A DNA stretch of 64,000 bases from Flavobacterium ustbae (GTDB lineage: Bacteria > Bacteroidota > Bacteroidia > Flavobacteriales > Flavobacteriaceae). The notes below the pieces were generated by a model that was not told the origin of the DNA, did not search any database, and saw only the letters and a program-made list of their open reading frames with translations. Each line of letters starts with the position of its first letter. Positions within the stretch are counted from its first letter, which is position 1. Positions 1 through 64,000 of this stretch are shown here, piece after piece. A program made the translations under genes and the position numbers. The DNA lies in contig NZ_RPOC01000001.1 in the NCBI RefSeq assembly GCF_003946915.1, positions 620,001 through 684,000 on the forward strand, read 5' to 3'.

Positions 1-310
1 ATTTAGCCACAGCGCCAAGCGTTAAATAATTTAATTCGTAATTGATACGGCGAGAACTGCCATTATCAAAATATTCTCTTCCCTCATCTCCCTGTCTCGA
101 ATAGGTTACCTCTGGCTGTAAGGAGAAAAATTTGTTGAATCTAATATTTACTAATCCACCAACATAAAAATCGGTTTTAGAGCTGTTATCATCAATATTT
201 GTTAATGTCGATACGTTTAAACCACCTCGAAGTCCAGGACTAACTCTTACCTGAGCTTGTGAAGTGATTCCAGCTAATAATACAAAGGCAATTAAGACTA
301 TTTTTTTCAT
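1..310 (-). CDS. Outer-membrane beta-barrel protein, porin-like (3' part cut by window edge)
   Basis: Reading the minus strand from the ATG at 308-310 gives about 103 uninterrupted codons that run off the left edge, so only the N-terminal part is visible. It begins with a signal peptide (MKKIVLIAFVLLAGITSQA, cleavage after AQ). The rest shows alternating polar and hydrophobic strands such as RGGLNVSTL, FYVGGLVNIRF and FSLQPEVTYSRQG, the pattern of small outer-membrane beta-barrel proteins of Bacteroidota (PorT / OmpA-barrel-like). It lies 37 bp downstream of the lipoprotein gene that ends the pigment cluster. Whether it belongs to that cluster is unknown. The family is clear from pattern only, and the ligand is unknown. 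Confidence 0.7.
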   Translation of the reverse strand, partial: MKKIVLIAFVLLAGITSQAQVRVSPGLRGGLNVSTLTNIDDNSSKTDFYVGGLVNIRFNKFFSLQPEVTYSRQGDEGREYFDNGSSRRINYELNYLTLGAVAK

Positions 311-347
311 TTTTGGTTTGATTTAATTTTATGGTTAGTTTAATTTT

Positions 348-983
348 CTATTCTGATTTAAAATAATTTAGCTCGATTTTCAGCTTTATATTCTGATGAA
401 TTATTTCGATTTTCTCAGCAAAAATATTGTTTTCTGAATTGAAAAACAGCGTAAATTTTTCTTTTGTTTTAGACGAATGAACAATCTTTTCTAGTTTTTG
501 ATCTTTTTTGGAAATAAAAATATAATTGTCGCGTTTTCCATCTGCCGATTTATAAATGTCTGTCGATTCATTTTCAAATTGTTCTTGAATTTGATATTCC
601 TTTTTTAAAAGCAATCTGAAATCTTCTTTTAAAGTATTAATCAATATTTTACGATCCAATTCTGAAACAATCGAATTGATTTTAAAATCGTTTTCCGAGA
701 TTTCAAAATCCATTAATTTATTTCCGAATTCGGTTGTAAAAACAACTCGATGTGTGGTGTCGCTTATTTTTTTTGCAATAAAAATTCCAGACAATTTATT
801 TCCGTAAACCGTTATGTTAGTTTTATAAACGTAATCGGTTTTTGAATCTGAAAAATAAGGAACCGCATAAGACGTTTTGTCTAATTTTTTGGGCGTATAA
901 TTTTTTGTGACCGAGCCACAAGAAATTACAAAAAGTGCTAAAAAGCAATTAATTAGTAAAAACTGAATCGTCGATTTTTGCAT
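348..983 (-). CDS. Predicted lipoprotein at the end of the flexirubin cluster
   Basis: This 211-residue protein has a lipoprotein signal peptide with lipobox VISC (Cys about residue 22), so it should be lipid-anchored, probably in the outer membrane. No catalytic motif is visible. The mature part is lysine-rich and strand-rich. Its start lies inside the upstream lolA gene (35-bp overlap), so the two are almost certainly co-transcribed and translationally linked. Aryl-polyene type clusters often carry a LolA-like carrier together with a small lipoprotein, and this pair fits that. A role in moving or anchoring the pigment in the outer membrane is inference from position. Confidence 0.6.
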   Translation of the reverse strand: MQKSTIQFLLINCFLALFVISCGSVTKNYTPKKLDKTSYAVPYFSDSKTDYVYKTNITVYGNKLSGIFIAKKISDTTHRVVFTTEFGNKLMDFEISENDFKINSIVSELDRKILINTLKEDFRLLLKKEYQIQEQFENESTDIYKSADGKRDNYIFISKKDQKLEKIVHSSKTKEKFTLFFNSENNIFAEKIEIIHQNIKLKIELNYFKSE

Positions 984-1575
984 TGATCACTTTATTTTTA
1001 AGTACAATTCGGGTATAATCTTCAGAAGATTCCAAAAGTTTTACCTGCACAACAGTTGCTTCTTCTTTATCAAAAGTCAGCTCAATTTGTTTGATGTATT
1101 TTTTCAAAGTCGCATCTTTCGGAATAAATTTCGCCAGATTCTGACCTTTTAATTTGAAATATGAAATAGTAAATTCTTTGTCGTCAAACATATTTCCGCT
1201 CACGCTTCCCACAATTAATTTATTGATTCTCGCAAATATCTTACTGTTTCCAATATCTACAGCGCTTTTCTTTCCTTCGTCGTTAATCAGGATTTTTCCG
1301 TTTTTGAAAGTAATACTGTAATTGTATGGTTTTTTATATTGCCATTGCAAAAGTGCAGGTTCTTTAAAAATCATTTTTCCTGAAGTTTCAATGTCTTTTG
1401 ACAAAAAATCCAAATGTTTGTATTGTACAAAATCGGTACTTAAAGTTTTGATTTTTTTTGCCACCACATTTACATCTTCTTTAAACTGAGCAATTTCTGC
1501 AGCAGACATTTTTTGTTCCTGAGCAAATAAACTGCTGGAAATAAAAAGAAGGAGTAGTGCTATTTTAGTTTTCAT
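949..1575 (-). CDS. LolA-like outer-membrane lipoprotein carrier protein
   Basis: This 208-residue protein has a Sec signal peptide (MKTKIALLLLFISSSLFAQ) and the LolA fold signature: a segment around residues 45-85 reading TDFVQYKHLDFLSKDI then SGKMIFKEPALLQWQYKKP, which matches the LolA pattern of an early strand followed by a (F/L)xWxYxxP motif. LolA proteins shuttle lipidated proteins or hydrophobic cargo across the periplasm. Within aryl-polyene/flexirubin clusters a dedicated LolA paralogue is common and is thought to carry the lipidic pigment or its lipoprotein partner; that role is inferred here. It overlaps the next lipoprotein gene by 35 bp. Confidence 0.82.
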   Translation of the reverse strand: MKTKIALLLLFISSSLFAQEQKMSAAEIAQFKEDVNVVAKKIKTLSTDFVQYKHLDFLSKDIETSGKMIFKEPALLQWQYKKPYNYSITFKNGKILINDEGKKSAVDIGNSKIFARINKLIVGSVSGNMFDDKEFTISYFKLKGQNLAKFIPKDATLKKYIKQIELTFDKEEATVVQVKLLESSEDYTRIVLKNKVINAKIDDSVFTN

Positions 1576-1600
1576 GTTTTTTAGAATTATGCTTTAAAAT

Positions 1601-1711
1601 GTTTTTGCCACAGATTAAAAGGATTTACACAGATTATTTTATTCAATTAAAGTAAATAAAAAATCCGTTTTTATCCGCGTCTTCGCGAAAGCGAATCAGT
1701 GTCATTCGCGT
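1601..1711. repeat. Intergenic repeat (ccacagatt family)
   Basis: The spacer between lolA and the deacetylase gene holds TTTTTGCCACAGATTAAAA followed by a second CACAGATT, then a short inverted stretch around TTCGCGAAAGCGAA. The CCACAGATTAAAAGGATT unit recurs in other gaps of this window (near 15,256, 30,021 and 47,320). It is a dispersed intergenic repeat, not a gene. Confidence 0.6.
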
Positions 1712-2488
1712 TCAATCTTCGTAAGCTTTAAGACTCAAAAGTTCTTCAATCGAAACGACTTGATAATTATTTTGCTGTAAAAATTGCAAAAACTGTTCCA
1801 ATACCCAAACAGAGTGAGCTCCCGTATCGTGCAAAAGTACAATTCCGCCGGGAGAAACGCGTTTTTTAATTCGATTCAAAATTAATTCTTCATCTGTAGT
1901 TCCTCCGTCAAGCGAACGAATATTCCATCCAATAACTTTATGTCCAGTTACCTTTAAAGCTCTTCGAATCGAAGGCGTCGTAACTCCATAAGGCGGACGA
2001 AAAAAGTTGATTTTTTTGGAAGTGAATTTCTCCAGAAGTTCATCTGTTTTCTGAAGTTCTTGGGTTATTTTTTTAGCATTATAAAAATCAAAAAATTTAG
2101 AATGCGAGTACGAATGATTTCCACCTAAATGTCCTTCGTCAATCACTTTTTGCAGAATTTCAGGATATGTTTCGATATTTTTTCCGATGCAAAAGAAAGT
2201 TGCTTTAGCATTGTATTTTTTCAGAACCTTCAAAACTTGCAACGTATAAACGCTTGGACCGTCATCAAAAGTAAGCGCGATTTTTTTTTCTTTTTCTAAA
2301 GGATTATTACAAAAAGCTTTTACATGATAATTGGAAGAAATTCGGGCAGAACCAAAAGCATTTATTCCAATCCAAGCTAAAATGATAAGCACAAACCACA
2401 GAAAATGAATTGCATTATAAAGATTCAAAAGAAACAATAAAAGCAATAAAAAGATAAAAAACAGTGATATGTTTTTATGCGTTATCAT
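1712..2488 (-). CDS. Polysaccharide deacetylase family protein (NodB fold), membrane-anchored
   Basis: This 258-residue protein starts with two closely spaced hydrophobic segments (about residues 8-45), predicted to be an N-terminal membrane anchor. The NodB domain follows. Motif 1 is LTFDDGPS (Asp-Asp), motif 2 is GGNHSYSHSKF (HxxxH metal ligands), motif 3 is FFRPPYG, and the C-terminal motif is GGIVLLHD. All metal-binding and catalytic residues of a deacetylase therefore appear intact. Its start codon overlaps the stop of the upstream ketosynthase-like gene (ATGA). Family members remove N- or O-acetyl groups from sugars. The substrate within a pigment cluster is unknown, and deacylation of an intermediate or envelope glycan is only a guess. 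Confidence 0.82.
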   Translation of the reverse strand: MITHKNISLFFIFLLLLLFLLNLYNAIHFLWFVLIILAWIGINAFGSARISSNYHVKAFCNNPLEKEKKIALTFDDGPSVYTLQVLKVLKKYNAKATFFCIGKNIETYPEILQKVIDEGHLGGNHSYSHSKFFDFYNAKKITQELQKTDELLEKFTSKKINFFRPPYGVTTPSIRRALKVTGHKVIGWNIRSLDGGTTDEELILNRIKKRVSPGGIVLLHDTGAHSVWVLEQFLQFLQQNNYQVVSIEELLSLKAYED

Positions 2489-3549
2489 TTTGAAAGCAAC
2501 GTAAAACTATGGTTTTTTCCGTTTAATTGATTGTATAATAAAATGGTTTTATAAGCTGGTTTGGTAACCGAATTTACTTTTACAACTTCAGGAACTTCTT
2601 GCGTTTTAATAATTTTGGATGCCACCCAAAGCGCAAAAGCCGAAGCCGTATCATATTCGCCACTTAAATGTTTGTAATACAAAACAGGAGTTTGAGCAAA
2701 TGTATTTTCAGCAAGAGTTGCATAATAATTTTCGAAATCGGCATTTCCGTCAAAACCTAAAACTAAGGCATCAATGTCAGAAATGTCTAAATTATTTGAT
2801 TTTAAAAAAGATTGGATTGCTGTTTCAACTTCATTATTTTCTAAAGTGTTAACAATCGAAATATCCAAAAGTTCAGCATACGTATTTTCTTTTCTTTCGT
2901 TTTCTAAAACAAAAAAACTAGCGCCTTCTCCGTAAACTGCTCCGCTTGTATCAGAAGTCAGAACATCGTACGGGCCCGAATTGTCTTTTTTAATTCGACC
3001 GTTTAGTTTGAAAAGGGCAGTAGTATATTCGCCATTTTCATCAACACCACCAACTAAAATAGAATTAGCTTCATCCTCTTCAATCTGCATTTTGGCATCA
3101 ATCAAAGCCGATTCAAAAGAAACCGCGCCATTCACGTAAGTAAAATTGTAACCTTTACATTGCTGTAAAAGTGCAATCTGAGCGCCAACTGTATTATGAG
3201 TCGATTGAATAAAAGAAGTCGGAGTTAGAAACTCTTCATTATTATCTAAAATGCTTTTCAGGAATTTTTCAGAATCTTCGATACAACCTAAACCAGTTCC
3301 GGTAATAATAGCGTCAACGTTTTCTATGTTCGCATCTTTCATGGCTAATGCCGAAGCTACGATTCCGTTTTTTACCCCTTTTGCCATTCTTCGGCTGTTT
3401 GCCGGAGAAATATATTCTTTGTAAACTGGCGGAACAATCGCCAGTACATTTTCTTCATGATTGACAACAGCTTCTTCCAAAAAAACAGTATCAAATGTTT
3501 TTTGAGTCGAAATACAGCCTACTCCATTTATATATGTTTTTTTTGTCAT
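2485..3549 (-). CDS. Beta-ketoacyl synthase homologue lacking the catalytic triad (chain-length-factor-like)
   Basis: This 354-residue protein has the overall thiolase fold of FabF-type ketosynthases (EYISPANSRRMAKGVKNGI, IITGTGLGCIEDSEKFL, SILVGGVDE). The segment equivalent to the TACSS nucleophile elbow reads NGAVSFES, so the active-site Cys is Val143. The HGTxT and GHT histidine motifs are also unrecognisable (GFDGNAD and SGEYDTASA). It should not condense acyl units on its own. Immediately upstream, with stop and start overlapping by one base, is an intact ketosynthase, so the pair resembles a KS/chain-length-factor heterodimer as in type II polyketide and aryl-polyene systems. The pairing is inferred from gene order and residue loss. 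Confidence 0.85.
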   Translation of the reverse strand: MTKKTYINGVGCISTQKTFDTVFLEEAVVNHEENVLAIVPPVYKEYISPANSRRMAKGVKNGIVASALAMKDANIENVDAIITGTGLGCIEDSEKFLKSILDNNEEFLTPTSFIQSTHNTVGAQIALLQQCKGYNFTYVNGAVSFESALIDAKMQIEEDEANSILVGGVDENGEYTTALFKLNGRIKKDNSGPYDVLTSDTSGAVYGEGASFFVLENERKENTYAELLDISIVNTLENNEVETAIQSFLKSNNLDISDIDALVLGFDGNADFENYYATLAENTFAQTPVLYYKHLSGEYDTASAFALWVASKIIKTQEVPEVVKVNSVTKPAYKTILLYNQLNGKNHSFTLLSK

Positions 3550-4748
3550 TAGCTTTTAGAAAATATAAGGGTTGAACAATTTCCTCCAAATCCGAACGAA
3601 TTGGAAAGAACGTGTTCGATAGTTTTATTTTTTAAAGATGTCTGTGGTTTCAGATCGAATTCTTCCATCGGAACTTCAAAATTCAAATTCGGATAAACCA
3701 CATTATTTTGAATCGCCAAAACGCTGTAAACAGCTTCAATCGCCGCCGCGGCAGCCAAAGTATGTCCTGTAAAAGGTTTTGTAGAGCTAAAATCAGGCAC
3801 ATTTTCGTCTTCGTAAATTCGCTTCAAAGCGCGTCCCTCAGACAAGTCGTTGTTTGGCGTTGCCGTTCCGTGTACGTTGATGTAATCAATTTGGGAAGGT
3901 TGTAAACCCGAAACTTCAAACGCTTTTTTCATTGCCAAAAATGCACCGTCTCCATTTTCTGAAGAGGCAGTTTGGTGATACGCATCGTTTGCATTTCCGT
4001 AACCAGAAACTCTTGCCAGCACTTTTTTGTTTTGTTTCGCCACAATTTCATCCGATTCTAAAATAAGATACGCTGCCGCTTCACCAAGATTTAATCCTTT
4101 TCTTTCGTTGTCAAACGGTTTGTTATAATCGTCGGACAAAATCATCAAAGTCTTAAATCCGTTGATAGTAAATTTTGCCAAAGCATCTGCTCCGCCTACA
4201 ATTACGCGATCTAGTTTTCCGGTTTTGATTAATCTTGCGCCCAACATAATAGAATTTGCCGCAGACGAACAAGCCGTACTAATTGTGGTTACCATTCCTT
4301 TTAAACCTAATTCTTCGGCAATTTTATCTGCAACATCGCCACCATCGTGACACGTAATGTATTTTACCAATTCCGGTTTTTCGAAATAATCGTAGTAATG
4401 TTTTTCAGTCATGTCCATTCCGCCCACGCTTGTAGCCGAAATAAGTCCGGTTCTGAATTCATTAATAGCAGAAATACCAGCATTTTCAACAGCTTGCTTG
4501 GCCGCCAAAGTACCGATCATTGCTGTTCTGGAGAAATTATTGGTTTCGTCCAGACGCAATTCTGCAATAAGCTGCTCATTCGTTTTTTTGATTTCGCCGA
4601 CTTTAATCACATTTTCATGAACGGTCGAAATATGCTGAATGGGAGCAACACCGATTTTATTTTCGATTAACGAAATGTAGTTTTCTTCAACCGTATTTCC
4701 GATTGCAGAAACAATTCCCATTCCGGTTATGGCAACACCTTTTGTCAT
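3549..4748 (-). CDS. Beta-ketoacyl-ACP synthase II-like (FabF family), flexirubin polyene chain elongation
   Basis: This 399-residue ketosynthase starts with the family hallmark VAITGMGIVSAIG. The catalytic triad is complete: Cys in STACSSAANS, His in NVHGTATPNND, and His in FTGHTLAAAAA. It should elongate ACP-bound acyl chains with malonyl-ACP by decarboxylative Claisen condensation, and here it probably builds the conjugated polyene. Its stop overlaps the start of the catalytically dead homologue downstream, suggesting stoichiometric heterodimer formation. It is followed upstream by a 153-bp repeat-containing gap and an ACP gene. The enzyme class is certain. Assignment to the polyene rather than the resorcinol branch is inference. 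Confidence 0.9.
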   Translation of the reverse strand: MTKGVAITGMGIVSAIGNTVEENYISLIENKIGVAPIQHISTVHENVIKVGEIKKTNEQLIAELRLDETNNFSRTAMIGTLAAKQAVENAGISAINEFRTGLISATSVGGMDMTEKHYYDYFEKPELVKYITCHDGGDVADKIAEELGLKGMVTTISTACSSAANSIMLGARLIKTGKLDRVIVGGADALAKFTINGFKTLMILSDDYNKPFDNERKGLNLGEAAAYLILESDEIVAKQNKKVLARVSGYGNANDAYHQTASSENGDGAFLAMKKAFEVSGLQPSQIDYINVHGTATPNNDLSEGRALKRIYEDENVPDFSSTKPFTGHTLAAAAAIEAVYSVLAIQNNVVYPNLNFEVPMEEFDLKPQTSLKNKTIEHVLSNSFGFGGNCSTLIFSKS

Positions 4749-4901
4749 TTTAGATTTCGGATTTTAGATTAAACTTTGCGTCTTCGCGTCTTTGCGAGCC
4801 TATTTCTCACAGCTAAGAATAACAAAGCTTATAAATTTAATCTCGCAAAGTCGCTGAGTCGCTAAGTTTTTTAATTAGCAATCTTTGACAAATTTATGTG
4901 A
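4749..4901. repeat. Intergenic inverted repeat (cgcaaag family)
   Basis: The gap contains AACTTTGCGTCTTCGCGTC then TTTGCGAG, and about 50 bp later its rough complement CTCGCAAAGTCGCTGAG then TCGCTAAG. The two arms could fold into a long hairpin. A close relative is found at 17,781-17,862. No coding potential is seen. Confidence 0.7.
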
Positions 4902-5159
4902 TTACTTTGTTCTGTTTGCGTTAATGTACGCCGCCATAGTTTCGATAGATTGGAAAATAGCTTTTCCTTCTTTCGGGTCAACCAATTTGATTCCGTAGTC
5001 TTTATCTAAAATCACGATCAATTCCAGAGCATCAATCGAGTCAAGACCTAAACCGTCTCCAAACAAAGCATCGTTATCTGCGATATCTTCTACAGCAATA
5101 TCTTCAAGGTTTAGAGTGGTGATGATTTTATTTTTTAATTCTTGTTTTAATGCTTCCAT
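4902..5159 (-). CDS. Acyl carrier protein
   Basis: This 85-residue acidic protein contains the phosphopantetheine attachment motif DGLGLDSIDALELIV with the modified Ser near residue 40. It should carry growing acyl chains as thioesters for the adjacent ketosynthases. It ends 153 bp before the FabF-like gene and begins 2 bp after the short ketosynthase-like gene ends, so it is in the same transcript. A second, different ACP (16,239-16,493) serves the upstream part of the cluster. Two ACPs are expected, because the polyene and the dialkylresorcinol halves of flexirubin are built separately; which one serves which half is not visible from sequence. Confidence 0.93.
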   Translation of the reverse strand: MEALKQELKNKIITTLNLEDIAVEDIADNDALFGDGLGLDSIDALELIVILDKDYGIKLVDPKEGKAIFQSIETMAAYINANRTK

Positions 5160-5161
5160 GA

Positions 5162-5776
5162 TTATTTATTGTATAATGTATTGATAGTTTCGTTTTTATA
5201 TTTTGAATTTTCTTCGGTTCCGATAACGCAAAGAAAAGCTTTATAATTGTCATTAAAAAGTTCTGTCCAACCGCATAAGACTTTTTCTGCTTTATTTGTG
5301 TTTAACAATATGTTCGAATAGTTAAACATAAATTCGGTATTGAAAGCATCAAATATAAAAAAAGAATTCTCACTTTTAAGCTGATGGCGAATACTTATTT
5401 CGCCCAGACAAATATTTGGCAGCGTATAAACAAAGACCGCCGGACTCGGAAAATAGTTCTCAGGATCTGAAATAGATTCCTGATGTTTGACATCTGTATC
5501 CAGACTAGCCGATTTATTAGCCAAAACCAAAGCGATATTATTTGCTGCATTTTCCTCTACAATCGGACTCAAAAGCAGTTCTGCTCCCAAAAAAGCCAGT
5601 TTGCTCAAAGCATCCATTTTGAAGAACTTTGGATATTGGATTTCAAAATTACGTAAAGCTTGTTTTGAAAAATCTCCGAAATTTGTTGGTTCCGTTTTGA
5701 ATACAGATTCGCCGTTGAGAACAATTTCGTTGTTTTCGATTTGGATATAGGATTGTATGTATGTTTTTTGAGTCAT
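5162..5776 (-). CDS. Short beta-ketoacyl-synthase-like protein (N-terminal-domain-only homologue)
   Basis: This 204-residue protein resembles part of a ketosynthase rather than a full enzyme. The stretch PSPAVFVYTLPNICLGEISIR followed by ENSFFIFDAFN matches the region just before and at the nucleophile elbow of KS enzymes, but no catalytic Cys or His motif is present. Similar 200-residue proteins (beta-ketoacyl synthase-like N-terminal family) occur in aryl-polyene clusters. It lies 2 bp upstream of the ACP gene, and its ATG overlaps the stop of the RhuM-family gene. A scaffold or chaperone role for KS/ACP contacts is possible, but no function is established. Confidence 0.7.
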   Translation of the reverse strand: MTQKTYIQSYIQIENNEIVLNGESVFKTEPTNFGDFSKQALRNFEIQYPKFFKMDALSKLAFLGAELLLSPIVEENAANNIALVLANKSASLDTDVKHQESISDPENYFPSPAVFVYTLPNICLGEISIRHQLKSENSFFIFDAFNTEFMFNYSNILLNTNKAEKVLCGWTELFNDNYKAFLCVIGTEENSKYKNETINTLYNK

Positions 5777-6777
5777 TATTTCTTTCCTAATTTTTTCACT
5801 TCCTTATCAAAATCCGAAATAATTTTTTGAGTTTTATTAAACTCATCATATTCTGTAATTGCTTTTTTATCGGCTTGAATTTTCGATATCTTCCCTTTTC
5901 CTTCTAAAATTTTATATTCGTTAAATGAAAGAAATTTGTTGACACTCATAGCTAATTGTTCCATAGTAAAAGTATTTTCTCTTTCAATCAAGCCTTCAAT
6001 GTAATCAAAATAACCAGTAACGGTTCTTTCTAATTGTGTGATTTCTTTTTCTTGTAAATAATTTTTAGCAACAATTACATCAGATTTTATAATTCTTCCA
6101 TCTGGAGCATTTTTCCAAGTTGTAAGCCCCATATTATCTTTTGCTTTATCAGCATTATTGTAAATTATTTCTGCAGCGGTATTTCCTGTGATAGCAAAAT
6201 GAAATTTGTTCTGAACCAAAGCATAAAAATTCTTTGTTATTTCGGAATTTTTATCATAATCAATACTACATTCGGCGAAAATATCACTTACTTGTTGGTA
6301 AATTCTACGCTCGCTTGCGCGGATAGAACGAACCCTGCGTAATAATTCTTTGAAATAGTCTTTTCCAAAAATAGTTTGCCCTTGTTTTAAGCGTTCATCG
6401 TCTAAAACAAAACCTTTAATAATAAATTCTTTTAAGGTTTGAGTTGCCCAAATTCTAAATTGAGTTGCTTTTGCAGAATTTACACGATAGCCTACGGAAA
6501 TAATAGCATCAAGATTGTAATATTCTAAATCTCGATTTACTAATCTTTCTCCTTCTTTTTGAACTGTTCGGAAATTCCGAACAGTTGCTTCTCTTTCCAG
6601 TTCATTTGATTCGAATATATTTGTAATATGTTCGCTAATTGTAGATTTTACAACATCAAACAACTCTCCCATAGCTTTTTGGGTAAGCCAAAGATTTTCG
6701 TCTTGCACAATAACATCTACCCTAACTTTACCATTGGGATTGTCGTAAATAATAAATTTAGTTTCCTGATTTTCCAT
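5776..6777 (-). CDS. rhuM: RhuM family protein inserted in the flexirubin operon
   Basis: This 333-residue protein shows the RhuM-family pattern: an N-terminal region reading LWLTQKAMGELFDVVKSTISEHI, resembling a DNA-binding or phage antirepressor-like domain, then TVRNFRTVQKEG, YYNLDAIISVGYRVNS and FRIWATQTLKEFIIKGFVLDDERLKQ. The C-terminal half is helical with AECSIDYD and a late coiled-coil-like tail. RhuM proteins are known from pathogenicity islands and mobile regions, and their biochemical function is unsettled. It has no counterpart role in pigment synthesis. It begins 1 bp after the upstream KS stop and its own stop overlaps the next start codon, so it is embedded without breaking the polycistron. 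An 8-bp direct repeat (GAAATAAT on the minus strand) sits at both junctions. Confidence 0.85.
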   Translation of the reverse strand: MENQETKFIIYDNPNGKVRVDVIVQDENLWLTQKAMGELFDVVKSTISEHITNIFESNELEREATVRNFRTVQKEGERLVNRDLEYYNLDAIISVGYRVNSAKATQFRIWATQTLKEFIIKGFVLDDERLKQGQTIFGKDYFKELLRRVRSIRASERRIYQQVSDIFAECSIDYDKNSEITKNFYALVQNKFHFAITGNTAAEIIYNNADKAKDNMGLTTWKNAPDGRIIKSDVIVAKNYLQEKEITQLERTVTGYFDYIEGLIERENTFTMEQLAMSVNKFLSFNEYKILEGKGKISKIQADKKAITEYDEFNKTQKIISDFDKEVKKLGKK

Positions 6778-6778
6778 A

Positions 6779-7918
6779 TTATTTCACTTTCTCAAAAACC
6801 ACAGCCGTATTACAACCTCCAAAACCAGAAGCTGTTTTTAAAAAAAAATCAATATTGGCTTCTTTGTTTCTCTCAATTACATTAATATTTTCGCTTACGC
6901 CGATTTCATCAAAACCTTTTGATTCAAACAGCGTATTGCTGTTCACAGATTTGATTGCAATTACCGTTTCTAATAATCCTGAAGCGCCAAGCGTATGTCC
7001 GTAAAAACCTTTTAAACTATTTATTGGAACATTTTGAAGATTTAATCTTCCAAAAGCAATTGCTTCCATTTCATCGTTGAAAGGTGTTGCGGTTCCGTGG
7101 GCGGAAATATAATCGATTTTTTGTGCTTCGATTTGTGCTTCTTTTAAAGCATTTTGAATACTTAAAAATAAACCTTCACCAGTTCTCGACGGACCCGAAA
7201 TATGATTCGCATCGTTGATCGAACTGTCGCCAAGTACCTTTATTTTAGCGGTTGCCGGATTCGCCGAAACTAAAACGGCAGCTGTTGCTTCGCCTAAACT
7301 TACGCCTGTTCTGTTTTTAGAATACGGTTTACAAGGCGAATCACTCATCGCTTGAAAAGCATTAAAACCAGACAAAACAAATTCTGAAACTTCGTCGCCA
7401 GCGACTACAAAAATATTATCGTAAAGCTCCGACTGAATCATTCTTTTAGCAACCGAAACCGCTAAAATTCCAGAAACACAGGCATTTGAAACGACAATTG
7501 GTTGTGTTTTGAATCCGAAGAAATCGGCAACGTTTTTGGCTAAAACATCTAAATGTGCGTTTTTGAAACTTTCCTCAGAATTGTCTTTTAAAGCACTAAC
7601 ATTTCCTTTTGTGGTAGAAAGTATAAATCCGGTTTTTGAATTTAATTCAACTCCTGATTTTTTGATAATCGGCTCTAAACCCAAAATCATCAATTTTTCT
7701 AAACGCGAATATTTAGTTTCAGAACTAACTTTCGCGAAAGCGTTATTTATATTTTCATCACTAATAATCGAAGCATAAAAGGAATTGGGCATCAAAGAAA
7801 TATCATTATGAAGCTGAATTCCAGAATCGCCACGAAGAATCGCTTCGACATTCGACTCAACATCAAAACCTAAAGGCGTGATACAATTTGTTTCTGTAAT
7901 GTATATTTCTTTTCTCAT
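6779..7918 (-). CDS. Beta-ketoacyl-ACP synthase (FabF-like)
   Basis: This 379-residue ketosynthase starts with EIYITETNCITPLGFDVES. The nucleophile elbow reads SNACVSGILAV (Cys present). The two histidines are in SAHGTATPFNDE and GFYGHTLGASGLLE, so the catalytic triad is complete. It is somewhat shorter than typical FabF (about 410). It is the first gene after a 287-bp repeat-filled gap, so it may head a sub-operon continuing through the RhuM-family gene, the short KS-like gene and the ACP. It probably takes part in polyene or starter condensation; substrate is not deducible from the sequence. Confidence 0.88.
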   Translation of the reverse strand: MRKEIYITETNCITPLGFDVESNVEAILRGDSGIQLHNDISLMPNSFYASIISDENINNAFAKVSSETKYSRLEKLMILGLEPIIKKSGVELNSKTGFILSTTKGNVSALKDNSEESFKNAHLDVLAKNVADFFGFKTQPIVVSNACVSGILAVSVAKRMIQSELYDNIFVVAGDEVSEFVLSGFNAFQAMSDSPCKPYSKNRTGVSLGEATAAVLVSANPATAKIKVLGDSSINDANHISGPSRTGEGLFLSIQNALKEAQIEAQKIDYISAHGTATPFNDEMEAIAFGRLNLQNVPINSLKGFYGHTLGASGLLETVIAIKSVNSNTLFESKGFDEIGVSENINVIERNKEANIDFFLKTASGFGGCNTAVVFEKVK

Positions 7919-8205
7919 CTTTTGTTTTCCTGCTCCCGAAGCCTCGGGACAAAACCTTGTAGGTATTTATTTTTAAGCTCTATCTTTTAATCTCTCGCTC
8001 CCGATAATTATCGGGACTGCAGATTAAGCGGATTTGTTTTTGTCTAAAAATTTTCACGCAGATTTGCTTCGCCTGTTCGCTATCGCTCGGGTTACAGATT
8101 AAAGCTGATTTGCGCAGATTTTCTATATTTTAAATTTGTGAAATTTGCGGTTAACTTTTACATTTAGAATTCTTTATAATTCGTGAATTCGTGGCTAAAA
8201 AAACT
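7919..8205. repeat. Repeat-filled intergenic region with nested short elements
   Basis: No gene is seen. The gap holds two short palindromes, TCCCGAAGCCTCGGGA (7934-7949) and TCCCGATAATTATCGGGA (7999-8016). It also has a 27-bp element at 8066-8092 (starts GCTTCGCCTG, ends CGCTCGGGT) flanked on both sides by CAGATT, several AGATTAAGC / CAGATT units, and the right arm GAATTCGTGAATTCGTGGC at the end. These pieces recur elsewhere in the window. Confidence 0.75.
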
Positions 8206-8655
8206 TTATTTCAACAGCCCAACTTTCCTTTTCCATTCCTCATAAAAAGGAGGATTTGTCAACATTAGATTTCCATCTTTATCTAAAAAAACCTGAACCG
8301 TTTCTCCCGTGCAGGCAACTTCTCCTTTATCATCAATAATTTTAAAACGATAAATCATTTTTGCTGCAGGCGTATCTACAACCGTTGTTTCAATCGTTAC
8401 AACATCGCCATAACGAAGAGATAATTTATGTTCGCAAGTCGATTTTACAATTGGAGTTGTATAGCCCGTTTTGGCAATATCCAAATAAGTCAATCCATGC
8501 TCACGTCCAAAAGCTTCTCTTCCATCTTCAAAATAGGTGATATAATTGCCGTGCCAAACGATTCCAAGTGGATCTGTTTCGTTAAAACGAATCCTGATTT
8601 CGTGCGTAACGGTTAAGTCTGTAGCCTCGTTAAACTGCTCTTTTCTTTTTATCAT
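8206..8655 (-). CDS. Acyl-CoA/ACP thioesterase, 4HBT hotdog family
   Basis: This 149-residue protein carries the 4-hydroxybenzoyl-CoA thioesterase signature NETDPLGIVWHGNYITYFEDGRE, where the Asp in the TDPxGxVWH stretch is the usual catalytic residue. It should hydrolyse an acyl thioester and may release or edit an intermediate of the pigment pathway. It overlaps the upstream ABC permease gene by 26 bp, indicating co-expression with the transporter. Family assignment is strong. The acyl substrate is unknown. Confidence 0.88.
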   Translation of the reverse strand: MIKRKEQFNEATDLTVTHEIRIRFNETDPLGIVWHGNYITYFEDGREAFGREHGLTYLDIAKTGYTTPIVKSTCEHKLSLRYGDVVTIETTVVDTPAAKMIYRFKIIDDKGEVACTGETVQVFLDKDGNLMLTNPPFYEEWKRKVGLLK

Positions 8656-9913
8656 AAAATAATGCGATGGAAGTTGTAATAATGAAAAACAAAAATAACA
8701 AAGTTATTCTCGGAATGATTTCGATGAAAGAAACGTTTCGAAGCAATACATCGTAAAAAGCTTCTAAACCCCAATTCATTGGAGACGATTTTGCGATATA
8801 CTGCATGACTGTCGGCATGGCAAAAACAGGAACCCAAACACCCCCAATTGCTGCCAAAATAATCACACTTGTTGCGCCAAAAGGAGCAGACTGTTCTTGC
8901 GTGCTTGCTACAGTTCCTAATAAAATTCCGAAGCCAATTGCTGCAAAACCTGAAAATAAGGCGACAACACTTGTCAAAAAGAAATGCCCTTCGATATTTA
9001 AAGAAGGTAATCCGATTGAGGGAAATAAAAATACCGCAACCGCAACCATCATATAAAACTGAATCATACAAATGATCGAGTAGGTGATGGTTTTGCCAAT
9101 AATCACAATTAAATTGGAAACGGGATTGGTTCTTAATCGAACAAAAGTTCCTTGTGTTTTTTCTTTTACAATATTGATAGATAGTGGAATGACAATAAAA
9201 AAGATGGCAAAAAGTGTCCAAGCTGGAACGTTATGCTGAACGGAATTCGGACGAACTTCTTTATTATTTATTCTTGGAATGATTTCTTTGAAAGTAATAA
9301 AGTTTTTTTGCTCAAAATCGATCGCTTCTTCCCCTAATTGTTGTTGAAAAGTCGAATAAATCGATTTGGTTTCAATCTGCGAAATCATTTTATCGATCGA
9401 ACTCATTACGGCATTTTTAAAACTCATCTGAACAGCTGGATCAAAATACAGTTTAACTTCTTTTTCTTTAATGACGCGCTGAGGTTCTGCAGTTGCAGTG
9501 CTGTCAGTCAAACCTAAATTGCTGACAATTTTTTCTACATTCTGCTCGACTTTAGTTTGTAAATCTGAACTTAGATTTTCTGGAATTACGATTGCCAATT
9601 GAAATTTTCCTTTGTACACATTTTCTTTGGCAATTTCTTCGGTAATCGGTTGATTGTCAATTTGTGTTACAACAGTAAAATAGCTGCTTTTTTCTAAGTT
9701 TTCGAAAACCGTTTTCGAAACAGCCCCTTTGTCTTTATCTACTAAAAGAATCTGAATTTTAGAATCGGTTACGGCTTTAAAAGTGCTGTCCTGAATTAAG
9801 GTTACGGCAATGACCAAAACCAGCGGCATGATAAATAAAATAATCAGCCCGCCTAAATCTCTTTTTAGCAAAAGGAATTCTTTTACTACCGACATCCAAA
9901 TTTTATATACCAT
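8630..9913 (-). CDS. ABC-2 type transporter permease
   Basis: This 427-residue membrane protein has one N-terminal transmembrane helix (LIILFIMPLVLVIAVTLI), a large extracytoplasmic domain (about residues 45-230) and five or six C-terminal helices containing the ABC-2 signature region VPAWTLFAIFFIVIPLS. It ends with a short basic tail. The architecture is that of the YhhJ/DrrB-like ABC-2 permeases. The ATPase gene lies immediately upstream with an 11-bp overlap, so the two form one exporter. In this context it probably exports a pigment precursor or envelope component; the cargo is inferred. Confidence 0.88.
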   Translation of the reverse strand: MVYKIWMSVVKEFLLLKRDLGGLIILFIMPLVLVIAVTLIQDSTFKAVTDSKIQILLVDKDKGAVSKTVFENLEKSSYFTVVTQIDNQPITEEIAKENVYKGKFQLAIVIPENLSSDLQTKVEQNVEKIVSNLGLTDSTATAEPQRVIKEKEVKLYFDPAVQMSFKNAVMSSIDKMISQIETKSIYSTFQQQLGEEAIDFEQKNFITFKEIIPRINNKEVRPNSVQHNVPAWTLFAIFFIVIPLSINIVKEKTQGTFVRLRTNPVSNLIVIIGKTITYSIICMIQFYMMVAVAVFLFPSIGLPSLNIEGHFFLTSVVALFSGFAAIGFGILLGTVASTQEQSAPFGATSVIILAAIGGVWVPVFAMPTVMQYIAKSSPMNWGLEAFYDVLLRNVSFIEIIPRITLLFLFFIITTSIALFYDKKKRAV

Positions 9914-10655
9914 CTCTCAACGCTTTACCAGTTAATGAAATAAAAACATCTTCGAGATTTCGGGCATCTTTCGTTGATTCAATTAATGCCGACGGAGTTG
10001 CTTGTGCGTAAATTTGTCCTTGATCTAAAATCGCAATATCAGAGCAGAAATCTTCGGCTTCGGCCAAATGATGTGAGGTATAAATAATCGTTGTTCCGTT
10101 TTGGTTTAAAACTTTCAGATAATCAATAATGGCGGTTTTAGAATGCACATCGACACCAACGGTCGGTTCATCCAAAAACAGAACTTTCGGATTGTGAAGG
10201 ATTCCCGCAATCAGGTTTACACGGCGTTTCATTCCGCCAGAAAAAGTCTGAACTTGTTTGTCGGCAAACTTCAATAAACCTAAAAGATCCAAAGCTTCGA
10301 TTACTTTTTCTTTTAAATCAGAACCTTTTAAACCGTACATGCTTCCAAAATAAAGCAGATTTTCTCTGGCTGTTAAAGTTGGATACAAAGCATATTCCTG
10401 AGGCACAACGCCAATGATTTTTTTAATTTTTGAAGCATGATGCTGATAGTCTAAACCATCAATTGTAAAATGTCCCGAAGTTGGTTTTACCAATCCGCAA
10501 AGCATAGAAATCAAAGTGGTTTTTCCAGCACCGTTTGGTCCTAATAAACCAAAAATCTGACCTTCGTTTATGTTTAGCGAAACGTTGTTCAAAGAATACA
10601 TTTCTGCATTTTTGTACTGTTTCGAAAGGGATTCTATTTTTATGATAGACTGCAA
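9903..10655 (-). CDS. ABC transporter ATP-binding protein
   Basis: This 250-residue ATPase has all nucleotide-binding motifs in order: Walker A GLLGPNGAGKTT (about residue 36), Q-loop GVVPQEYALYP, signature FSGGMKRRVN, Walker B VLFLDEPTVGVD and the switch His in TSHHLAEAE. The GGMKRR signature is typical of DrrA/CcmA-like exporters that pair with ABC-2 permeases. Its 3' end overlaps the permease gene by 11 bp. It lies 8 bp downstream of the BtrH-like gene, inside the same transcript. Confidence 0.93.
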   Translation of the reverse strand: MQSIIKIESLSKQYKNAEMYSLNNVSLNINEGQIFGLLGPNGAGKTTLISMLCGLVKPTSGHFTIDGLDYQHHASKIKKIIGVVPQEYALYPTLTARENLLYFGSMYGLKGSDLKEKVIEALDLLGLLKFADKQVQTFSGGMKRRVNLIAGILHNPKVLFLDEPTVGVDVHSKTAIIDYLKVLNQNGTTIIYTSHHLAEAEDFCSDIAILDQGQIYAQATPSALIESTKDARNLEDVFISLTGKALRDGI

Positions 10656-10662
10656 AATATTT

Positions 10663-11661
10663 TTAGCTAATTGCTTTTTTTAATTTTTTGAAAAAGATTT
10701 CTTCTCTGTTGGCGATGTCCAGAAGTTCATCGGCAATGGTGTTGTAAGCATCTTCTTTGGCGCTTCTGTTTTTGTAAATACGCGAAGCTTCAACAGCAAA
10801 ATCTCGCCAAGAATCGCCAATTTTTGTCATTTCTTTAGAAAGTTCTTTTAGTTCTTCGTTGCCCAAAATAATCGAAGCTTCTTGTAAAAAAGCCGCATAA
10901 ATAAAACGGAATCCGCCGCCGCCGGTTCCAATTTCTTCCTGCATACGAACCATTTGCGCCAAGTAATGATTGGCTTTTCTAACACCGTGTTTAGCAGGCC
11001 ATTTTCTAATTCTTTTAGAAACAAATTTGATTCCGCGAACACCAACAATTGGCATTGGTGCCAGCATATCGCGACAGGTATTTTTGATTCCTTTTATAAT
11101 GGCGCTTTTTAAATCGACATTTGACGGAATCTGAATTGGATAATACATTTGTCCGCGTGGAGCGAAAGCGCCTTTGGCAAAACGAACTTTATCTAATTCG
11201 TCGTGCGTTAAAGTGGTTACGGTTTCCATAACTGGATCGCTGACTAAATAATCGGTTTCGGTTTTTCCGTAAACGACTAAATTGTGTGCGTTAAAGTGAA
11301 AACGGTATTCATCTGGAAAATAACTCAAATGATACACGCCAACTTGTAATCCGGTTGGAATATTATTTTTTAAATTTTCGTCTAAAGCCTTATTGGCATT
11401 CGAAACAGAAGAAAATTTTTGTCTTTTTATTTTTAAATTTAAACGAGTCGCTACTTTATTGAAAATCTGTCCAGGCAAAGTTCTGTAGCTGATTGCCGGC
11501 GCGTGATTGACTTTTATAAAAGGCAGATAGACAAAAAACAAACCCGAACCAATGCCAAATACCATTGGTTCGCTGATGTTTAGTCCGCTGTTTTTTAGCA
11601 GATTTGACGCTACTCCATTCTCACAATGAGCAGACTGATGATGTGTAAAAGTTAACTCCAT
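10663..11661 (-). CDS. BtrH N-terminal domain protein with DUF4872-like C-terminus
   Basis: This 332-residue protein begins FTHHQSAHCENGVASNLLK, the Cys/His-containing start of BtrH-type proteins, followed by VFGIGSGLFFVYLPF and later FHFNAHNLVVYG and YLVSDPVMETVT. BtrH from butirosin biosynthesis transfers an acyl group from an ACP to the antibiotic core, probably through the N-terminal Cys. The C-terminal 130 residues are helical and basic. It is tightly packed (1-bp overlap with the upstream hypothetical gene). Flexirubin is an ester between a polyene acid and a dialkylresorcinol, so a BtrH-like ACP-dependent acyl transferase is an attractive ester-forming candidate. That is inference. Confidence 0.78.
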   Translation of the reverse strand: MELTFTHHQSAHCENGVASNLLKNSGLNISEPMVFGIGSGLFFVYLPFIKVNHAPAISYRTLPGQIFNKVATRLNLKIKRQKFSSVSNANKALDENLKNNIPTGLQVGVYHLSYFPDEYRFHFNAHNLVVYGKTETDYLVSDPVMETVTTLTHDELDKVRFAKGAFAPRGQMYYPIQIPSNVDLKSAIIKGIKNTCRDMLAPMPIVGVRGIKFVSKRIRKWPAKHGVRKANHYLAQMVRMQEEIGTGGGGFRFIYAAFLQEASIILGNEELKELSKEMTKIGDSWRDFAVEASRIYKNRSAKEDAYNTIADELLDIANREEIFFKKLKKAIS

Positions 11662-12062
11662 TATTTGATGCTGTTTTTTAATTCTTCGACAGAAATCTCA
11701 AAAGTATCAGCGTATTTTTTTAAAGTATTATCATTTAGTTTGGCAAAAACACTTGGTTTAAAATGTCTTTTTACGCGCCATTTCCACAAGCCGACATAAC
11801 TGGAAAGAATAGTCAAATCCATTTTATTTAATTCCATAAAATATAGAATTGGACTTGCCTCACCGTCTAAAACTTGTTGTCTGGCGTCGGCAATTCTTTC
11901 GTTTATTTCGTCAATAGAATTAGAAAGTGCAATAGCTTTTGGTTCCCAGCCCGTACTTAATGTCGTGGTATATTCTCCATTTTCGTCTGTTGCGTACAAA
12001 AGTTCTTTAACGTTGTTTTTCGTTAAATTGCTTTGATCCTGAGGTACTTTATCTTTTTCCAT
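11661..12062 (-). CDS. Hypothetical protein of the flexirubin cluster
   Basis: This 133-residue soluble protein has no signal peptide or membrane segment. It contains an acidic N-terminus with ATDENGEYTTTLSTGWEPK, a helical centre (IDEINERIADARQQVLDGE) and a basic amphipathic C-terminus (WKWRVKRHFKPSVFAKL). I do not recognise a catalytic motif. The gene overlaps the BtrH-like gene by one base, so the two products are likely made together and may act as partners. It could be a small adaptor or regulator of the acyl-transfer step, but no function can be assigned. Confidence 0.55.
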   Translation of the reverse strand: MEKDKVPQDQSNLTKNNVKELLYATDENGEYTTTLSTGWEPKAIALSNSIDEINERIADARQQVLDGEASPILYFMELNKMDLTILSSYVGLWKWRVKRHFKPSVFAKLNDNTLKKYADTFEISVEELKNSIK

Positions 12063-12089
12063 TACCTAGTTATTTTTTCAAGTGGAATT

Positions 12090-12557
12090 TTACGAAACCG
12101 AAATTGTTTTTTGAATAAACAAATTAATTTCGCATTCTAAGAGTATCTGATTCTTGACTAAACTTTTACAGCTCATGGTGCATAAAGTGTAATCTTCGCC
12201 TGTAAATTTAGAAACCAAATCGGCTTTGGTTATAATGGTGTCGCCAACTTTTGGAAGCGCATGAATTTTTACATTTTTCAAAGCACTGATAAATCCAATT
12301 ACATTTATGTTTTCATTTTCTAGTCCGTTGTCGTCAAAAAAGTATTTCTTTCCAACAATTGACGAACAAGTCTGTGCTGTATTTTCGATTAAACCTGCTT
12401 CAATAAAAACATTGTTTTGCACAAAAATATTGTCACCTTTAATAAGAAAAACAGTTTCTACCGAATTTGAATCAATATTCAAAATCAAATCCACCATAAG
12501 CATTGGCGCTCGGTGTGGTAAATAATTTTGTATGTCAACAGCAGAAGTGGTTTTCAT
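12090..12557 (-). CDS. Hotdog-fold 3-hydroxyacyl-ACP dehydratase-like protein
   Basis: This 155-residue protein has the FabZ/FabA-like start QNYLPHRAPMLMVDLI, where the His in PHRAPM is the usual catalytic His, and a central helix VFIEAGLIENTAQTCSS in which Glu sits in the catalytic position. It should remove water from 3-hydroxyacyl-ACP to leave a double bond, the step that builds conjugation in the polyene. A second, similar gene lies 8 bp upstream; two dehydratase-like proteins of this kind are usual in aryl-polyene clusters and may work as a heterodimer. Confidence 0.85.
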   Translation of the reverse strand: MKTTSAVDIQNYLPHRAPMLMVDLILNIDSNSVETVFLIKGDNIFVQNNVFIEAGLIENTAQTCSSIVGKKYFFDDNGLENENINVIGFISALKNVKIHALPKVGDTIITKADLVSKFTGEDYTLCTMSCKSLVKNQILLECEINLFIQKTISVS

Positions 12558-12565
12558 TTTAGTTC

Positions 12566-13003
12566 TTATTTTGCCAGAACTGTTTTCATTTGTCCCCTGG
12601 CAATTTCTTCGTTATTTAAGGTCGTTACAATATCTACCAAAGTAATTCCTGCAAATTCTTGTAGAATCGTTACTTCAGATTGAATAATGTCGTTTACGTT
12701 CGGAAGCTTTTTAATTTCAATTTCTTTAATTGAGCCGATGTAGCCCGTTGGAGCAATTTCGTTTTTCAAAAAATATTGATATCCTGTATGCAATGCCACA
12801 GATTGTGCCATGTGTTCTATTAAACCTGCTTCAAGAAAAATACGGTTTGAAACAAAAATATTATCGCTCTGAATTTCTAAAGCAGAAACCAAAGAAGTTT
12901 CAGAATAAAAATGCATGGTATCGACCATTACAAAAGGAAACTTTTGTGGCAATAAATTTTCTACCATTTCTTTTTCTAGAAGTGCCATTGTTTCCATTAG
13001 CAA
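12566..13003 (-). CDS. Hotdog-fold 3-hydroxyacyl-ACP dehydratase-like protein
   Basis: This 145-residue protein contains ENLLPQKFPFVMVDTM at the N-terminus and IFLEAGLIEHMAQSVAL in the central helix. Unlike its neighbour, the position equivalent to the PHR catalytic His reads PQK, so this copy lacks that His while retaining the central Glu. The two adjacent hotdog proteins may therefore be a heterodimer with one full active site. It overlaps the darB gene by 7 bp. The visible ATG at 13001-13003 is followed two codons later by another possible start. Confidence 0.8.
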   Translation of the reverse strand: MLMETMALLEKEMVENLLPQKFPFVMVDTMHFYSETSLVSALEIQSDNIFVSNRIFLEAGLIEHMAQSVALHTGYQYFLKNEIAPTGYIGSIKEIEIKKLPNVNDIIQSEVTILQEFAGITLVDIVTTLNNEEIARGQMKTVLAK

Positions 13004-14130
13004 ACAGTTAAATACGCATACGCGAAAGAGAATCTTCCGCTTTCTGGAACAGATAATAAAATTTTATCTCCTTTTTTCAAGTTTCCTGAATTCATCAATT
13101 CTTCAAGAGCCAAATAAATAGAAGCAGAACCAACATTTCCAACTCGAGAAAGATTCATGAACCATTTGTCATCTGCCATTCCGATTCCTTTTTCGGTCAG
13201 GCCTTTCTTTAATCCTTCAACAAAGAAGTTTGAAGAAACGTGTGGCATAAAATAATCAATATCATCCGCTGTAATATTGTTTTTTGCCATCGCGTCTTTC
13301 ATGCTTTCAGCTCCTTTTGAAAGAATGAATTCGTCTAATAATTTTACGTCCTGTTTAATCGAAAAAACAGATTCGTTGAGCCATTGTTCTGGAGCATAAT
13401 CGCTCCAGGATTTAATATCGCCGTTTTCTAGTTTATCACCTCCAGCATACATGCAGGTTTCTAATTCGTAGGCATACGAAAAAGCTTCCATCCATTCTAT
13501 TTTTAGAGAAATCGGGCCTCTCGGTTTATTTTCTAATAAGAAAGCTCCGGCACCGTCTGATAACATCCAACGGAGGAAATCTTTTTTGAAAGCAATAATA
13601 GGCTGTTCTTCAAGGCTTTTTAAATTGTCGGCCTCGTGATTGTATTTTTGAGCATTCAGCCAGGTAGAAACTTTTTCTGATCCTGTGCAGATTGCATTTT
13701 TTGAATTTCCTGATCTTACTGAAAGAAAACCAAATTTAAGAGAGTTCATTCCAGCACAGCAAACTCCTGTTGAAGAGTTTAATTCTACCGATTTATTTTT
13801 TAATAATCCATGAACCATCGCGGCATGCGAAGGCAAAAATATATCTGGTGTTGAGGTTCCGCATGAAAGGACTTCTAAATCCTGTGGTGTAAAATTATCG
13901 TCAAATAACTGTTCCACAGCGTTTTTAGTCAATTCTGCATTTGAGTGTGTACTTTTTCCTGTTTTATCAACAGCATAATAACGGCTTGTAATTTTATTGT
14001 TGCGCAAAATAATACGTCTGGCTTTTGAAGCAGTATCATTGATAAGACCTAAAAAGCCTTCCATTTCGTCATTGGAAACAGCTTCATTTGGCAAATATTT
14101 TGCAGCTTTTGTAATATATACTTCAAACAT
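12997..14130 (-). CDS. darB: 3-oxoacyl-ACP synthase III homologue DarB (dialkylresorcinol-forming ketosynthase)
   Basis: This 377-residue FabH-type ketosynthase has the complete Cys-His-Asn triad: Cys in GVCCAGMNSLKFG, His in YFMPHVSSNFF and Asn in RVGNVGSASIY. DarB enzymes join two beta-ketoacyl chains and cyclise them to cyclohexanediones, which are then aromatised to dialkylresorcinols. Its direct neighbour DarA, 17 bp upstream, supplies that aromatisation. The pair makes the resorcinol half of flexirubin. Length and N-terminus (EVYITKAAKYLPNEAVSNDEM) fit the family. Assignment rests on the darA-darB pairing and the surrounding cluster. Confidence 0.88.
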   Translation of the reverse strand: MFEVYITKAAKYLPNEAVSNDEMEGFLGLINDTASKARRIILRNNKITSRYYAVDKTGKSTHSNAELTKNAVEQLFDDNFTPQDLEVLSCGTSTPDIFLPSHAAMVHGLLKNKSVELNSSTGVCCAGMNSLKFGFLSVRSGNSKNAICTGSEKVSTWLNAQKYNHEADNLKSLEEQPIIAFKKDFLRWMLSDGAGAFLLENKPRGPISLKIEWMEAFSYAYELETCMYAGGDKLENGDIKSWSDYAPEQWLNESVFSIKQDVKLLDEFILSKGAESMKDAMAKNNITADDIDYFMPHVSSNFFVEGLKKGLTEKGIGMADDKWFMNLSRVGNVGSASIYLALEELMNSGNLKKGDKILLSVPESGRFSFAYAYLTVC

Positions 14131-14147
14131 AATATAAATTTCCTCGT

Positions 14148-15050
14148 CTAAACTCCTTGATAATATTGAGTTTCCTTTTTAATTTTCTTTAATTTTAACG
14201 GATAGGTAATAAGGTGCAATATATACACTATTGGTGAAATTAACCATATCGCAAGGAATAAATAAACATTAAATACTTTAAGCAGCTGTTTTCGGTTTTT
14301 TTGATTTTTATAAATGATGTTTGACCATTTATTGAAAATTTTATTGGCCGTTTTGTCAACAGTCACTAAATACGAACTTATTTTTACAGCCCCAGCATTG
14401 ACCAATTTTGGTTGCAAATCGGTATAATTGTTCTTCTGAAAAGAATCAAACATGATTTCTCCAAATTTTTCAGACTCGTGGATATCTTTTTCTGAAACGC
14501 CTGGAAGAGGAAAAATCCCTAAATATTTTTTCTTAACTCCAGAAAACATCCATTCTACAATAGTAATCACGCTAATTAAATTTCCAACGCGGTCTACCAA
14601 AGCTACATTTCCAACTAGATTTGCATTGGCTTTTCGCAATAAAACTTTGATTTTTTCCTGAGCCATAATCCACATGTTTCTGGATCCGCTGATGGTAATT
14701 ACTGGAGTATTGCTCAAAAGTTTTTTTCCATCTTCACTTTTCAAAAATGAATTGATCGGAATAGAAGGTGATAAATACCAAACCTGATAATGGAATAATA
14801 TCAAATCGTATTTTGTATTTAAAATTTCTTCCGGAACTGGTTTTAATGCGGTCGGAATCTGTAAAAAAGATTCTGGGAAAGCATCAAAAAAAGAGTCTTT
14901 ATTCCACGGAAATGGAAATGGTTTTTCTAGTTGTATTTCGTGAAAAGTAAGATTTATTTCTTCTGAATTTAGAAATGGTTTTGCAATATTTTGTGCAATC
15001 GATTCCAATTGTCCAGATTGTGTATAATATATTACGAGTACGTTTTTCAT
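14148..15050 (-). CDS. darA: Dialkylresorcinol condensing enzyme / aromatase DarA (flavodoxin-like)
   Basis: This 300-residue protein starts with a flavodoxin-like FMN-binding segment, VLVIYYTQSGQLESIAQNI, followed by ILFHYQVWYLSPSIPINSFL and TPVITISGSRNMWI, both typical of flavodoxin-fold NAD(P)H/flavin enzymes. The C-terminal 60 residues include a hydrophobic stretch (FNVYLFLAIWLISPIVYILHL) that may bind the membrane. DarA homologues aromatise the DarB product to a resorcinol with FMN. Its place directly before darB supports the assignment. The 318-bp gap upstream is filled with repeats, so this gene may head its own transcript. Confidence 0.85.
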   Translation of the reverse strand: MKNVLVIYYTQSGQLESIAQNIAKPFLNSEEINLTFHEIQLEKPFPFPWNKDSFFDAFPESFLQIPTALKPVPEEILNTKYDLILFHYQVWYLSPSIPINSFLKSEDGKKLLSNTPVITISGSRNMWIMAQEKIKVLLRKANANLVGNVALVDRVGNLISVITIVEWMFSGVKKKYLGIFPLPGVSEKDIHESEKFGEIMFDSFQKNNYTDLQPKLVNAGAVKISSYLVTVDKTANKIFNKWSNIIYKNQKNRKQLLKVFNVYLFLAIWLISPIVYILHLITYPLKLKKIKKETQYYQGV

Positions 15051-15368
15051 TTAGGGTCTTTTGGCGTTGGTGGTGAGCAAAAATAAGTAAATTTATTTAA
15101 ACGAATTTTCTTATTTGATGGGTGGAGTTTTGATAGCCACGAATTCACGAATTTTTTTTATTTTTTTGCCGCAAAGGCGCAAAGGCACAATTTTTTTTAT
15201 TCATTGTCTATAATTTTTTTTGCCACGAATTGCACAAATTTTTACTCATTTTTTTGCCACAGATTAAAGGATTTCCCCAGATTATTTACTTTAAAAAATC
15301 CTTTCTAATCTTTTTAATCTGTGGCAAAAAATAAAAAAACTTTGGGTCTTAGCGTCTTTGTGGCAAGA
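15051..15368. repeat. Repeat-rich intergenic region
   Basis: No gene is seen in this 318-bp gap. It contains the left arm AGCCACGAATTCACGAATTT (about 15,136), a cgcaaaggcgcaaaggc unit, a second TGCCACGAATTGCACAAATT, then an inverted pair: TTTTTGCCACAGATTAAAGG (about 15,251) against CTTTTTAATCTGTGGCAAAA (about 15,309). It ends in TCTTAGCGTCTTTGTGGC. Three repeat families seem nested here. Confidence 0.7.
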
Positions 15369-16238
15369 CTATCTCCAGAAATCAAAGTAGTTGAACCATT
15401 GCAAAGGGTATTTTTGCAGAATGCTTTCAACGCTTTTTATATATTCTTTTAAAAGTGCTTTTTCGTCGCGGTGTTTTACTTCGGCTTCTCTGGCGTATAA
15501 ATGATAATGAAGATTGGGTTCTTTCATTACATACACAAAAACAACAGGAACTTTTAATCGGGAAGCAATTAAAAATGGACCCGCAGGAAATTTAGCTTCT
15601 TTGCCTAATAAATTTTCAGATAAAAATTTACTTCCTTCAAAATATCTATCGCCTGTAAAGCAGATTAATTCGTTATTGGCCAAAGCAGCATTGATTTCAA
15701 AAATATGAGAGAGATCTTCTTTGATGATAATAAATTTTACGGTAGGTTTTTGAGAAACGCTTTCGAGATAATTCTTAATAGCAGAATGTTCGAGATCTGT
15801 AGTAACTAGGTTAATCTGGAAATTGAGGTCAATATCTCCTAAAAAATGTTCTGCGATTTCAAAATTACCAACATGCGCGCTAATTAAAACACCGCCTTTT
15901 TTTTCGGCAAGAAGTCTTTTTAAAGTTTCTATTCCGTCAAATTCGTAAGTAAATTTGTTTCGCATTCCTGCAGAAATAGAAACTTTATCAATAATAGTCT
16001 GTCCAAAAGTATAATAACTTTTGAAAACCATTTTTTTTGATTTGAAATAGGAATACTGAAGCCTTTCTTTAAAATAGTAGAAAATCGCTTTATTGCTTTT
16101 TCTTAGAAATAAAAAATAGTAAGAAGCAACAAAGTAAAGTAGGGCATAAGCAGCTTTTACACCCGCTTTTCGAATCAAAAAAACGAATATTCTATATCCT
16201 AAAACAGTTCCTTTGGATTTGCCATCCCATTGATTCAT
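15369..16238 (-). CDS. LpxL/HtrB-like lysophospholipid acyltransferase
   Basis: This 289-residue protein is an LPLAT-superfamily acyltransferase of the lipid A late-acyltransferase branch. One N-terminal hydrophobic segment (AYALLYFVASYYFLFL) is followed by the catalytic motif SAHVGNFEIAEHF (HxxxxE), the FTGDRYFEGSKF stretch and FPAGPFLIASRLKVPVVFVY. Such enzymes transfer acyl chains from ACP to a hydroxyl group at the inner membrane. Here it is preceded by 0 bp by an ACP gene and a ketosynthase gene. Joining the polyene acyl group to the resorcinol hydroxyl is a plausible role; the BtrH-like protein is the alternative. Confidence 0.85.
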   Translation of the reverse strand: MNQWDGKSKGTVLGYRIFVFLIRKAGVKAAYALLYFVASYYFLFLRKSNKAIFYYFKERLQYSYFKSKKMVFKSYYTFGQTIIDKVSISAGMRNKFTYEFDGIETLKRLLAEKKGGVLISAHVGNFEIAEHFLGDIDLNFQINLVTTDLEHSAIKNYLESVSQKPTVKFIIIKEDLSHIFEINAALANNELICFTGDRYFEGSKFLSENLLGKEAKFPAGPFLIASRLKVPVVFVYVMKEPNLHYHLYAREAEVKHRDEKALLKEYIKSVESILQKYPLQWFNYFDFWR

Positions 16239-16493
16239 TTAAGCAGATTTGGCCTTTATTTTATTTTCGATTAAATCATAGAAACTTTGAAAATCAGAAA
16301 TTCCAACAAAATCTGCTTCAACTAGTTTTACACCAAAGTTTGCCTCTATTGAAACTACCAAATCAACATAATCCAAACTGTCTAATCCAAGTGTATCTTT
16401 TAAATTAGCATCTGGTTCAATGTCATCATTGTCTACTTCAAATTCATCAACTAAAAAACCGTTAATTCTTGCTATAATCTCTTCTTTATTCAT
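16239..16493 (-). CDS. Acyl carrier protein
   Basis: This 84-residue protein has the phosphopantetheine motif TLGLDSLDYVDLVV with Ser near residue 37. The start at the ATG 16491-16493 (MNKEEIIARINGF) was chosen over a longer upstream frame, because the extension would overlap 86 bp of the ketosynthase gene and does not resemble an ACP. The chosen start overlaps the KS stop by 8 bp. Gene order KS-ACP-acyltransferase, with no gaps, suggests a functional trio that loads, extends and transfers one acyl chain. Confidence 0.92.
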   Translation of the reverse strand: MNKEEIIARINGFLVDEFEVDNDDIEPDANLKDTLGLDSLDYVDLVVSIEANFGVKLVEADFVGISDFQSFYDLIENKIKAKSA

Positions 16494-17721
16494 TGTCCAA
16501 TTTAAACTTTTTAACCACCAACGCAGAGTTGGTTCCTCCGAACCCGAAAGAATTGGACAAAAATATGTCAAATTTTTTGTTTAACGTAGTTTTAACTAAA
16601 TTTAATTTTGACGCATCTTCATCTGGATTTTCTAAATTGATGTTTGGGGCGATAAAATCGTGCTGCATCATTAAGATAGAATAAATGATTTCGCTTGCTC
16701 CAGCCATCCAGCATTCATGCCCAGTCATTGATTTTGTGGAGCTTACAGGCGGATTTTTTTCTCCAAAAACTTCAAAAATAGCTTTTGCTTCATTTGCATC
16801 TCCAACAGGTGTTGAGGTTGCATGGGCATTAATATATTCAATATCTGATGCTTGTAGTTTTGCCTCTTCAAGAGCACGTTTCATCGCTGTTGCCGGACCT
16901 TCTACATTTGGAGTTGAGATATGTCCGCCGTTTGAAGAGAATCCGTAACCACCGATTTCGGCAATAATATTGGCGCCACGGGCTACAGCAGATTCGTAAC
17001 TTTCCAGAATTAAAGTTGCGCCTCCGCCACTCGGAATCAATCCGTCACGATCAGAATCAAAAGGTCTAGAGGCTTTTGTCGGATCGCCTTGTCTATTAGA
17101 AAAAACACCTAATCCGTCAAAACTGCTCATCGCATATTTATTAATTTCCTGCGCTCCGCCGGTAATAACAATGTCTTGAAATCCGCTTTTAATTAAAAAA
17201 TAGGCTAAACCAATAGAGTGTGAACCGCTGGCACAAGCAGCACTTACGGTTAAATTAATCCCGCGAAGTTTAAAAATCGTGGAGAGATTCATGGTAACGG
17301 TAGAATTCATAGATTTAAAAATGGCACCAGAACCAATAAGAGCGGTGTCTTTTTTCTCGCGAACAATATCTGTAGCGTCGATGATGGCTTTAGAAACACT
17401 GTCATTTCCGTACATAATTCCAACTTCTCTATCGTCAAAAAAGGCATCGTCAATTCCGGCATTTTTCAAAGCTTCTATAGTGGCCATATAAGCATATTCG
17501 GTTTCTTCACCGATGCTCATGCGTTGTCTGCGTGTCAAAAGATTTTTTAAATCGGTTTTCGGAACCATTCCCGTCAAGGCCGATTGAAAACCAAATTCTT
17601 TTCGTTCAGCATCAAACTGAATACCAGATTTTCCTTCGTACAAAGAATCTTTTACTTCGTCTAAAGAAGTTCCGATACACGAATAAATTCCCATTCCAGT
17701 AATTACAACTCTTCTATTCAT
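16486..17721 (-). CDS. Beta-ketoacyl-ACP synthase (FabF-like)
   Basis: This 411-residue ketosynthase starts at the ATG 17719-17721 (MNRRVVITGMGIYSCIGTS), preferred over an in-frame ATG eight codons upstream because the family begins with this strand. Triad residues are Cys in VSAACASGSHSIG, His in NAHATSTPVGDANE and His in SMTGHECWMAGASE. HATST replaces the common HGTGT. It overlaps the ACP gene by 8 bp. It probably extends the acyl chain on that ACP. Upstream is a repeat-bearing gap and then the ketoreductase. Confidence 0.9.
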   Translation of the reverse strand: MNRRVVITGMGIYSCIGTSLDEVKDSLYEGKSGIQFDAERKEFGFQSALTGMVPKTDLKNLLTRRQRMSIGEETEYAYMATIEALKNAGIDDAFFDDREVGIMYGNDSVSKAIIDATDIVREKKDTALIGSGAIFKSMNSTVTMNLSTIFKLRGINLTVSAACASGSHSIGLAYFLIKSGFQDIVITGGAQEINKYAMSSFDGLGVFSNRQGDPTKASRPFDSDRDGLIPSGGGATLILESYESAVARGANIIAEIGGYGFSSNGGHISTPNVEGPATAMKRALEEAKLQASDIEYINAHATSTPVGDANEAKAIFEVFGEKNPPVSSTKSMTGHECWMAGASEIIYSILMMQHDFIAPNINLENPDEDASKLNLVKTTLNKKFDIFLSNSFGFGGTNSALVVKKFKLDNE

Positions 17722-17917
17722 TTTTTTATAGTGACAAAGGTTCATAGTGACAAGGCGACAAAGTAACGAAGATTTTTAATCTCGCAAAGTCGCTAAGGCG
17801 CAAAGTTTTTTCTTTTAAAATGTTTTTTATAATAGAACTTTGCGACTTAGCGTCTTTGCGAGCAATTTTTAAGTATTTAATAAAAAAACTTAAAACATAC
17901 TTTGTACGCTTTGTATA
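17722..17917. repeat. Intergenic inverted repeat (cgcaaag family) plus gtgacaaag units
   Basis: The gap holds TAGTGACAAAGGTTCATAG and further gacaaag units. These are followed by an inverted pair, CTCGCAAAGTCGCTAAGGCG (about 17,781) against AACTTTGCGACTTAGCGTC then TTTGCGAG (about 17,839-17,863), which could form a long hairpin. The same repeat family is present at 4749-4901. No coding potential is seen. Confidence 0.7.
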
Positions 17918-18649
17918 TTAAGAATATATTCCGCCGTTTATGTTTATAATTTCACCAGTGATATAACTTGCTTTTTTAGAAATCAAAAAGCTTACCAAAT
18001 CTGCGACTTCTTCGGCTTCGCCAAAACGGTTTACCGGAATCAGTTTTAATAATTCTTTTTCGTCCAGTTGGCTTGTCATGTCGGTTCTAATAAAACCTGG
18101 AGCGACAGCATTGACCGTAATATTTCTTTTGGCAACTTCTTGAGCCAAGGCTTTGGTTGCGGCTACAATCGCGCCCTTTGCTGCCGAATAATTGGTTTGT
18201 CCTGCAGTTCCTTTTACACCAGAAACCGAAACCAGATTTACAATACGGCCGTATTTGTTGCGTAACATTTTCTGTATAAAAAACTGCGTAACATTAAAGA
18301 AACCGTTTACACTAGTATTCAAAACGCCGTTCCAGTCTTGAGGAGTCATCCACATAAAAAGTCCGTCTTTTGTAATTCCGGCGTTGTTGACAATTGCTTC
18401 AACCAATTTTTCAGGATTTTCTTCCTGCCATTGGTTTAAAACATTTTGCACTTCTTCAAAATTAGAAACATCAAAACCTAAGATTTCTCCCGTTGCGCCC
18501 AATTTTTGCACTTCTTGTAATGTTTCTTCGGCAGCTGTTTTATTCGAATGGTAATTAATCAGAATATGATAATCGGATTCTACGGCAAGTTTTTTACAGA
18601 TAGCACTTCCAATTCCTCTCGAACCGCCTGTTACTAATACACATTTCAT
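17918..18649 (-). CDS. 3-oxoacyl-ACP reductase, FabG-type SDR
   Basis: This 243-residue short-chain dehydrogenase has the NADPH-binding motif VTGGSRGIGSAI, the NNAG motif at AIVNNAGITKDGLF, the catalytic Ser in LVSVSGVKG and the YSAAKGA catalytic Tyr-Lys. VNAVAPGFIRTDM is typical of FabG. It reduces 3-oxoacyl-ACP to 3-hydroxyacyl-ACP before dehydration. As the only obvious ketoreductase in the visible pigment cluster, it most likely serves the polyene cycle. It lies downstream of the WG-repeat gene, separated by an 87-bp gap with a strong stem-loop. Confidence 0.9.
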   Translation of the reverse strand: MKCVLVTGGSRGIGSAICKKLAVESDYHILINYHSNKTAAEETLQEVQKLGATGEILGFDVSNFEEVQNVLNQWQEENPEKLVEAIVNNAGITKDGLFMWMTPQDWNGVLNTSVNGFFNVTQFFIQKMLRNKYGRIVNLVSVSGVKGTAGQTNYSAAKGAIVAATKALAQEVAKRNITVNAVAPGFIRTDMTSQLDEKELLKLIPVNRFGEAEEVADLVSFLISKKASYITGEIININGGIYS

Positions 18650-18667
18650 TTAATGTAGGTTTTATTG

Positions 18668-18706
18668 ATCGTGAAATCGCTTTTGCAATAAGAGCGATTT
18701 CACGAT
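18668..18706. promoter_or_regulatory. Perfect 14-bp stem-loop between WG-repeat gene and fabG-like gene
   Basis: ATCGTGAAATCGCT (18668-18681) and its exact complement AGCGATTTCACGAT (18693-18706) enclose an 11-base loop. There is no long T-run on the minus-strand side, so it is not a textbook intrinsic terminator. It may act as an attenuator, a processing or stability hairpin, or a protein-binding palindrome. Confidence 0.65.
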
Positions 18707-18736
18707 GTAAATTTTATAATTTATTGGAGATAAATA

Positions 18737-19972
18737 CTATTTCTTTTTTTTCGGTGCCGGCTTAGCAGCTGGTTTACTTGCAGATTTTACAGCTGGCTTA
18801 GTTTCTTGTTTTGGTTTTTCGGCGGGAGCTGCAGCAGGCTGAGGTTTTTCTGCGCTTTTAGAAAACAATTCAGCATTTTCAAACCATTGATTGCTTAAAA
18901 CTGTTCCGTCAGGTCTTAGAAATCCCCATTTTCCTTCGTTTTTAACTCTAGCCAAACCATCAATAAAACCTTTGTCTTGTTTCACAAATAGAGAAACAAT
19001 AAATCCGTTTGAAGTGATACCATATTGAGTTGGAATTACTAATTTTCCAGATTCATTAATAAATCCCCAATTGCTTTCTTTTACTGGGGCCAAACCATTT
19101 GAGCTGAAAACTTCTGCATCGCTGTAAGTTGGTTCAATTACAAATTTTCCTTCTGGATTAATAAATCCCCATTTTTTTCCAACCAAAACAGGAGCTAAAT
19201 TTTTAGAAAACGCTTTTCCTTTATCATAAATAGGAAGAATGATCCAGTTTCCTTTTAAATCAATGTAACCAATTTTTCCGTTCTTTTTAGCGTAAGTCAA
19301 ATCTTGGGTTTCAAAATCCCATATTTTTTCGGCACCGTCAACCGGAATAAATTTTCCGCTGCTTACCAATCCGAAAGTTTTATCTTTTCTAGCCCAAGTT
19401 GTGCCTTTAAAATAATTTCCGATTTCTGTATAAACAGGTTCAACCAATTCTTTTCCTTCTGTATTGATAATTCCCCAGTTTTTGTTTAGTTCCACTCTTG
19501 CGTAACCATTTTCAAAAGGCTTGATCTGATCGTATTTTGGTTCCAGAACAATTGCCATTTTGTTATTGATCAGTCCAACTTTATTATTTTGTCTGATGAA
19601 AGCAACGCCTTCATTAAAATCAAATACTTTTTCTGTTGCAGGAGCTTTTTGAATTTCTCCTTTTGTATTGATATAAACCCAGTCTTTATCTTTTTGTACA
19701 ACAGCAATTCCGCTGTTAAAATCTTTAGCATCTTTAAAATCTGCGGGAATTACAAAACTCCCTTTAGTATCAATAAATCCCCATTTTCCACCATTTTCTG
19801 CGACAGCTAAACCTTCAGAAAAACTTTTGGCAGATTTAAACTGAGGTTCTATTTTAAAAGATCCGTCTTTGGCAATATATCCAATTTTCGAATTTTTCTT
19901 AACTAATGCCAGTTCTTGACTATTAACAACTTGAATAAATACTAGCAGTAAAAAAATAAATGTCTTTTTCAT
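18737..19972 (-). CDS. WG-repeat protein, secreted, with Ala/Pro/Lys-rich tail
   Basis: This 411-residue protein has a signal peptide (MKKTFIFLLLVFIQVVNSQ) and about eight or nine WG/KWG repeats, each with the pattern (K)WGFI(D/N)xxGxxVIxPxxxxAxxFxxGLAxV. Examples are GKWGFIDTKGSFVIPADF and KKWGFINPEGKFVIEPTY. The last 40 residues are low-complexity, rich in Ala, Pro and Lys (KPAAKPAPKKKK), possibly flexible and cell-envelope binding. WG repeats are a structural module of unknown biochemical role. It lies in the pigment cluster in the same direction, but no role in pigment formation is known to me. Confidence 0.85.
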   Translation of the reverse strand: MKKTFIFLLLVFIQVVNSQELALVKKNSKIGYIAKDGSFKIEPQFKSAKSFSEGLAVAENGGKWGFIDTKGSFVIPADFKDAKDFNSGIAVVQKDKDWVYINTKGEIQKAPATEKVFDFNEGVAFIRQNNKVGLINNKMAIVLEPKYDQIKPFENGYARVELNKNWGIINTEGKELVEPVYTEIGNYFKGTTWARKDKTFGLVSSGKFIPVDGAEKIWDFETQDLTYAKKNGKIGYIDLKGNWIILPIYDKGKAFSKNLAPVLVGKKWGFINPEGKFVIEPTYSDAEVFSSNGLAPVKESNWGFINESGKLVIPTQYGITSNGFIVSLFVKQDKGFIDGLARVKNEGKWGFLRPDGTVLSNQWFENAELFSKSAEKPQPAAAPAEKPKQETKPAVKSASKPAAKPAPKKKK

Positions 19973-20036
19973 GATTTTTAAAATTCAATTTTTAATGATT
20001 AAAAAGTTAAAACTCTTTTGGGGCATTGTTTTTTTT

Positions 20037-20108
20037 AACACATAGAGACATAGTTTTGGATTTCTTAAAAAAGGCGTTTCACTTTTCTCAAATTCACAAG
20101 GCTTAATC
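20037..20108. repeat. Partial intergenic repeat (acacatag family)
   Basis: The gap before the ammonia-lyase gene carries AACACATAGAGACATAG followed by AAAAGGCGTTTCACTTTTCT. The same two blocks occur in the longer copies at 26,178-26,322, 36,898-37,029 and, in part, 49,639-49,703. No gene is present. Confidence 0.65.
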
Positions 20109-20122
20109 TCTAAATTTTTTCT

Positions 20123-21646
20123 TTAACTGTTGATCAGGTAGTCTTTTACTTTTTGAACAAAAGGATACATCACCATATCTTCTTTGAAAGTTGGAATGAT
20201 CTTTCGAACATCATCGTACCATTTTCTGGTGACAGACGAAATTTTATCTTTTTGCTCTAAATAATCGATTGCCTGAACGATTGTAATTAATTCGATAGCC
20301 AAAACCTCAAATGAGTTTTCGATTACTTTTGATGTAATAACAGCCGAGTTTGTTCCCATACTTACAATGTCTTGATTGTCATTGTTGTTCGGAATACTGT
20401 GTACGTACATTGGGTTTGAAAGCATCTGACTTTCAGCCGTTGTCGAAGTCGCTACGAACTGAACGCCCTGCATTCCGAAATTGAAACCTAAAGTTCCTAA
20501 GTTTACGAATGGAGGCAGTAATTCGTTGATTTTTGAATTCAATAAATAATTCAACTGACGTTCTGCCAACATCGTTAATTTGGTAATAACAATTTTTAGT
20601 TTATCCATTTCTAGCGAAATATAATCTCCGTGGAAATTTCCGCCGTGGTAAACGTGTTTGTTTTTTACGTCTATAATTGGGTTGTCGTTTGCCGAGTTAA
20701 ATTCGTCTTCTAAGATAGAAGCTACATTATTAATAGTTTCTAAAACTGGTCCCAAAATTTGAGGAACACATCTTAATGAATAATATTCCTGAACTTTTTC
20801 TTTGAAGATTTCTTCTGTATTTTCCCCAGAATATAAATGGTCTTCTCTTTTACGGATCAACGTACTGTCAGCAAGATTTTTTCTCATCTTTTCAGCCACT
20901 TCCTGCTGTCCTTTATGACGTTTGGTCTGGTTTAATTCTTCAGAAAAATGATCATCATACGCCTGAACCAATTCGTTAATGGCGCAAGAAGCTTTTAATG
21001 ACCAATCTAATAGTTTATTAGCATAATGCACATTTACGACTCCAATTCCTGTCATTACAGAAGTTCCGTTGATTAACGCCAAACCTTCTCTAATTTCTAC
21101 CTGAATTGGTTGTAAACCTTCGATTTCGAAAACTTCCTGAGTTGGACGTCTTTCACCTTTATAAAAAACTTCGCCTTCGCCAATTAAAACCAAAGCCAAG
21201 TGCGATAATTGTACTAAATCTCCACTTGCACCAACACCTCCATGTTCGAAAATTAAAGGCGTAATATCTCTATTGATTAATTCTGCCATTAAATGAATAA
21301 CAGAAGGATGAACTCCAGAATTTCCCAAAGAAAGCGTGTTCATACGAGCCAAAATAGCTGCTTTTGCACACTCCGCATTCAACGGTTTTCCTGTTCCAGA
21401 AGAGTGGCTTCTAATTAAATTATATTGCAGCTGAATTTGGTCAGACTCTTTAATTCTATATTGAGCCATTGGACCAAAGCCAGTATTTACGCCGTAGATT
21501 ACTTTATTTCCTGAGAATTCTTTTAAGAAATTAAAACTTTCGTTTACTCGATTTAAGACCACATCGCTTATCGCAACTTTGTTTTTTCCAAAGATTATGG
21601 CTTCAAATTCAGCTAAACTTAAATATTCATTTATTGTATTCATCAA
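20123..21646 (-). CDS. Tyrosine ammonia-lyase (aromatic amino acid lyase), flexirubin starter unit
   Basis: This 507-residue enzyme belongs to the HAL/PAL/TAL family. The Ala140-Ser141-Gly142 triad in HGGVGASGDLVQL forms the MIO cofactor, and the catalytic Tyr lies in VIYGVNTGFGP. Further family segments are SLGNSGVHPSV, NGTSVMTGIGV and SMGTNSAVI. It would deaminate L-tyrosine to 4-coumarate, the aryl starter of flexirubin; the sequence closely resembles the tyrosine-specific lyase known from Flavobacterium johnsoniae. The selectivity pair is Ser80-His81, as in histidine lyases, not the His-Leu of classical TAL, so motif rules alone would miscall it hutH. No histidine-utilisation genes are adjacent. 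A halogenase-like gene is divergent, 98 bp away. Confidence 0.88.
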   Translation of the reverse strand: MMNTINEYLSLAEFEAIIFGKNKVAISDVVLNRVNESFNFLKEFSGNKVIYGVNTGFGPMAQYRIKESDQIQLQYNLIRSHSSGTGKPLNAECAKAAILARMNTLSLGNSGVHPSVIHLMAELINRDITPLIFEHGGVGASGDLVQLSHLALVLIGEGEVFYKGERRPTQEVFEIEGLQPIQVEIREGLALINGTSVMTGIGVVNVHYANKLLDWSLKASCAINELVQAYDDHFSEELNQTKRHKGQQEVAEKMRKNLADSTLIRKREDHLYSGENTEEIFKEKVQEYYSLRCVPQILGPVLETINNVASILEDEFNSANDNPIIDVKNKHVYHGGNFHGDYISLEMDKLKIVITKLTMLAERQLNYLLNSKINELLPPFVNLGTLGFNFGMQGVQFVATSTTAESQMLSNPMYVHSIPNNNDNQDIVSMGTNSAVITSKVIENSFEVLAIELITIVQAIDYLEQKDKISSVTRKWYDDVRKIIPTFKEDMVMYPFVQKVKDYLINS

Positions 21647-21680
21647 ATCGATTTTGGTTGTGCTAATTTAATTTTATTTA

Positions 21681-21704
21681 TCAAAATAAATGTAGTTATT
21701 TTGA
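21681..21704. promoter_or_regulatory. 24-bp operator candidate between TAL and halogenase genes
   Basis: A perfect inverted repeat, TCAAAATAA and TTATTTTGA with spacer ATGTAG, lies in the middle of the 98-bp divergent promoter region. Its size and symmetry suit a dimeric repressor. It lies between the TAL start and a candidate TAL -7 element (21711-21718), so binding would block transcription of the lyase and perhaps of both genes. Confidence 0.6.
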
Positions 21705-21710
21705 TGATGG

Positions 21711-21718
21711 CAAATGTA
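21711..21718 (-). promoter_or_regulatory. Candidate -7 element for the ammonia-lyase gene
   Basis: On the minus strand the sequence reads TACATTTG, matching the Bacteroidota -7 consensus TAnnTTTG, about 65 bp before the start codon. No good TTG at the -33 distance was seen, so confidence is modest. Confidence 0.4.
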
Positions 21719-21744
21719 GGTTAATTAATGATAATAATTCTAAT

Positions 21745-22995
21745 ATGACAAAGGAGTTTGTTGATGTTTTAGTGATTGGTGCAGGACCATCTGGATGTGT
21801 TTCGGCATCTTATCTTTTTAAGAACAATGTTAAGGTAAAAGTTGTAGAGAAAACAAAGTTTCCGAGACTTGTTGTTGGTGAAAGCCTTATTCCGCGTGTA
21901 ATGGACCATTTTGCTGAGGCAGAATTGTTTGATGCGCTTGATGCGATGAATTTTGAAAAGAAATTAGGAGCTCGTTTTATTAGAGGCGAAGAAATTTGCA
22001 ATTTTGATTTCAGTAAAAAATTTGGTGAAGGTTGGGATTGGACTTGGCAAGTTCCTAGAGCTGATTTTGACAATACAATGGCGCAGGAAATTGTGCGTAA
22101 AGGAATTGATTTGGAATTTGAAACCGAAGTTTTGGAAGTTTCTTTTGAAGGAAAAAATTCTAAAACGATTGTAAAAGACAAAGACGGAAATCTAAAAGAA
22201 ATTCACGCCAAATTTATTATCGATTCTAGCGGTTACGGACGCGTTTTGCCAAGACTTTTAGATTTGGACACACCATCTAAATTAGATCCGCATTCTTCTA
22301 TATTTACACACGTAGAAGACATTAACAGACCAGAAGGCGAGGAAGGAACGCAGATCTCGTTTGACATTCTTGAAACTCAAGTCTGGCTTTGGGTAATTCC
22401 GTTTTCTAACGGAAATACGAGTTTGGGAATTGTAGGTCCGACCGATTTTATTAATTCGCTTTCTACTAATAGAGACAATGCAGAGGCTTTAAGAAATGCC
22501 ATTCAGAAATCAGATTATTATATAAAAAGATTTAAAGGAACTGAGTTTTTATTCGAACCTGTAAAACTCGAAAACTATTCGAGAGCTGTAAAAAGAATGT
22601 ACGGCGATGGCTTTGCTTTAACAGGAAACAGTTCAGAATTCTTAGATCCGGTTTTTTCTTCAGGAGTTGCGTTTGCAACCGAATCTGGAATGCTGGCAGC
22701 AAAATTATATTTGAAAGAATCGCAAGGAATTGAAGTAAACTGGGAAACTGAATTTACAGAATACATGAAAAAAGGGATCGCCGTTTTTACCACTTATGTG
22801 CAAGAATGGTATACCGGAAATCTACAGACATTATTCTTTCATCAGCCAGAAAACCCAGATGTAAAAGAAAAAATATGCGCGGTTTTAGCAGGATATGTCT
22901 GGAACGAAGAAAATCCGTTTGTAAAGAAACACGATCACGTAATAGCAAATATGGCGTATTTATTGAATATGCAGAAAGAACAAAGCCCTGAATAA
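21745..22995 (+). CDS. FAD-dependent halogenase-like monooxygenase
   Basis: This 416-residue flavoprotein starts with the FAD-binding motif VIGAGPSGCVSASYLF. It has GESLIP, an early Lys in FEKKLGARF, and the halogenase-family WxWxIP motif at VWLWVIPFSNG (about residue 215). The FAD-binding GNSSEFLDPVFSSGV stretch follows. WxWxIP separates flavin halogenases from most ordinary monooxygenases. Some flexirubins are chlorinated on the aryl ring, so ring halogenation is a reasonable role; hydroxylation is the alternative. It is the only plus-strand gene of the pigment region, divergent from the ammonia-lyase gene with a shared palindromic operator candidate, and it ends in a hairpin terminator. 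Confidence 0.82.
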   Translation: MTKEFVDVLVIGAGPSGCVSASYLFKNNVKVKVVEKTKFPRLVVGESLIPRVMDHFAEAELFDALDAMNFEKKLGARFIRGEEICNFDFSKKFGEGWDWTWQVPRADFDNTMAQEIVRKGIDLEFETEVLEVSFEGKNSKTIVKDKDGNLKEIHAKFIIDSSGYGRVLPRLLDLDTPSKLDPHSSIFTHVEDINRPEGEEGTQISFDILETQVWLWVIPFSNGNTSLGIVGPTDFINSLSTNRDNAEALRNAIQKSDYYIKRFKGTEFLFEPVKLENYSRAVKRMYGDGFALTGNSSEFLDPVFSSGVAFATESGMLAAKLYLKESQGIEVNWETEFTEYMKKGIAVFTTYVQEWYTGNLQTLFFHQPENPDVKEKICAVLAGYVWNEENPFVKKHDHVIANMAYLLNMQKEQSPE

Positions 22996-23045
22996 TTAGA
23001 CGGCACCCAAAAGTTTAGACAAATTTATAATTAAGTTTGATAATA

Positions 23046-23076
23046 ATGAGCTCGATATTTTATCGGGCTCATTTTG
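23046..23076 (+). terminator. Intrinsic terminator after halogenase-like gene
   Basis: ATGAGCTCGATA (23046-23057), a TTT loop and TATCGGGCTCAT (23061-23072) form a 12-bp stem with one G-T pair, followed by TTTTGTTTA. It stands 51 bp after the halogenase stop. Confidence 0.75.
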
Positions 23077-23137
23077 TTTAGATTTGATTTAATTCTTTCG
23101 TTATTGTAATAGATTATATATTTATTAATTTCTTTTT

Positions 23138-23743
23138 TTATTTGTATGCTTTCTTAGAAATAAGTTTAGATAAAGTTTTGGCCGTTTTAGCATAACCTTC
23201 TCCAATTCTTGATTCATTGCTAAAGTTATTTCCCCATTGATCTCCAGGAGCTTCTTCGCTTGTAATTTCTAATAAGACATTAGATTTATTGTCAGTTTCT
23301 ACAAATTTTAAATTAGTAGTAACTTTTGCAGGCTGTTTCATAATTCCAGCATCCCAGCCTGGATAAATCCAAACTGTTTTTACAATTAGAGTGTAAGGTG
23401 TTTGTAATCCTTCCTGAAAGTTTAAATCTTTTTTTTCTTTGGTTAAAACAATATTGGCGATTTCTAAAAATTTTGGAGTCCAGATTTGGTCTTTTGCTGC
23501 AATCCATTTTTTCTCCCAAATTTTTCCGTTTCCTTTTGCTTTTTTATCCAAGTCAGCTTTGTGTTCTTCAACGTACTGTGCTTCTGGTTTGTTTTCTTTC
23601 ATCATGGTAAAGTTGCTGTAATCAAACTCGACGTTCATTTCCTTTTGATCTTTAATGAAATGGAAATCTCCTTTAATGACATTCATGTCTTGAGCAAATG
23701 CAGCTCCTGAAAAAAGGAAGCATGCAATAAGTAATTTTTTCAT
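23138..23743 (-). CDS. Secreted protein of unknown function
   Basis: This 201-residue protein has a clear signal peptide (MKKLLIACFLFSGAAFAQD). The mature part is lysine-rich with several charged and aromatic segments such as GDFHFIKDQKEMNVEF, KIWEKKWIAAKDQIWTPKF and VWIYPGWDAGI. No catalytic motif, lipobox or membrane segment is recognisable. It stands alone, with repeat-free spacers of about 140-190 bp and terminators on both sides, so it is probably a monocistronic gene. I do not assign a function. Confidence 0.7.
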   Translation of the reverse strand: MKKLLIACFLFSGAAFAQDMNVIKGDFHFIKDQKEMNVEFDYSNFTMMKENKPEAQYVEEHKADLDKKAKGNGKIWEKKWIAAKDQIWTPKFLEIANIVLTKEKKDLNFQEGLQTPYTLIVKTVWIYPGWDAGIMKQPAKVTTNLKFVETDNKSNVLLEITSEEAPGDQWGNNFSNESRIGEGYAKTAKTLSKLISKKAYK

Positions 23744-23837
23744 TTTTTGAATTTAGTTAATTATTTTTTTCGGGATAAATATATCTAAAAAAACGAAATG
23801 CAATCTTTTTTATTATAACAAATATTCTTGTTAATAC

Positions 23838-23875
23838 TAAAAAGCGAGAACCCCAATTTTGGAATTCTCGCTTTT
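23838..23875 (-). terminator. Intrinsic terminator of the sugar-acid operon
   Basis: AAAAGCGAGAA (23840-23850) pairs perfectly with TTCTCGCTTTT (23865-23875), with inner CC/GG pairing in the loop. Read on the minus strand the stem is followed by TTTTTAG. It lies about 60 bp after the mutarotase stop at 23,936, ending the leftward operon. Confidence 0.7.
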
Positions 23876-23935
23876 ACAAAAAAAATATAATTAAAAATTA
23901 CAGACTCTTTTGCAAGAAGCTGTTTCTTTTTGAGA

Positions 23936-24271
23936 TTAAAGCTGAAAAATTTTATCCATCAAAATCCATTTTTGTCCCGGTTTTGCCCAAGGTAAAGCTT
24001 GTTGGAATTTCCACATTAGAGTTTCCCATTCCTGAACTTTTTCGTTGGCTGCATCGGCTGCGTCTTTTTTTTCAAAAGAGAAATTTTCATCTCCTTCAAT
24101 AATCATAAACAAACGATTTCCGGTGCAGTAGATATCCAGAACTTCGATACCCGAATCCTGAATACTTTTTTTGATTTCTGGCCAGATATTTTCGTGCAGT
24201 TGTTTATATTCTGCAATTAAATTTTGATCGTCTTTTAAATCTAAGGCCAAACAGAATTTTTGTGCTGCCAT
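23936..24271 (-). CDS. L-rhamnose/L-fucose mutarotase family protein
   Basis: This 111-residue protein belongs to the L-rhamnose mutarotase (RhaM-like) family: FCLALDLKDDQNLIAEYKQLHE, HENIWPEIKKSI, VLDIYCTGNRLFMIIEGD and LPWAKPGQKW are all family positions. It interconverts alpha and beta anomers of a 6-deoxyhexose. The neighbouring genes fit oxidation of L-fucose, so L-fucose is the likely substrate; RhaM-family proteins also occur in the comparable Campylobacter fucose locus. It is 12 bp downstream of the FAH-family gene and is the last gene of the operon before a terminator. Confidence 0.85.
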   Translation of the reverse strand: MAAQKFCLALDLKDDQNLIAEYKQLHENIWPEIKKSIQDSGIEVLDIYCTGNRLFMIIEGDENFSFEKKDAADAANEKVQEWETLMWKFQQALPWAKPGQKWILMDKIFQL

Positions 24272-24283
24272 ATTAATTTTTAT

Positions 24284-25138
24284 TTATGAATACGCTACGG
24301 CAGTTTGTTTACTTGTGCCTAAACCTTCAATTCCTAATTCGATTACGTCGCCCGCTTTAATGTAAATCGGATCTGGTTTAATTCCTAATCCAACTCCTGG
24401 AGGCGTTCCTGTACTGATCACATCGCCAGGAAGCAATGTCATAAACTGGCTTAAATAATGTACTAAAAATGGAATCTTGAAAATCAAGTTGGAAGTATTA
24501 CTGTTTTGGAAAGTTTTTCCGTTTACAGTCAGCCACATTTTAAGATTGTTTACATCTCCCGCTTCGTCTGGTGTAACCATTGTTGGCCCAAGAGGAGCGA
24601 AGGTATCAGAACCTTTTCCTTTTGCCCATTGCCCGCCTCTTTCGATTTGGAAAGCTCTTTCGCTGTAATCGTTCAACAAGCAATATCCTGCGATGTAGTT
24701 TGGTGCATCTTCTTCAGAAACGTAGCTTGCTTTTTTACCCACAACAAAAGCCAATTCTACTTCCCAGTCTGTTTTTTCACTGTTTTTTGGGATGATCAAA
24801 TTGTCGTTTGGTCCGCAAAGAGAAGTTGTAGATTTGAAGAAAATAATTGGTTCTTCTGGAATTGCAGCGCCTGTTTCTTCGCAGTGATCTACATAGTTTA
24901 ATCCGATGCAGATAATTTTTGAAGGTCTTGCAACTGGCGACCCTAAACGTACGGAATCGCTAACTTCTGGTAAAGATGGATTGCTTTTTAAGGCTTCTTC
25001 TAATTTTTTTAATCCGTCATTTTCAAAAAATGCTTCGTTGTAATCTGTAGTTACGATAGACGAAACGTCGTATCTTTTATCATTTAGAAGAATTCCTGGT
25101 TTTTCTTTTCCTTCTTCTCCGAATCTAATAAGTTTCAT
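24284..25138 (-). CDS. FAH-family hydrolase, probable 2,4-diketo-3-deoxy-L-fuconate hydrolase
   Basis: This 284-residue protein has the fumarylacetoacetate hydrolase C-terminal fold: IICIGLNYVDHCEETGAAIPEEP, then IIFFKSTTSLCGPND, DWEVELAFVVGKK with the metal-binding Glu residues, AGYCLLNDYSERAFQ, KGSDTFAPLGP and STGTPPGVG. Family members cleave C-C bonds of 2,4-diketo acids. With the two SDRs and the dehydratase upstream, the likely reaction is cleavage of diketo-deoxy-fuconate to pyruvate and lactate. The substrate is inferred from neighbours; ureidoglycolate lyase annotations of such proteins would not fit this context. Confidence 0.83.
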   Translation of the reverse strand: MKLIRFGEEGKEKPGILLNDKRYDVSSIVTTDYNEAFFENDGLKKLEEALKSNPSLPEVSDSVRLGSPVARPSKIICIGLNYVDHCEETGAAIPEEPIIFFKSTTSLCGPNDNLIIPKNSEKTDWEVELAFVVGKKASYVSEEDAPNYIAGYCLLNDYSERAFQIERGGQWAKGKGSDTFAPLGPTMVTPDEAGDVNNLKMWLTVNGKTFQNSNTSNLIFKIPFLVHYLSQFMTLLPGDVISTGTPPGVGLGIKPDPIYIKAGDVIELGIEGLGTSKQTAVAYS

Positions 25139-25365
25139 ATTCTTTTCTTTTTTAGTTTTTTTTTCTCCACGAATTGCTTCGCCTGTTCGCTATCGCTCGG
25201 GTCACGAATTATTTAAATCTTTAAAAATTTACGGCTTATTTTTTTTCGCCACGAATTCACGAATTTTTATTTCAATTATTCGTGAGATCTGCGTGAAAAA
25301 AAACACCTAGAATTTCACGAATCATAATTTGTATAAATTCGTGAATTCGTGGCTATATCTTTATT
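25139..25365. repeat. Nested intergenic repeats
   Basis: This 227-bp gap holds no gene. A 27-bp element at 25176-25202 (GCTTCGCCTG...CGCTCGGGT) is flanked on both sides by CACGAATT. A 109-bp imperfect palindrome at 25247-25355 runs from CGCCACGAATTCACGAATT to its complement AATTCGTGAATTCGTGGC. Close copies of the palindrome lie at 29,080-29,185 and 47,387-47,484. Confidence 0.8.
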
Positions 25366-26130
25366 TTAGTTATTCAATTTAATAAATCCACCATCAATTG
25401 GGTAGTCTGAACCTGTGATGAAAGACGATTCGTCGCTGCAAAGGAATAATGCTAAAGTAGCGATTTCGTTTGGTTTTCCCATTCTTCCGATTGGTTGTGA
25501 CTGAGATAACTTTTCGAAGATCTCTTCTTCTTTTCCTGGATAATTTTTAGCAATAAATCCGTCAACGAAAGGCGTATGAACACGCGCTGGCGAAATAGAA
25601 TTACATCTAATTTTATCGTTCAAATAATCTTTTGCAACCGATAAAGTCATTGCCATAACTGCACCTTTTGCAGTAGAATAAGCAAAACGATCTGGAATTC
25701 CAACCCAGCAAGCGATAGAAGCAAGGTTTAGAATTACACCTCCGCCAGCACCTTTAAGCGCAGGAATCGAAGCGTGAAGACAGTTGTAAACTCCTTTTAC
25801 GTTTACATTCATAATTCTGTCAAAATCAGATTCAGAAGTAGTGTCTACTTTTCCAACATGAGCAATTCCGGCATTGTTTACCAGAATATTAATGTTTCCG
25901 ATTTTTTCGAAAGTTGATTTTACTTGTTCGTGGTTTGAAACGTCACAAGCGTGAGCAAAAACGCTTCCGCCAGCAGCTTTTATTTCTTCAACAGTTTCTT
26001 TTGCACTTTCTTCGGTTAATTCTAAAACGTGAACTTCAGCTCCCTGTTTTGCAAAAAGAACCGAAATCGCTCTTCCGATTCCGCTTCCGCCGCCTGTAAT
26101 AATGGCTTTTTTGTTTTGTAATGAAAACAT
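25366..26130 (-). CDS. SDR oxidoreductase, probable 2-keto-3-deoxy-L-fuconate dehydrogenase
   Basis: This 254-residue short-chain dehydrogenase starts at the ATG 26128-26130 (MFSLQNKKAIITGGGSGIG). An upstream in-frame ATG would add 21 residues of non-family sequence lying within an intergenic repeat, so it was not used. Motifs are GGGSGIGRAI, NNAGIAHVG, LNLASIACWVG and YSTAKGAVMAM (catalytic Tyr-Lys), with the C-terminal SDESSFITGSDYPIDGG. It sits between the dehydratase and the FAH-family gene, which suits oxidation of the deoxy-keto acid to the diketo acid. Confidence 0.82.
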   Translation of the reverse strand: MFSLQNKKAIITGGGSGIGRAISVLFAKQGAEVHVLELTEESAKETVEEIKAAGGSVFAHACDVSNHEQVKSTFEKIGNINILVNNAGIAHVGKVDTTSESDFDRIMNVNVKGVYNCLHASIPALKGAGGGVILNLASIACWVGIPDRFAYSTAKGAVMAMTLSVAKDYLNDKIRCNSISPARVHTPFVDGFIAKNYPGKEEEIFEKLSQSQPIGRMGKPNEIATLALFLCSDESSFITGSDYPIDGGFIKLNN

Positions 26131-26177
26131 ATTATGTGTGTTTAGTAAGTTATTTTTATCCTGTTGAGGGTAATTTT

Positions 26178-26322
26178 TAACACATAGAGACATAGTTTTT
26201 TTGAATTTAAAAGGCGTTTCACTTTATTAAAAATCATCCCGAAGCTTCGGGACTATGTGTGTAAACTAGTTTACTTTAATAACCTTTTGTAGATAAGAAA
26301 ATCTATGTTTCTATGTATTTAA
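26178..26322. repeat. Intergenic inverted repeat (acacatag family) with nested palindrome
   Basis: AACACATAGAGACATAG at the left and AAAATCTATGTTTCTATGTA at the right are inverted arms. Inside is AAAAGGCGTTTCACTTTATT and, at 26237-26252, the short palindrome TCCCGAAGCTTCGGGA, apparently inserted within the larger repeat. A similar copy without the short palindrome is at 36,898-37,029. Confidence 0.75.
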
Positions 26323-26375
26323 ATTTATGCTTTTTGAATACACCCAATGTATTTATTTTTAGTTTGAAATTTAGC

Positions 26376-28031
26376 TTATAAAGATACGCCTCGTTTCCAA
26401 GGAATAAAATCATCTTGATTTAATTGTACCGCTTTTGGAATAATTTCGCCGCTCGCCGCTTTGATGCAATATTCTAAAATTTCTTCGCCCATTTCTTCAA
26501 TAGATTTTTCTCCACTGATGATTGGTCCACAGTCAATATCGATAATGTCTTTCATTCTTGTTGCCAAAACAGAATTTGTAGCCACTTTAATTACAGGACA
26601 AACCGGATTTCCTGTCGGCGTTCCTAAACCTGTTGTAAACAAAATTAGAGTAGCGCCAGAAGCTGCTTTTCCTGTTGTAGCTTCAACATCATTTCCTGGT
26701 GTGCAAACTAAACTTAAACCTGGTTTTGTTACCAATTCGGTATAATCTAAAACATCAATTACAGGGGAAGTTCCGCCTTTTTTTGCTGCTCCAGCGCTTT
26801 TGATAGCGTCTGTAATTAAGCCGTCTTTGATGTTTCCCGGAGAAGGATTCATGTGGAAACCAGAACCCACTTTATGTGCCAGTTCATCGTAAGATTCCAT
26901 TAAATCTATAAACTTTCTGGCTTTATCTTCGGTAACGCAACGATCAATTAAATTCTGTTCGGCTCCGCATAATTCTGGGAATTCGGCTAAAAGTATTTTT
27001 CCGCCTAAAGCGACAACCAAATCAGACGTATAACCAACGGCAGGATTTGCAGAAACACCGCTGAAACCGTCACTTCCGCCACATTTTACACCAATACATA
27101 AATCACTTAACGGCGCATCGGTTCTTTCGTATTTATTGATTTCAATTAAACCTTCAAATGTTTTTTTGATAGCGTTTGTAATCAAAACTTCTTCGCTTTC
27201 TGTTTGCTGTTGTTCAAAAATAAACAACGGTTTATCGAATTCTGGATTTTGTCTTTTTACATCATTTACAAAATCTTGAACTTGTAAATGCTGGCATCCT
27301 AAACTCAAAAGTGTGATTCCACCAACGTTCGGATGATTCGCATAAGAAGCCAACAAAGCGCTCAAAGTAGAAGCATCCTGACGCGTTCCACCGCAACCTC
27401 CTTGATGATTTAAGAATTTGATTCCGTCTACATTTTCAAAAACACGTTTGTTTTTTGGCGTCGGATTCATTTCGATATTAATATCATTGATGTCATTTCC
27501 GTTCAAATAACCTTCCAGCAATTCGTGTGTAAACTGATTGTATTTATCCGTTACCGCATAACCTAGTTGTTTGTGAAGCGCTTCTTTTATAACGTCAAGA
27601 TTTCTGTTTTCACAAAAAACAGTTGGTACAAAAAGCCAGTAATTGGCTGTTCCAACGCGTCCGTCTTTTCTTTTGTAACCTTTAAAAGTTCGGTTTTCAA
27701 ATTTAGAGACATCTGGTGCGGTCCATTCGTAAGAAGCATTTCTATAGGCGTAAGGATCTGCAGCGTGTTTCAAGTTTTCGGTTGTCATTAAACTTCCCTG
27801 CGGAACATCGTATTGTACTTTTCCAACCAAAACACCGTACATATTTACCTCTTCTCCCTGCTTCATATCCTGCATGTAGAATTTATGTTTGGCTTTGATG
27901 AGGTCTTTTAAAACGTAAGATTCATTTTCAAAATGAATGGTTTCTCCCTTTTGAAGATCGGTCAGGGCAACCAAAACATTATCATCCGGATGTAGTTTTA
28001 CAACCAGTTTTTTTGTGTTATTCTCAGACAT
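26376..28031 (-). CDS. UxaA-family sugar-acid dehydratase (altronate/L-fuconate dehydratase type)
   Basis: This 551-residue enzyme has an N-terminal SAF-like domain (LHPDDNVLVALTDLQKGETI, residues 10-100), then the UxaA catalytic domain with GYKRKDGRVGTANYW, NHQGGCGGTRQD, IGVKCGGSDGFSGVSANPA and SFHMNPSPGN-like FHMNPSPGNIKDG. The conserved cysteines are those of iron-dependent altronate/galactarate dehydratases. Despite that name, UxaA homologues act in the Campylobacter L-fucose pathway, and here the flanking SDR, FAH and mutarotase genes point to L-fuconate as substrate. It is divergent from the araC-type regulator with a 171-bp gap. Confidence 0.83.
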   Translation of the reverse strand: MSENNTKKLVVKLHPDDNVLVALTDLQKGETIHFENESYVLKDLIKAKHKFYMQDMKQGEEVNMYGVLVGKVQYDVPQGSLMTTENLKHAADPYAYRNASYEWTAPDVSKFENRTFKGYKRKDGRVGTANYWLFVPTVFCENRNLDVIKEALHKQLGYAVTDKYNQFTHELLEGYLNGNDINDINIEMNPTPKNKRVFENVDGIKFLNHQGGCGGTRQDASTLSALLASYANHPNVGGITLLSLGCQHLQVQDFVNDVKRQNPEFDKPLFIFEQQQTESEEVLITNAIKKTFEGLIEINKYERTDAPLSDLCIGVKCGGSDGFSGVSANPAVGYTSDLVVALGGKILLAEFPELCGAEQNLIDRCVTEDKARKFIDLMESYDELAHKVGSGFHMNPSPGNIKDGLITDAIKSAGAAKKGGTSPVIDVLDYTELVTKPGLSLVCTPGNDVEATTGKAASGATLILFTTGLGTPTGNPVCPVIKVATNSVLATRMKDIIDIDCGPIISGEKSIEEMGEEILEYCIKAASGEIIPKAVQLNQDDFIPWKRGVSL

Positions 28032-28190
28032 TGCTTGTTGTTTTTTTCTTTTTTTGTGTCGTCACTTTTTAGTTTTCAAATCAATTTAACTCCTTGATTT
28101 TCTTTAAAACTAGGGCAGTAAACAAAAAATAAAAGTAGTTTTTTTATCCATTGGTTATTAGTCTAATATTATCCTTATATAATCTTTTAT

Positions 28191-28198
28191 TATCTTTG
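28191..28198 (+). promoter_or_regulatory. Candidate -7 element of the AraC-type gene
   Basis: TATCTTTG matches the Bacteroidota TAnnTTTG consensus and lies only 4 bp before the ATG at 28203. If real, the transcript would be nearly leaderless. No -33 TTG at the expected distance was seen. Confidence 0.4.
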
Positions 28199-28202
28199 TA
28201 AT

Positions 28203-29066
28203 ATGAAATTAGAGCAAACCAAAATAACGTCATATCTCAACTCCAAAGTTTCAGTGCTGAATCGGATTGAACCGTTTTTTCAAGCGCCTTTTCATTCGCA
28301 TCCCGAATTGGAATTGGTGTATGTAAAAGAGAGTTTTGGAAAGCGAATTATCGGAAATTCTGTTATGCCGTTTGAGCCCGGCGATATGGTTTTTCTGGGT
28401 TCGGATATCCCACACGTTTGGTTGAATGATGAGAAATATTATCAAGGAATTGAAGAGTTGAAAGCCAATTCGATTGTGGTTTATTTCAATAAAGATATTT
28501 TTGGATCTGCTTTTTATGAATTGCAGGAAACCCAAAAAATAAACGAACTTTTTGTTCAGGCTGGAAAAGGGATTTCGATTATCGGAAAAACGAATAAACA
28601 GATTGCCAAAAAACTAGAAAAATTAGTTGCCAAAAAAGACTTTGAAGTAATTGTCGGACTTTTCGAGATTTTGTCAATGCTTTCTGAAAGTCACGATAAG
28701 ATTTACATTAATGATGAAATTTATTCCTTAATGCAAAAGGATTCCAAAACGGATCGCATTTCGGAGGTTTTTCAATATGTCAATAAAAATTACAAAAAGA
28801 ATATTTCCTTAGAAGAAATTGCCGCTGTCGCGAATATGACGCGAACGTCTTTCTGCAGAATGTTCAAACTCAAAACCAAGAAAAATTTCATGGATTATCT
28901 GCATGAAATCAGAATTTCGAACGCCTGTAAATTGTTATTAGAAACAGATAAAAGTATGTCTGAGATTGCTTATGCGTGCGGTTACAAAACGGCTTCTAAT
29001 TTTAATAAGCTTTTTAAAAAATGTAAAGGAATAACGCCGACGGAGTTTAAGAGTAGTGCTATATGA
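28203..29066 (+). CDS. AraC-family transcriptional regulator
   Basis: This 287-residue regulator has an N-terminal cupin-like sensor (PFHSHPELELVYVKES, GNSVMPFEPGDMVFLG, PHVWLNDE) and a C-terminal AraC DNA-binding domain with two helix-turn-helix motifs: ISLEEIAAVANMTRTSFCRMFK, then SEIAYACGYKTASNFNKLFK with KGITPTEFK. It is divergent from the UxaA-family dehydratase gene and flanked on the other side by an SDR gene of the same pathway. It therefore probably senses fucose or a derivative and controls these operons. Ligand and operators are not visible. Confidence 0.88.
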   Translation: MKLEQTKITSYLNSKVSVLNRIEPFFQAPFHSHPELELVYVKESFGKRIIGNSVMPFEPGDMVFLGSDIPHVWLNDEKYYQGIEELKANSIVVYFNKDIFGSAFYELQETQKINELFVQAGKGISIIGKTNKQIAKKLEKLVAKKDFEVIVGLFEILSMLSESHDKIYINDEIYSLMQKDSKTDRISEVFQYVNKNYKKNISLEEIAAVANMTRTSFCRMFKLKTKKNFMDYLHEIRISNACKLLLETDKSMSEIAYACGYKTASNFNKLFKKCKGITPTEFKSSAI

Positions 29067-29079
29067 CGGGAAAAAATTA

Positions 29080-29185
29080 GCCACGAATTCACGAATTAAA
29101 ATGAGTAAAAATCTGTGAAATTTTGTATTAAAAAGTACTGTAAATTTCACAAATTACTATTTGTAAAAATTCGTGAATTCGTGGC
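29080..29185. repeat. 106-bp imperfect palindrome between convergent genes
   Basis: GCCACGAATTCACGAATTAA at the left pairs with AAATTCGTGAATTCGTGGC-type sequence at the right. The inner part also has complementary AAATCTGTGAAATTTTG / AAATTTCACAAATT segments. It fills the space between the convergent araC-type and SDR genes and could act as a two-way terminator. Copies are at 25,247 and 47,387. Confidence 0.8.
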
Positions 29186-29207
29186 GAAAAAAATTTGTGA
29201 AAAAAAA

Positions 29208-29987
29208 TTAAATTGATCGATCCAAATGGGTATAACCGCCATCCACATAAATAATTTGTCCGGTAGTGTGGCTTGATTTTTCAGACAATAGGAAAACCAC
29301 CATGTTTGCGATTTCTTCTGCTGTTGTCATTCTATTTTCTAGTGGAATATTTTTAGTGATTGCAGCTAGTTTTTCTTCTTTATTTTCAAAAGTATTGATC
29401 CACGTTTCGTAAAGTGGTGTATAACATTCGGCTACAATTACGGCGTTTACACGAATGCTGTATTTTAGTAATTCAACTGCCCATTCTCTGGTTAAGGCAT
29501 TTCTTCCTCCGTTGGAAGCGGCGTAAGCAGAAGTCCCGCCTTGTCCGGTTTCAGCAGTTTTAGAACCAATGTTTACGATGGCACCTTTTGATTCTTTCAA
29601 GTATGGAAGTGCGTGCTGCGCCATCAAATAATAATGAACCAAGTTTTTGTGAAGGGAAGCAGCGAAATCTTCATAATTTCCGTTTTCTAATCCAACGCCG
29701 TCATTAACTCCGGCATTGTTTACCAGTCCGTCAATTCTTCCGAATTCGGCGATTACGGCTTCAACGGCTTTTTTGCAGTCTTCGGGTTTGGTTAAATCGG
29801 CAGCAACTTGATGTGCTTCTTTTCCAATGGCTTTTAATTCTTCTACGGCTTTGATGTTGTCATTTTCGTTACGTCCAACGATAAACGGAATGGCATTTTC
29901 TTCGGCCAGAACTTTAACGATTCCTAAACCGATTCCTTTTGCACCGCCCGTAACGATAATGATTTTTTGGGTTAATGATAACTGCAT
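29208..29987 (-). CDS. SDR oxidoreductase, probable L-fucose dehydrogenase, with Asn in place of the catalytic Lys
   Basis: This 259-residue short-chain dehydrogenase has TGGAKGIGLGI, NNAGVNDGVG, NIGSKTAETGQGG and the active-site segment YAASNGGRNALTREWA. The usual YxxxK reads YxxxN; the codon is AAC, read directly from the sequence. All other motifs are intact, and the C-terminal TTGQIIYVDGGYTHLD is typical. Together with the mutarotase, dehydratase and FAH-family genes, it fits the first oxidation of L-fucose to its lactone. It is separated from the other pathway genes by the araC-type regulator and a palindromic repeat. Confidence 0.8.
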   Translation of the reverse strand: MQLSLTQKIIIVTGGAKGIGLGIVKVLAEENAIPFIVGRNENDNIKAVEELKAIGKEAHQVAADLTKPEDCKKAVEAVIAEFGRIDGLVNNAGVNDGVGLENGNYEDFAASLHKNLVHYYLMAQHALPYLKESKGAIVNIGSKTAETGQGGTSAYAASNGGRNALTREWAVELLKYSIRVNAVIVAECYTPLYETWINTFENKEEKLAAITKNIPLENRMTTAEEIANMVVFLLSEKSSHTTGQIIYVDGGYTHLDRSI

Positions 29988-30000
29988 GATTTTTATTTTA

Positions 30001-30238
30001 ATTTAAATACTTTTAATTTTTTTTGCCACAGATTATAAGGATTAAAATGATTTTAAAAATCTGTGAGAGTAATTATGTTGCCACGAATTACACCAATTTA
30101 CACCAATTTTAGAATAATTAAAAAAAAGAAATTAGTGTAAATTGGTGTAACTGCTTCGCCTGTTCGCTATCGCTCGGGTCGAGGCAAAAAGCACAGAAAA
30201 AAAATCATTTTAATCCTTATAATCTGTGGCAATATATC
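30001..30238. repeat. Nested intergenic repeats
   Basis: The outer arms TTTTGCCACAGATTATAAGG (about 30,019) and CCTTATAATCTGTGGCAATA (about 30,215) are complementary. Inside lies an inverted pair, ATTACACCAATTTACACC and AAATTAGTGTAAATTGGTGT. A 27-bp element at 30153-30179 (GCTTCGCCTG...CGCTCGGGT) follows directly on the second arm. No gene is seen. Confidence 0.75.
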
Positions 30239-30255
30239 ATTTAATAAACTCTTTT

Positions 30256-30297
30256 AAAAATTTACAGCTGTTGTTCATGACAAACAACAGCTGTAAA
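30256..30297 (-). terminator. Strong intrinsic terminator of the SSS symporter gene
   Basis: TTTACAGCTGTTGTT (30261-30275) pairs perfectly with AACAACAGCTGTAAA (30283-30297) around a 7-base loop. Read on the minus strand it is followed by TTTTTAAAAG. It lies 28 bp after the symporter stop codon. Confidence 0.85.
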
Positions 30298-30324
30298 AAT
30301 AGAGAGAATTAGAACTGATAATTT

Positions 30325-32010
30325 TTACCAGAACTTAACATAAAGCGCAATAATGATCAGCATCGTGATTACGATTAAGACCGTTGTCTGCGGTTTAACT
30401 TTGAACATTCCAGGCTCAGTCTCGAATGCTTTAGGGTTTACTTTTGGTCCAGCGAAACTCATCAAGATCATCACCAACATTGTGAAGAAAAATGATAATC
30501 CCATACAGATGTGGAACGGAATTTCGTAAGCTCCTTTTCCGTTAGGGTAAGCCGTATATAAAAGTGTATCAGGTCCAAATAATGCAGGAGCGTATTCGTT
30601 GAATAAAACCGATAATACAAATCCTAAAATTACACCCACGATAGCAGCAGATCCTGTAGTTCTTTTCCAGAACATACCTAAGAAGAACATAGCAAAAACT
30701 CCAGGGCTAATGAATCCTGTGTATTTTTGGATGTAGGTAAATCCACCAACACCACCGATTCCTAAGATGTCATTCCATGTAAATAATACAGCTAAAAGCA
30801 TTGCAGCAAATACGGCAAGTCTACCAATGTTTACTTGTTGTTTTTCGCCAGCATCTTTTTGAATGTATTTTTTATGAATATCTAAGGTATAGATTGTTGA
30901 AATACTGTTTACTTTTCCAGCCAAAGAAGCAACGATCGCCGCAGTTAAAGCCGCAACAGAAAGTCCCTTTAATCCTGTCGGAAGGAATGTTAGAATGGCA
31001 GAATAAGCACCGTCTTTTCCTCCAACCAATTGAGGCAATTGTCCGTTTGTATATAAAACGTAAGCCGCAATTCCAGGAAGCATTACGATAAGCGGCATTA
31101 ATAATTTTAATAAACCAGCAAATAAAATTCCTGTACGAGCCGTTTGCAAATCTGCTCCAAGTGCTCTTTGTGTAATGTATTGGTTACATCCCCAGTAGTT
31201 TAAGTTGATGATCCAGATACCAGCAGCGTAAGATAACAATCCAGGGAAAGTTAAATATTTATCGATTTCTAACTGCGAAGATGTAGCAGTTGGTTTTGGA
31301 ATAATCATTTTAAAATGCTCTGGTGCTTCTTTCATTAAAACTTTGAAACCGGCAATGGCATTTTCGCCAACTCCAAAAGCACTTCCAACAGTTGTCAATG
31401 CAATATAAGAAGTTACCAAACCTCCTATAATTAAAACGGCAACTTGAATAACGTCTGTATAAGCCACAACTTTCATTCCTCCAAGAGAAATAAATAGTGC
31501 AAAAATGGCTAATCCTAACATGATTACGTGCAGATATTCTCCGCCTGCAAGACCGTTAATAGCAACAGCTCCTAAATAAAGAATAGAAGTTAAGTTTACA
31601 AAAACGTATAAAAACAACCAGAAAACTGCCATAATCAATGCAGTAGATTCGTTGTAACGTGTTTTTAAGAATTGAGGCATCGTGTAGATCTTATTTTTAA
31701 GATATACCGGAATAAACCAGACAGCCACAATAATAAGTGCAACGGCAGCAAGCCATTCGTAAGCAGCAACAGCGATTCCTAAAAAGAAACCTTCACCACT
31801 CATTCCGATGAATTGTTCTGCAGAAATATTAGAAGCAATAAGAGAAGCTCCAATTGCCCACCATGTTAAATTTCCTTCAGCCAAAAAGTATGCTTTAGCA
31901 TCCTGTTCGTCTTGTTTACGTTTGCGGTAAACAGTATAACCGTAGACAGAAACTACGATAAAATAGATAATAAAAACCGCATAATCTGCGACAGCGAGGT
32001 TTTGGTTCAT
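30325..32010 (-). CDS. Sodium:solute (sugar) symporter, SSS family
   Basis: This 561-residue membrane protein has about 14 predicted transmembrane helices and SSS-family segments: YFLAEGNLTWWAIGASLIASNISAEQFIGM begins the core (read in pieces), then YAAGIWIINLNYWGCNQYITQ and AALTAAIVASLAGKVNSISTIYTLDI. The closest characterised class is Na+/galactose (vSGLT-like) transporters. It is 250 bp downstream of galT, which suggests galactose. However, its upstream region carries a perfect 21-bp inverted repeat that is shared with the arabinose genes, so L-arabinose uptake under AraR control is the better inference. A strong terminator follows. Confidence 0.85.
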   Translation of the reverse strand: MNQNLAVADYAVFIIYFIVVSVYGYTVYRKRKQDEQDAKAYFLAEGNLTWWAIGASLIASNISAEQFIGMSGEGFFLGIAVAAYEWLAAVALIIVAVWFIPVYLKNKIYTMPQFLKTRYNESTALIMAVFWLFLYVFVNLTSILYLGAVAINGLAGGEYLHVIMLGLAIFALFISLGGMKVVAYTDVIQVAVLIIGGLVTSYIALTTVGSAFGVGENAIAGFKVLMKEAPEHFKMIIPKPTATSSQLEIDKYLTFPGLLSYAAGIWIINLNYWGCNQYITQRALGADLQTARTGILFAGLLKLLMPLIVMLPGIAAYVLYTNGQLPQLVGGKDGAYSAILTFLPTGLKGLSVAALTAAIVASLAGKVNSISTIYTLDIHKKYIQKDAGEKQQVNIGRLAVFAAMLLAVLFTWNDILGIGGVGGFTYIQKYTGFISPGVFAMFFLGMFWKRTTGSAAIVGVILGFVLSVLFNEYAPALFGPDTLLYTAYPNGKGAYEIPFHICMGLSFFFTMLVMILMSFAGPKVNPKAFETEPGMFKVKPQTTVLIVITMLIIIALYVKFW

Positions 32011-32147
32011 TGTTAGTAGTATTTTAAATAATTATTATAAGGTTGTTTGTTTATGTGGTTTAAATTGTTTTTGTGTTGTTTAATCTTGTTAAAAATGCAA
32101 GATGTGTTTTATTTCTGTTATTTTTTTGCGAAAATAAAAGTAGAAGC

Positions 32148-32155
32148 CAAATGTA
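32148..32155 (-). promoter_or_regulatory. Candidate -7 element for the SSS symporter
   Basis: The minus strand reads TACATTTG, matching TAnnTTTG, about 140 bp before the start codon and 28 bp inside the AraR-box-like repeat. A -33 TTG at the right spacing is not clear. Confidence 0.45.
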
Positions 32156-32183
32156 AAATAAAAATTTAGAAATCAGCTATTAG

Positions 32184-32204
32184 TAAATGTGTTTTTTACA
32201 TTTA
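32184..32204. promoter_or_regulatory. AraR-box-like inverted repeat upstream of the SSS symporter
   Basis: Arms TAAATGT and ACATTTA are perfect complements with a 7-base spacer (GTTTTTT). The design is the same as the boxes before araB (53,045), susC (38,090) and the NUDIX regulator (37,796). The site lies just upstream of the symporter promoter candidate. Confidence 0.7.
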
Positions 32205-32260
32205 TAAATAACAATTTGTGTTAAATTTTTGATTTTAGACTAAATTCCAACACGAAAGCG

Positions 32261-33319
32261 TTATGCTTTTACCATACTTTTATAATGCACATCTGAAAGC
32301 TGTCTTAAGATTTCGGCACTTTTTTCTGGAGTAATATCTCGCTGCGATTCGCCCATCATTTCGTATCCAACCATAAATTTCTTTACCGTTGCCGATCTTA
32401 ACAATGGCGGGTAGAAGTGCATGTGAAAATGCCATTCTGGATGAAGCAATCCATCGGTTGGCGATTGGTGAATTCCTGAAGAATATGGAAAAGAAGTATT
32501 AAATAAATTGTCATACTTCGTAGTTAATTGCTTTAAGATTTTCGCGAAAGCGGTACTTTCTTCAGCAGTAAAATCGGTAATTTTATTTACGGCTCTTTTG
32601 CTTACAATCATCGTTTCGTAAGGCCAAATTGCCCAGAAAGGAACCAAAGCAACAAAATGATCATTTTCGATTACAATGCGATCGCCCACTTTTAATTCGG
32701 CTTTTACATAATCTTCTAGAAGCGTTCTTTGGTTTTTATCGTAATACGATTTTAAGCTGTTATGTGTTTTTTCCACCTGAGTTGGCAACGAAGATTGCGC
32801 CCAAATCTGACCGTGCGGGTGCGGATTGCTGCAACCCATCACGCTTCCTTTATTTTCAAAAATCTGAACGTGGTTGATGAATTTAATGTTTCCTAAATCG
32901 GTATATTCTTTTTGCCAAGTTTTGATGATGTTCTCAATATCTGCAATTTCCATTTCTGGTAACGTAAGATCGTGTCTTGGCGAAAAGCAAACAACTCGTG
33001 AAATTCCCTGCTCTGGTTTTGCTTTAAAAAAAGTATGTTTGATATCTTCTTCAAAAATAATTTCGTCCTGTTTCATAGCTGCAAAATCATTCTCAAAAAC
33101 AAAACTGTTTTCGTAAGCGGGATTATGAGCTCCGTTGGCACGAACATTTCCTGGGCATAAATAACAAGTTGGATCGTATTGCGGAAGTTCTTCTGTAGAA
33201 ATAACTTCGTTTTGTCCCTGCCAAGGTCGTTTAGAACGATGCGGAGAAACTAAAACCCATTCATTAATTAGGGGGTTGAAACGTCTGTGCGGATCTTCGT
33301 TAATGTCAAAATTTTTCAT
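32261..33319 (-). CDS. galT: Galactose-1-phosphate uridylyltransferase GalT
   Basis: This 352-residue enzyme has the catalytic HPHGQIWA motif (nucleophilic His), the N-terminal RRFNPLINEWVLVSPHRSKRPW, the zinc-binding CYLCPGN and the C-terminal EWHFHMHFYPPLLRS histidines. It exchanges UMP between UDP-glucose and galactose-1-phosphate in the Leloir pathway. The order galM-galK-galT in one direction, with 17 bp between galK and galT, shows an operon. No UDP-galactose 4-epimerase gene (galE) is in the window. Confidence 0.95.
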   Translation of the reverse strand: MKNFDINEDPHRRFNPLINEWVLVSPHRSKRPWQGQNEVISTEELPQYDPTCYLCPGNVRANGAHNPAYENSFVFENDFAAMKQDEIIFEEDIKHTFFKAKPEQGISRVVCFSPRHDLTLPEMEIADIENIIKTWQKEYTDLGNIKFINHVQIFENKGSVMGCSNPHPHGQIWAQSSLPTQVEKTHNSLKSYYDKNQRTLLEDYVKAELKVGDRIVIENDHFVALVPFWAIWPYETMIVSKRAVNKITDFTAEESTAFAKILKQLTTKYDNLFNTSFPYSSGIHQSPTDGLLHPEWHFHMHFYPPLLRSATVKKFMVGYEMMGESQRDITPEKSAEILRQLSDVHYKSMVKA

Positions 33320-33336
33320 TGTAGTGTGTTGTGGTA

Positions 33337-34497
33337 TTAAAGTAATGTTGTTCCGTTTGAGATTTTTACATCGTAGAATTTTAATTCAATTCCAAATGTA
33401 TCTAAATAAAGCTTAGAGAACTTACGTTTTACCTCATTTTCATGCCCTTTTTTAACTAAATTAATAGTGCAACCTCCAAAACCACCGCCCATAAGTCGCG
33501 AACCAACGATGGTTTCATCTTCTTTTGCTGTATCAACAAGCATGTCTAATTCTTCGCAGCTTACCTCATATTCTTGCGATAAACCATAATGTGTTTCAAA
33601 AAGCAATTCGCCCAAAAGTTCGATATTGCCCGCGTCTAAAGCTTTGCAGGCCTTGATAACACGATTGATCTCTTTTACTACAAAATGAACTCTGCTGAAA
33701 ACTTTTCCAGAAAATTTGTCTTTTAGACTCAAAACCTGTTCTTCGGTTGCATCTCTAAAACTTTTTACTTCTGGAAAATGGCTTTTTATGATTGATAAAC
33801 CTTCTTCACATTCAATTCTTCTGGTATTGTATTCAGATGTAAAAAGCGAATGTTTTACATTAGAATCAAACAAAATCAGAGAATAATCTTTGAAGTCGGC
33901 GTTGTGATATTCAAAATCTAAAGTATTGCAATCTAACTGAATAACTTTATTTTCAAGTCCGTGAACGCTAGAAAACTGATCCATAATTCCGCAGTTGATT
34001 CCAACCCAATGTTCTGCTTTCTGACCTAATAATGCGATATCTTTTTTCTCCAATTTTAAATCAAAAAGAGATTTAATTCCGAAAATCATTCCGCATTCTA
34101 AAGCGGCCGAAGAAGACAATCCAGAGCCAACGGGAATATTACTGCTGAAAACGCAGTTGAAACCTTCAAAAGAAAATCCGTTATCTTGAAGCTGTTTGAT
34201 AACCCCGCGAATATAATTCGTCCAAACCACATCGCTTAATTTTACTTCCTGAGTCAGATCGATTTCAAATTCTTCGTTTAAATCAATTGCGATTACTTTA
34301 GAAGTTTTGGAATTTTTTTTACCGAAAGCGAAACATATTATTTTGTCGATTGCAGCAGGTAAAACATAACCATCATTGTAGTCAATATGTTCTCCAATGA
34401 TGTTGATTCTGCCTGGAGAAAGTACCGTTTTTTCTGGAGAAGTTCCGAAAGATTTCTCAAAAAAAGCAGTGGTATTCTGTATTAAAATATCATTCAT
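33337..34497 (-). CDS. galK: Galactokinase GalK
   Basis: This 386-residue GHMP-family kinase has the galactokinase signature PGRINIIGEHIDYNDGYVLP (sugar-binding), the GHMP ATP motif VGSGLSSSAALE and the C-terminal RLMGGGFGGCTINLV. It phosphorylates galactose at C1 with ATP. It is 17 bp upstream of galT and is separated from galM by 223 bp of repeat sequence, so galK may have a second promoter. Confidence 0.95.
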   Translation of the reverse strand: MNDILIQNTTAFFEKSFGTSPEKTVLSPGRINIIGEHIDYNDGYVLPAAIDKIICFAFGKKNSKTSKVIAIDLNEEFEIDLTQEVKLSDVVWTNYIRGVIKQLQDNGFSFEGFNCVFSSNIPVGSGLSSSAALECGMIFGIKSLFDLKLEKKDIALLGQKAEHWVGINCGIMDQFSSVHGLENKVIQLDCNTLDFEYHNADFKDYSLILFDSNVKHSLFTSEYNTRRIECEEGLSIIKSHFPEVKSFRDATEEQVLSLKDKFSGKVFSRVHFVVKEINRVIKACKALDAGNIELLGELLFETHYGLSQEYEVSCEELDMLVDTAKEDETIVGSRLMGGGFGGCTINLVKKGHENEVKRKFSKLYLDTFGIELKFYDVKISNGTTLL

Positions 34498-34720
34498 TAT
34501 ATATAGTTAGTTGTATTGTGGTTTTTGGAATTGTATTAATATTTTTTTGAAATCATTTTTTCAATTAAAATTTAAATCGGCGTAAATCTGCTTTAATCTG
34601 TCTAAATCTGCGTGAAAAAATCTATACGCAAAGTTATTTCACGCTCCCGATAGCTATCGGGATTAAAAGATTTTAGCAGATTCAATTAGATTTTATTTAT
34701 CTCATCGAATGGCTATTATT
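34498..34720. repeat. Intergenic repeats between galM and galK
   Basis: The gap carries GGCGTAAATCTGCTTTAATC and related aatctg units, a cacgctcccg stretch and the short palindrome TCCCGATAGCTATCGGGA at 34645-34662. No gene is seen, and no clear promoter was found. Confidence 0.65.
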
Positions 34721-35773
34721 TTAATTTAAACTTTCAAATTTATAAAGCGTTTTCTGCGTGTATTCTTCTCCTTTTTTCAAAATAGCATTTGGAAAATGAG
34801 CATGATTTGGAGCGTCTGGGAAATTTTGCGTTTCAAAACAAATTCCGCTCTGTGCATTGTAATCTACATTTTCTTTTCCTTTTAGTTTTCCGAAACAATT
34901 TCCGCCTACATATATATGTACACTTGGCTGATCGGTGTACACATTCATTCTCAAGTTATTTTTAAGACTGATTAACTGCGCCACAATTTCTGTTTTAGAA
35001 TTGACTACGAAAGAATTGTCAATAGGAAACGGACAGTTTTTTGGCGTTCTGAAATCAAAATCATGATTCGTTAAATCGGTATAATTTCCCGTTGGAATAT
35101 TGTCTGGATTTGTTTCCAGCATTTTAGCCGATTTGATAAACATTTGCTGTTCCAGAATATTTGCATCGTGTCCGTCAAGATTAAAATAGCTGTGATGCGT
35201 TAAGTTGATAACCGTATCTTCAGTTGAGGTTGCTTTATATTCTAACTTTAATTCGTTTTCTTCGGTTAACGTATAAGTCAAGAAAACGGTCATTTCTCCT
35301 GGAAAGCCTTCGTCTAAATGTTCGCTCAAGAGACTAAAAGTAACAGATGGATTTTCTCCAGAAATTACATTCGCTACATTCCAGATTCTTCTTCCAAATC
35401 CCATATCACCGCCATGAAGCGTATTTCCGTTATTGTTTTCATCAAGCTTAAATTCGATGTCATTTAGGCTAAAAGCACCTTTATGAATACGTCCGGCATA
35501 ACGGCCAACGGTAGTTCCGAAATAAGGAGCACTTGGTAAATTATAAGATTCTAAATACGCTTCTATATTATCGAAACCTAAAACCACATCTACCAGTTTT
35601 CCGTTTAACGGAATTTGGATCGAAGTTACCGTTGCACCATAATTGATGATCTGAACTTTCATTCCGTTTTTGTTAACGAGATCAATTGAATAAATTTCAT
35701 CCTTATTAGGCATTAAACCAAACAATTTACAATTAGGATTCTCTTTTAAATGCGATATGTGTTTTATTTCCAT
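34721..35773 (-). CDS. galM: Aldose 1-epimerase (galactose mutarotase) GalM
   Basis: This 350-residue protein starts at the ATG 35771-35773 (MEIKHISHLKENP). A longer frame to 35,812 would start within the promoter and operator region and is unlikely. Family motifs are NYGATVTSIQIPL, GRYAGRIHKGAF, NTLHGGDMGFGRR with the catalytic His, HSYFNLDG and GICFETQNFPDAPNH with the catalytic Glu. It has no signal peptide, so it is cytoplasmic. It heads the galM-galK-galT unit and is divergent from the GntR gene. Confidence 0.93.
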   Translation of the reverse strand: MEIKHISHLKENPNCKLFGLMPNKDEIYSIDLVNKNGMKVQIINYGATVTSIQIPLNGKLVDVVLGFDNIEAYLESYNLPSAPYFGTTVGRYAGRIHKGAFSLNDIEFKLDENNNGNTLHGGDMGFGRRIWNVANVISGENPSVTFSLLSEHLDEGFPGEMTVFLTYTLTEENELKLEYKATSTEDTVINLTHHSYFNLDGHDANILEQQMFIKSAKMLETNPDNIPTGNYTDLTNHDFDFRTPKNCPFPIDNSFVVNSKTEIVAQLISLKNNLRMNVYTDQPSVHIYVGGNCFGKLKGKENVDYNAQSGICFETQNFPDAPNHAHFPNAILKKGEEYTQKTLYKFESLN

Positions 35774-35797
35774 AAAAAAATTACCAAAAGTGAAATT

Positions 35798-35805
35798 CAA
35801 AAATA
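35798..35805 (-). promoter_or_regulatory. Candidate -7 element for galM
   Basis: Minus-strand TATTTTTG fits TAnnTTTG, 25 bp before the chosen galM start. It supports that start, because the longer frame would begin upstream of this promoter. Confidence 0.5.
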
Positions 35806-35816
35806 GAAACATTTAT

Positions 35817-35824
35817 TATTTTTG
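35817..35824 (+). promoter_or_regulatory. Candidate -7 element for the GntR-family gene
   Basis: TATTTTTG fits TAnnTTTG on the plus strand and lies 51 bp before the gntR-type start. The operator candidate begins 3 bp after it, about at the transcription start. Confidence 0.5.
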
Positions 35825-35826
35825 CA

Positions 35827-35843
35827 TACCAGTACCTACCAGT
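35827..35843. promoter_or_regulatory. Direct-repeat operator candidate in the galM/gntR promoter region
   Basis: TACCAGT, spacer ACC, TACCAGT: a direct repeat with a 10-bp period, one helical turn, in the divergent promoter region. It overlaps the expected gntR start site and the region upstream of the galM -7 element. It is the natural candidate for binding by the adjacent GntR-family protein. Confidence 0.6.
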
Positions 35844-35874
35844 TTTTAATATTAATAGTCAAAATGACTTTATC

Positions 35875-36873
35875 ATGAGCCTTATTTCAATTCAAAATAA
35901 TATTGGTCTGCCAAAATATAAGCAGATTATTCTTTCAATAGAAAAAGCTATTGAAGAGGGGAATTTAGTTAAAGGTGACAGGCTTCCGTCGGTCAATAAA
36001 GTCTGCTTGGCTTTTTCTTTGTCTCGAGATACGGTCTTACTGGCGTATGAGGAATTGAAGAAAAGGGGAATTATTTATGCCATTCCTGGGAAGGGATATT
36101 ATGTTAAAAGCGTTGAAATCACTATAACTCAGAAGGTTTTTTTACTTTTTGACGAATTGAATATTTTCAAAGAAGACATTTATAATTCGTTTTTAAAAAA
36201 CATCGGAAAAAATGTTCAGGTCGATATTTTCTTTCATCATTTTAATGTTCAAGTTTTCAAAAAACTCCTAAATGACAGCAATGGAAATTATACCAAATAC
36301 ATTATCATGCCGACGAACTTAAACGATATCGTCGATTCTATAAAAACCCTACCAGTAGGCGACGTAATTATTTTGGATCAGACCAATTCTGAGTTGAAAA
36401 TGTTTCCGGCGATTTACCAGAATCATCAAAAAGATATTTATGAAGGTTTGATAAAAGGCAAATCCCGTTTGTCAAAATACAAGAAACTGATTTTAATTTT
36501 TTCTGGTTTTAGAGAACCTACAGGAATGAAATTGGGTTTTGAATTATTCTGCCAGACGTATGGTTTTGAATATGAAATTATCTCAGATTTCAGCAACCAA
36601 TCAATTGCTTTGGGAGATTTGTATATTATTCCTAACGATCGCGATTTGCTTTTGGTTATCGAAAATGCGATCAATCGAAATTTAAAACTAGGAGAAGACT
36701 TCGGAATTATATCTTATAATGAAACTGCATTAAAGAAAATCGCTGCAAACGGAATTACGACAATCTCAACCAATTTTGAATTGATGGGAAAAATTCTAGC
36801 CGATATGATTCTAAAAGGAACAAAAGAGCAGATCGAAAACAGATCTGCTCTTATTATGCGGAATTCTTTGTAA
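35875..36873 (+). CDS. GntR-family transcriptional regulator with periplasmic-binding-like sensor domain
   Basis: This 332-residue regulator has an N-terminal winged helix typical of GntR (PKYKQIILSIEKAIEEG, GDRLPSVNKVCLAFSLSRDTV, RGIIYAIPGKGYYV). Its C-terminal domain of about 250 residues resembles LacI-type sugar-binding domains (YIIMPTNLN, DVIILDQ, GFELFCQTYGF, GIISYNETALKKIAANGITTIS). This fusion is common in Bacteroidota sugar regulators. It is divergent from galM-galK-galT and probably controls them in response to galactose; a direct-repeat operator candidate lies between the genes. Confidence 0.88.
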   Translation: MSLISIQNNIGLPKYKQIILSIEKAIEEGNLVKGDRLPSVNKVCLAFSLSRDTVLLAYEELKKRGIIYAIPGKGYYVKSVEITITQKVFLLFDELNIFKEDIYNSFLKNIGKNVQVDIFFHHFNVQVFKKLLNDSNGNYTKYIIMPTNLNDIVDSIKTLPVGDVIILDQTNSELKMFPAIYQNHQKDIYEGLIKGKSRLSKYKKLILIFSGFREPTGMKLGFELFCQTYGFEYEIISDFSNQSIALGDLYIIPNDRDLLLVIENAINRNLKLGEDFGIISYNETALKKIAANGITTISTNFELMGKILADMILKGTKEQIENRSALIMRNSL

Positions 36874-36897
36874 AAATTTTTTTGCGAATAAATTTTT

Positions 36898-37029
36898 AAA
36901 CACATAGAAACATAGATTTTTTGAACTTTAAAAAGAGTACAAAAGAAACTAGTTTCCACACATAGCTATGTGCATTTAAAAAAGTGAAACGCCTTATCTC
37001 CACAAAGAAAAGCTATGTTTCTATGTGTT
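36898..37029. repeat. Intergenic inverted repeat (acacatag family), complete copy
   Basis: AAACACATAGAAACATAG at the left and AGCTATGTTTCTATGTGTT at the right are inverted arms. In the centre are CACACATAGCTATGTGCA and AGTGAAACGCCTT. It fills the space between the convergent gntR-type and NUDIX genes and is the fullest copy of this family in the window. Confidence 0.75.
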
Positions 37030-37049
37030 AAATAAATATGCGTTACAGC

Positions 37050-37739
37050 TTACAAATTCAGAACAAAATCGTTAAGTAATTTTTCTTCATATTTCTCTTT
37101 ATTAAAAGTATATAAATAAGAACCTTTGCGAGAAGACTGCATGTCTTTTTCGTCTAGTTTATTTAAGATTTCTAAAGAGTTTATTTTACTGATGAAATTT
37201 CTTTTATCCAATTCTTTGCTCAAAATTGCTTCGTATAATTCTAAAAGCTGACGCATGGTGAATTTCTCTGGAAGTAATTCAAAACCAATTGGTTTTACAG
37301 AGGTTTTGTATCGAAGTCTTTTAATTGCGTTTTGCACCATTTCGTTGTGGTCGAAAATTAAGTTTGGCGCATCGTTAATTGGGAACCATTCTGCATGATA
37401 ATTCTGAATCAATTCTGCATTGTGATTTTCTATATTAATTAAAGCAAAATAAGAAACCGAAATGGTTCTTTCTACAGGGTCACGATCAATTTCGCTGTAA
37501 GCATATAGCTGCTCCATGTAAATATCGTTAAGACCTGTATATGTATTTAATATTCTAGTTGCGGCAGCATCTAAAACTTCATCGCGTTTTAGAAATCCTC
37601 CAATCAAGGACCATTTTCCTTTTTCAGGCTCAAAATCTCTTTGAATCAGAAGGATTTTCAAGCCCTCATGATCAAATCCGAAAATGATGCAGTCTACCGC
37701 TAGTAAAACTTTATCAGCAGAGCTATAACTGTTTAGCAT
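37050..37739 (-). CDS. araR: NUDIX-domain transcriptional regulator, AraR-like
   Basis: This 229-residue protein has an N-terminal NUDIX domain (LLAVDCIIFGFDHEGLKILL, GKWSLIGGFLKRDEVLDAA) and a C-terminal winged-helix-like domain (FTMRQLLELYEAILSKELDK, RNFISKINSLEIL). The NUDIX box is degenerate: the REUxEE residues are replaced (TRILNTYTGL), so hydrolase activity is unlikely and a sensor role is favoured. A NUDIX-fold arabinose regulator, AraR, is known from Bacteroides. The gene is divergent from the arabinan locus, and inverted repeats of one design lie upstream of it, susC, araB and a symporter. Confidence 0.85.
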   Translation of the reverse strand: MLNSYSSADKVLLAVDCIIFGFDHEGLKILLIQRDFEPEKGKWSLIGGFLKRDEVLDAAATRILNTYTGLNDIYMEQLYAYSEIDRDPVERTISVSYFALINIENHNAELIQNYHAEWFPINDAPNLIFDHNEMVQNAIKRLRYKTSVKPIGFELLPEKFTMRQLLELYEAILSKELDKRNFISKINSLEILNKLDEKDMQSSRKGSYLYTFNKEKYEEKLLNDFVLNL

Positions 37740-37795
37740 ATATAATTAATTTGGATGGGTAAATATATGAACTTCCTAAAAGCTTTCATAATTTA

Positions 37796-37816
37796 TTAAT
37801 GTAGATTTCACACTTA
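37796..37816. promoter_or_regulatory. AraR-box-like inverted repeat upstream of the NUDIX regulator
   Basis: Arms TTAATGT and ACACTTA with spacer AGATTTC. The symmetry is imperfect (5 of 7 pairs), but arm length, spacer length and the TGT...ACA core match the three other boxes. It lies 57 bp before the regulator start, suggesting autoregulation. Confidence 0.55.
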
Positions 37817-38089
37817 CATAATTAACTGCTCAAATGTATAGTTAAAAAAGTAACTTTTTACATAAAAATAACATACAAATATTCTTTTTAAGATTTTTTT
37901 AAGAAAAAAACAGGACAGTCAAGGATAGTTTTTTGCAAAAAAGCTTCTGTTTAATCAAAATTGATCTGAAATAAACAATCTTTTACCTACAAAAATATCT
38001 ATTTTTTCAATTCAAAATACTAAAAAACAGATTATTTGTATTTTTTTTTGATTGATGTGTTTTTTGATTAAAAAACGACTTTTTCATTA

Positions 38090-38110
38090 AAAGTGTATTT
38101 TTTACACAAT
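38090..38110. promoter_or_regulatory. AraR-box-like inverted repeat upstream of susC
   Basis: Arms AAAGTGT and ACACAAT with spacer ATTTTTT, in the 574-bp region between the NUDIX regulator and susC. The GTGTA/TACAC core is a perfect inverted repeat. The rest of this gap is very AT-rich with several T-runs and no gene; near-consensus TTAATTTG at 38174-38181 may be part of the susC promoter. Confidence 0.6.
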
Positions 38111-38313
38111 TAAAACTTAAAAAAGGGCTGTTTTTTTGAAAAAACTATGAGTTTTTAAATGTTAATTGAACACTTAATTTGCGATATGTGTTTTTTTTCT
38201 GCTCTTTTTTTGTGATATTAATTTGTTTACGTGGTTTTTTTTTAGTTAAATTTACAAATGTAAGATTAACACTTATTAACTTAAAACCACTAACCAATCT
38301 TAACTAAACCATT

Positions 38314-41300
38314 ATGATTACAAAACAAAAATTACTTTTGTATTGCAATTTTCTATTGCCAAAAAAGAACTGGATTTTAGCAGTATTGATGCTGTTATTT
38401 TCTGCCAATCAATTGTCTGCTCAAGGCAAAACGATAACAGGAGTTGTAACATCGGCACAAGACAATCTTCCTTTGCCGGGTGTAAACATTATTATAAAAG
38501 GAACCAAAACAGTTACTACAACTGGATTTGATGGAGAGTATTCGATTAAAGCCTCACCAAATGATGTTTTAGTTTTTTCATTTATAGGATTTCAGAACAA
38601 AGAGATAGTTGTAGGAAGCCAGTCTAAAATTGATGCGGCTTTAGGCGAAGATACCAATAAGCTTAATGAGGTAGTTGTTATTGGTTACGGAACTCAAAAG
38701 AAATCGGACTTAACGGGTTCTGTAAGTGTCGTTAATTTAGAATCGGCTAAAAAAGTAGTGACTTACGATGCGGCCAAAATGCTTCAAGGGCAAGTACCAG
38801 GTGTTACGGTTCAATCTTCGGGAGAACCAGGAGGTTTTGTCAATGTAAAAATTAGAGGGATAACTTCATTTAGTAACAACAATCCATTGTTTGTAATTGA
38901 CGGAATTATGGTTGATTCTCCATACGATTTTGCTCCAGGAGAAATAGAATCGATGCAGGTTTTAAAAGATGCTTCTTCGGCTGCTATTTATGGTGTTCGC
39001 GGTGCAAATGGTGTTGTAATTATTACAACTAAAAAAGGCAGACAAGGCAAAATGGATATTAAATTCAAGTCGATTGTAGGTCTTCAAAACGTGGCTAAAA
39101 AGTGGGATGTTACAGATCGTTTAGGATATCAGAAAATCACAAGCGAGGCGGAAAGAAACAGAGATATTAGAGCAGGAGTTCCTGTAAGTATTGCTCCAGG
39201 AAACGACCCAAATAGTCCATCTTATATATCAAATGTAAATACAGACTGGCAAAAAGAAGCTTTTCAGACGGGGGTTGTGCAAAATCAAGCTCTTACATTT
39301 ACTGGTGGTGCAGAAAGTATCGCGTATAGCTTTAATGTAGATTATTTTAAAAATACAAGCTACATCAAAACGCCTCAGGACTATGAGAGATTATCGACCA
39401 ATTTAAATTTAAACGGTAAAAAAGGAAGATTTAAATACGGTGCGAAAATAGCGTATACGCAATCTGACAAAGAAATTTTTAACGAATACAATGCAGGACA
39501 AACTGTTGTAAGTGACATCTTAGGAGCGGTTCCGACTATGCCAGTTTACGATGCCAACAGACTTGGAGGTTACGGAGGTACAGACAACTTGACGCAAAGA
39601 GCTATTTCTATGAACCCAATTGGGTACAACAATTTAATTGACAACAACGGAAAAAGAAATCGTTTCATTGGAGACGTTTGGGGAGAAGTTGAAATAGTAA
39701 AAGGTCTTAAATATAAACTGGATGTAAGTTATGACAGAACAGACTGGGAAAACAGAAAATTTATTCCGCCAAGTGATTTAGGATGGTATTATATTACTAC
39801 AAATGATGAAGCTTCTCTGGATGTTGAAACTGGAAATGAGTTAAGAACATTCTTAAATAACATTTTAACTTATGAAGTTACATTAGGCAAACATAAAATT
39901 GATGCTCTTGCGGGTTGGATCCAAGAAAAAAGAGATTATCACAGATATAATATGAGAGGTGTAGGTTTTACTCCAAACGACATTCCGATGCTTCAGTATG
40001 CTGATGCTAGAAATGCATCTGAGTATAAATTTACAATTACAGGAGTATCTTATATCAGCAGATTGAATTATTCTTATGATGACAGATATTTAGTGCAGGG
40101 TAACTTTAGACAAGATAAAACATCTCTTTTTAGCGAAAAAAATAACTCAGCAAACTTTTACTCTTTTTCAGGAGGATGGAAACTTAGCAACGAAAAATTT
40201 TGGACATTGCCTGAATGGATAAGCAATATTAAACTTAGAGGAGGTTATGGTACATTAGGAAACAATACTATTTCGCAATATTTCTTTGCTTCGACAGTAA
40301 ACAGTTTTGCAGGATATGATTTTAATAATGAGCTTGCACCTGGAACAACGGTAGTAGCTGCTCTTGACCCAAATGTAAAATGGGAAAAATCGATCAACTC
40401 CAATGTTGGAATCGAGTTAGGATTCTTCAATAATGATTTACAGTTTACGGCTGAATATTTCATCAAAAAATCAGATGATTTATTATTGGGAGTTCCTCTG
40501 CCGTTTTCTACAGGAGCATTTCCAGCAAGTGTAACAACAAATGCAGGATCGATGAAAAACTCAGGAGTAGAATTTACAGCGTCTTACAGCAATCACCATC
40601 ATAAATTTAAATATGATATTTCGGCCAACTTTGGAACACTTAAAAATGAAGTGACTAAAATCGGTGTAAACGGAAATCCTATTTATGGAGCAGTTTCTAA
40701 AACAGAAGTAGGAAGATCGGTAGGAGAAATGTTTGCTTGGGAAGCGATTGGAATTTTCCAGAATGCGGCTGAAGTTGCGTCTTCTCCAACACAAACTGGC
40801 GCGGCTCCTGGAGACATAAAATTTAGAGATGTAAATGGAGACGGAGCTATAACTGATGCTGATAGAACTTTTCAAGGCGTAACCATTCCTAAATATGGTT
40901 TCGGATTTAATTTTAGTGCTTCTTATTCCAACTTTGATTTCTCCATGTTTTGGCAAGGAGCTGGTGGAAATAAAGTATTTAATGCCATGTACCGCAACTT
41001 AATGATTGGTCAATACACCAACCATCATACAGACGAATTAAATTATTGGACACCAACTAACACCAATACCAATATTCCAGCTCCAGTTATTGGAGATCCA
41101 AATGGAAATGCTAGAGATTCAAACAGATTTATTGAAAGCGGTGATTATTTGAAATTACAGACAATGGAAATCGGTTACAACATTCCGATTAAAGATAAAT
41201 TTATTGAAAAAGCTAAGGTTTACCTAAATGGTCAAAACCTGTTAATTATCTCTAAATACAAAGGATACGATCCTGACTTTAACAGTGACGGATTGCTTTC

Positions 41301-41370
41301 AAGAGGATATGATGCAGGATCTTTTCCAAATCCGAGAACAATTTCTTTAGGAGTAGAAGTGAGCTTCTAA
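38314..41370 (+). CDS. SusC-like TonB-dependent outer-membrane transporter (arabinan PUL)
   Basis: This 1018-residue protein has a signal peptide ending LSAQGK, a carboxypeptidase-like regulatory domain (GVVTSAQDNLPLPGVNIIIKG, GFDGEYSIKA, residues 35-115), and the plug start VVVIGYGTQKKSDLTGSVS with GVRGANGVVIITTKKGRQG, all typical of SusC. The 22-strand barrel ends with the aromatic terminus VSF. With the SusD partner 29 bp downstream it should import arabinan oligosaccharides made by the following GH43 enzymes. The substrate is inferred from the enzyme set. Confidence 0.95.
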   Translation: MITKQKLLLYCNFLLPKKNWILAVLMLLFSANQLSAQGKTITGVVTSAQDNLPLPGVNIIIKGTKTVTTTGFDGEYSIKASPNDVLVFSFIGFQNKEIVVGSQSKIDAALGEDTNKLNEVVVIGYGTQKKSDLTGSVSVVNLESAKKVVTYDAAKMLQGQVPGVTVQSSGEPGGFVNVKIRGITSFSNNNPLFVIDGIMVDSPYDFAPGEIESMQVLKDASSAAIYGVRGANGVVIITTKKGRQGKMDIKFKSIVGLQNVAKKWDVTDRLGYQKITSEAERNRDIRAGVPVSIAPGNDPNSPSYISNVNTDWQKEAFQTGVVQNQALTFTGGAESIAYSFNVDYFKNTSYIKTPQDYERLSTNLNLNGKKGRFKYGAKIAYTQSDKEIFNEYNAGQTVVSDILGAVPTMPVYDANRLGGYGGTDNLTQRAISMNPIGYNNLIDNNGKRNRFIGDVWGEVEIVKGLKYKLDVSYDRTDWENRKFIPPSDLGWYYITTNDEASLDVETGNELRTFLNNILTYEVTLGKHKIDALAGWIQEKRDYHRYNMRGVGFTPNDIPMLQYADARNASEYKFTITGVSYISRLNYSYDDRYLVQGNFRQDKTSLFSEKNNSANFYSFSGGWKLSNEKFWTLPEWISNIKLRGGYGTLGNNTISQYFFASTVNSFAGYDFNNELAPGTTVVAALDPNVKWEKSINSNVGIELGFFNNDLQFTAEYFIKKSDDLLLGVPLPFSTGAFPASVTTNAGSMKNSGVEFTASYSNHHHKFKYDISANFGTLKNEVTKIGVNGNPIYGAVSKTEVGRSVGEMFAWEAIGIFQNAAEVASSPTQTGAAPGDIKFRDVNGDGAITDADRTFQGVTIPKYGFGFNFSASYSNFDFSMFWQGAGGNKVFNAMYRNLMIGQYTNHHTDELNYWTPTNTNTNIPAPVIGDPNGNARDSNRFIESGDYLKLQTMEIGYNIPIKDKFIEKAKVYLNGQNLLIISKYKGYDPDFNSDGLLSRGYDAGSFPNPRTISLGVEVSF

Positions 41371-41399
41371 ACCAGGTCTAACCATTAAAACGTATTAAA

Positions 41400-42959
41400 A
41401 TGAAATCTAAAATATTTAGCTATATAACCGTTTTCCTTTCACTAGCCTTGGTTACAACAAGCTGTGTGGATAACGAAGATCTGACACAACTAGATCCAAA
41501 TAATGATGCAGTCGATAACTTTTGGAAAACAGATGAAGATGCACTGCAAGGTGTAAATGCGGCGTACGGAAGTTTATTGACAGATGGAACGTATATGAGA
41601 AGCACACCATTATTGTTGGATGTAAAAGCAGATGATTCTCGTACAAATAGTCCGTGGGGTTCTATGTACAACGTTGGACATTTCAATTCGAATGTGGCAG
41701 ATCCTGCCATTTACGGATGGGCATACGAAACGTATTATCAAGGTATTTACCGTGCCAATCAGGTATTAACAAATGTTCCGAACATTGAAATGGATCAGGC
41801 GTTGAAAGACAGAATAATAGGGCAGGCTTATTTTTTAAGAGGTTTATATTTATTTCACGCCGTAAATTTATTTAAGAATGTGCCTCTTCCGACAGAATTA
41901 GCGGTTTATTATCCTCAAAAAACACAAGAAGAAGGCTGGGCGCAAGTTATTGCCGACTTTAAAGCGGCAGCAGAATTGCTTCCAAATACTTATGTTGGAA
42001 TTTCAGGATTAGACGCAGGACAGAAAGGGCGTGCTACAAAAGGTGCAGCATTAGGATATTTAGGAAAAGCCTATTTGTTTACCAAAGATTTTGCTACTGC
42101 TAGAACAACTTTTAAGCAAGTAATAGATTTAGGCGTTTATTCATTAGTAAGCAACTATCGAGACAATTTTACAACAGCAAACGAAAACAATTCAGAATCT
42201 CTTTTTGAAGTGCAATTTAGTAGAGATGCTGGAGGAGTTGATTTAGGATGGGGAGGCGCTCCTGCTTCTGGCTGGGGAAAAACTTCTGCAAGAGCCATTA
42301 CTTACGCTCCACGCGCTTTCGGTTGGACCGACGTGCAGCCAACATGGGCATTATTTAATGAATTTAAAGAAGAAAAAACAGTATCTGGCGCAGACGATCC
42401 GCGTTTAGAAGCTACTATTTTCTACAACAAACCAGGCGGAATGCAATTGTATGGAAAAGATTTTGCCACATTCTATGCTTCAAGCCCAGCCGATTTAAAC
42501 GATTTATTCTGTAGAAAATACCAAAACTCTGACGGACAATTTGCAGACGAATACGATTGGCGTTCAGGAATCAACGAGCGTTTATTACGATATGCCGATA
42601 TTCTTTTAATGTATGCAGAATGTTTAAACGAAACAGGAGATACTCCAGGAGCTTATACTTACATTCAAATGGTAAGAAACAGAGTCAATCTTCCTGATTT
42701 GGCAACGACAAAACCAGGAATGAGCCAAGCACAGATGAGAGAACAGATTGGCCACGAAAGATTTTTAGAATTCCCTCTTGAAGGACACCGTTTTGATGAT
42801 ATCCGCCGTTGGGGATGGCTTCAAGATCCAGCTAAATTAGCTTGGCTGAAAGCAAGAGATGCCGAATTTAATTCTTATACAGCAGGAAGAGAATATTTCC
42901 CAATTCCGCAATTAGAAATGGATAATAACCCGGGAACTATCCAAAACGACAGTTACTAA
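41400..42959 (+). CDS. SusD-like glycan-binding lipoprotein (arabinan PUL)
   Basis: This 519-residue lipoprotein has lipobox VTTSC (Cys22) and the SusD/RagB fold: FWKTDEDALQGVNAAYGSL near the N-terminus, the TPR-like helical region (FLRGLYLFHAVNLFKNVPLP, GAALGYLGKAYLFTKDF) and the C-terminal motifs LLRYADILLMYAECLNETG, ERFLEFPLEGHRFDDIRRWGW and YFPIPQLEMDNNPG. It should cap the SusC channel and bind arabinan outside the cell. A perfect 14-bp stem-loop follows the gene. Confidence 0.95.
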   Translation: MKSKIFSYITVFLSLALVTTSCVDNEDLTQLDPNNDAVDNFWKTDEDALQGVNAAYGSLLTDGTYMRSTPLLLDVKADDSRTNSPWGSMYNVGHFNSNVADPAIYGWAYETYYQGIYRANQVLTNVPNIEMDQALKDRIIGQAYFLRGLYLFHAVNLFKNVPLPTELAVYYPQKTQEEGWAQVIADFKAAAELLPNTYVGISGLDAGQKGRATKGAALGYLGKAYLFTKDFATARTTFKQVIDLGVYSLVSNYRDNFTTANENNSESLFEVQFSRDAGGVDLGWGGAPASGWGKTSARAITYAPRAFGWTDVQPTWALFNEFKEEKTVSGADDPRLEATIFYNKPGGMQLYGKDFATFYASSPADLNDLFCRKYQNSDGQFADEYDWRSGINERLLRYADILLMYAECLNETGDTPGAYTYIQMVRNRVNLPDLATTKPGMSQAQMREQIGHERFLEFPLEGHRFDDIRRWGWLQDPAKLAWLKARDAEFNSYTAGREYFPIPQLEMDNNPGTIQNDSY

Positions 42960-42985
42960 TATTTATTTGAGTTAGTTAAATACTT

Positions 42986-43021
42986 AATATCATGTGAAGA
43001 ATTGCCGCTTCACATGATATT
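42986..43021 (+). promoter_or_regulatory. Perfect 14-bp stem-loop after susD
   Basis: AATATCATGTGAAG (42986-42999) and CTTCACATGATATT (43008-43021) enclose loop AATTGCCG. The following sequence is ATGCCTTAG, not a T-run, so it is probably a 3'-protecting or attenuating hairpin that raises susCD transcript levels relative to the enzymes. Confidence 0.7.
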
Positions 43022-43079
43022 ATGCCTTAGAATTGGAATACAAGAGAAGTAATTTTTAACAGTAACTAAATTATATACA

Positions 43080-44084
43080 ATGAAAACAATAATAAGTTTG
43101 GTTTTATTAGCAGTATCATTAGGGAGTTGTCAAAATGAAGATATTGTCCCAACAGAGGAAGCAGCAGCAGCTGTAAATGCTCAGGATTCACAGGTTATCA
43201 ATTCGACCGCTAAAACAGTCGGCGGAAATGTGCCCTCGCACGATCCGAGTACGATTGTAAAAAGTGGCGTTAATTATTATGTATTTACCACTGGCGATAA
43301 TATTCCAGTTACTTATTCAAGAGATTTAATCAACTGGTCATGGGGAACATCAGTATTCTCATCAACGCCAAGTTGGATTACAGGGTATGTTCCAGGATTT
43401 ACAAAAACGTTCTGGGCGCCAGATGTTGCTTGGTTTAATAACAGATGGAATATGTATTATTCTTGTTCGACATTTGGTTCTGCCACTTCAGCAATCGGAT
43501 TGGTTACATCGCCTTCAATTTCGCAAAGTGCAGGAACAAACTGGACAGACAGAGGAGTTGTGGTTTCGTCTTCATCAGCCTCAGACGTAAATGCTATAGA
43601 TCCGTCTATTTTAGTGGATGGTTCAAATGTATACATGGCTTATGGTTCTTGGCATGCCGGAATCGGAGTTATTCAAATTAATCCTTCAACAGGAAAAACA
43701 ACAGGAAGCAGAACCATTGTTGCAGGCGGAAACGGTGCATCTTGGGAAGCTCCTTGTCTAATTAAAGAAGGAAGTTATTACTACATGTTTGTAAATCGCG
43801 GCACTTGTTGCAACGGCGTAAACAGTACCTATTACATTGTTGTCGGACGCTCTACAAGTCCGTTCGGACCTTTTGTAGATAAAAATGGAGTTTCTTTAAA
43901 AAGCGGAGGCGGAACAACCGTTTTGGCTTCACAAGGCAATTACATTGGGCCAGGACATTTGTCGAGAATTACAGGAACGCAAAAAGGAGCCGTTCATTAT
44001 TACAACGCAGCCGATAACGGAAATCCAAAACTCGAAATCGTATATTTTACATGGTCATCTGGATGGCCAACACTTTCTTATTAA
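43080..44084 (+). CDS. GH43 arabinan endo-1,5-alpha-L-arabinosidase, lipoprotein
   Basis: This 334-residue protein has lipobox LGSC (Cys17). The five-bladed propeller catalytic residues of GH43 are visible: Asp56 in SHDPSTIVKSG (base), Asp174 in NAIDPSILVDG and Glu223 in SWEAPCLIKEG (acid). TFWAPDVAWFN and the GTCCNGV pair of Cys are typical of endo-arabinanases. It should cut alpha-1,5-arabinan at the cell surface. It is the first enzyme gene after susCD, separated by a stem-loop, and is followed by GH51. Confidence 0.92.
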   Translation: MKTIISLVLLAVSLGSCQNEDIVPTEEAAAAVNAQDSQVINSTAKTVGGNVPSHDPSTIVKSGVNYYVFTTGDNIPVTYSRDLINWSWGTSVFSSTPSWITGYVPGFTKTFWAPDVAWFNNRWNMYYSCSTFGSATSAIGLVTSPSISQSAGTNWTDRGVVVSSSSASDVNAIDPSILVDGSNVYMAYGSWHAGIGVIQINPSTGKTTGSRTIVAGGNGASWEAPCLIKEGSYYYMFVNRGTCCNGVNSTYYIVVGRSTSPFGPFVDKNGVSLKSGGGTTVLASQGNYIGPGHLSRITGTQKGAVHYYNAADNGNPKLEIVYFTWSSGWPTLSY

Positions 44085-44098
44085 AAAAATTAAATTCA

Positions 44099-44122
44099 GA
44101 GGAAAGTTTTCGGGCTTTCCTC
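44099..44122 (+). promoter_or_regulatory. Intercistronic 8-bp stem-loop
   Basis: GAGGAAAG (44099-44106) and CTTTCCTC (44115-44122) enclose loop TTTTCGGG, followed by AAAAACAAAAACC, between the first GH43 gene and GH51. There is no T-run; probably a processing or stability hairpin. Confidence 0.55.
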
Positions 44123-44138
44123 AAAAACAAAAACCACT

Positions 44139-45677
44139 ATGAAAAAAGCACTTTTAATCTCATTTCTTATTACGTTTTGTAGTCAGTTGAATTTCGCGCA
44201 GACGACAATAACCATTAAAAACACAGCCGATGCTCCAACAATTGACAAAAATATTTATGGTCATTTTGCCGAACATTTAGGTCGTTGCATCTACGGAGGA
44301 TTTTTTGTGGGAGACACTTCGAAAATTCCAAATACAAACGGAGTAAGAAATGATATTGTAAAGGCTTTAAAAGAATTAAAAATTCCAAATTTAAGATGGC
44401 CTGGAGGCTGTTTTGCTGATACCTACCACTGGAAAGACGGAATTGGACCTCAAAACGAAAGACCAACAATTGTAAACAAATGGTGGGGAGGTACAACAGA
44501 AGACAACAGTTTTGGAACACATGATTTCCTTAATATGTGTGAGCTATTGGGAGCAGAACCTTATTTATCTGGAAATGTGGGTAGCGGAACGGTTCAGGAA
44601 TTAGCAGACTGGGTTCAGTACACCAATTTTGGAGGCAAAAGTCCGATGAGTGATTTGCGTGTAAAGAACGGTAGAAAAGAACCATGGAAAGTAAAATACT
44701 GGGGAATTGGAAACGAAGCTTGGGGATGCGGAGGAAATATGACCGCAGAATACTACGCTGGCGAATACCGTAAATACGCGACTTTCATGTCAGACTGGGA
44801 AAACACTGGCGGAATTACAAGAATTGCTTCTGGCTCAAACAGCTCTGATTACAACTGGACAGAAGTTTTAATGAAAGGCATTCCGTTAAATATGTTAGGC
44901 GGAGTTGGAGTTCACCATTATGCTGTAATTGACTGGGGCAAAAAAGGAAGCGATAGAGAATTTACAGAAGAAGGTTATTTCAAAACCATGCAGTCTGCTT
45001 TAAAAATGGAAGAATTGGTAACGAAACATTCGGCTATTATGGACAAATACGATCCGGAGAAAAAAGTAGCCATGATTGTAGACGAATGGGGAGGTTGGTA
45101 TGAAGTAGAAAAAGGAACAAATCCGGGATTCTTATACCAGCAAAATACTATGCGTGATGCTGTTTTAGCGGGCGCAACATTAAACATTTTCAACAATCAT
45201 GCAGAACGTGTTCGTATGGCAAACTTAGCACAATGTGTAAATGTTTTGCAAGCCGTAATTCTTACCGATAAAGCTAAAATGATTACAACACCAACCTATT
45301 CGGTAATGAAAATGTACGCGGTGCATCAAGATGCGAAACTATTGCCAGTAAGCTTTCAATCGCCTTTATATACGTATAATGGAGAAACACTTCCAGCAGT
45401 TTCAGCATCAGCATCAAAAGATAAAAATGGAGCAGTTCATATTTCTTTAGTGAATGTAGATGCCAAAAACAAAAACAAAATCGAAATTGATGTCAAAGAT
45501 TTAGGAGCTAAAAACTTTATAGGAACGATAATTACATCAGGAAAATTACAAGATTACAATTCATTCGAAAATCCAAACAAAATTGTTCCAACAGCTTTTA
45601 AAGGTTTCGAAAACAAAAAAGGAAAACTTGAAATCACAATTCCTCCTTTCTCAGTAGTTGTTTTAGAAGGAAAATAA
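44139..45677 (+). CDS. GH51 alpha-L-arabinofuranosidase, secreted
   Basis: This 512-residue enzyme has a signal peptide (ending LNFAQ) and GH51 hallmarks: NIYGHFAEHLGRCIYGG, RWPGGCFADTYHW, the acid/base Glu193 in WGIGNEAWGCGGN and the nucleophile Glu316 in IVDEWGGWYEVE. GVHHYAVIDWG is also typical. It removes terminal alpha-L-arabinofuranose from oligosaccharides with retention. The signal peptide places it in the periplasm, where it would act on oligosaccharides imported by SusC. The next GH43 gene starts 10 bp downstream. Confidence 0.95.
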   Translation: MKKALLISFLITFCSQLNFAQTTITIKNTADAPTIDKNIYGHFAEHLGRCIYGGFFVGDTSKIPNTNGVRNDIVKALKELKIPNLRWPGGCFADTYHWKDGIGPQNERPTIVNKWWGGTTEDNSFGTHDFLNMCELLGAEPYLSGNVGSGTVQELADWVQYTNFGGKSPMSDLRVKNGRKEPWKVKYWGIGNEAWGCGGNMTAEYYAGEYRKYATFMSDWENTGGITRIASGSNSSDYNWTEVLMKGIPLNMLGGVGVHHYAVIDWGKKGSDREFTEEGYFKTMQSALKMEELVTKHSAIMDKYDPEKKVAMIVDEWGGWYEVEKGTNPGFLYQQNTMRDAVLAGATLNIFNNHAERVRMANLAQCVNVLQAVILTDKAKMITTPTYSVMKMYAVHQDAKLLPVSFQSPLYTYNGETLPAVSASASKDKNGAVHISLVNVDAKNKNKIEIDVKDLGAKNFIGTIITSGKLQDYNSFENPNKIVPTAFKGFENKKGKLEITIPPFSVVVLEGK

Positions 45678-45687
45678 ATTTATAAAG

Positions 45688-47310
45688 ATGAAAAAATCCA
45701 ATTTCATTCTCCAAACAGTTTCGTACATCGGACTCTTTTTTGCGGTACTTATTGCGGTAAGCTGTTCCAAGGATGACCCTGCACCTGAAGTAGGAGGGCC
45801 AGATCCAGTAGAACCGCCTGTTGTGGTGCCGCCAGTATTTCCAGGCCCGACTTACGCCGATAATTATACGGCATTTGCAAGTTGGGCAAGCAGATCGCAA
45901 TGGAATTTAGCCAACGTGCACGATCCTTCAGTTGAAAAATCGGGAGAATATTATTATATGTATCAAACCGATGCTTCATACGGAAACACGCACGACGGCA
46001 ACGGACATTTTTTCTACAGAAGATCAAAAGATTTAATCAATTGGGAATTTATGGGATCTTCAATGACCACAGCTCCGGCTTGGGTAAAAGATTCATTAAA
46101 TAATAAAAGAGCCAGAATGAATCCGGCGCTTCCTCCAATCGAAAATCCAAATTATGGCTATTGGGCGCCGTGTGTTCGAAAAGTGGGAAATAAATTTAGA
46201 ATGTACTACAGTATTGTAGTTACAAATCCAATTGTCGGAACAGACACCAACACGTCTTGGTCGGAGCGTGCTTTTATTGGTTTAGCCGAAACAGATGATT
46301 TGGCTTCTAATAATTGGGTCGACAAAGGAATGGTAGTTTGTTCTGAACCTGACGGTGTAAAAAGCTACGTTAGAAACGGAGGAAACGATTGGGATGCGTA
46401 TTTTAAATTCAACGCCATCGATCCGAGTTTTATTGAAACGCCCGAAGGCGAACAATACTTAATTTACGGTTCTTGGCATTCTGGAATTGCGGCTTTAAAA
46501 CTTAATCCGGCAACTGGAAAACCAGACAAATTAAAAACAATTGACGATTACGGAATTCGAATTGCAGGTCGCGGAAATGTAAACACAAATCGTTGGCAGG
46601 CGCTTGAAGGTCCAGAAATTATCTACAATCCAGACACACAATATTACTATTTGTTTTTGGCTTATGACGAATTATCGGTAGCATATAATACACGTGTAGC
46701 GCGTTCCAAAAACATTCTTGGACCTTACGTAACCAATACGGGAATGAGTATTACCAACGGAGCAGAATGTTTTCCGTTAGTAACACATCCATACCAATTT
46801 AAAAATCATACCGGTTGGGTTGGATTTGCGCATTGTGCAGTTTTTCAAAACCCAACAACCAAGCAATGGTATTATGCTTCTCAAGCGCGTTTGCCAGAAG
46901 GTGTTTCTGGAATCGCAGTTTCAAATGCGGTTATGATGGGACATGTCCGCGGCATTCAATGGACAGAAGACGGCTGGCCTGTAATTGAACCAGAACGTTA
47001 TGCGGGAGTGCCGACAACGACTTTTGCAGAAGGGAACTTGGTAGGAACTTGGGAACAAATCACAATGAATTACCAATACAAAACCATGCAGAAAGCGGTT
47101 ACTATTTTTCTAACAGCTGACAAAAAAGTTAGCGGAGACATAACAGGAACTTGGTCGTATGATGCAACCAAAAAAATCGCCACCATAAACGGAGTAAAAT
47201 GCAACGTAGTCGACGCTTGGGATTGGGAATCGGCAACCAGAAAAGTAACCTTAACCTACACAGGAATCAACAGCGCAGGATTAGCCGTTTGGGGCAAAAA
47301 AGTGAATTAA
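45688..47310 (+). CDS. GH43 endo-arabinanase lipoprotein with GH43_C-type C-terminal domain
   Basis: This 540-residue protein has lipobox AVSC (Cys27) and a Pro/Val-rich linker (PDPVEPPVVVPPVFPGP). The GH43 catalytic domain shows NVHDPSVEKSGEYYYM (base Asp), NAIDPSFIETPEG (second Asp) and ALEGPEIIYNPD (acid Glu). A C-terminal beta domain of about 95 residues (GTWEQITMNYQYKTMQKAV through GLAVWGKK) resembles the lipocalin-like C-terminal domain of extracellular endo-alpha-1,5-arabinanases. It is likely surface-exposed and cleaves long arabinan. Confidence 0.92.
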   Translation: MKKSNFILQTVSYIGLFFAVLIAVSCSKDDPAPEVGGPDPVEPPVVVPPVFPGPTYADNYTAFASWASRSQWNLANVHDPSVEKSGEYYYMYQTDASYGNTHDGNGHFFYRRSKDLINWEFMGSSMTTAPAWVKDSLNNKRARMNPALPPIENPNYGYWAPCVRKVGNKFRMYYSIVVTNPIVGTDTNTSWSERAFIGLAETDDLASNNWVDKGMVVCSEPDGVKSYVRNGGNDWDAYFKFNAIDPSFIETPEGEQYLIYGSWHSGIAALKLNPATGKPDKLKTIDDYGIRIAGRGNVNTNRWQALEGPEIIYNPDTQYYYLFLAYDELSVAYNTRVARSKNILGPYVTNTGMSITNGAECFPLVTHPYQFKNHTGWVGFAHCAVFQNPTTKQWYYASQARLPEGVSGIAVSNAVMMGHVRGIQWTEDGWPVIEPERYAGVPTTTFAEGNLVGTWEQITMNYQYKTMQKAVTIFLTADKKVSGDITGTWSYDATKKIATINGVKCNVVDAWDWESATRKVTLTYTGINSAGLAVWGKKVN

Positions 47311-47498
47311 AAATATAGCCACAGATTTCACAGATTAAAAGGATTTTAAAATCTGCTAAATCTTAATAATCTGCGAGAGAAAAATAGCCACGAATTCACG
47401 AATTAAAATGATTAAAAATTTGTGTAATAAAAATAACCGCAAATTTCACGAATTGTAATTTGGTAAAATTCGGGAATTCGTGGCGAAAAAAAAAAATA
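47311..47498. repeat. Intergenic repeats inside the arabinan locus
   Basis: A ccacagatttcacagatt unit (about 47,320) is followed by a 98-bp imperfect palindrome at 47387-47484, GCCACGAATTCACGAATTAA against GGGAATTCGTGGC with inner complementary arms. Close copies are at 25,247 and 29,080. The palindrome ends 14 bp before the next gene's start. Confidence 0.8.
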
Positions 47499-48446
47499 AT
47501 GATAATGAAAAACCTATTTACAAGCTTTTCCATTTTGTTTTTATCGATAGCCACTGCGCAATCGATAAAAACAAACAATCCCATTATCACCGATAAATAT
47601 AAAGGAGATCCAGCCGCATTGGTTTACAAAGACAAAGTATACTTGTATGCAGGTCATGATGAAGCGCCAAACGATTTTAATTTTTATAAAATGAATGAAT
47701 GGCTGGTCTATTCTTCTTCAGATATGAAAAAATGGGAATCGCACCCGGTGCCACTAAAAGTAACCGATTTTAAATGGGCAAAAAGTGACGCTTGGGCTTC
47801 GCAGGTAATCGAAAGAAATGGAAAATTCTATTGGTACGTTACGGTTGAACACGGTACAATTCCAGGAAAATCAATTGGAGTTGCGGTTGCAGACAATCCG
47901 CTTGGACCTTTTAAAGATGCATTAGGAAAAGCATTAATCACCAACGATATGACCAAATTCAGCGATATAAGTTGGGACGATATTGATCCGACAGTTTTTA
48001 TCGATGATGACGGACAAGCTTATTTATTTTGGGGAAATACAGCCTGTCATTATGCTAAATTAAAAGAAAATATGACGGAAATCGACGGAGAAATTCATCA
48101 CGTCAAACTCCCAAATTTCACCGAAGCGCCGTGGATTCACAAACACAAAGACAGGTATTATTTGTCGTATGCGTATGAATTTCCAGAGAAAATTGCCTAC
48201 GCCATGAGCAAATCAATAACTGGTCCGTGGGAGTTTAAAGGAATTCTAAATGAATTAGCAGGAAACAGCAACACGAACCATCAATCGATAATTGATTTTA
48301 AAGGACAATGGTATTTCATTTATCACAATGGAGCGTCAAAGCCACATGGAGGTAGTTTTAGAAGATCAGTTTGTGTCGATAAATTATTTTACAACAAAGA
48401 CGGAACGATGAAACGTGTGGTGATGACATCTGAGGGAATACAGTAA
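47499..48446 (+). CDS. GH43-family glycosidase, secreted
   Basis: This protein of about 315 residues starts at the ATG 47499 or 47505 (MKNLFTSFSILFLSIATAQS is the signal peptide). An earlier in-frame ATG lies inside the palindromic repeat and was rejected. GH43 positions are KYKGDPAALVYKDKVYLYAGHDEA (base Asp), DDIDPTVFIDDDGQAYLFWG (second Asp) and FTEAPWIHKHKDRYYLSYA (acid Glu). It resembles the alpha-L-arabinofuranosidase/beta-xylosidase branch rather than the endo-arabinanases. It probably acts in the periplasm on side chains; linkage specificity is not visible. Confidence 0.88.
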   Translation: MIMKNLFTSFSILFLSIATAQSIKTNNPIITDKYKGDPAALVYKDKVYLYAGHDEAPNDFNFYKMNEWLVYSSSDMKKWESHPVPLKVTDFKWAKSDAWASQVIERNGKFYWYVTVEHGTIPGKSIGVAVADNPLGPFKDALGKALITNDMTKFSDISWDDIDPTVFIDDDGQAYLFWGNTACHYAKLKENMTEIDGEIHHVKLPNFTEAPWIHKHKDRYYLSYAYEFPEKIAYAMSKSITGPWEFKGILNELAGNSNTNHQSIIDFKGQWYFIYHNGASKPHGGSFRRSVCVDKLFYNKDGTMKRVVMTSEGIQ

Positions 48447-48555
48447 AAAGTGTTCAGTGTTCAGTTTTTGAGTGTTCAGAATTAGCAAATGCAGCTTATA
48501 TGATCTAATAAAGTTTCCAGATAAAGCCAAACTTAAATTTACTTACATCACTTAT

Positions 48556-49536
48556 ATGGTTTACAAAAACATAAAACAGGCAATCACATTTCTAATGATG
48601 TTGACAGCGTCGGTATCGTTTGCGCAGGATATTGTCGTTCACGATCCCGTTGTCATCAAACAAAAAGACACGTATTATCTGTTTTGCACCGGTAATGGAA
48701 TCAGTGTTTTCAGTTCAAAAGACTTAAAAAAGTGGAACAAAGAGGCACCCGTTTTCAAAGACAAACCAGTTTGGGCGGATGGTGTTGCAGCCGATTTCAA
48801 AAACCATATTTGGGCGCCAGATATTTCGTTTCATAACAATCAATATTATCTGTATTATTCGGTTTCCGCTTTCGCGAAAAATACGTCGGCAATTGGCGTT
48901 GCAATCAATAAAACATTAGATCCAAAAGATAAAAACTACAAATGGATCGATCAGGGAATTGTCATTCAGTCACATCCAAATCGCGATATGTGGAATGCCA
49001 TTGATCCGAATTTAGTTTTTGACGAAAACAATACGCCTTGGCTTTCTTTCGGTTCTTTTTGGGAAGGATTAAAATTAGTAAAACTAAATCCGGATTTAAA
49101 ATCAATTGCAGAACCGCAAGAATGGCATACGATTTCAAAACGAAAAAGAAGTTTCGAATTAGCTGATTCAGACCCAGGCGATGGCGCGCTCGAAGCTCCA
49201 TTTATCTTTAAGAAAAACGGTTATTACTATCAATTCCTTTCTTGGGATTTATGCTGTCGCGGAGAAAAAAGCACCTATAAAGTCGTTGTTGGAAGATCAA
49301 AAAACGTAACCGGACCTTATTTGGATAAAGAAGGAAAACAGCTCGATCAAGGCGGAGGAAGTTTAGTCGTTCAAGGCGACGAAAATTACTTCGGCGTAGG
49401 CCACAACAGCGCATATACTTTTGACGGAAAAGATTATATGTTTTACCACGCTTACGAAAAGAAATCCAACGGAACACCAAAATTAGTAGTCAAAGAAATG
49501 CAATGGGACGCCGATTTATGGCCAGTTTTGAAATAA
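48556..49536 (+). CDS. GH43 arabinan endo-1,5-alpha-L-arabinosidase, secreted
   Basis: This 326-residue protein starts at the ATG 48556 (MVYKNIKQAITFLMMLTASVS, signal peptide ending FAQD). The longer frame from 48,472 lacks a signal-like start and was not used. GH43 residues are IVVHDPVVIKQKD (base Asp), NAIDPNLVFDENN (second Asp) and GALEAPFIFKKNG (acid Glu). HIWAPDISFHNNQ and CCRGEKSTYK match endo-arabinanases, as in the first GH43 of the locus. No lipobox, so periplasmic. Confidence 0.9.
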   Translation: MVYKNIKQAITFLMMLTASVSFAQDIVVHDPVVIKQKDTYYLFCTGNGISVFSSKDLKKWNKEAPVFKDKPVWADGVAADFKNHIWAPDISFHNNQYYLYYSVSAFAKNTSAIGVAINKTLDPKDKNYKWIDQGIVIQSHPNRDMWNAIDPNLVFDENNTPWLSFGSFWEGLKLVKLNPDLKSIAEPQEWHTISKRKRSFELADSDPGDGALEAPFIFKKNGYYYQFLSWDLCCRGEKSTYKVVVGRSKNVTGPYLDKEGKQLDQGGGSLVVQGDENYFGVGHNSAYTFDGKDYMFYHAYEKKSNGTPKLVVKEMQWDADLWPVLK

Positions 49537-49738
49537 ATAAAATTAAGGCCACAGATTTAGGGATTAAAAAGATTAAAATAAATCAGCTCAATCTGCTCCC
49601 GATAGCTATCGGGACTGCGGGAGAAAATATAAACGCATACTATGTTTTTTACATAAAATGAAATGCCTTTAAAGAAAAGAAAAGCTATGATTCTATGTGT
49701 TTAAAAAATAATTACATCGAATAACTCATTATAAAACA
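49537..49738. repeat. Intergenic repeats before the GH127/146 gene
   Basis: The gap has a CCACAGATTTAGGGATTAA unit, the short palindrome TCCCGATAGCTATCGGGA at 49597-49614, and a partial acacatag-family copy at 49639-49703 (CTATGTTTTTTACATAAAA, then AAAGCTATGATTCTATGTG). No gene is seen. Confidence 0.7.
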
Positions 49739-51721
49739 ATGAAAAAATACAACTTACCAATTTTAACGATTTTCATCTCGCTTCTGGTTTTAGTTTCCTG
49801 TAAAGAAACCAAAAATGATGTAGTACAATCGACTAAAACTTCGGCCTTAAAAGCAGGTTACGAAATAGAACCGGTTAACATTCAGAATGTAAAATTGACA
49901 GATTCTTTTTGGTTGCCCATTATTAAAAGAGTGCAGGAAGTTACAATCGAATATGCGATTCAGAAATGTAATGAAGAAGGCCGTTTTGAGAACTTTTTAA
50001 TTGCTGGAAAACAAAAATCAGGAACCGTTCGCGGAGAAATGCCTTTTGATGATACCGATATTTATAAAATTATCGAAGGCGCATCGAATACTTTAATCTC
50101 AGCACCAAATCCGAAATTGGAGAGAGTTTTAGATTCGCTAGTTGCGATCGTAAAAATTGGTCAGGAAAAAGACGGTTATTTAACAACATGGAGAACTATA
50201 AATCCAGCAAAACCGCCTGCAACTTGGGTTCCTGTTATTGAAGGAAAACGTTGGGAATCTTTACAAATTAGCCACGAATGCTACAATGCAGGACATTTAA
50301 TCGAAGCGGCTATTGTACATTATGAAGCAACAGGAAAAAGAAATTTTTTGGACATCGCCATCAAAAATGCCGATTTATTAGTCAAAACGTTTGGCGAAAA
50401 ACCAGATCAGATTAGAGGCGTTCCAGGGCATCAAATTGTAGAAACAGGTTTATTGAAATTGTATCAGATTACGGGTAAAGAAGATTATCTGAAACTGGCA
50501 AAATATTATTTGGACAATCGAGGCAATCCAAACGATCATAAATTATATGGAGAATATGCACAAGATCATATTCCTGTAATTCAGCAAAATGAAGTGGTCG
50601 GCCACGCCGTAAGAGCGGTTTATATGTACGCAGGAATGACTGATATTGTGGCTTTAGCCAAAGATAAAAGCTATGAAAATGCTGTAAATAATTTATGGAA
50701 AAACATGGTCAATAAAAAAATGTACATCACTGGCGGAATCGGTTCAAGACATGACGGTGAAGCTTTTGGAGTAAATTACGAATTGCCAAACCTAACGGCT
50801 TACAATGAAACCTGCGCTGCAATCGGCGATGTATATTGGAATCACAGACTGCACAGTTTATACGGAAAATCGAAATATTTTGATGTCATCGAAAGAACCA
50901 TGTACAACGGATTAATTTCGGGAATTTCGCTTGACGGAAAACAATTTTTCTATCCAAATGCTTTAGAATCTGATGGCGTTTATAAATCTAACAGAGGTTC
51001 TTGCACGCGTCAGGCTTGGTTTGACTGTTCTTGCTGTCCGACGAATCTGATTCGTTTTATTCCGTCGATTCCGGGATTGATTTATTCGAAAACTAAGAAT
51101 GATTTATATGTGAATTTATATGCTTCAAACGATGCTTCTTTCACTTTAGGAAAAACCGATTTACAGATTTCGCAACAGACTTCTTATCCTTGGAATGGGA
51201 AAGTTGGCATTTCAGTTAATCCAAAAAAAGAAGCCAAATTCACCATTAAACTTAGAGTTCCAAGTTGGGCAAGAAATGAAGTTTTGCCAGGCGATTTGTA
51301 TACCTATAAAAAAGCTTCAACTCAAAAACCAACGATTTCTGTAAACGGAGAAGTTTTAGCAATCCAACCTGAAAATGGATATTTCAACGTAACCAAAAAT
51401 TGGAAAAAAGGAGACAAAATCGCGCTTAATTTCCCAATGGAAGTTCAAGAAGTTGAAACGAATTTGAAAGTAGCAACGAACAAAAATAAAGTGTCTTTAG
51501 AATACGGACCAATTGTGTATGCGGTTGAAGAAGTAGATAATAAAAGCAATTTCGATAAAATCGATATCAGCGCAAAAGATACTTTCCAAGTAAAAAAAGA
51601 AGCCAATTTATTGAATGGAGTTAATGTAATTGAAACCAATAAATTAAAAGCAATTCCGTATTACAGCTGGTCAAACCGAGGCGTAAATAAAATGAAAGTC
51701 TGGATTGATTTTAAAGACTGA
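49739..51721 (+). CDS. GH127/GH146 beta-L-arabinofuranosidase, lipoprotein
   Basis: This 660-residue lipoprotein (lipobox LVSC, Cys21) belongs to the former DUF1680 family. An (alpha/alpha)6 barrel carries ISHECYNAGHLIEAAIVHYE and GHAVRAVYMYAGMTDI. The Cys cluster DCSCCPTNLIRF matches the CxCC arrangement of family enzymes, in which one Cys is the nucleophile and the others bind zinc. MYITGGIGSRHDGEAFGVNYELPN supplies the Glu ligand. These enzymes release beta-L-arabinofuranose, so the locus may also handle beta-linked arabinose of complex pectin or plant glycoproteins. Confidence 0.9.
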   Translation: MKKYNLPILTIFISLLVLVSCKETKNDVVQSTKTSALKAGYEIEPVNIQNVKLTDSFWLPIIKRVQEVTIEYAIQKCNEEGRFENFLIAGKQKSGTVRGEMPFDDTDIYKIIEGASNTLISAPNPKLERVLDSLVAIVKIGQEKDGYLTTWRTINPAKPPATWVPVIEGKRWESLQISHECYNAGHLIEAAIVHYEATGKRNFLDIAIKNADLLVKTFGEKPDQIRGVPGHQIVETGLLKLYQITGKEDYLKLAKYYLDNRGNPNDHKLYGEYAQDHIPVIQQNEVVGHAVRAVYMYAGMTDIVALAKDKSYENAVNNLWKNMVNKKMYITGGIGSRHDGEAFGVNYELPNLTAYNETCAAIGDVYWNHRLHSLYGKSKYFDVIERTMYNGLISGISLDGKQFFYPNALESDGVYKSNRGSCTRQAWFDCSCCPTNLIRFIPSIPGLIYSKTKNDLYVNLYASNDASFTLGKTDLQISQQTSYPWNGKVGISVNPKKEAKFTIKLRVPSWARNEVLPGDLYTYKKASTQKPTISVNGEVLAIQPENGYFNVTKNWKKGDKIALNFPMEVQEVETNLKVATNKNKVSLEYGPIVYAVEEVDNKSNFDKIDISAKDTFQVKKEANLLNGVNVIETNKLKAIPYYSWSNRGVNKMKVWIDFKD

Positions 51722-51760
51722 TTCCTCACAAATAAATTTAATTCAACAAACCGATATAAC

Positions 51761-52876
51761 ATGCAAATAAACCTATTAAAAAATCTGGCACTTTTAGCCG
51801 TTGTTTTTGTAAGTGTCTCTTCCTGTACAGATAAAAAAGCAGAAAAAAAGCTTTCTAAAGAAGAAGTGACAACGACAAAAACAACCTTAACCAACAAACC
51901 TATTGTGTTGCAAAGAGCAGATCCTTTTATCTACAAGCATACAGATGGGTATTACTATTTTACAGGGTCGGTACCAACCTACGACGCTATAGAGTTAAGG
52001 CGCGCAAAGTCTATTGATGAACTTCAAAATGCGGAAACCTTTAGGGTATGGGAAAAACATAAAAGCGGACCAATGAGCCGTCATGTTTGGGCTCCTGAAA
52101 TTCATTATTTAGATGGAAAATGGTACGTGTATTTTGCAGCAAGCCAAGAAGACGATATTTGGAGATTAAGACCTTATGTTTTGCAGTGTACAGGTCAGGA
52201 TCCTTTGCACGACAAGTGGATTGAACTTGGGCAAATGCAGGCAGCCGACGCAGATCCAAAAAGCTTTACCGATTTTTCTCTAGACGGGACTGTATTTGAG
52301 CACAAAAATAAACGCTATTTCTGTTGGGCAGAAAAAACAGGCGGACAGTTTGCAGCTTCTAATTTGTATTTAGCCGAAATGGAATCACCCATAAAACTAA
52401 AGACGGTTCAATTCATGCTTACGACTCCAGATTATGATTGGGAGCGTGTAGGTTTTTGGGTAAATGAAGGTCCTGCGGTTATTAAACACAAAGGGAAAAT
52501 TTACATTACTTTTTCGGCAAGTGCTACTGGTTCTTGTTACAGTATGGGAATGATGGAAGCAGACGAAAATGCTGATTTATTAGATAGAAATTCTTGGAAA
52601 AAATCCAGATATCCAGTATTAAAAACCAACGAAGCAAAACATATTTATGGGCCAGGGCATAACTCTTTTACAGTAGATGAAAACGGAGAACCATTAGTAA
52701 TTTATCATGCAAGAGATTACGAAAAAGCTGTTGGCGATCCAAAAGTGGTACCTGCAACAGATAGAAGACCGCTGAAAGAAATTATTGCAGATCCGTTATA
52801 CGATCCTAATCGTCATGCGAGAATGATGAAATTAAAATTTGATAAAAACGGTAGGCCAATATTTGAATTTAATTAA
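51761..52876 (+). CDS. GH43 exo-alpha-L-arabinofuranosidase-like lipoprotein
   Basis: This 371-residue lipoprotein has lipobox VSSC (Cys22) and a short Lys-rich linker. GH43 residues: LQRADPFIYKHTDGYYYFTG (base Asp), FSLDGTVFEHKNKRYFCWA (second Asp) and WVNEGPAVIKHKGKIYITFS (acid Glu). The C-terminal part HNSFTVDENGEPLVIYHARDY is typical of exo-arabinofuranosidases of GH43 subfamily 26-like enzymes. It probably releases single arabinose units from the ends of arabino-oligosaccharides. It closes the enzyme block; the araB promoter region follows. Confidence 0.88.
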   Translation: MQINLLKNLALLAVVFVSVSSCTDKKAEKKLSKEEVTTTKTTLTNKPIVLQRADPFIYKHTDGYYYFTGSVPTYDAIELRRAKSIDELQNAETFRVWEKHKSGPMSRHVWAPEIHYLDGKWYVYFAASQEDDIWRLRPYVLQCTGQDPLHDKWIELGQMQAADADPKSFTDFSLDGTVFEHKNKRYFCWAEKTGGQFAASNLYLAEMESPIKLKTVQFMLTTPDYDWERVGFWVNEGPAVIKHKGKIYITFSASATGSCYSMGMMEADENADLLDRNSWKKSRYPVLKTNEAKHIYGPGHNSFTVDENGEPLVIYHARDYEKAVGDPKVVPATDRRPLKEIIADPLYDPNRHARMMKLKFDKNGRPIFEFN

Positions 52877-53044
52877 AATTCCAAATAAAATCAATACGAT
52901 TTCCAGCTTGTTTTCTCACTGTTTTGAAGATTAAGATGAAATAATCGCAAAAGAATAAATGTAATGTTGACATTTATCTTTGGTTTTAAGCTTAAAGCCT
53001 TGTTTTGATGCATTTTTTATAAAAATTAAATACCAAAACCATAT

Positions 53045-53065
53045 TAAGTGTTTTTTGTACACTTA
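53045..53065. promoter_or_regulatory. AraR-box-like inverted repeat upstream of araB
   Basis: Perfect arms TAAGTGT and ACACTTA with spacer TTTTTGT. It is the most symmetrical copy together with the one at 32,184. It covers the -33 TTG of the araB promoter candidate, so a bound repressor would exclude RNA polymerase. Confidence 0.75.
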
Positions 53066-53088
53066 TAAAATTATAATCTTTATATTTG
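53055..53088 (+). promoter_or_regulatory. araB promoter candidate (TTG / TATATTTG)
   Basis: TTG at 53055-53057 and TATATTTG at 53081-53088 are separated by 23 bases, within the Bacteroidota sigma-A range. The -7 element ends 28 bp before the araB start. The -33 part lies within the spacer of the AraR-like box. Confidence 0.65.
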
Positions 53089-53116
53089 TCAATTATTTAA
53101 CCAATTTAATTTAGAA

Positions 53117-54808
53117 ATGAAAAATTACGTAATAGGATTGGACTACGGAACAGATTCTGTTCGAGCGGTGCTTATTGACGCAGAAAATGGACAGGAGCTT
53201 GCATCGAATGTTTCTCATTATAAAAGATGGAAAAACAAACAATATTGTGACGCTTCTATAAATCAGTTTCGCCAGCATCCTTTGGATCATATTGAAGGAT
53301 TGGAAATTACAATTCAAACCGTTATTAAAGAAAGTAAAGTTGATCCTTCGTTAGTAAAAGGAATTTGTATTGATACAACAGGATCTTCTCCAGTTCCGGT
53401 TACGAAAGATGGAACGCCATTGGCATTGACAAAAGGTTTTGAAGAAAATCCGAATGCGATGATGGTTTTATGGAAGGATCATACTTCAATCAACGAAGCA
53501 AACGAAATCAACGAATTGGCCGTAAGCTGGGGCGGAGAAGACGTTACAAAATATGTAGGCGGAATTTATTCGTCTGAATGGTTTTGGGCAAAAATTCTTC
53601 ACATTGCCAGACAGGACGAAGCGGTTAGAAATGCAGCACACACTTGGATGGAGCATTGCGATTTAATGACGTATTTGTTAATTGAAGATAAAGATTTAAA
53701 AACCTTCAAAAGAAGCCGTTGCGCAGCGGGTCACAAAGCGATGTGGCACACCGACTGGAACGGATTACCGCCAGTTGAATTCTTAGAAAAATTACATCCG
53801 TATTTGGCACAACTTCGTGGCAATTTATACGATGAGACTTATACTTCAGATTTATCAGCTGGAAAATTAAGCAAAGAGTGGGCAGATCGTTTAGGACTTT
53901 CGACAGAAACAATTGTCGCTGTTGGAACTTTCGACGCACATTCTGGAGCAGTTGGAGCTAAAATCGAAGAGAATGCCTTAGTTCGTGTTATGGGAACTTC
54001 AACTTGTGATATTCTAGTTGGTTCTTATGATGAGGTGGGAACAAAAACCGTTCGCGGTATCTGCGGACAAGTTGATGGATCTGTAATTCCGGGCTTTATC
54101 GGTTTAGAAGCAGGGCAATCTGCTTTTGGTGATTTATTGGCTTGGTACAAAGAGTTATTAATGTGGCCGACAGAACATTTATTAGGTTCTTCTTCTGTTT
54201 TAAACGATGCTCAAAAAGAACAATTAAGAGAAGAATTTAGCGATAAATTGATTGTAGAATTGACAAAAGAAGCGGAGAAAATTCCAGTTTCAGAAAGTCT
54301 TCCAATTGCTTTAGACTGGATCAACGGACGCAGAACTCCAGATGCGAATCAGGAAGTAAAAAGCGCGATTTCAAACCTTTCTTTAGGAACAAAAGCGCCG
54401 CATGTTTTTAAAGCTTTAGTAAACGCAATCTGTTTTGGAGCGAAGAAAATTGTAGACCGTTTTGAAGAAGAAGGTGTAAAAATCGATAGCGTAATCGGAA
54501 TTGGCGGTGTAGCTCGTAAATCTCCTTTTATCATGCAGACTTTAGCGAATGTTTTAAATAAGCCAATTAAAATTGCAGCTTCAGACCAGACTCCGGCTTT
54601 GGGCGCGGCAATTTATGCAGCTGTTGCAGCTGGAATTTATCCAAACGTAATTGAAGCAAGTCAGAAAATCGGAAGTGATTTTGACGGAGAATATTTCCCT
54701 CAGACAGATAAAGTAGAAGCATATCACAAACTGCTTTTAGCTTACGAACAATTAAGCGCTTTCGCTGATCCAACAATTAAAATTTCTCAAAATGAGTTCT
54801 CTTTATAA
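53117..54808 (+). CDS. araB: L-ribulokinase AraB
   Basis: This 563-residue FGGY-family kinase starts YVIGLDYGTDSVRAVLIDAE, the ribulokinase N-terminal signature, with GICIDTTGSSPVPV, GTFDAHSGAVGAKI, MGTSTCDILVG and the C-terminal IGIGGVARKSPFIMQTLANVL. It phosphorylates L-ribulose to L-ribulose-5-phosphate. It overlaps the araD start by 17 bp, so araB and araD are translationally linked. It has its own promoter with an AraR-like box, separating the metabolic genes from the enzyme block. Confidence 0.96.
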   Translation: MKNYVIGLDYGTDSVRAVLIDAENGQELASNVSHYKRWKNKQYCDASINQFRQHPLDHIEGLEITIQTVIKESKVDPSLVKGICIDTTGSSPVPVTKDGTPLALTKGFEENPNAMMVLWKDHTSINEANEINELAVSWGGEDVTKYVGGIYSSEWFWAKILHIARQDEAVRNAAHTWMEHCDLMTYLLIEDKDLKTFKRSRCAAGHKAMWHTDWNGLPPVEFLEKLHPYLAQLRGNLYDETYTSDLSAGKLSKEWADRLGLSTETIVAVGTFDAHSGAVGAKIEENALVRVMGTSTCDILVGSYDEVGTKTVRGICGQVDGSVIPGFIGLEAGQSAFGDLLAWYKELLMWPTEHLLGSSSVLNDAQKEQLREEFSDKLIVELTKEAEKIPVSESLPIALDWINGRRTPDANQEVKSAISNLSLGTKAPHVFKALVNAICFGAKKIVDRFEEEGVKIDSVIGIGGVARKSPFIMQTLANVLNKPIKIAASDQTPALGAAIYAAVAAGIYPNVIEASQKIGSDFDGEYFPQTDKVEAYHKLLLAYEQLSAFADPTIKISQNEFSL

Positions 54809-55493
54809 AGATTTAAAACAAGAATGCTACGAGGCCAACATGCAGTTGAATGCATTGAATTTGGTGGTCTATACTTTCGGAAACGTAAGCGCCGTGGATA
54901 GAAAAAATGGTGTTTTTGCCATTAAACCAAGCGGTGTTCCTTACGAAGATTTAAAACCTGAAGATATCGTAATTGTCGATTTCGACAATAATGTTATTGA
55001 AGGAACGATGCGTCCGTCTTCAGACACAAAAACGCATGCTTATTTGTACAAACACTGGCCAAATATTGGCGGAGTGGCTCATACGCACGCGACCTATTCT
55101 GTGGCTTGGGCACAATCGCAACAAGATATTCCGATTTTCGGAACAACACATGCCGATCACTTAACAGCGGACATTCCGTGTGCGCCCCCGATGGCAGATC
55201 ATCTAATTGAAGGAAACTACGAACACAATACCGGAATTCAGATTTTGGATTGCTTTAAAGAAAAAAATCTTTCTTATGAAGAAGTAGAAATGATTTTAAT
55301 TGGAAATCACGGTCCGTTTGCATGGGGAAAAAATGCTGCAAAAGCGGTTTACAACAGTAAAGTTTTAGAAGTTGTAGCAGAAATGGCCTACTTGACTTTA
55401 CAAATAAATCCAAACGCACCAAGATTAAAAGATTCATTAATAAAAAAACATTACAACCGTAAACACGGAAAAGATTCGTATTACGGACAGTAA
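54792..55493 (+). CDS. araD: L-ribulose-5-phosphate 4-epimerase AraD
   Basis: This 233-residue class II aldolase-family enzyme contains TFGNVSAVDRKNGVFAIKPSG, the HTHATYSVAWAQ zinc-binding histidines, GTTHADHL and the MILIGNHGPFAWG stretch with the third zinc His. It interconverts L-ribulose-5-phosphate and D-xylulose-5-phosphate, feeding the pentose phosphate pathway. Start overlaps the end of araB by 17 bp. A 163-bp repeat-containing gap separates it from araA. Confidence 0.96.
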   Translation: MSSLYKDLKQECYEANMQLNALNLVVYTFGNVSAVDRKNGVFAIKPSGVPYEDLKPEDIVIVDFDNNVIEGTMRPSSDTKTHAYLYKHWPNIGGVAHTHATYSVAWAQSQQDIPIFGTTHADHLTADIPCAPPMADHLIEGNYEHNTGIQILDCFKEKNLSYEEVEMILIGNHGPFAWGKNAAKAVYNSKVLEVVAEMAYLTLQINPNAPRLKDSLIKKHYNRKHGKDSYYGQ

Positions 55494-55656
55494 GATTTTG
55501 TTTCAGGTTTTCTTTGTTTCAAGTTTCAAGTTGTTGGAGCGTGAAACTTGGAACGTGAAACTTTAAACAAATAAAACAAAAATAAACAATTCAAGTTTTT
55601 TCAGATTCCAACCAACTTGAAACCTGAAACTTGAAACAAAATAAACAAATAAAGAC
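55494..55656. repeat. Intergenic inverted repeat (gtttcaag family) between araD and araA
   Basis: TTGTTTCAAGTTTCAAGTTG (about 55,516) and its rough complement CAACTTGAAACCTGAAACTT (about 55,612) form long inverted arms with GTGAAACTT units between. It could shape araD-araA mRNA processing. No gene and no AraR-like box are seen here. Confidence 0.6.
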
Positions 55657-57165
55657 ATGATTGATATCTCTCAAAAAGAAGTTTGGTTTGTAGTAGGAAG
55701 CCAGGAATTATACGGTGAAGAAACACTTAGAAAAGTAGCAGAACATTCACAGATAATCGCAAAAGGATTAGACGCTTCATCTAGTATTCCAGTAAAAGTG
55801 GTTTATAAAGATGTAGTAAAATCGCCTTCGCAGATTTTAGACGTTTGTTTAGCAGCAAATTCAGCTAAAAACTGTATCGGAATTATCGCTTGGATGCACA
55901 CTTTCTCTCCAGCAAAAATGTGGATTGGCGGGTTAAACATCCTTAAAAAACCATTATGCCACTTGCATACACAATACAATGCTGAAATTCCGTGGGGAAG
56001 CATCGATATGGATTTCATGAACCTGAACCAATCTGCTCACGGAGATCGTGAATTTGGTTTTATCATGTCAAGATTGCGTAAAAAACGTAAAGTTGTGGTT
56101 GGACATTGGGAAGATCAAAGAGTTCAAAAACAATTAGGAATTTGGTCTAGAGTGGTTTTAGGTTGGGATGAATTACAAAATTTAAAAGTAGCTCGTATTG
56201 GTGACAATATGCGTGAAGTTGCCGTAACAGAAGGCGATAAAGTAGAAGCACAAATTCGTTTCGGAATGTCAGTTAACGGATACGATTCTTCAGACGTTAC
56301 TAAACATATCGAGAAAGTAACAGATAAACAATTAGCTGATTTATTAGCGGTTTATGAATCTTCATACAACTTAACCGATTCTTTAAAAGAAGGTGGAGCG
56401 CAAAGAAGTTCATTAGTAGAAGCAGCAAAAATCGAATTAGGATTAAGAGCTTTCCTTGAAGAAGGAGGTTTCGGAGCCTTTACAGATACATTTGAAAACC
56501 TTGGAGTTTGGAAACAATTGCCAGGAATTGCAACACAAAGATTAATGGCCGATGGTTATGGTTTTGGTGGAGAAGGAGACTGGAAAACCGCTGCCATGGT
56601 AAGAGCTTTAAAAGTAATGTGTATTGGTTTAGAAGGTGGAACTTCTTTTATGGAAGATTACACCTACCATTTCACACCACAAAAATCATATGTTTTAGGA
56701 TCGCACATGTTGGAAATCTGTCCATCAATTGCTGACGGAAAACCTTCTTGCGAAGTGCATCCATTAGGAATTGGAGGAAAAGAAGATCCGGCTCGTTTGG
56801 TATTTAATTCGCCTGCGGGAGACGCAATCAATGTTTCTTTGGTGGATATGGGAACTCGTTTCCGTTTGATTGTAAACGAAGTTACAGCGGTTAAACCAAT
56901 GGCAGAATTACCAAAATTACCAGTGGCACGTGTTCTTTGGGATTGTAAACCAAATTTAGAAGTGGCCGCAACAGCTTGGATTTTGGCTGGTGGAGCGCAC
57001 CATACGGTTTATAGCCAGTCGATCACAACAGAATTTATGGAAGATTTCGCCGATATCGCAGGAATTGAATTGTTAGTTATTGACGAAAGAACTACTGTAA
57101 GAGACTTTAAAGATAAAATAAATGCAAATGAAGCTTATTTTCATTTGTTTCAACATGGATTGTAG
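55657..57165 (+). CDS. araA: L-arabinose isomerase AraA
   Basis: This 502-residue enzyme matches bacterial L-arabinose isomerase throughout: [53 protein letters not shown] (in two parts), the metal ligands in [15 protein letters not shown] (Glu) and FMEDYTYHF (Glu, His), and [20 protein letters not shown] (His). It converts L-arabinose to L-ribulose with a divalent metal. Order araB-araD-araA here differs from the araBAD order of enteric bacteria. Confidence 0.97.
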
Positions 57166-57257
57166 GTAGAGGTTCAAAGGTTCAAAGTGACAAAGGTTCA
57201 GAGTTTTTTGTTACTTTTAACGAATAACTTCTAACATTTAACTTTAAAAATTCAATT

Positions 57258-58445
57258 ATGAATGTATTAAAACGTAGTGTCTTTATTTTATCCCTATTGG
57301 GTTCGGCGATAATATTTGTTCAATGTAAAAGCGATAAAAAAGCCGATACAGAAAAAACAGAAACTGCTGATGCAAAAGCTTCGGTTACGATTGCAAAATC
57401 GGAATACGGAACAACGGCAAAAGGAGAAAAAGTCGAGAGTTATAAACTGAAAAACCAAAACGGGATGGAAGTAGATATCATCACTTTTGGGGGAAGAATT
57501 ACCGATTTGAAAGTGCCAAATAAAGAAGGTGTTTCAGAAAATGTTGTAATTGGTTTTAATTCTTTGGCGCAATACGAAAAAGAAAATCCGTTCTTCGGAG
57601 CTTTGATCGGAAGATACGGAAATAGAATCGCTAAAGGAAAATTTTCGCTTGACGGAAAAGAATATCAGTTAGCAATTAATAATGCTCCAAATGCCTTACA
57701 TGGTGGGCCACAAGGCTATTTTAACGTAGTTTGGAAAGCTGATGAGGTTAAATCTGGCGATTCTGCTGTTTTAAAACTTTCGTATTTAAGTAAAGATATG
57801 GAAGAAGGTTATCCTGGAAATTTACAAGTTTTTGTGACTTATACTTTGACAAACGATAATCAATTAGAAGTTTTGTATGAAGCGACAACAGATAAGAAAA
57901 CGGTTGTGAATTTGACACAACATTCTTATTTCAATTTATCAGGAGATTTTACAAAAACAATCTTAGATCACGAATTGACTCTAAATGCAGATAAATTGGT
58001 TCCAGTTGATGCGACTTTGATTCCAACAGGAAAATTAGAAGATGTTGCGAACACGCCTTTCGACTTCAGAACTCCAAAATTAATTGGAAAAGACATCAAT
58101 GCTAAAAACGAACAATTAGAGAGAGGAAAAGGTTATGATCACTGTTGGGTATTGAACAATCCTGAAAAAGGAAAAACAATTATTGCAAAAGTATACCACG
58201 CAGCAAGCGGAAGAGTTATGGAAATGACAACAGACGAACCTGGAATTCAGTTTTATTCTGGAAATTTCCTTGACGGAACTTTACCAACCCGCGACGGAAA
58301 AACATACGCACACAGAACGGGATTATGTCTGGAAACAGAACATTATCCAGATTCTCCAAATCAGAAAAACTTCCCAACAACGGTTTTAAACCTGGGAGAA
58401 AAGTATAAAACGAAAACGACTTTTAAATTTTCTGTAAAGAAATAA
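57258..58445 (+). CDS. Aldose 1-epimerase, lipoprotein form
   Basis: This 395-residue protein carries a lipoprotein signal (FVQC lipobox, Cys23) and a Lys/Thr-rich linker before a complete GalM domain: TFGGRITDLKVPN, GRYGNRIAKGKFS, NALHGGPQGYFN with catalytic His, QHSYFNLSGD and GLCLETEHYPDSPNQ with catalytic Glu. Unlike the cytoplasmic GalM at 34,721 it acts in the periplasm or at the outer membrane, giving the anomer that the symporter or isomerase prefers. It ends the arabinose operon before a strong terminator. Confidence 0.92.
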   Translation: MNVLKRSVFILSLLGSAIIFVQCKSDKKADTEKTETADAKASVTIAKSEYGTTAKGEKVESYKLKNQNGMEVDIITFGGRITDLKVPNKEGVSENVVIGFNSLAQYEKENPFFGALIGRYGNRIAKGKFSLDGKEYQLAINNAPNALHGGPQGYFNVVWKADEVKSGDSAVLKLSYLSKDMEEGYPGNLQVFVTYTLTNDNQLEVLYEATTDKKTVVNLTQHSYFNLSGDFTKTILDHELTLNADKLVPVDATLIPTGKLEDVANTPFDFRTPKLIGKDINAKNEQLERGKGYDHCWVLNNPEKGKTIIAKVYHAASGRVMEMTTDEPGIQFYSGNFLDGTLPTRDGKTYAHRTGLCLETEHYPDSPNQKNFPTTVLNLGEKYKTKTTFKFSVKK

Positions 58446-58477
58446 TTTTAAAATCTGTTAATTAGTTAGTATTTCTA

Positions 58478-58512
58478 AAAACCTCGAAAGTGATTTGCTT
58501 TCGAGGTTTTTT
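58478..58512 (+). terminator. Strong intrinsic terminator of the arabinose operon
   Basis: AAAACCTCGAAAG (58478-58490) pairs perfectly with CTTTCGAGGTTTT (58498-58510) around loop TGATTTG and continues into TTGTTT. It stands 33 bp after the epimerase stop. Confidence 0.9.
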
Positions 58513-58613
58513 GTTTAAAGATTATCTTACAACTAAATTTATTTACATTACTTCTTATATTTGAGCTTAATTATCAGATCTAAAATTTAAAAGCGAGGCC
58601 AAAAATTACTTAA

Positions 58614-61600
58614 ATGAGAATAATTATAAATCAAAAAAACAAATTTAGTACTGCGATTTCGTTTTTATTTTTTCTGTTTTTTCAATACACAAATGCGCAA
58701 ATAACATTGACTAATAATATAGGTACGACACTTGTTAAGACTGATATGTTTGGTTGTGATGAAAGTGAGAGTTGGTCAAGATTATTTAAAATGTCAGATT
58801 TTGGCATAAAAGCAAATGAACAATTTATTATTAAATCAGGGCAAATAGGAATCGCTAAATCGAATATTAAGACAGAATTGTATGTAACAGTTTATAGTGT
58901 TGATGTAGATTATCCAGAATTTATAAATACGCCCTATCACACAAAGGTACTAGGAACCGCTACTCTCGGAAAAAGCCCAATTGTTACTGGCACACCCCAA
59001 ATTGTTCAAGCAGAATTTGATGCACCAATAATTGTTCCTGCCGGGATTGAAAGAATTTTGGTAACAGTATCAAAAATGAAAGACATTTATGATACTGCTT
59101 CTGCAGAAATTCTTATTGCAGGAACAGAATTAGATAAAGGAGAATCAATATATTCTGGTTGCGGTAATCCATATGGTATGATTTCTACAAAAAATTTACC
59201 AGTTCCTGTTCCAAATGCCAATTTTTTTATAACTCTAACAGGTGATACTTTTAATGTAAAAAACACGGGATCAATAACTAGATTATCGCATAATATATGT
59301 GATGATGTAATAGAAACAGGTATTCATTCTTGTTCAGGAAGTGGGCAATTTTGGGCCAGAGACTTTACTTTAAAAGATTTCGGTATATCAAATAATGAAG
59401 AATTTGTTATTAATTCTGGACAAGTTGGGCTTAATGGTGTAACTTGGGGTATAGAAGTGACCTTCAATATTTATAAAATAGACAATAATTTTCCTGCTTC
59501 GTTCTCAACAGCAGATTTAATAGGAAGTAGTCAAACAGTAAGTGTTCCTTACGTAGGTAGTACTAGAGATTCTCGAGTTATACAGGTAGACTTTAAAACA
59601 CCAATAGTTATTCCTGCAGGTGTCGAGAGAATTTTAGTTGAAGTCTATAAAGGACTTGTGCCTAATTCATGGGGGTTAGCGTTTATAGCTGGTTCTGCTC
59701 AGGATAATGGTATCTCATGGGAGAGAGGAGGATGCAAGAATCTTCAAGACGGTTCATATCCCAGCATAGACAAATATGTCAATGTTGCCTCATTCGGATA
59801 TCCAAATGCCAATTTTTATATTAACGTCACAGGAAATGTAAAAAACGTTTCTAATCATTTTGAAATGAACTTTTCTAATATATGTTCAGAATTTTTAAAA
59901 GAATTCAGTGTAGATGATCCATCAAGAGTAGCTTCTATAGTTTGGAATTTTGGAGATCCAGCTTCGGGAGTAGATAATGTTTCTACAGATTTATCCCCTT
60001 TTCATGATTTTTCGGCAGATGGAAAATATACTGTAACAGCTATAGTTACAGCAAAAGATGGAAGTGTTGAGACATTAAGTGAAATAATTGATGCTAAAGA
60101 ACCACCAAAAGCTTATGGTATAAATAATGTTTATGCGTGCGAAGACATATATGGAACTGGAATTTCAAAATCTTTTGATGTTGCAACAATTACACAACAG
60201 GTTTTAGGCGGACAAACCGATAAAGATGTAACTTTTATAGATGGTAAAGGAAATAAATATAGTTCATTGCCAAATCCGTTTACTAATACCATTAAAGAGA
60301 GAGAAACAATAACAGTTAGAGTAAGTCATGAAGATAATTTATGCTGTTATTCTGAAACGACATTTGATTTAATTGTAAATCCATTGCCAAATTTGTCACT
60401 CATTAATGATTTGTTTGTTTGCGATAATGGAAATGGTTTTGCGCGATTTGATTTACAGCCATTAAAAACAACCATTACAGGGACGGCAGTAAATTTAAAT
60501 GTCGAATTTTATCATCAAAACGGACAAAAAATACAAGGTTCGTTAAATACCGTTACAAATCTGGTAGCTAAAGAAGAAATAATTAAAGTCAGAGTTATTA
60601 ATAGTGATACAAATTGCTCTAATGAATCGACATTTAAACTAATAGTAAGTCCGGTTCCTGTTGCAAATTCATTACAGCAATTAATAGGATGTGATGATAA
60701 TAATGATGGGATTTCGGAATATTTTGACACTTCAAATGTTGAATCTACCGTTTTAGGAAATCAACAAGGAATGAAAGTTTCTTATTTTGACAAGAATGGA
60801 AATCAATTATTAAACGGATTGGCTAATCCTTATACTAATACAATTAAGAATCAAGAAACAATAACCGTCAGAGTAACAAATATTCTGACTAATTGTTATG
60901 CAGAAACGGCATTAGTTTTAAAAACGTCTTCACAGCCACAAATTAATAAGCCGGCAAATAAATACACATGTGATGAAGGAAATGGTTTTGGGGATTTTGA
61001 TATGACTAATATAGATGCAGAAATCATTGGAAATCAGACGGGATTGAAAATAATGTATTTTGATACTAGTGGAAATCAGTTAACAAGTCCTTTACCAATA
61101 TTATTTCGAAATACTACGCCAGGATCACAAACCATAAAAGTAAGAGTTGAAAACGAAATAAATACACTCTGTTATTCGGAAACAGATTTTGACTTAATAG
61201 TAAATAATCTGCCAAGTGTAAATATTGAAAAAACATACTTTCTATGTAATTTAGAACCTTCATTACATGTAAATGTTGCAAGTGATTTGGATACGTATAT
61301 TTGGAAATTTGAAGGAAATAATATTGTTTCAAATACTTATTCGGTAGATTTAGTAAATGCAGGAAGATATACGCTTGTAGTTGGGAAAATTGAAAATAAC
61401 ATTTATTGCGAAAACAATTTTGAATTTGAACTAATAAGATCTGTTTTACCAAAAATAAAAGATGTAAAATATAAAGAATTGTCAGATGATAATTTTATTC
61501 AAATTATTCCGTCTTTCGAAGGCAATTTGGAATATTCTATAGATGGCATTAATTATCAGGATAGCAATTATTTTTCTAATATTCAGGGTGGAACTTATAT

Positions 61601-61913
61601 TTCTTATATAAGAGATAAAGAAGGTTGCGGAAAAGATAGTAAAGAAGTTACAGTAATTGATTATCCTAAATTTTTCACTCCAAATAATGATGGATACAAT
61701 GATCTTTGGCAGATAACAACTATTCAAAAATACCCAAATTCAAAAATTTCGATATTTGATAGATATGGAAAATTGCTGAAAGAACTTTCTGCAAATGATT
61801 TAGGTTGGGATGGATTCTATGGCGGAACAGAAATGCCATCGGATGATTATTGGTTTAAAGCTAATTTTGATAATAAAGTTATTTTTTCGGGACATTTTTC
61901 ATTAAAAAGATAA
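58614..61913 (+). CDS. T9SS-secreted repeat protein with gliding-motility-type (type B) C-terminal domain
   Basis: This 1099-residue protein has a signal peptide (ending YTNAQ). Two homologous N-terminal modules follow (about residues 28-215 and 220-412; SDFGIKANEQFIIKSGQIG versus KDFGISNNEEFVINSGQVG). Next is a PKD-like domain (IVWNFGDPASGV, SADGKYTVTAIV), then four repeats of about 85 residues with the pattern CDxxNG...NPxTNTIKxxETITVRV...CYxET. The C-terminal 80 residues (KFFTPNNDGYNDLW, SIFDRYGKLLKEL, GWDGFYGGTEMPSDDYWF) form the CHU/type B domain that directs type IX secretion. Probably a surface adhesin-like protein; ligand unknown. A TATATTTG -7 candidate is at 58556-58563. Confidence 0.9.
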   Translation: MRIIINQKNKFSTAISFLFFLFFQYTNAQITLTNNIGTTLVKTDMFGCDESESWSRLFKMSDFGIKANEQFIIKSGQIGIAKSNIKTELYVTVYSVDVDYPEFINTPYHTKVLGTATLGKSPIVTGTPQIVQAEFDAPIIVPAGIERILVTVSKMKDIYDTASAEILIAGTELDKGESIYSGCGNPYGMISTKNLPVPVPNANFFITLTGDTFNVKNTGSITRLSHNICDDVIETGIHSCSGSGQFWARDFTLKDFGISNNEEFVINSGQVGLNGVTWGIEVTFNIYKIDNNFPASFSTADLIGSSQTVSVPYVGSTRDSRVIQVDFKTPIVIPAGVERILVEVYKGLVPNSWGLAFIAGSAQDNGISWERGGCKNLQDGSYPSIDKYVNVASFGYPNANFYINVTGNVKNVSNHFEMNFSNICSEFLKEFSVDDPSRVASIVWNFGDPASGVDNVSTDLSPFHDFSADGKYTVTAIVTAKDGSVETLSEIIDAKEPPKAYGINNVYACEDIYGTGISKSFDVATITQQVLGGQTDKDVTFIDGKGNKYSSLPNPFTNTIKERETITVRVSHEDNLCCYSETTFDLIVNPLPNLSLINDLFVCDNGNGFARFDLQPLKTTITGTAVNLNVEFYHQNGQKIQGSLNTVTNLVAKEEIIKVRVINSDTNCSNESTFKLIVSPVPVANSLQQLIGCDDNNDGISEYFDTSNVESTVLGNQQGMKVSYFDKNGNQLLNGLANPYTNTIKNQETITVRVTNILTNCYAETALVLKTSSQPQINKPANKYTCDEGNGFGDFDMTNIDAEIIGNQTGLKIMYFDTSGNQLTSPLPILFRNTTPGSQTIKVRVENEINTLCYSETDFDLIVNNLPSVNIEKTYFLCNLEPSLHVNVASDLDTYIWKFEGNNIVSNTYSVDLVNAGRYTLVVGKIENNIYCENNFEFELIRSVLPKIKDVKYKELSDDNFIQIIPSFEGNLEYSIDGINYQDSNYFSNIQGGTYISYIRDKEGCGKDSKEVTVIDYPKFFTPNNDGYNDLWQITTIQKYPNSKISIFDRYGKLLKELSANDLGWDGFYGGTEMPSDDYWFKANFDNKVIFSGHFSLKR

Positions 61914-61941
61914 GAGTATAAGGCAAATTAAAATAAGAAAA

Positions 61942-62409
61942 ATGACTTTCAAACACTTATTCAAAACCCAATTAAACTGGACTTCAAAACAAAATCAGGT
62001 AAAATCAACAAAAAGATTCTACAGCAAAACCCATCAAATAAAAATTGAAGGAAAACCAATTTTAGACATTTCAGCAGCAAAAGCTTTCAAAGGCGATCCA
62101 GCATTATACAATCCAGAAGATTTATTGTTGAGCAGTCTGGTTTCCTGCCACATGATGTCCTATTTATATGTTTGTTCTCAAAACGAAATTGAAGTTCTCG
62201 AATATTCAGATAATGCCGAAGCAACATTAGAAGTAAATGCAGACGGAAGTGGTCGTTTTATTGAAGTTCGGTTAAGTCCAAAAGTGATAATTGCGAATTC
62301 AGATAAAGTAGAGCTGGCTTTAGAACTTCATACAAAAGCAAATCAATTGTGTTTTATTGCTAATTCCTGCAATTTTCCAGTTTTTCATAATGCGAGTTGT
62401 GAGGTTTGA
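61942..62409 (+). CDS. OsmC family protein
   Basis: This 155-residue protein fits the OsmC/Ohr fold: a beta-rich N-terminus, KAFKGDPALYNPEDLLLSSLVSCHMMSYLYVCSQN with the first redox Cys, and the second Cys in ANQLCFIANSCNFPVFHN. Such proteins reduce organic hydroperoxides with paired cysteines. The first Cys is in the canonical helix (SCHM), and the second motif has two candidates (LCF and SCN). It lies 28 bp after the T9SS protein gene in the same direction, but a functional link is not evident. Confidence 0.85.
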   Translation: MTFKHLFKTQLNWTSKQNQVKSTKRFYSKTHQIKIEGKPILDISAAKAFKGDPALYNPEDLLLSSLVSCHMMSYLYVCSQNEIEVLEYSDNAEATLEVNADGSGRFIEVRLSPKVIIANSDKVELALELHTKANQLCFIANSCNFPVFHNASCEV

Positions 62410-62518
62410 ATCATATAAGTGATACAAGTTCATTTATTAAAAGATGAAATCTATAGGTAATGTTACATTTAGTCTTGCTGTAAAAAACATTTTTGGAGCA
62501 GTGCAATTTGCGTCTTTT

Positions 62519-62779
62519 TTATTTATTAAGCCTTTTTTCAAATTCTCTAAGTTCTGCTTTCCTATTTTTATCCAAATTGTGCCAGCGAATGTTCTGAATT
62601 GCGCCTTCTAATGCATAGAGCATATTAATGCAGGCTGTAGGATCAATTGTTTTTACTTTAATAAAAGCATTTTCGGTCCCTAAAGCTCTTAGCTCAGAAG
62701 GATCGTGAATTTCAGCTTCAATTAATTTATTGGCTAATGTATCGCCAATATTAGGCATTTGAGATACTGTATTATACAT
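62519..62779 (-). CDS. TfoX C-terminal-domain (helix-hairpin-helix-like) protein
   Basis: Starting at the ATG 62777-62779 the protein has 86 residues, VSQMPNIGDTLANKLIEAEI, LRALGTENAFIKVKTIDP, then ACINMLYALEGAIQNIRWHN, which is the TfoX/Sxy C-terminal helix-hairpin-helix-like domain without the N-terminal domain. A longer frame from 62,824 runs back into the tRNA terminator and is less likely. The C-terminal domain alone is common as a small free-standing protein of unsettled function. It lies just downstream of the broken tRNA-Asn and its terminator, i.e. at the other side of the GIY-YIG cassette. Confidence 0.8.
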   Translation of the reverse strand: MYNTVSQMPNIGDTLANKLIEAEIHDPSELRALGTENAFIKVKTIDPTACINMLYALEGAIQNIRWHNLDKNRKAELREFEKRLNK

Positions 62780-62811
62780 AGAATTTAAAATTTTATGGTT
62801 TAAATACATGT

Positions 62812-62876
62812 AAAAAAATACCACTTACAATTTGTAAGTGGTATTTAATAAGCTCCCCCTCTTGGGCTCGAACCAA
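62812..62876. repeat. Left copy of 65-bp direct repeat (tRNA-Asn 3' end plus terminator)
   Basis: Seven A residues, the hairpin TACCACTTACAA / TTGTAAGTGGTA, the spacer TTTAATAAG and the last 24 bases of tRNA-Asn (to the T arm) are repeated base for base at 63206-63270. On the minus strand it also forms a complete intrinsic terminator (12-bp stem, T-run). The two copies flank the GIY-YIG gene. Confidence 0.92.
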
Positions 62877-62908
62877 CCCCGAAAGCTTTCGGGGCTCTGA
62901 TTAACAGT
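62853..62908 (-). pseudogene. tRNA-Asn 3' remnant with an inserted palindrome
   Basis: Minus-strand sequence matches tRNA-Asn(GTT) from the anticodon arm (ACTGTTAATCAGAG) to the discriminator base. The D arm and 5' acceptor strand are missing. Between anticodon arm and T arm an 18-bp palindrome, CCCCGAAAGCTTTCGGGG (62877-62894), replaces the few bases of the variable region. It cannot be a working tRNA. Its anticodon-loop TTAA supplies the stop codon of the GIY-YIG gene. Confidence 0.88.
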
Positions 62909-63194
62909 TAGGTTTATATTTTAAAAGAAGTTTGTCTATTATTTCTGGATATTTAATTAAGTTTTCAATATATATTTTACTCTTCATTTTTTTAATATGT
63001 TTCTCTATTGAAAGTGCTTGGGTTTTACTGCTGCAACTGAAATTAAGGAATAAAGTCCAGTCATTTGCGTTTGCTGTAAATTTATTGGAAGGTGCATTCT
63101 TGTGAAATTCTAATCTTAAGTCAAAATCTTTTGTATAGCCAATATAATATCGGTTAAGTTTTTTGGAATGTAGAATATACACAATGTTACTCAT
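62901..63194 (-). CDS. GIY-YIG nuclease family protein inserted at a tRNA-Asn locus
   Basis: This 97-residue protein starts at the ATG 63192-63194 (MSNIVYILHSKKLNRYYIG). An upstream GTG frame runs into the tRNA terminator and was rejected. It has the single-domain GIY-YIG pattern: VYIL (GIY position), YYIGYTKDFDLRLEFHKN with the catalytic Arg (YIG position), and a later Glu in LSIEKHIKK. Such small nucleases are thought to act on DNA and often behave as selfish elements. The last codons and the TAA stop (CCT AAC TGT TAA) come from a tRNA-Asn anticodon arm. A 65-bp direct repeat flanks the gene. Confidence 0.88.
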   Translation of the reverse strand: MSNIVYILHSKKLNRYYIGYTKDFDLRLEFHKNAPSNKFTANANDWTLFLNFSCSSKTQALSIEKHIKKMKSKIYIENLIKYPEIIDKLLLKYKPNC

Positions 63195-63204
63195 AATATC
63201 TGAT

Positions 63205-63240
63205 AAAAAAAATACCACTTACAATTTGTAAGTGGTATTT
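63205..63240 (-). terminator. Intrinsic terminator of the tandem tRNA-Asn transcript
   Basis: TACCACTTACAA and TTGTAAGTGGTA form a 12-bp stem; on the minus strand it runs into eight T residues. It lies 10 bp after the 3' end of the first tRNA-Asn and is part of the 65-bp direct repeat (right copy 63206-63270). Confidence 0.9.
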
Positions 63241-63246
63241 AATAAG

Positions 63247-63320
63247 CTCCCCCTCTTGGGCTCGAACCAAGGACCCTCTGATTAACAGTCAGATGCTCTA
63301 ACCAACTGAGCTAAGGAGGA
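63247..63320 (-). tRNA. tRNA-Asn (anticodon GTT), copy next to the GIY-YIG gene
   Basis: A 74-base cloverleaf on the minus strand: acceptor TCCTCCT / AGGGGGA with discriminator G, D arm GCTC...GAGC, anticodon arm TCTGA CTGTTAA TCAGA (anticodon GTT), T arm CTTGG TTCGAGC CCAAG. CCA is not encoded. It is identical to the second copy 38 bp upstream. Confidence 0.97.
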
Positions 63321-63358
63321 ATCACCTTAAAGGTAAATATGTTTGCTAAAAAAAGTTG

Positions 63359-63432
63359 CTCCCCCTCTTGGGCTCGAACCAAGGACCCTCTGATTAACAG
63401 TCAGATGCTCTAACCAACTGAGCTAAGGAGGA
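63359..63432 (-). tRNA. tRNA-Asn (anticodon GTT), promoter-proximal copy
   Basis: Same 74-base sequence and folding as the copy at 63247-63320. The two tandem genes are separated by 38 bp and share one promoter (63457-63485) and one terminator (63205-63240). Confidence 0.97.
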
Positions 63433-63456
63433 AGTTGTTGCTCTTTTTAGCGAGTG

Positions 63457-63485
63457 CAAATATAAAACTATTTTTAGTTTCTCAA
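63457..63485 (-). promoter_or_regulatory. tRNA-Asn operon promoter
   Basis: Minus strand TTG (63483-63485), 18 bases, then TATATTTG (63457-63464). This is a close match to the Bacteroidota sigma-A promoter. The -7 element ends 24 bp before the 5' end of the first tRNA. Confidence 0.85.
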
Positions 63486-63515
63486 AAACATTTTCACTCT
63501 TTTTTTGACTTTTTT

Positions 63516-64000
63516 TTACTTGCCTACAATCGCCTTGTAAATGTCGTTACCGTTAGCAAACAGTAGTAGTGAAATAAGTAAAACAAAACCAACCATTTGC
63601 GCATTCTCTAGGAATTTATCGCTTGGTTTTTTACCGCTAATTATTTCATACAATAAAAACATTACGTGTCCACCATCAAGAGCCGGAATTGGCAATAAAT
63701 TCATAACTCCAAGCATAATCGACAATAAAGCCGTGATTGACCAAAATACTTCCCAGCTCCAAGAACTTGGAAAAATATTGTAAATCGCAGCAAAACCACC
63801 CACTTGTTTGTACGCTTTAGTTTCAGGATTAAAAATCATTTTTAATTGTTTTCCGTATCCTACTAATTGATCTTTTCCTTTTTCAAGACCAACCGGAATA
63901 GATTCGAAGAAACCATAATCCTTGGTGCTTATTTTATAGTACCCTAATTTTTCTAATGATTTCATATCTAAACCACCTGCAAAAACGCCTAAAGTTCCTT
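63516..64000 (-). CDS. rseP: Site-2 protease, RseP/M50 family (5' part cut by window edge)
   Basis: The minus-strand frame is open to the right edge. The internal ATG at 63,965 is not the start, because the frame continues upstream (GTLGVFAGGLD precedes it). About 161 C-terminal residues are visible. They contain SITALLSIMLGVMNLLPIPALDGGH, with the LDGGH motif that provides the third zinc ligand of M50 proteases, and end with a transmembrane helix (GFVLLISLLLFANG). The missing N-terminal part should carry HExxH. Role: intramembrane cleavage, for example of an anti-sigma factor. Confidence 0.88.
   Translation of the reverse strand, partial: GTLGVFAGGLDMKSLEKLGYYKISTKDYGFFESIPVGLEKGKDQLVGYGKQLKMIFNPETKAYKQVGGFAAIYNIFPSSWSWEVFWSITALLSIMLGVMNLLPIPALDGGHVMFLLYEIISGKKPSDKFLENAQMVGFVLLISLLLFANGNDIYKAIVGK

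Follow-up and report, generated by a model that had tools for sequence, protein, structure and literature searches.

The 64,000-nucleotide stretch of Flavobacterium DNA analysed here (the window) probably carries a flavobacterial AraR regulon in which a vSGLT-like sugar symporter stands under its own arabinose-controlled promoter and most likely imports both D-galactose and L-arabinose, a reading to which we give a probability of roughly 0.7. In this model, (i) AraR would be an NrtR-family repressor that senses L-arabinose, (ii) AraR would bind 21-bp boxes before araR, susC (three), araBDA (two) and the symporter gene, and (iii) an arabinose-controlled promoter would sit between galT and the symporter gene, so that arabinose could switch on the final gene of the gal cluster independently of the others (Table 1).

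Table 1. Features of the window that bear on the proposed AraR regulon
Feature	Position	Strand	Basis or remark
SSS-family sugar symporter (vSGLT-like), 561 aa	30325..32010	-	Pfam SSF E 4e-56; vSGLT 2xq2/3dh4 E 5e-118
Symporter-promoter -7 element TACATTTG (TAnnTTTG)	32148..32155	-	145-138 nt before ATG; box offset fixed in 51/51
AraR box, symporter promoter	32184..32204	.	0 mismatches; about -61 to -41 if the -7 element is at -12 to -5
galT	32261..33319	-	NF008724, 530.5 bits (cut-off 448)
galK	33337..34497	-	TIGR00131, 328 bits (cut-off 226.65)
Aldose 1-epimerase (galM-like)	34721..35812	-	NF008277, 270 bits (cut-off 240)
Probable gal regulator, GntR-type DNA-binding domain	35875..36873	+	GntR-family matches, residues 3-95; weak LacI-type C-terminal similarity, residues 251-327, E 9e-4
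AraR, NUDIX and NrtR-type winged helix	37050..37739	-	106/218 identical to BtAraR; PF21906 and PF19368 above cut-off
AraR box before araR	37796..37816	.	1 mismatch; pattern scan; kept in relatives
Weaker AraR box before susC	38090..38110	.	4 mismatches; core GTGT-N7-ACAC intact
AraR box before susC	38156..38176	.	0 mismatches; pattern scan; absent from the earlier list
AraR box before susC	38255..38275	.	1 mismatch; 99 bp from the 38156 box; absent from the earlier list
susC	38314..41370	+	TIGR04056, 821 bits
susD	41400..42959	+	SusD match below NCBIfam cut-off
Seven glycoside hydrolase genes	43080..52876	+	profile matches
GH43 genes	starts 43080, 45688, 47460, 48472, 51761	+	
GH51-type arabinofuranosidase	start 44139	+	
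GH127	start 49739	+	
AraR box, upstream box of araB	52956..52976	.	0 mismatches; 89 bp before the 53045 box; absent from the earlier list
AraR box, araB promoter	53045..53065	.	0 mismatches; covers the -33 TTG
araB -7 element TATATTTG (TAnnTTTG)	53081..53088	+	36 nt from box start
araB	53117..54808	+	
araD	54792..55493	+	
araA	55657..57165	+	
Aldose 1-epimerase (araM/galM-like)	57258..58445	+	

AraR and its predicted operators

The NUDIX regulator is closely related to the AraR of Bacteroides, with domain matches to PF00293, PF21906 and PF19368 all above cut-off. The L-arabinose contact residues R34, R86 and H131 of BtAraR are kept, as are the pocket residues Y5, F36, F49 and F129, with V92 replaced by T, and the Nudix signature is degenerate, as in AraR proteins of the NrtR family, which have lost two or three of its glutamates; by eye, its REUXEE part reads RILNTY. 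Among the DNA-contact positions, K179, R180 and N181 are kept, K184 is S and K204/R205 are R/K; the latter replacements count against our explanation given that K184, K204 and R205 are termed absolutely conserved in AraR in the accessible part of PMC4666351. BtAraR is, by the accessible accounts in PMC4666351 and PMC5061871, a tested repressor that is released by L-arabinose, and by analogy we infer DNA binding, repression and relief by L-arabinose for the Flavobacterium protein. As is typical of an NrtR-family AraR, putative 21-bp operators precede the arabinose genes, and their TGT-N7-ACA geometry equals that of the solved BtAraR operator (PMC4666351, accessible part).

Boxes were scored against the consensus TAARTGT-N7-ACAYTTA. 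All four boxes listed in the earlier note were found where it placed them, and the symporter box is perfect as it had claimed; the list was incomplete, however, as the window holds at least seven (Table 1). The araB promoter box does cover the -33 TTG, which lies at 53055-53057, 23 nt before the -7 element. The boxes of the window are genuine, and their number clearly exceeds what chance would give: four are perfect, and of 200 first-order Markov resamples 199 held no perfect box and one held one. The whole 4.9 Mb genome has five perfect boxes, the fifth of which precedes a susC outside the window, and no match to the pattern read backwards. At up to three mismatches the window count is uninformative (32 matches against a shuffle mean of 23.2, with 5 of 100 shuffles reaching 32), and at up to two mismatches the genome-wide count is at background level (198 against 237 in the control), for which reason loose matches were rejected as evidence. 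Sites with one mismatch outside the window were inspected for a subset.

The weakest of the four listed boxes, at 38090, is backed by conservation, since 21 of the 26 susC promoters with a tandem pair have an [AG]TGT-N7-ACA[CT] core 61-64 bp ahead of their main box. The spacing of the paired boxes is 99 bp in 26 of 35 susC promoters and 89 bp in 17 of 40 araB promoters; DNA looping between them was considered and set aside, conserved spacing being all that speaks for it. In most boxed araB promoters the -7 element lies 34-37 nt from the box start.

Perfect boxes track AraR in a sample of 61 Flavobacterium genomes. In the 17 genomes that encode a close AraR there are 66 perfect boxes against 8 in the control, with at least one in each genome, and the 44 without hold 7 against 19, present in 7 of the 44 (raw counts, uncorrected for kinship). 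NrtR paralogs were rejected as owners of the box, a box with 0-1 mismatch being absent beside the paralog in the four other paralog stretches inspected; a single 1-mismatch match lies about 9 kb from the paralog in L235.

Promoter of the symporter gene

Among 64 distinct promoters of the symporter class (at least 84% identity), 51 have a box with 0-1 mismatch. In all 51, TAnnTTTG, which is the -7 consensus according to the accessible part of PMC9723704, follows 46-51 nt after the box start (at 49 in 40 of them), and this register is held while the gap from box to ATG varies from 100 to 243 bp. Judged from this conserved arrangement, the box belongs to a promoter dedicated to the symporter gene. 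Two further promoters keep this register with a box of 2 mismatches. The remaining 11 include four gal-cluster copies in the AraR-bearing genomes G005, G051, G074 and G075, in each of which the gal-cluster copy is unboxed and a second, solo copy away from the gal genes has a perfect box. They also include the promoters of two genomes that lack AraR (G004 and G017); this control is small because just these two AraR-less genomes carry the symporter class.

Several observations count against the proposed AraR control. In F. psychroterrae (L048) and F. tructae (L063) AraR is present and the single symporter copy has neither a box (5 mismatches) nor a -7 element, which argues against the generality of this control. 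In L069, L073 and L245 the symporter copy lies beside an AraR paralog (51-52%) and a different box-like site. Finally, the box sits upstream of the promoter and not over it, an odd position for a simple repressor. A possible further AraR site, 36 bp on and covering the -7 element of the symporter promoter, was tried and dropped; it matches with up to two mismatches in 19 of the 51 promoters, all from close relatives, and is unsupported beyond them.

Combining the relation to BtAraR, the kept contact residues, the operator geometry, the co-occurrence of boxes and AraR and the dedicated promoter, AraR control of the symporter gene, as the earlier note had proposed, is well supported at the level of sequence.

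Predicted substrates of the symporter

The symporter matches PF00474 with 191 bits (cut-off 22.8) and TIGR00813 above cut-off, and its closest solved structures are those of vSGLT, the sodium/galactose symporter of Vibrio parahaemolyticus (2xq2, 3dh4), with which it shares the family, the galactose-site residues and, by homology, the fold. N64, Q69, E88, N260, Y263, K294 and Q428 of the galactose site are kept and S91 is A. At the sodium site, by an alignment read by eye, A62, I65, S66, V363 and S365 are kept and S364 is A, the last being a point against our explanation. The protein further differs from vSGLT in having T for Q425 and, in Flavobacterium, in being placed under AraR. Position 425 is occupied by T in this class, as it is in three distant symporters linked to araBDA, and by Q or E in most gal-linked classes; as a mark of substrate it was rejected, the independent changes being few and T occurring also in gal-only copies.

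In agreement with the earlier note, no inner-membrane permease was found in the arabinose locus (37050-61913) among ORFs of at least 120 aa, leaving aside one 131-aa ORF antisense inside susC. The earlier note concluded that the symporter is most likely the arabinose importer and not galactose-specific. In the strong form of this idea, the protein would have turned to L-arabinose with no useful galactose service left. Its distribution fits this form: the class at 85% identity or more occurs in 16 of 16 araA-bearing genomes and in 3 of 45 others (61-genome sample, kinship uncorrected), so that its presence follows araA and AraR, and G064 and G065 have a class member of 87-88% near araR without gal genes and a symporter of a 46-59% class beside galT. 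Against it, G017, with neither araA nor a close AraR, has an 88% member beside galK-galT, the vSGLT galactose-site residues are kept, and galK is present in all 19 sampled genomes with the class, in most of which no symporter of another class was seen next to the gal genes. We consider a complete substrate switch unlikely. The placing of the symporter in an AraR regulon is supported, and its reading as the arabinose importer, not galactose-specific, needs refining because of the gal-linked copy in G017, the intact site and the 96.6-98.9% identity between the gal-cluster copy and the AraR-boxed copy in two-copy genomes.

Conversely, the symporter could import galactose only, the box providing co-induction of galactose uptake by arabinose, since arabinogalactan and pectin yield the two sugars together; L-arabinose would then enter by another carrier. 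The gal-cluster location and the vSGLT-like sugar site are in line with this, and an MFS sugar porter of the XylE/GlcP type (C14:38238-39746), which adjoins an arabinosidase-like gene, is an alternative candidate importer. Moreover, an AraR site is no proof of a monosaccharide substrate, since the permease AraP of the B. thetaiotaomicron AraR operon imports arabinobiose and not arabinose (PMC5061871, accessible part). We nevertheless consider this alternative improbable: the C14 locus has no box at up to two mismatches, the box serves the symporter gene alone and neither galK nor galT, the symporter occurs in all 16 araA-bearing genomes sampled, and G005, G051, G074 and G075 keep a separate copy under AraR alone, away from the gal genes.

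L-arabinose has the configuration of galactose at C1-C4. With the galactose-site residues intact and the gene also occurring in gal clusters, a shared D-galactose/L-arabinose importer is most likely and fits better than a substrate switch; Na+ coupling and both substrates are predicted. More tentatively, and with somewhat less than even confidence, we suggest that a gene for a galactose symporter came under the arabinose repressor by means of an added promoter-operator, giving one importer for both sugars, and that in one branch this gene was duplicated, each copy retaining one of the two promoters and gene conversion keeping the coding sequences near-identical. A gene-conversion block at the 3' end of the copies was dropped, the final comparison window being just 3 nt. 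If the scenario is true, capture and duplication gave a division of labour in regulation without a division in the protein, and the captured symporter would be the missing L-arabinose importer of these Bacteroidota.

Relation to known systems

AraR regulons are already known as a kind. As described in the accessible part of PMC4666351, the AraR (BT0354) regulon of Bacteroides thetaiotaomicron and relatives has a regulator of the same NrtR family with the same ligand residues, the same 21-bp box with TGT-N7-ACA and the same targets, i.e. arabinose catabolism, susCD and arabinan hydrolases. In Bacteroides the permease gene araP lies inside araMPRDAB under tandem boxes that are 3 or 42 bp apart (ibid.), whereas in the Flavobacterium studied araBDA is without a permease, a vSGLT-like symporter gene of the gal cluster is served by a boxed promoter of its own, and the araB and susC boxes are 89 and 99 bp apart, respectively. 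Orthologs of AraR are reported there for Bacteroides and Prevotella, and the text of PMC4666351 nowhere contains the word Flavobacteri. AraP (BT0355) is likewise encoded under AraR; by its description in the accessible part of PMC5061871, it is needed for arabinobiose and arabinan and largely dispensable on L-arabinose, and the inner-membrane importer of free L-arabinose in B. thetaiotaomicron was there called unknown in 2016. An AraR-controlled vSGLT-like symporter that tracks araA through the genus is a concrete, testable candidate for an L-arabinose importer, and the case would illustrate how a repressor can take over just the transporter of another sugar cluster by means of a promoter and operator between two genes.

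Other box matches

A housekeeping transaldolase was rejected as a general AraR target, its box being poorly kept among relatives: it has 1 mismatch in the genome studied and in G049, 2 in G051 and at least 4 in the remaining 11 of the 13 relatives that have AraR, as well as in all 5 relatives that lack it. A second transaldolase, beside araR, has a perfect box in G052 and G053, and a transketolase has one in G010.

Distribution of the boxes in the window and genome

The earlier note listed four boxes as defining the regulon of the NUDIX regulator AraR; all four are present in the window, but the list was incomplete, three boxes having been overlooked (table). Boxes were scored by mismatches to the consensus TAARTGT-N7-ACAYTTA. 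The window holds four perfect boxes, compared with none in 199 of 200 resampled windows and one in the remaining window. A search with this consensus returned five perfect boxes in the whole genome versus none for the reversed pattern; with two mismatches or fewer the whole genome gave 198 matches versus 237 in the control, i.e. background.

Boxes and other features (positions in the window unless stated)
Feature	Position	Mismatches	Remark
Box, symporter	32184	0	in earlier list
Box	37796	1	in earlier list
Box	38090	4	in earlier list
Box, susC	38156	0	not in earlier list
Box, susC	38255	1	not in earlier list
Box, araB	52956	0	not in earlier list
Box, araB	53045	0	in earlier list
Fifth perfect box	G000 C56:140051-140071 (L005:9052-9072)	0	own genome; 102 bp ahead of susC
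GntR-type gene	35875-36873		adjoins gal genes
Identical 21-bp perfect palindromes	62821-62841, 63215-63235		CCACTTACAATTTGTAAGTGG

The tandem boxes (52956-53065 and 38156-38275 here) keep their distance across promoters: for araB, 17 of 40 have them 89 bp apart, and for susC, 26 of 35 have them 99 bp apart. At the fifth perfect box, which lies in a locus of pectin type, susC adjoins pectinesterase and GH127 genes, with rhamnosidase genes farther on. Five of seven stretches fetched from relatives have a perfect box between the same two genes; because the stretches were selected for holding a perfect box, this shows position and not frequency. In three loci (L144, L145, L149) a transaldolase or transketolase gene adjoins araR behind a perfect box, and pentose-phosphate genes would thus be part of the regulon in some relatives.

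Genes of the window and the regulator

NCBIfam and Pfam assign to the gal part the symporter, galT, galK, a mutarotase and a GntR-type regulator, and to the arabinose part the NUDIX regulator, susCD, seven glycoside hydrolases, araB, araD, araA and a second mutarotase. In line with the earlier claim that the arabinose locus has no inner-membrane permease, none was found among the ORFs scanned in that part. In the product of 35875-36873 a DNA-binding domain of GntR type is joined to a C-terminal part that matches the LacI type weakly, a make-up reminiscent of Bacillus AraR.

The window regulator is identical at 106 of 218 positions to AraR of Bacteroides thetaiotaomicron (BtAraR), whose complexes with DNA and with L-arabinose have been solved structurally (PMC4666351). 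It keeps all three residues that hydrogen-bond the sugar and most of those lining the pocket, with V92 replaced by T; the DNA-contact residues K179, R180 and N181 are retained, whereas K184 is S and positions 204/205 are swapped to R/K. The BtAraR operator, as given in Table 2 of PMC4666351, has the TGT-N7-ACA geometry of the window boxes. In B. thetaiotaomicron, deletion of araR is reported to derepress araM (PMC5061871). PMC4666351 describes AraR for Bacteroides and Prevotella; among the open-licence PMC papers listed by our searches, none was on a flavobacterial AraR regulon. The own genome has six NrtR-type winged-helix matches (one site being G000 C11:302423-303774), two of which form a tandem pair adjoining susCD-sized genes.

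Boxes and symporter follow the arabinose system

Boxes follow AraR across 61 sampled Flavobacterium genomes, one of which is the own genome. Ignoring kinship, the 17 genomes with a close AraR (at least 78% identity) have 66 perfect boxes versus 8 for the reversed control, with at least one box in each, and the 44 genomes without it have 7 versus 19, with a box in 7. The symporter follows the arabinose genes in this sample: a symporter at least 85% identical occurs in 19 genomes, including all 16 with araA; the others are G003 (close AraR, genome incomplete), G004 and G017. galK is present in 37 genomes, among them all 19. In genomes without a close AraR the gal clusters mostly have other symporter classes (43-59% identical), and 14 gal loci read in such genomes had no box with fewer than three mismatches (in one locus over 112 bp upstream only). 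Loci from other genera have araBDA next to an SSS symporter of another kind, with 30-36% identity (L099, L101, L102, L082, L093, L098, L103, L105, L107-L109).

The symporter has a dedicated boxed promoter. Among 64 promoters of the symporter class (at least 84%; deduplicated by the last 250 bases), 51 have a box with at most one mismatch, and in all 51 TAnnTTTG follows 46-51 nt past the box start (49 nt in 40, 48 in 5, 51 in 5 and 46 in 1), despite a gap between box and ATG of 100 to 243 bp. In two more (L041 and L056) a box with two mismatches occupies the same register. Since TAnnTTTG at -12 to -5 is reported as the flavobacterial -7 element (PMC9723704), the symporter box would lie at about -61 to -41, unlike the araB box, whose claimed position over -33 was confirmed.

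Unboxed and duplicated copies

The remaining 11 promoters are unboxed. (i) Four belong to gal-cluster copies in AraR-bearing genomes (G005, G051, G074, G075), each of which also has a solo copy preceded by a perfect box. (ii) Two are in genomes without a close AraR (G004, G017). (iii) Three adjoin an AraR paralog, 51-52% identical (L069:12614-15011, L073:6643-9052, L245), and have a conserved alternative TAATTGT-N7-ACAAATA-like site followed by the -7 element, perhaps reflecting a paralog with a shifted operator. (iv) L048 (F. psychroterrae) and L063 (F. tructae), with AraR and a single copy, are true exceptions. TAnnTTTG was absent within 450 bp of L148, L154, L156, L256, L257, L048 and L063 (gal-cluster or AraR-less copies) and lies at 349 bp in unboxed L155.

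Where a genome has two copies (four cases), their proteins share 96.6-98.9% identity, but the 60 bp ahead of the start only 23-45%. Third-position identity between copies is 87.7% in G051 and 82.4% in G005, versus 72-74% between these species; for G074 and G075 the picture is mixed, with 78.8% and 85.9% inside each genome and, between the two, 76.1% for the solo copies and 85.2% for the gal copies. The solo promoters of these genomes and L255 all have the 51-nt offset. We infer that the copies are of common origin with later gene conversion.

Substrate of the symporter

The residues with which the Vibrio parahaemolyticus symporter vSGLT holds galactose, as reported in PMC4270436, are kept in the window symporter and all 55 class members (alignment of 79), which points to galactose as a substrate. 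The regulation and distribution of the symporter point to arabinose. L-arabinose is galactose-like, minus C6. Combining these lines, we propose a shared galactose/arabinose importer; this refines the earlier reading of the symporter as most likely the arabinose importer and not galactose-specific, in that galactose would be a substrate as well. The vSGLT sodium-site residue S364 is A in the window symporter, so that sodium coupling is putative. Position 425 of vSGLT is T in the class of the window symporter and in three distant araBDA-linked symporters, but most of the gal-linked classes have Q or E there.
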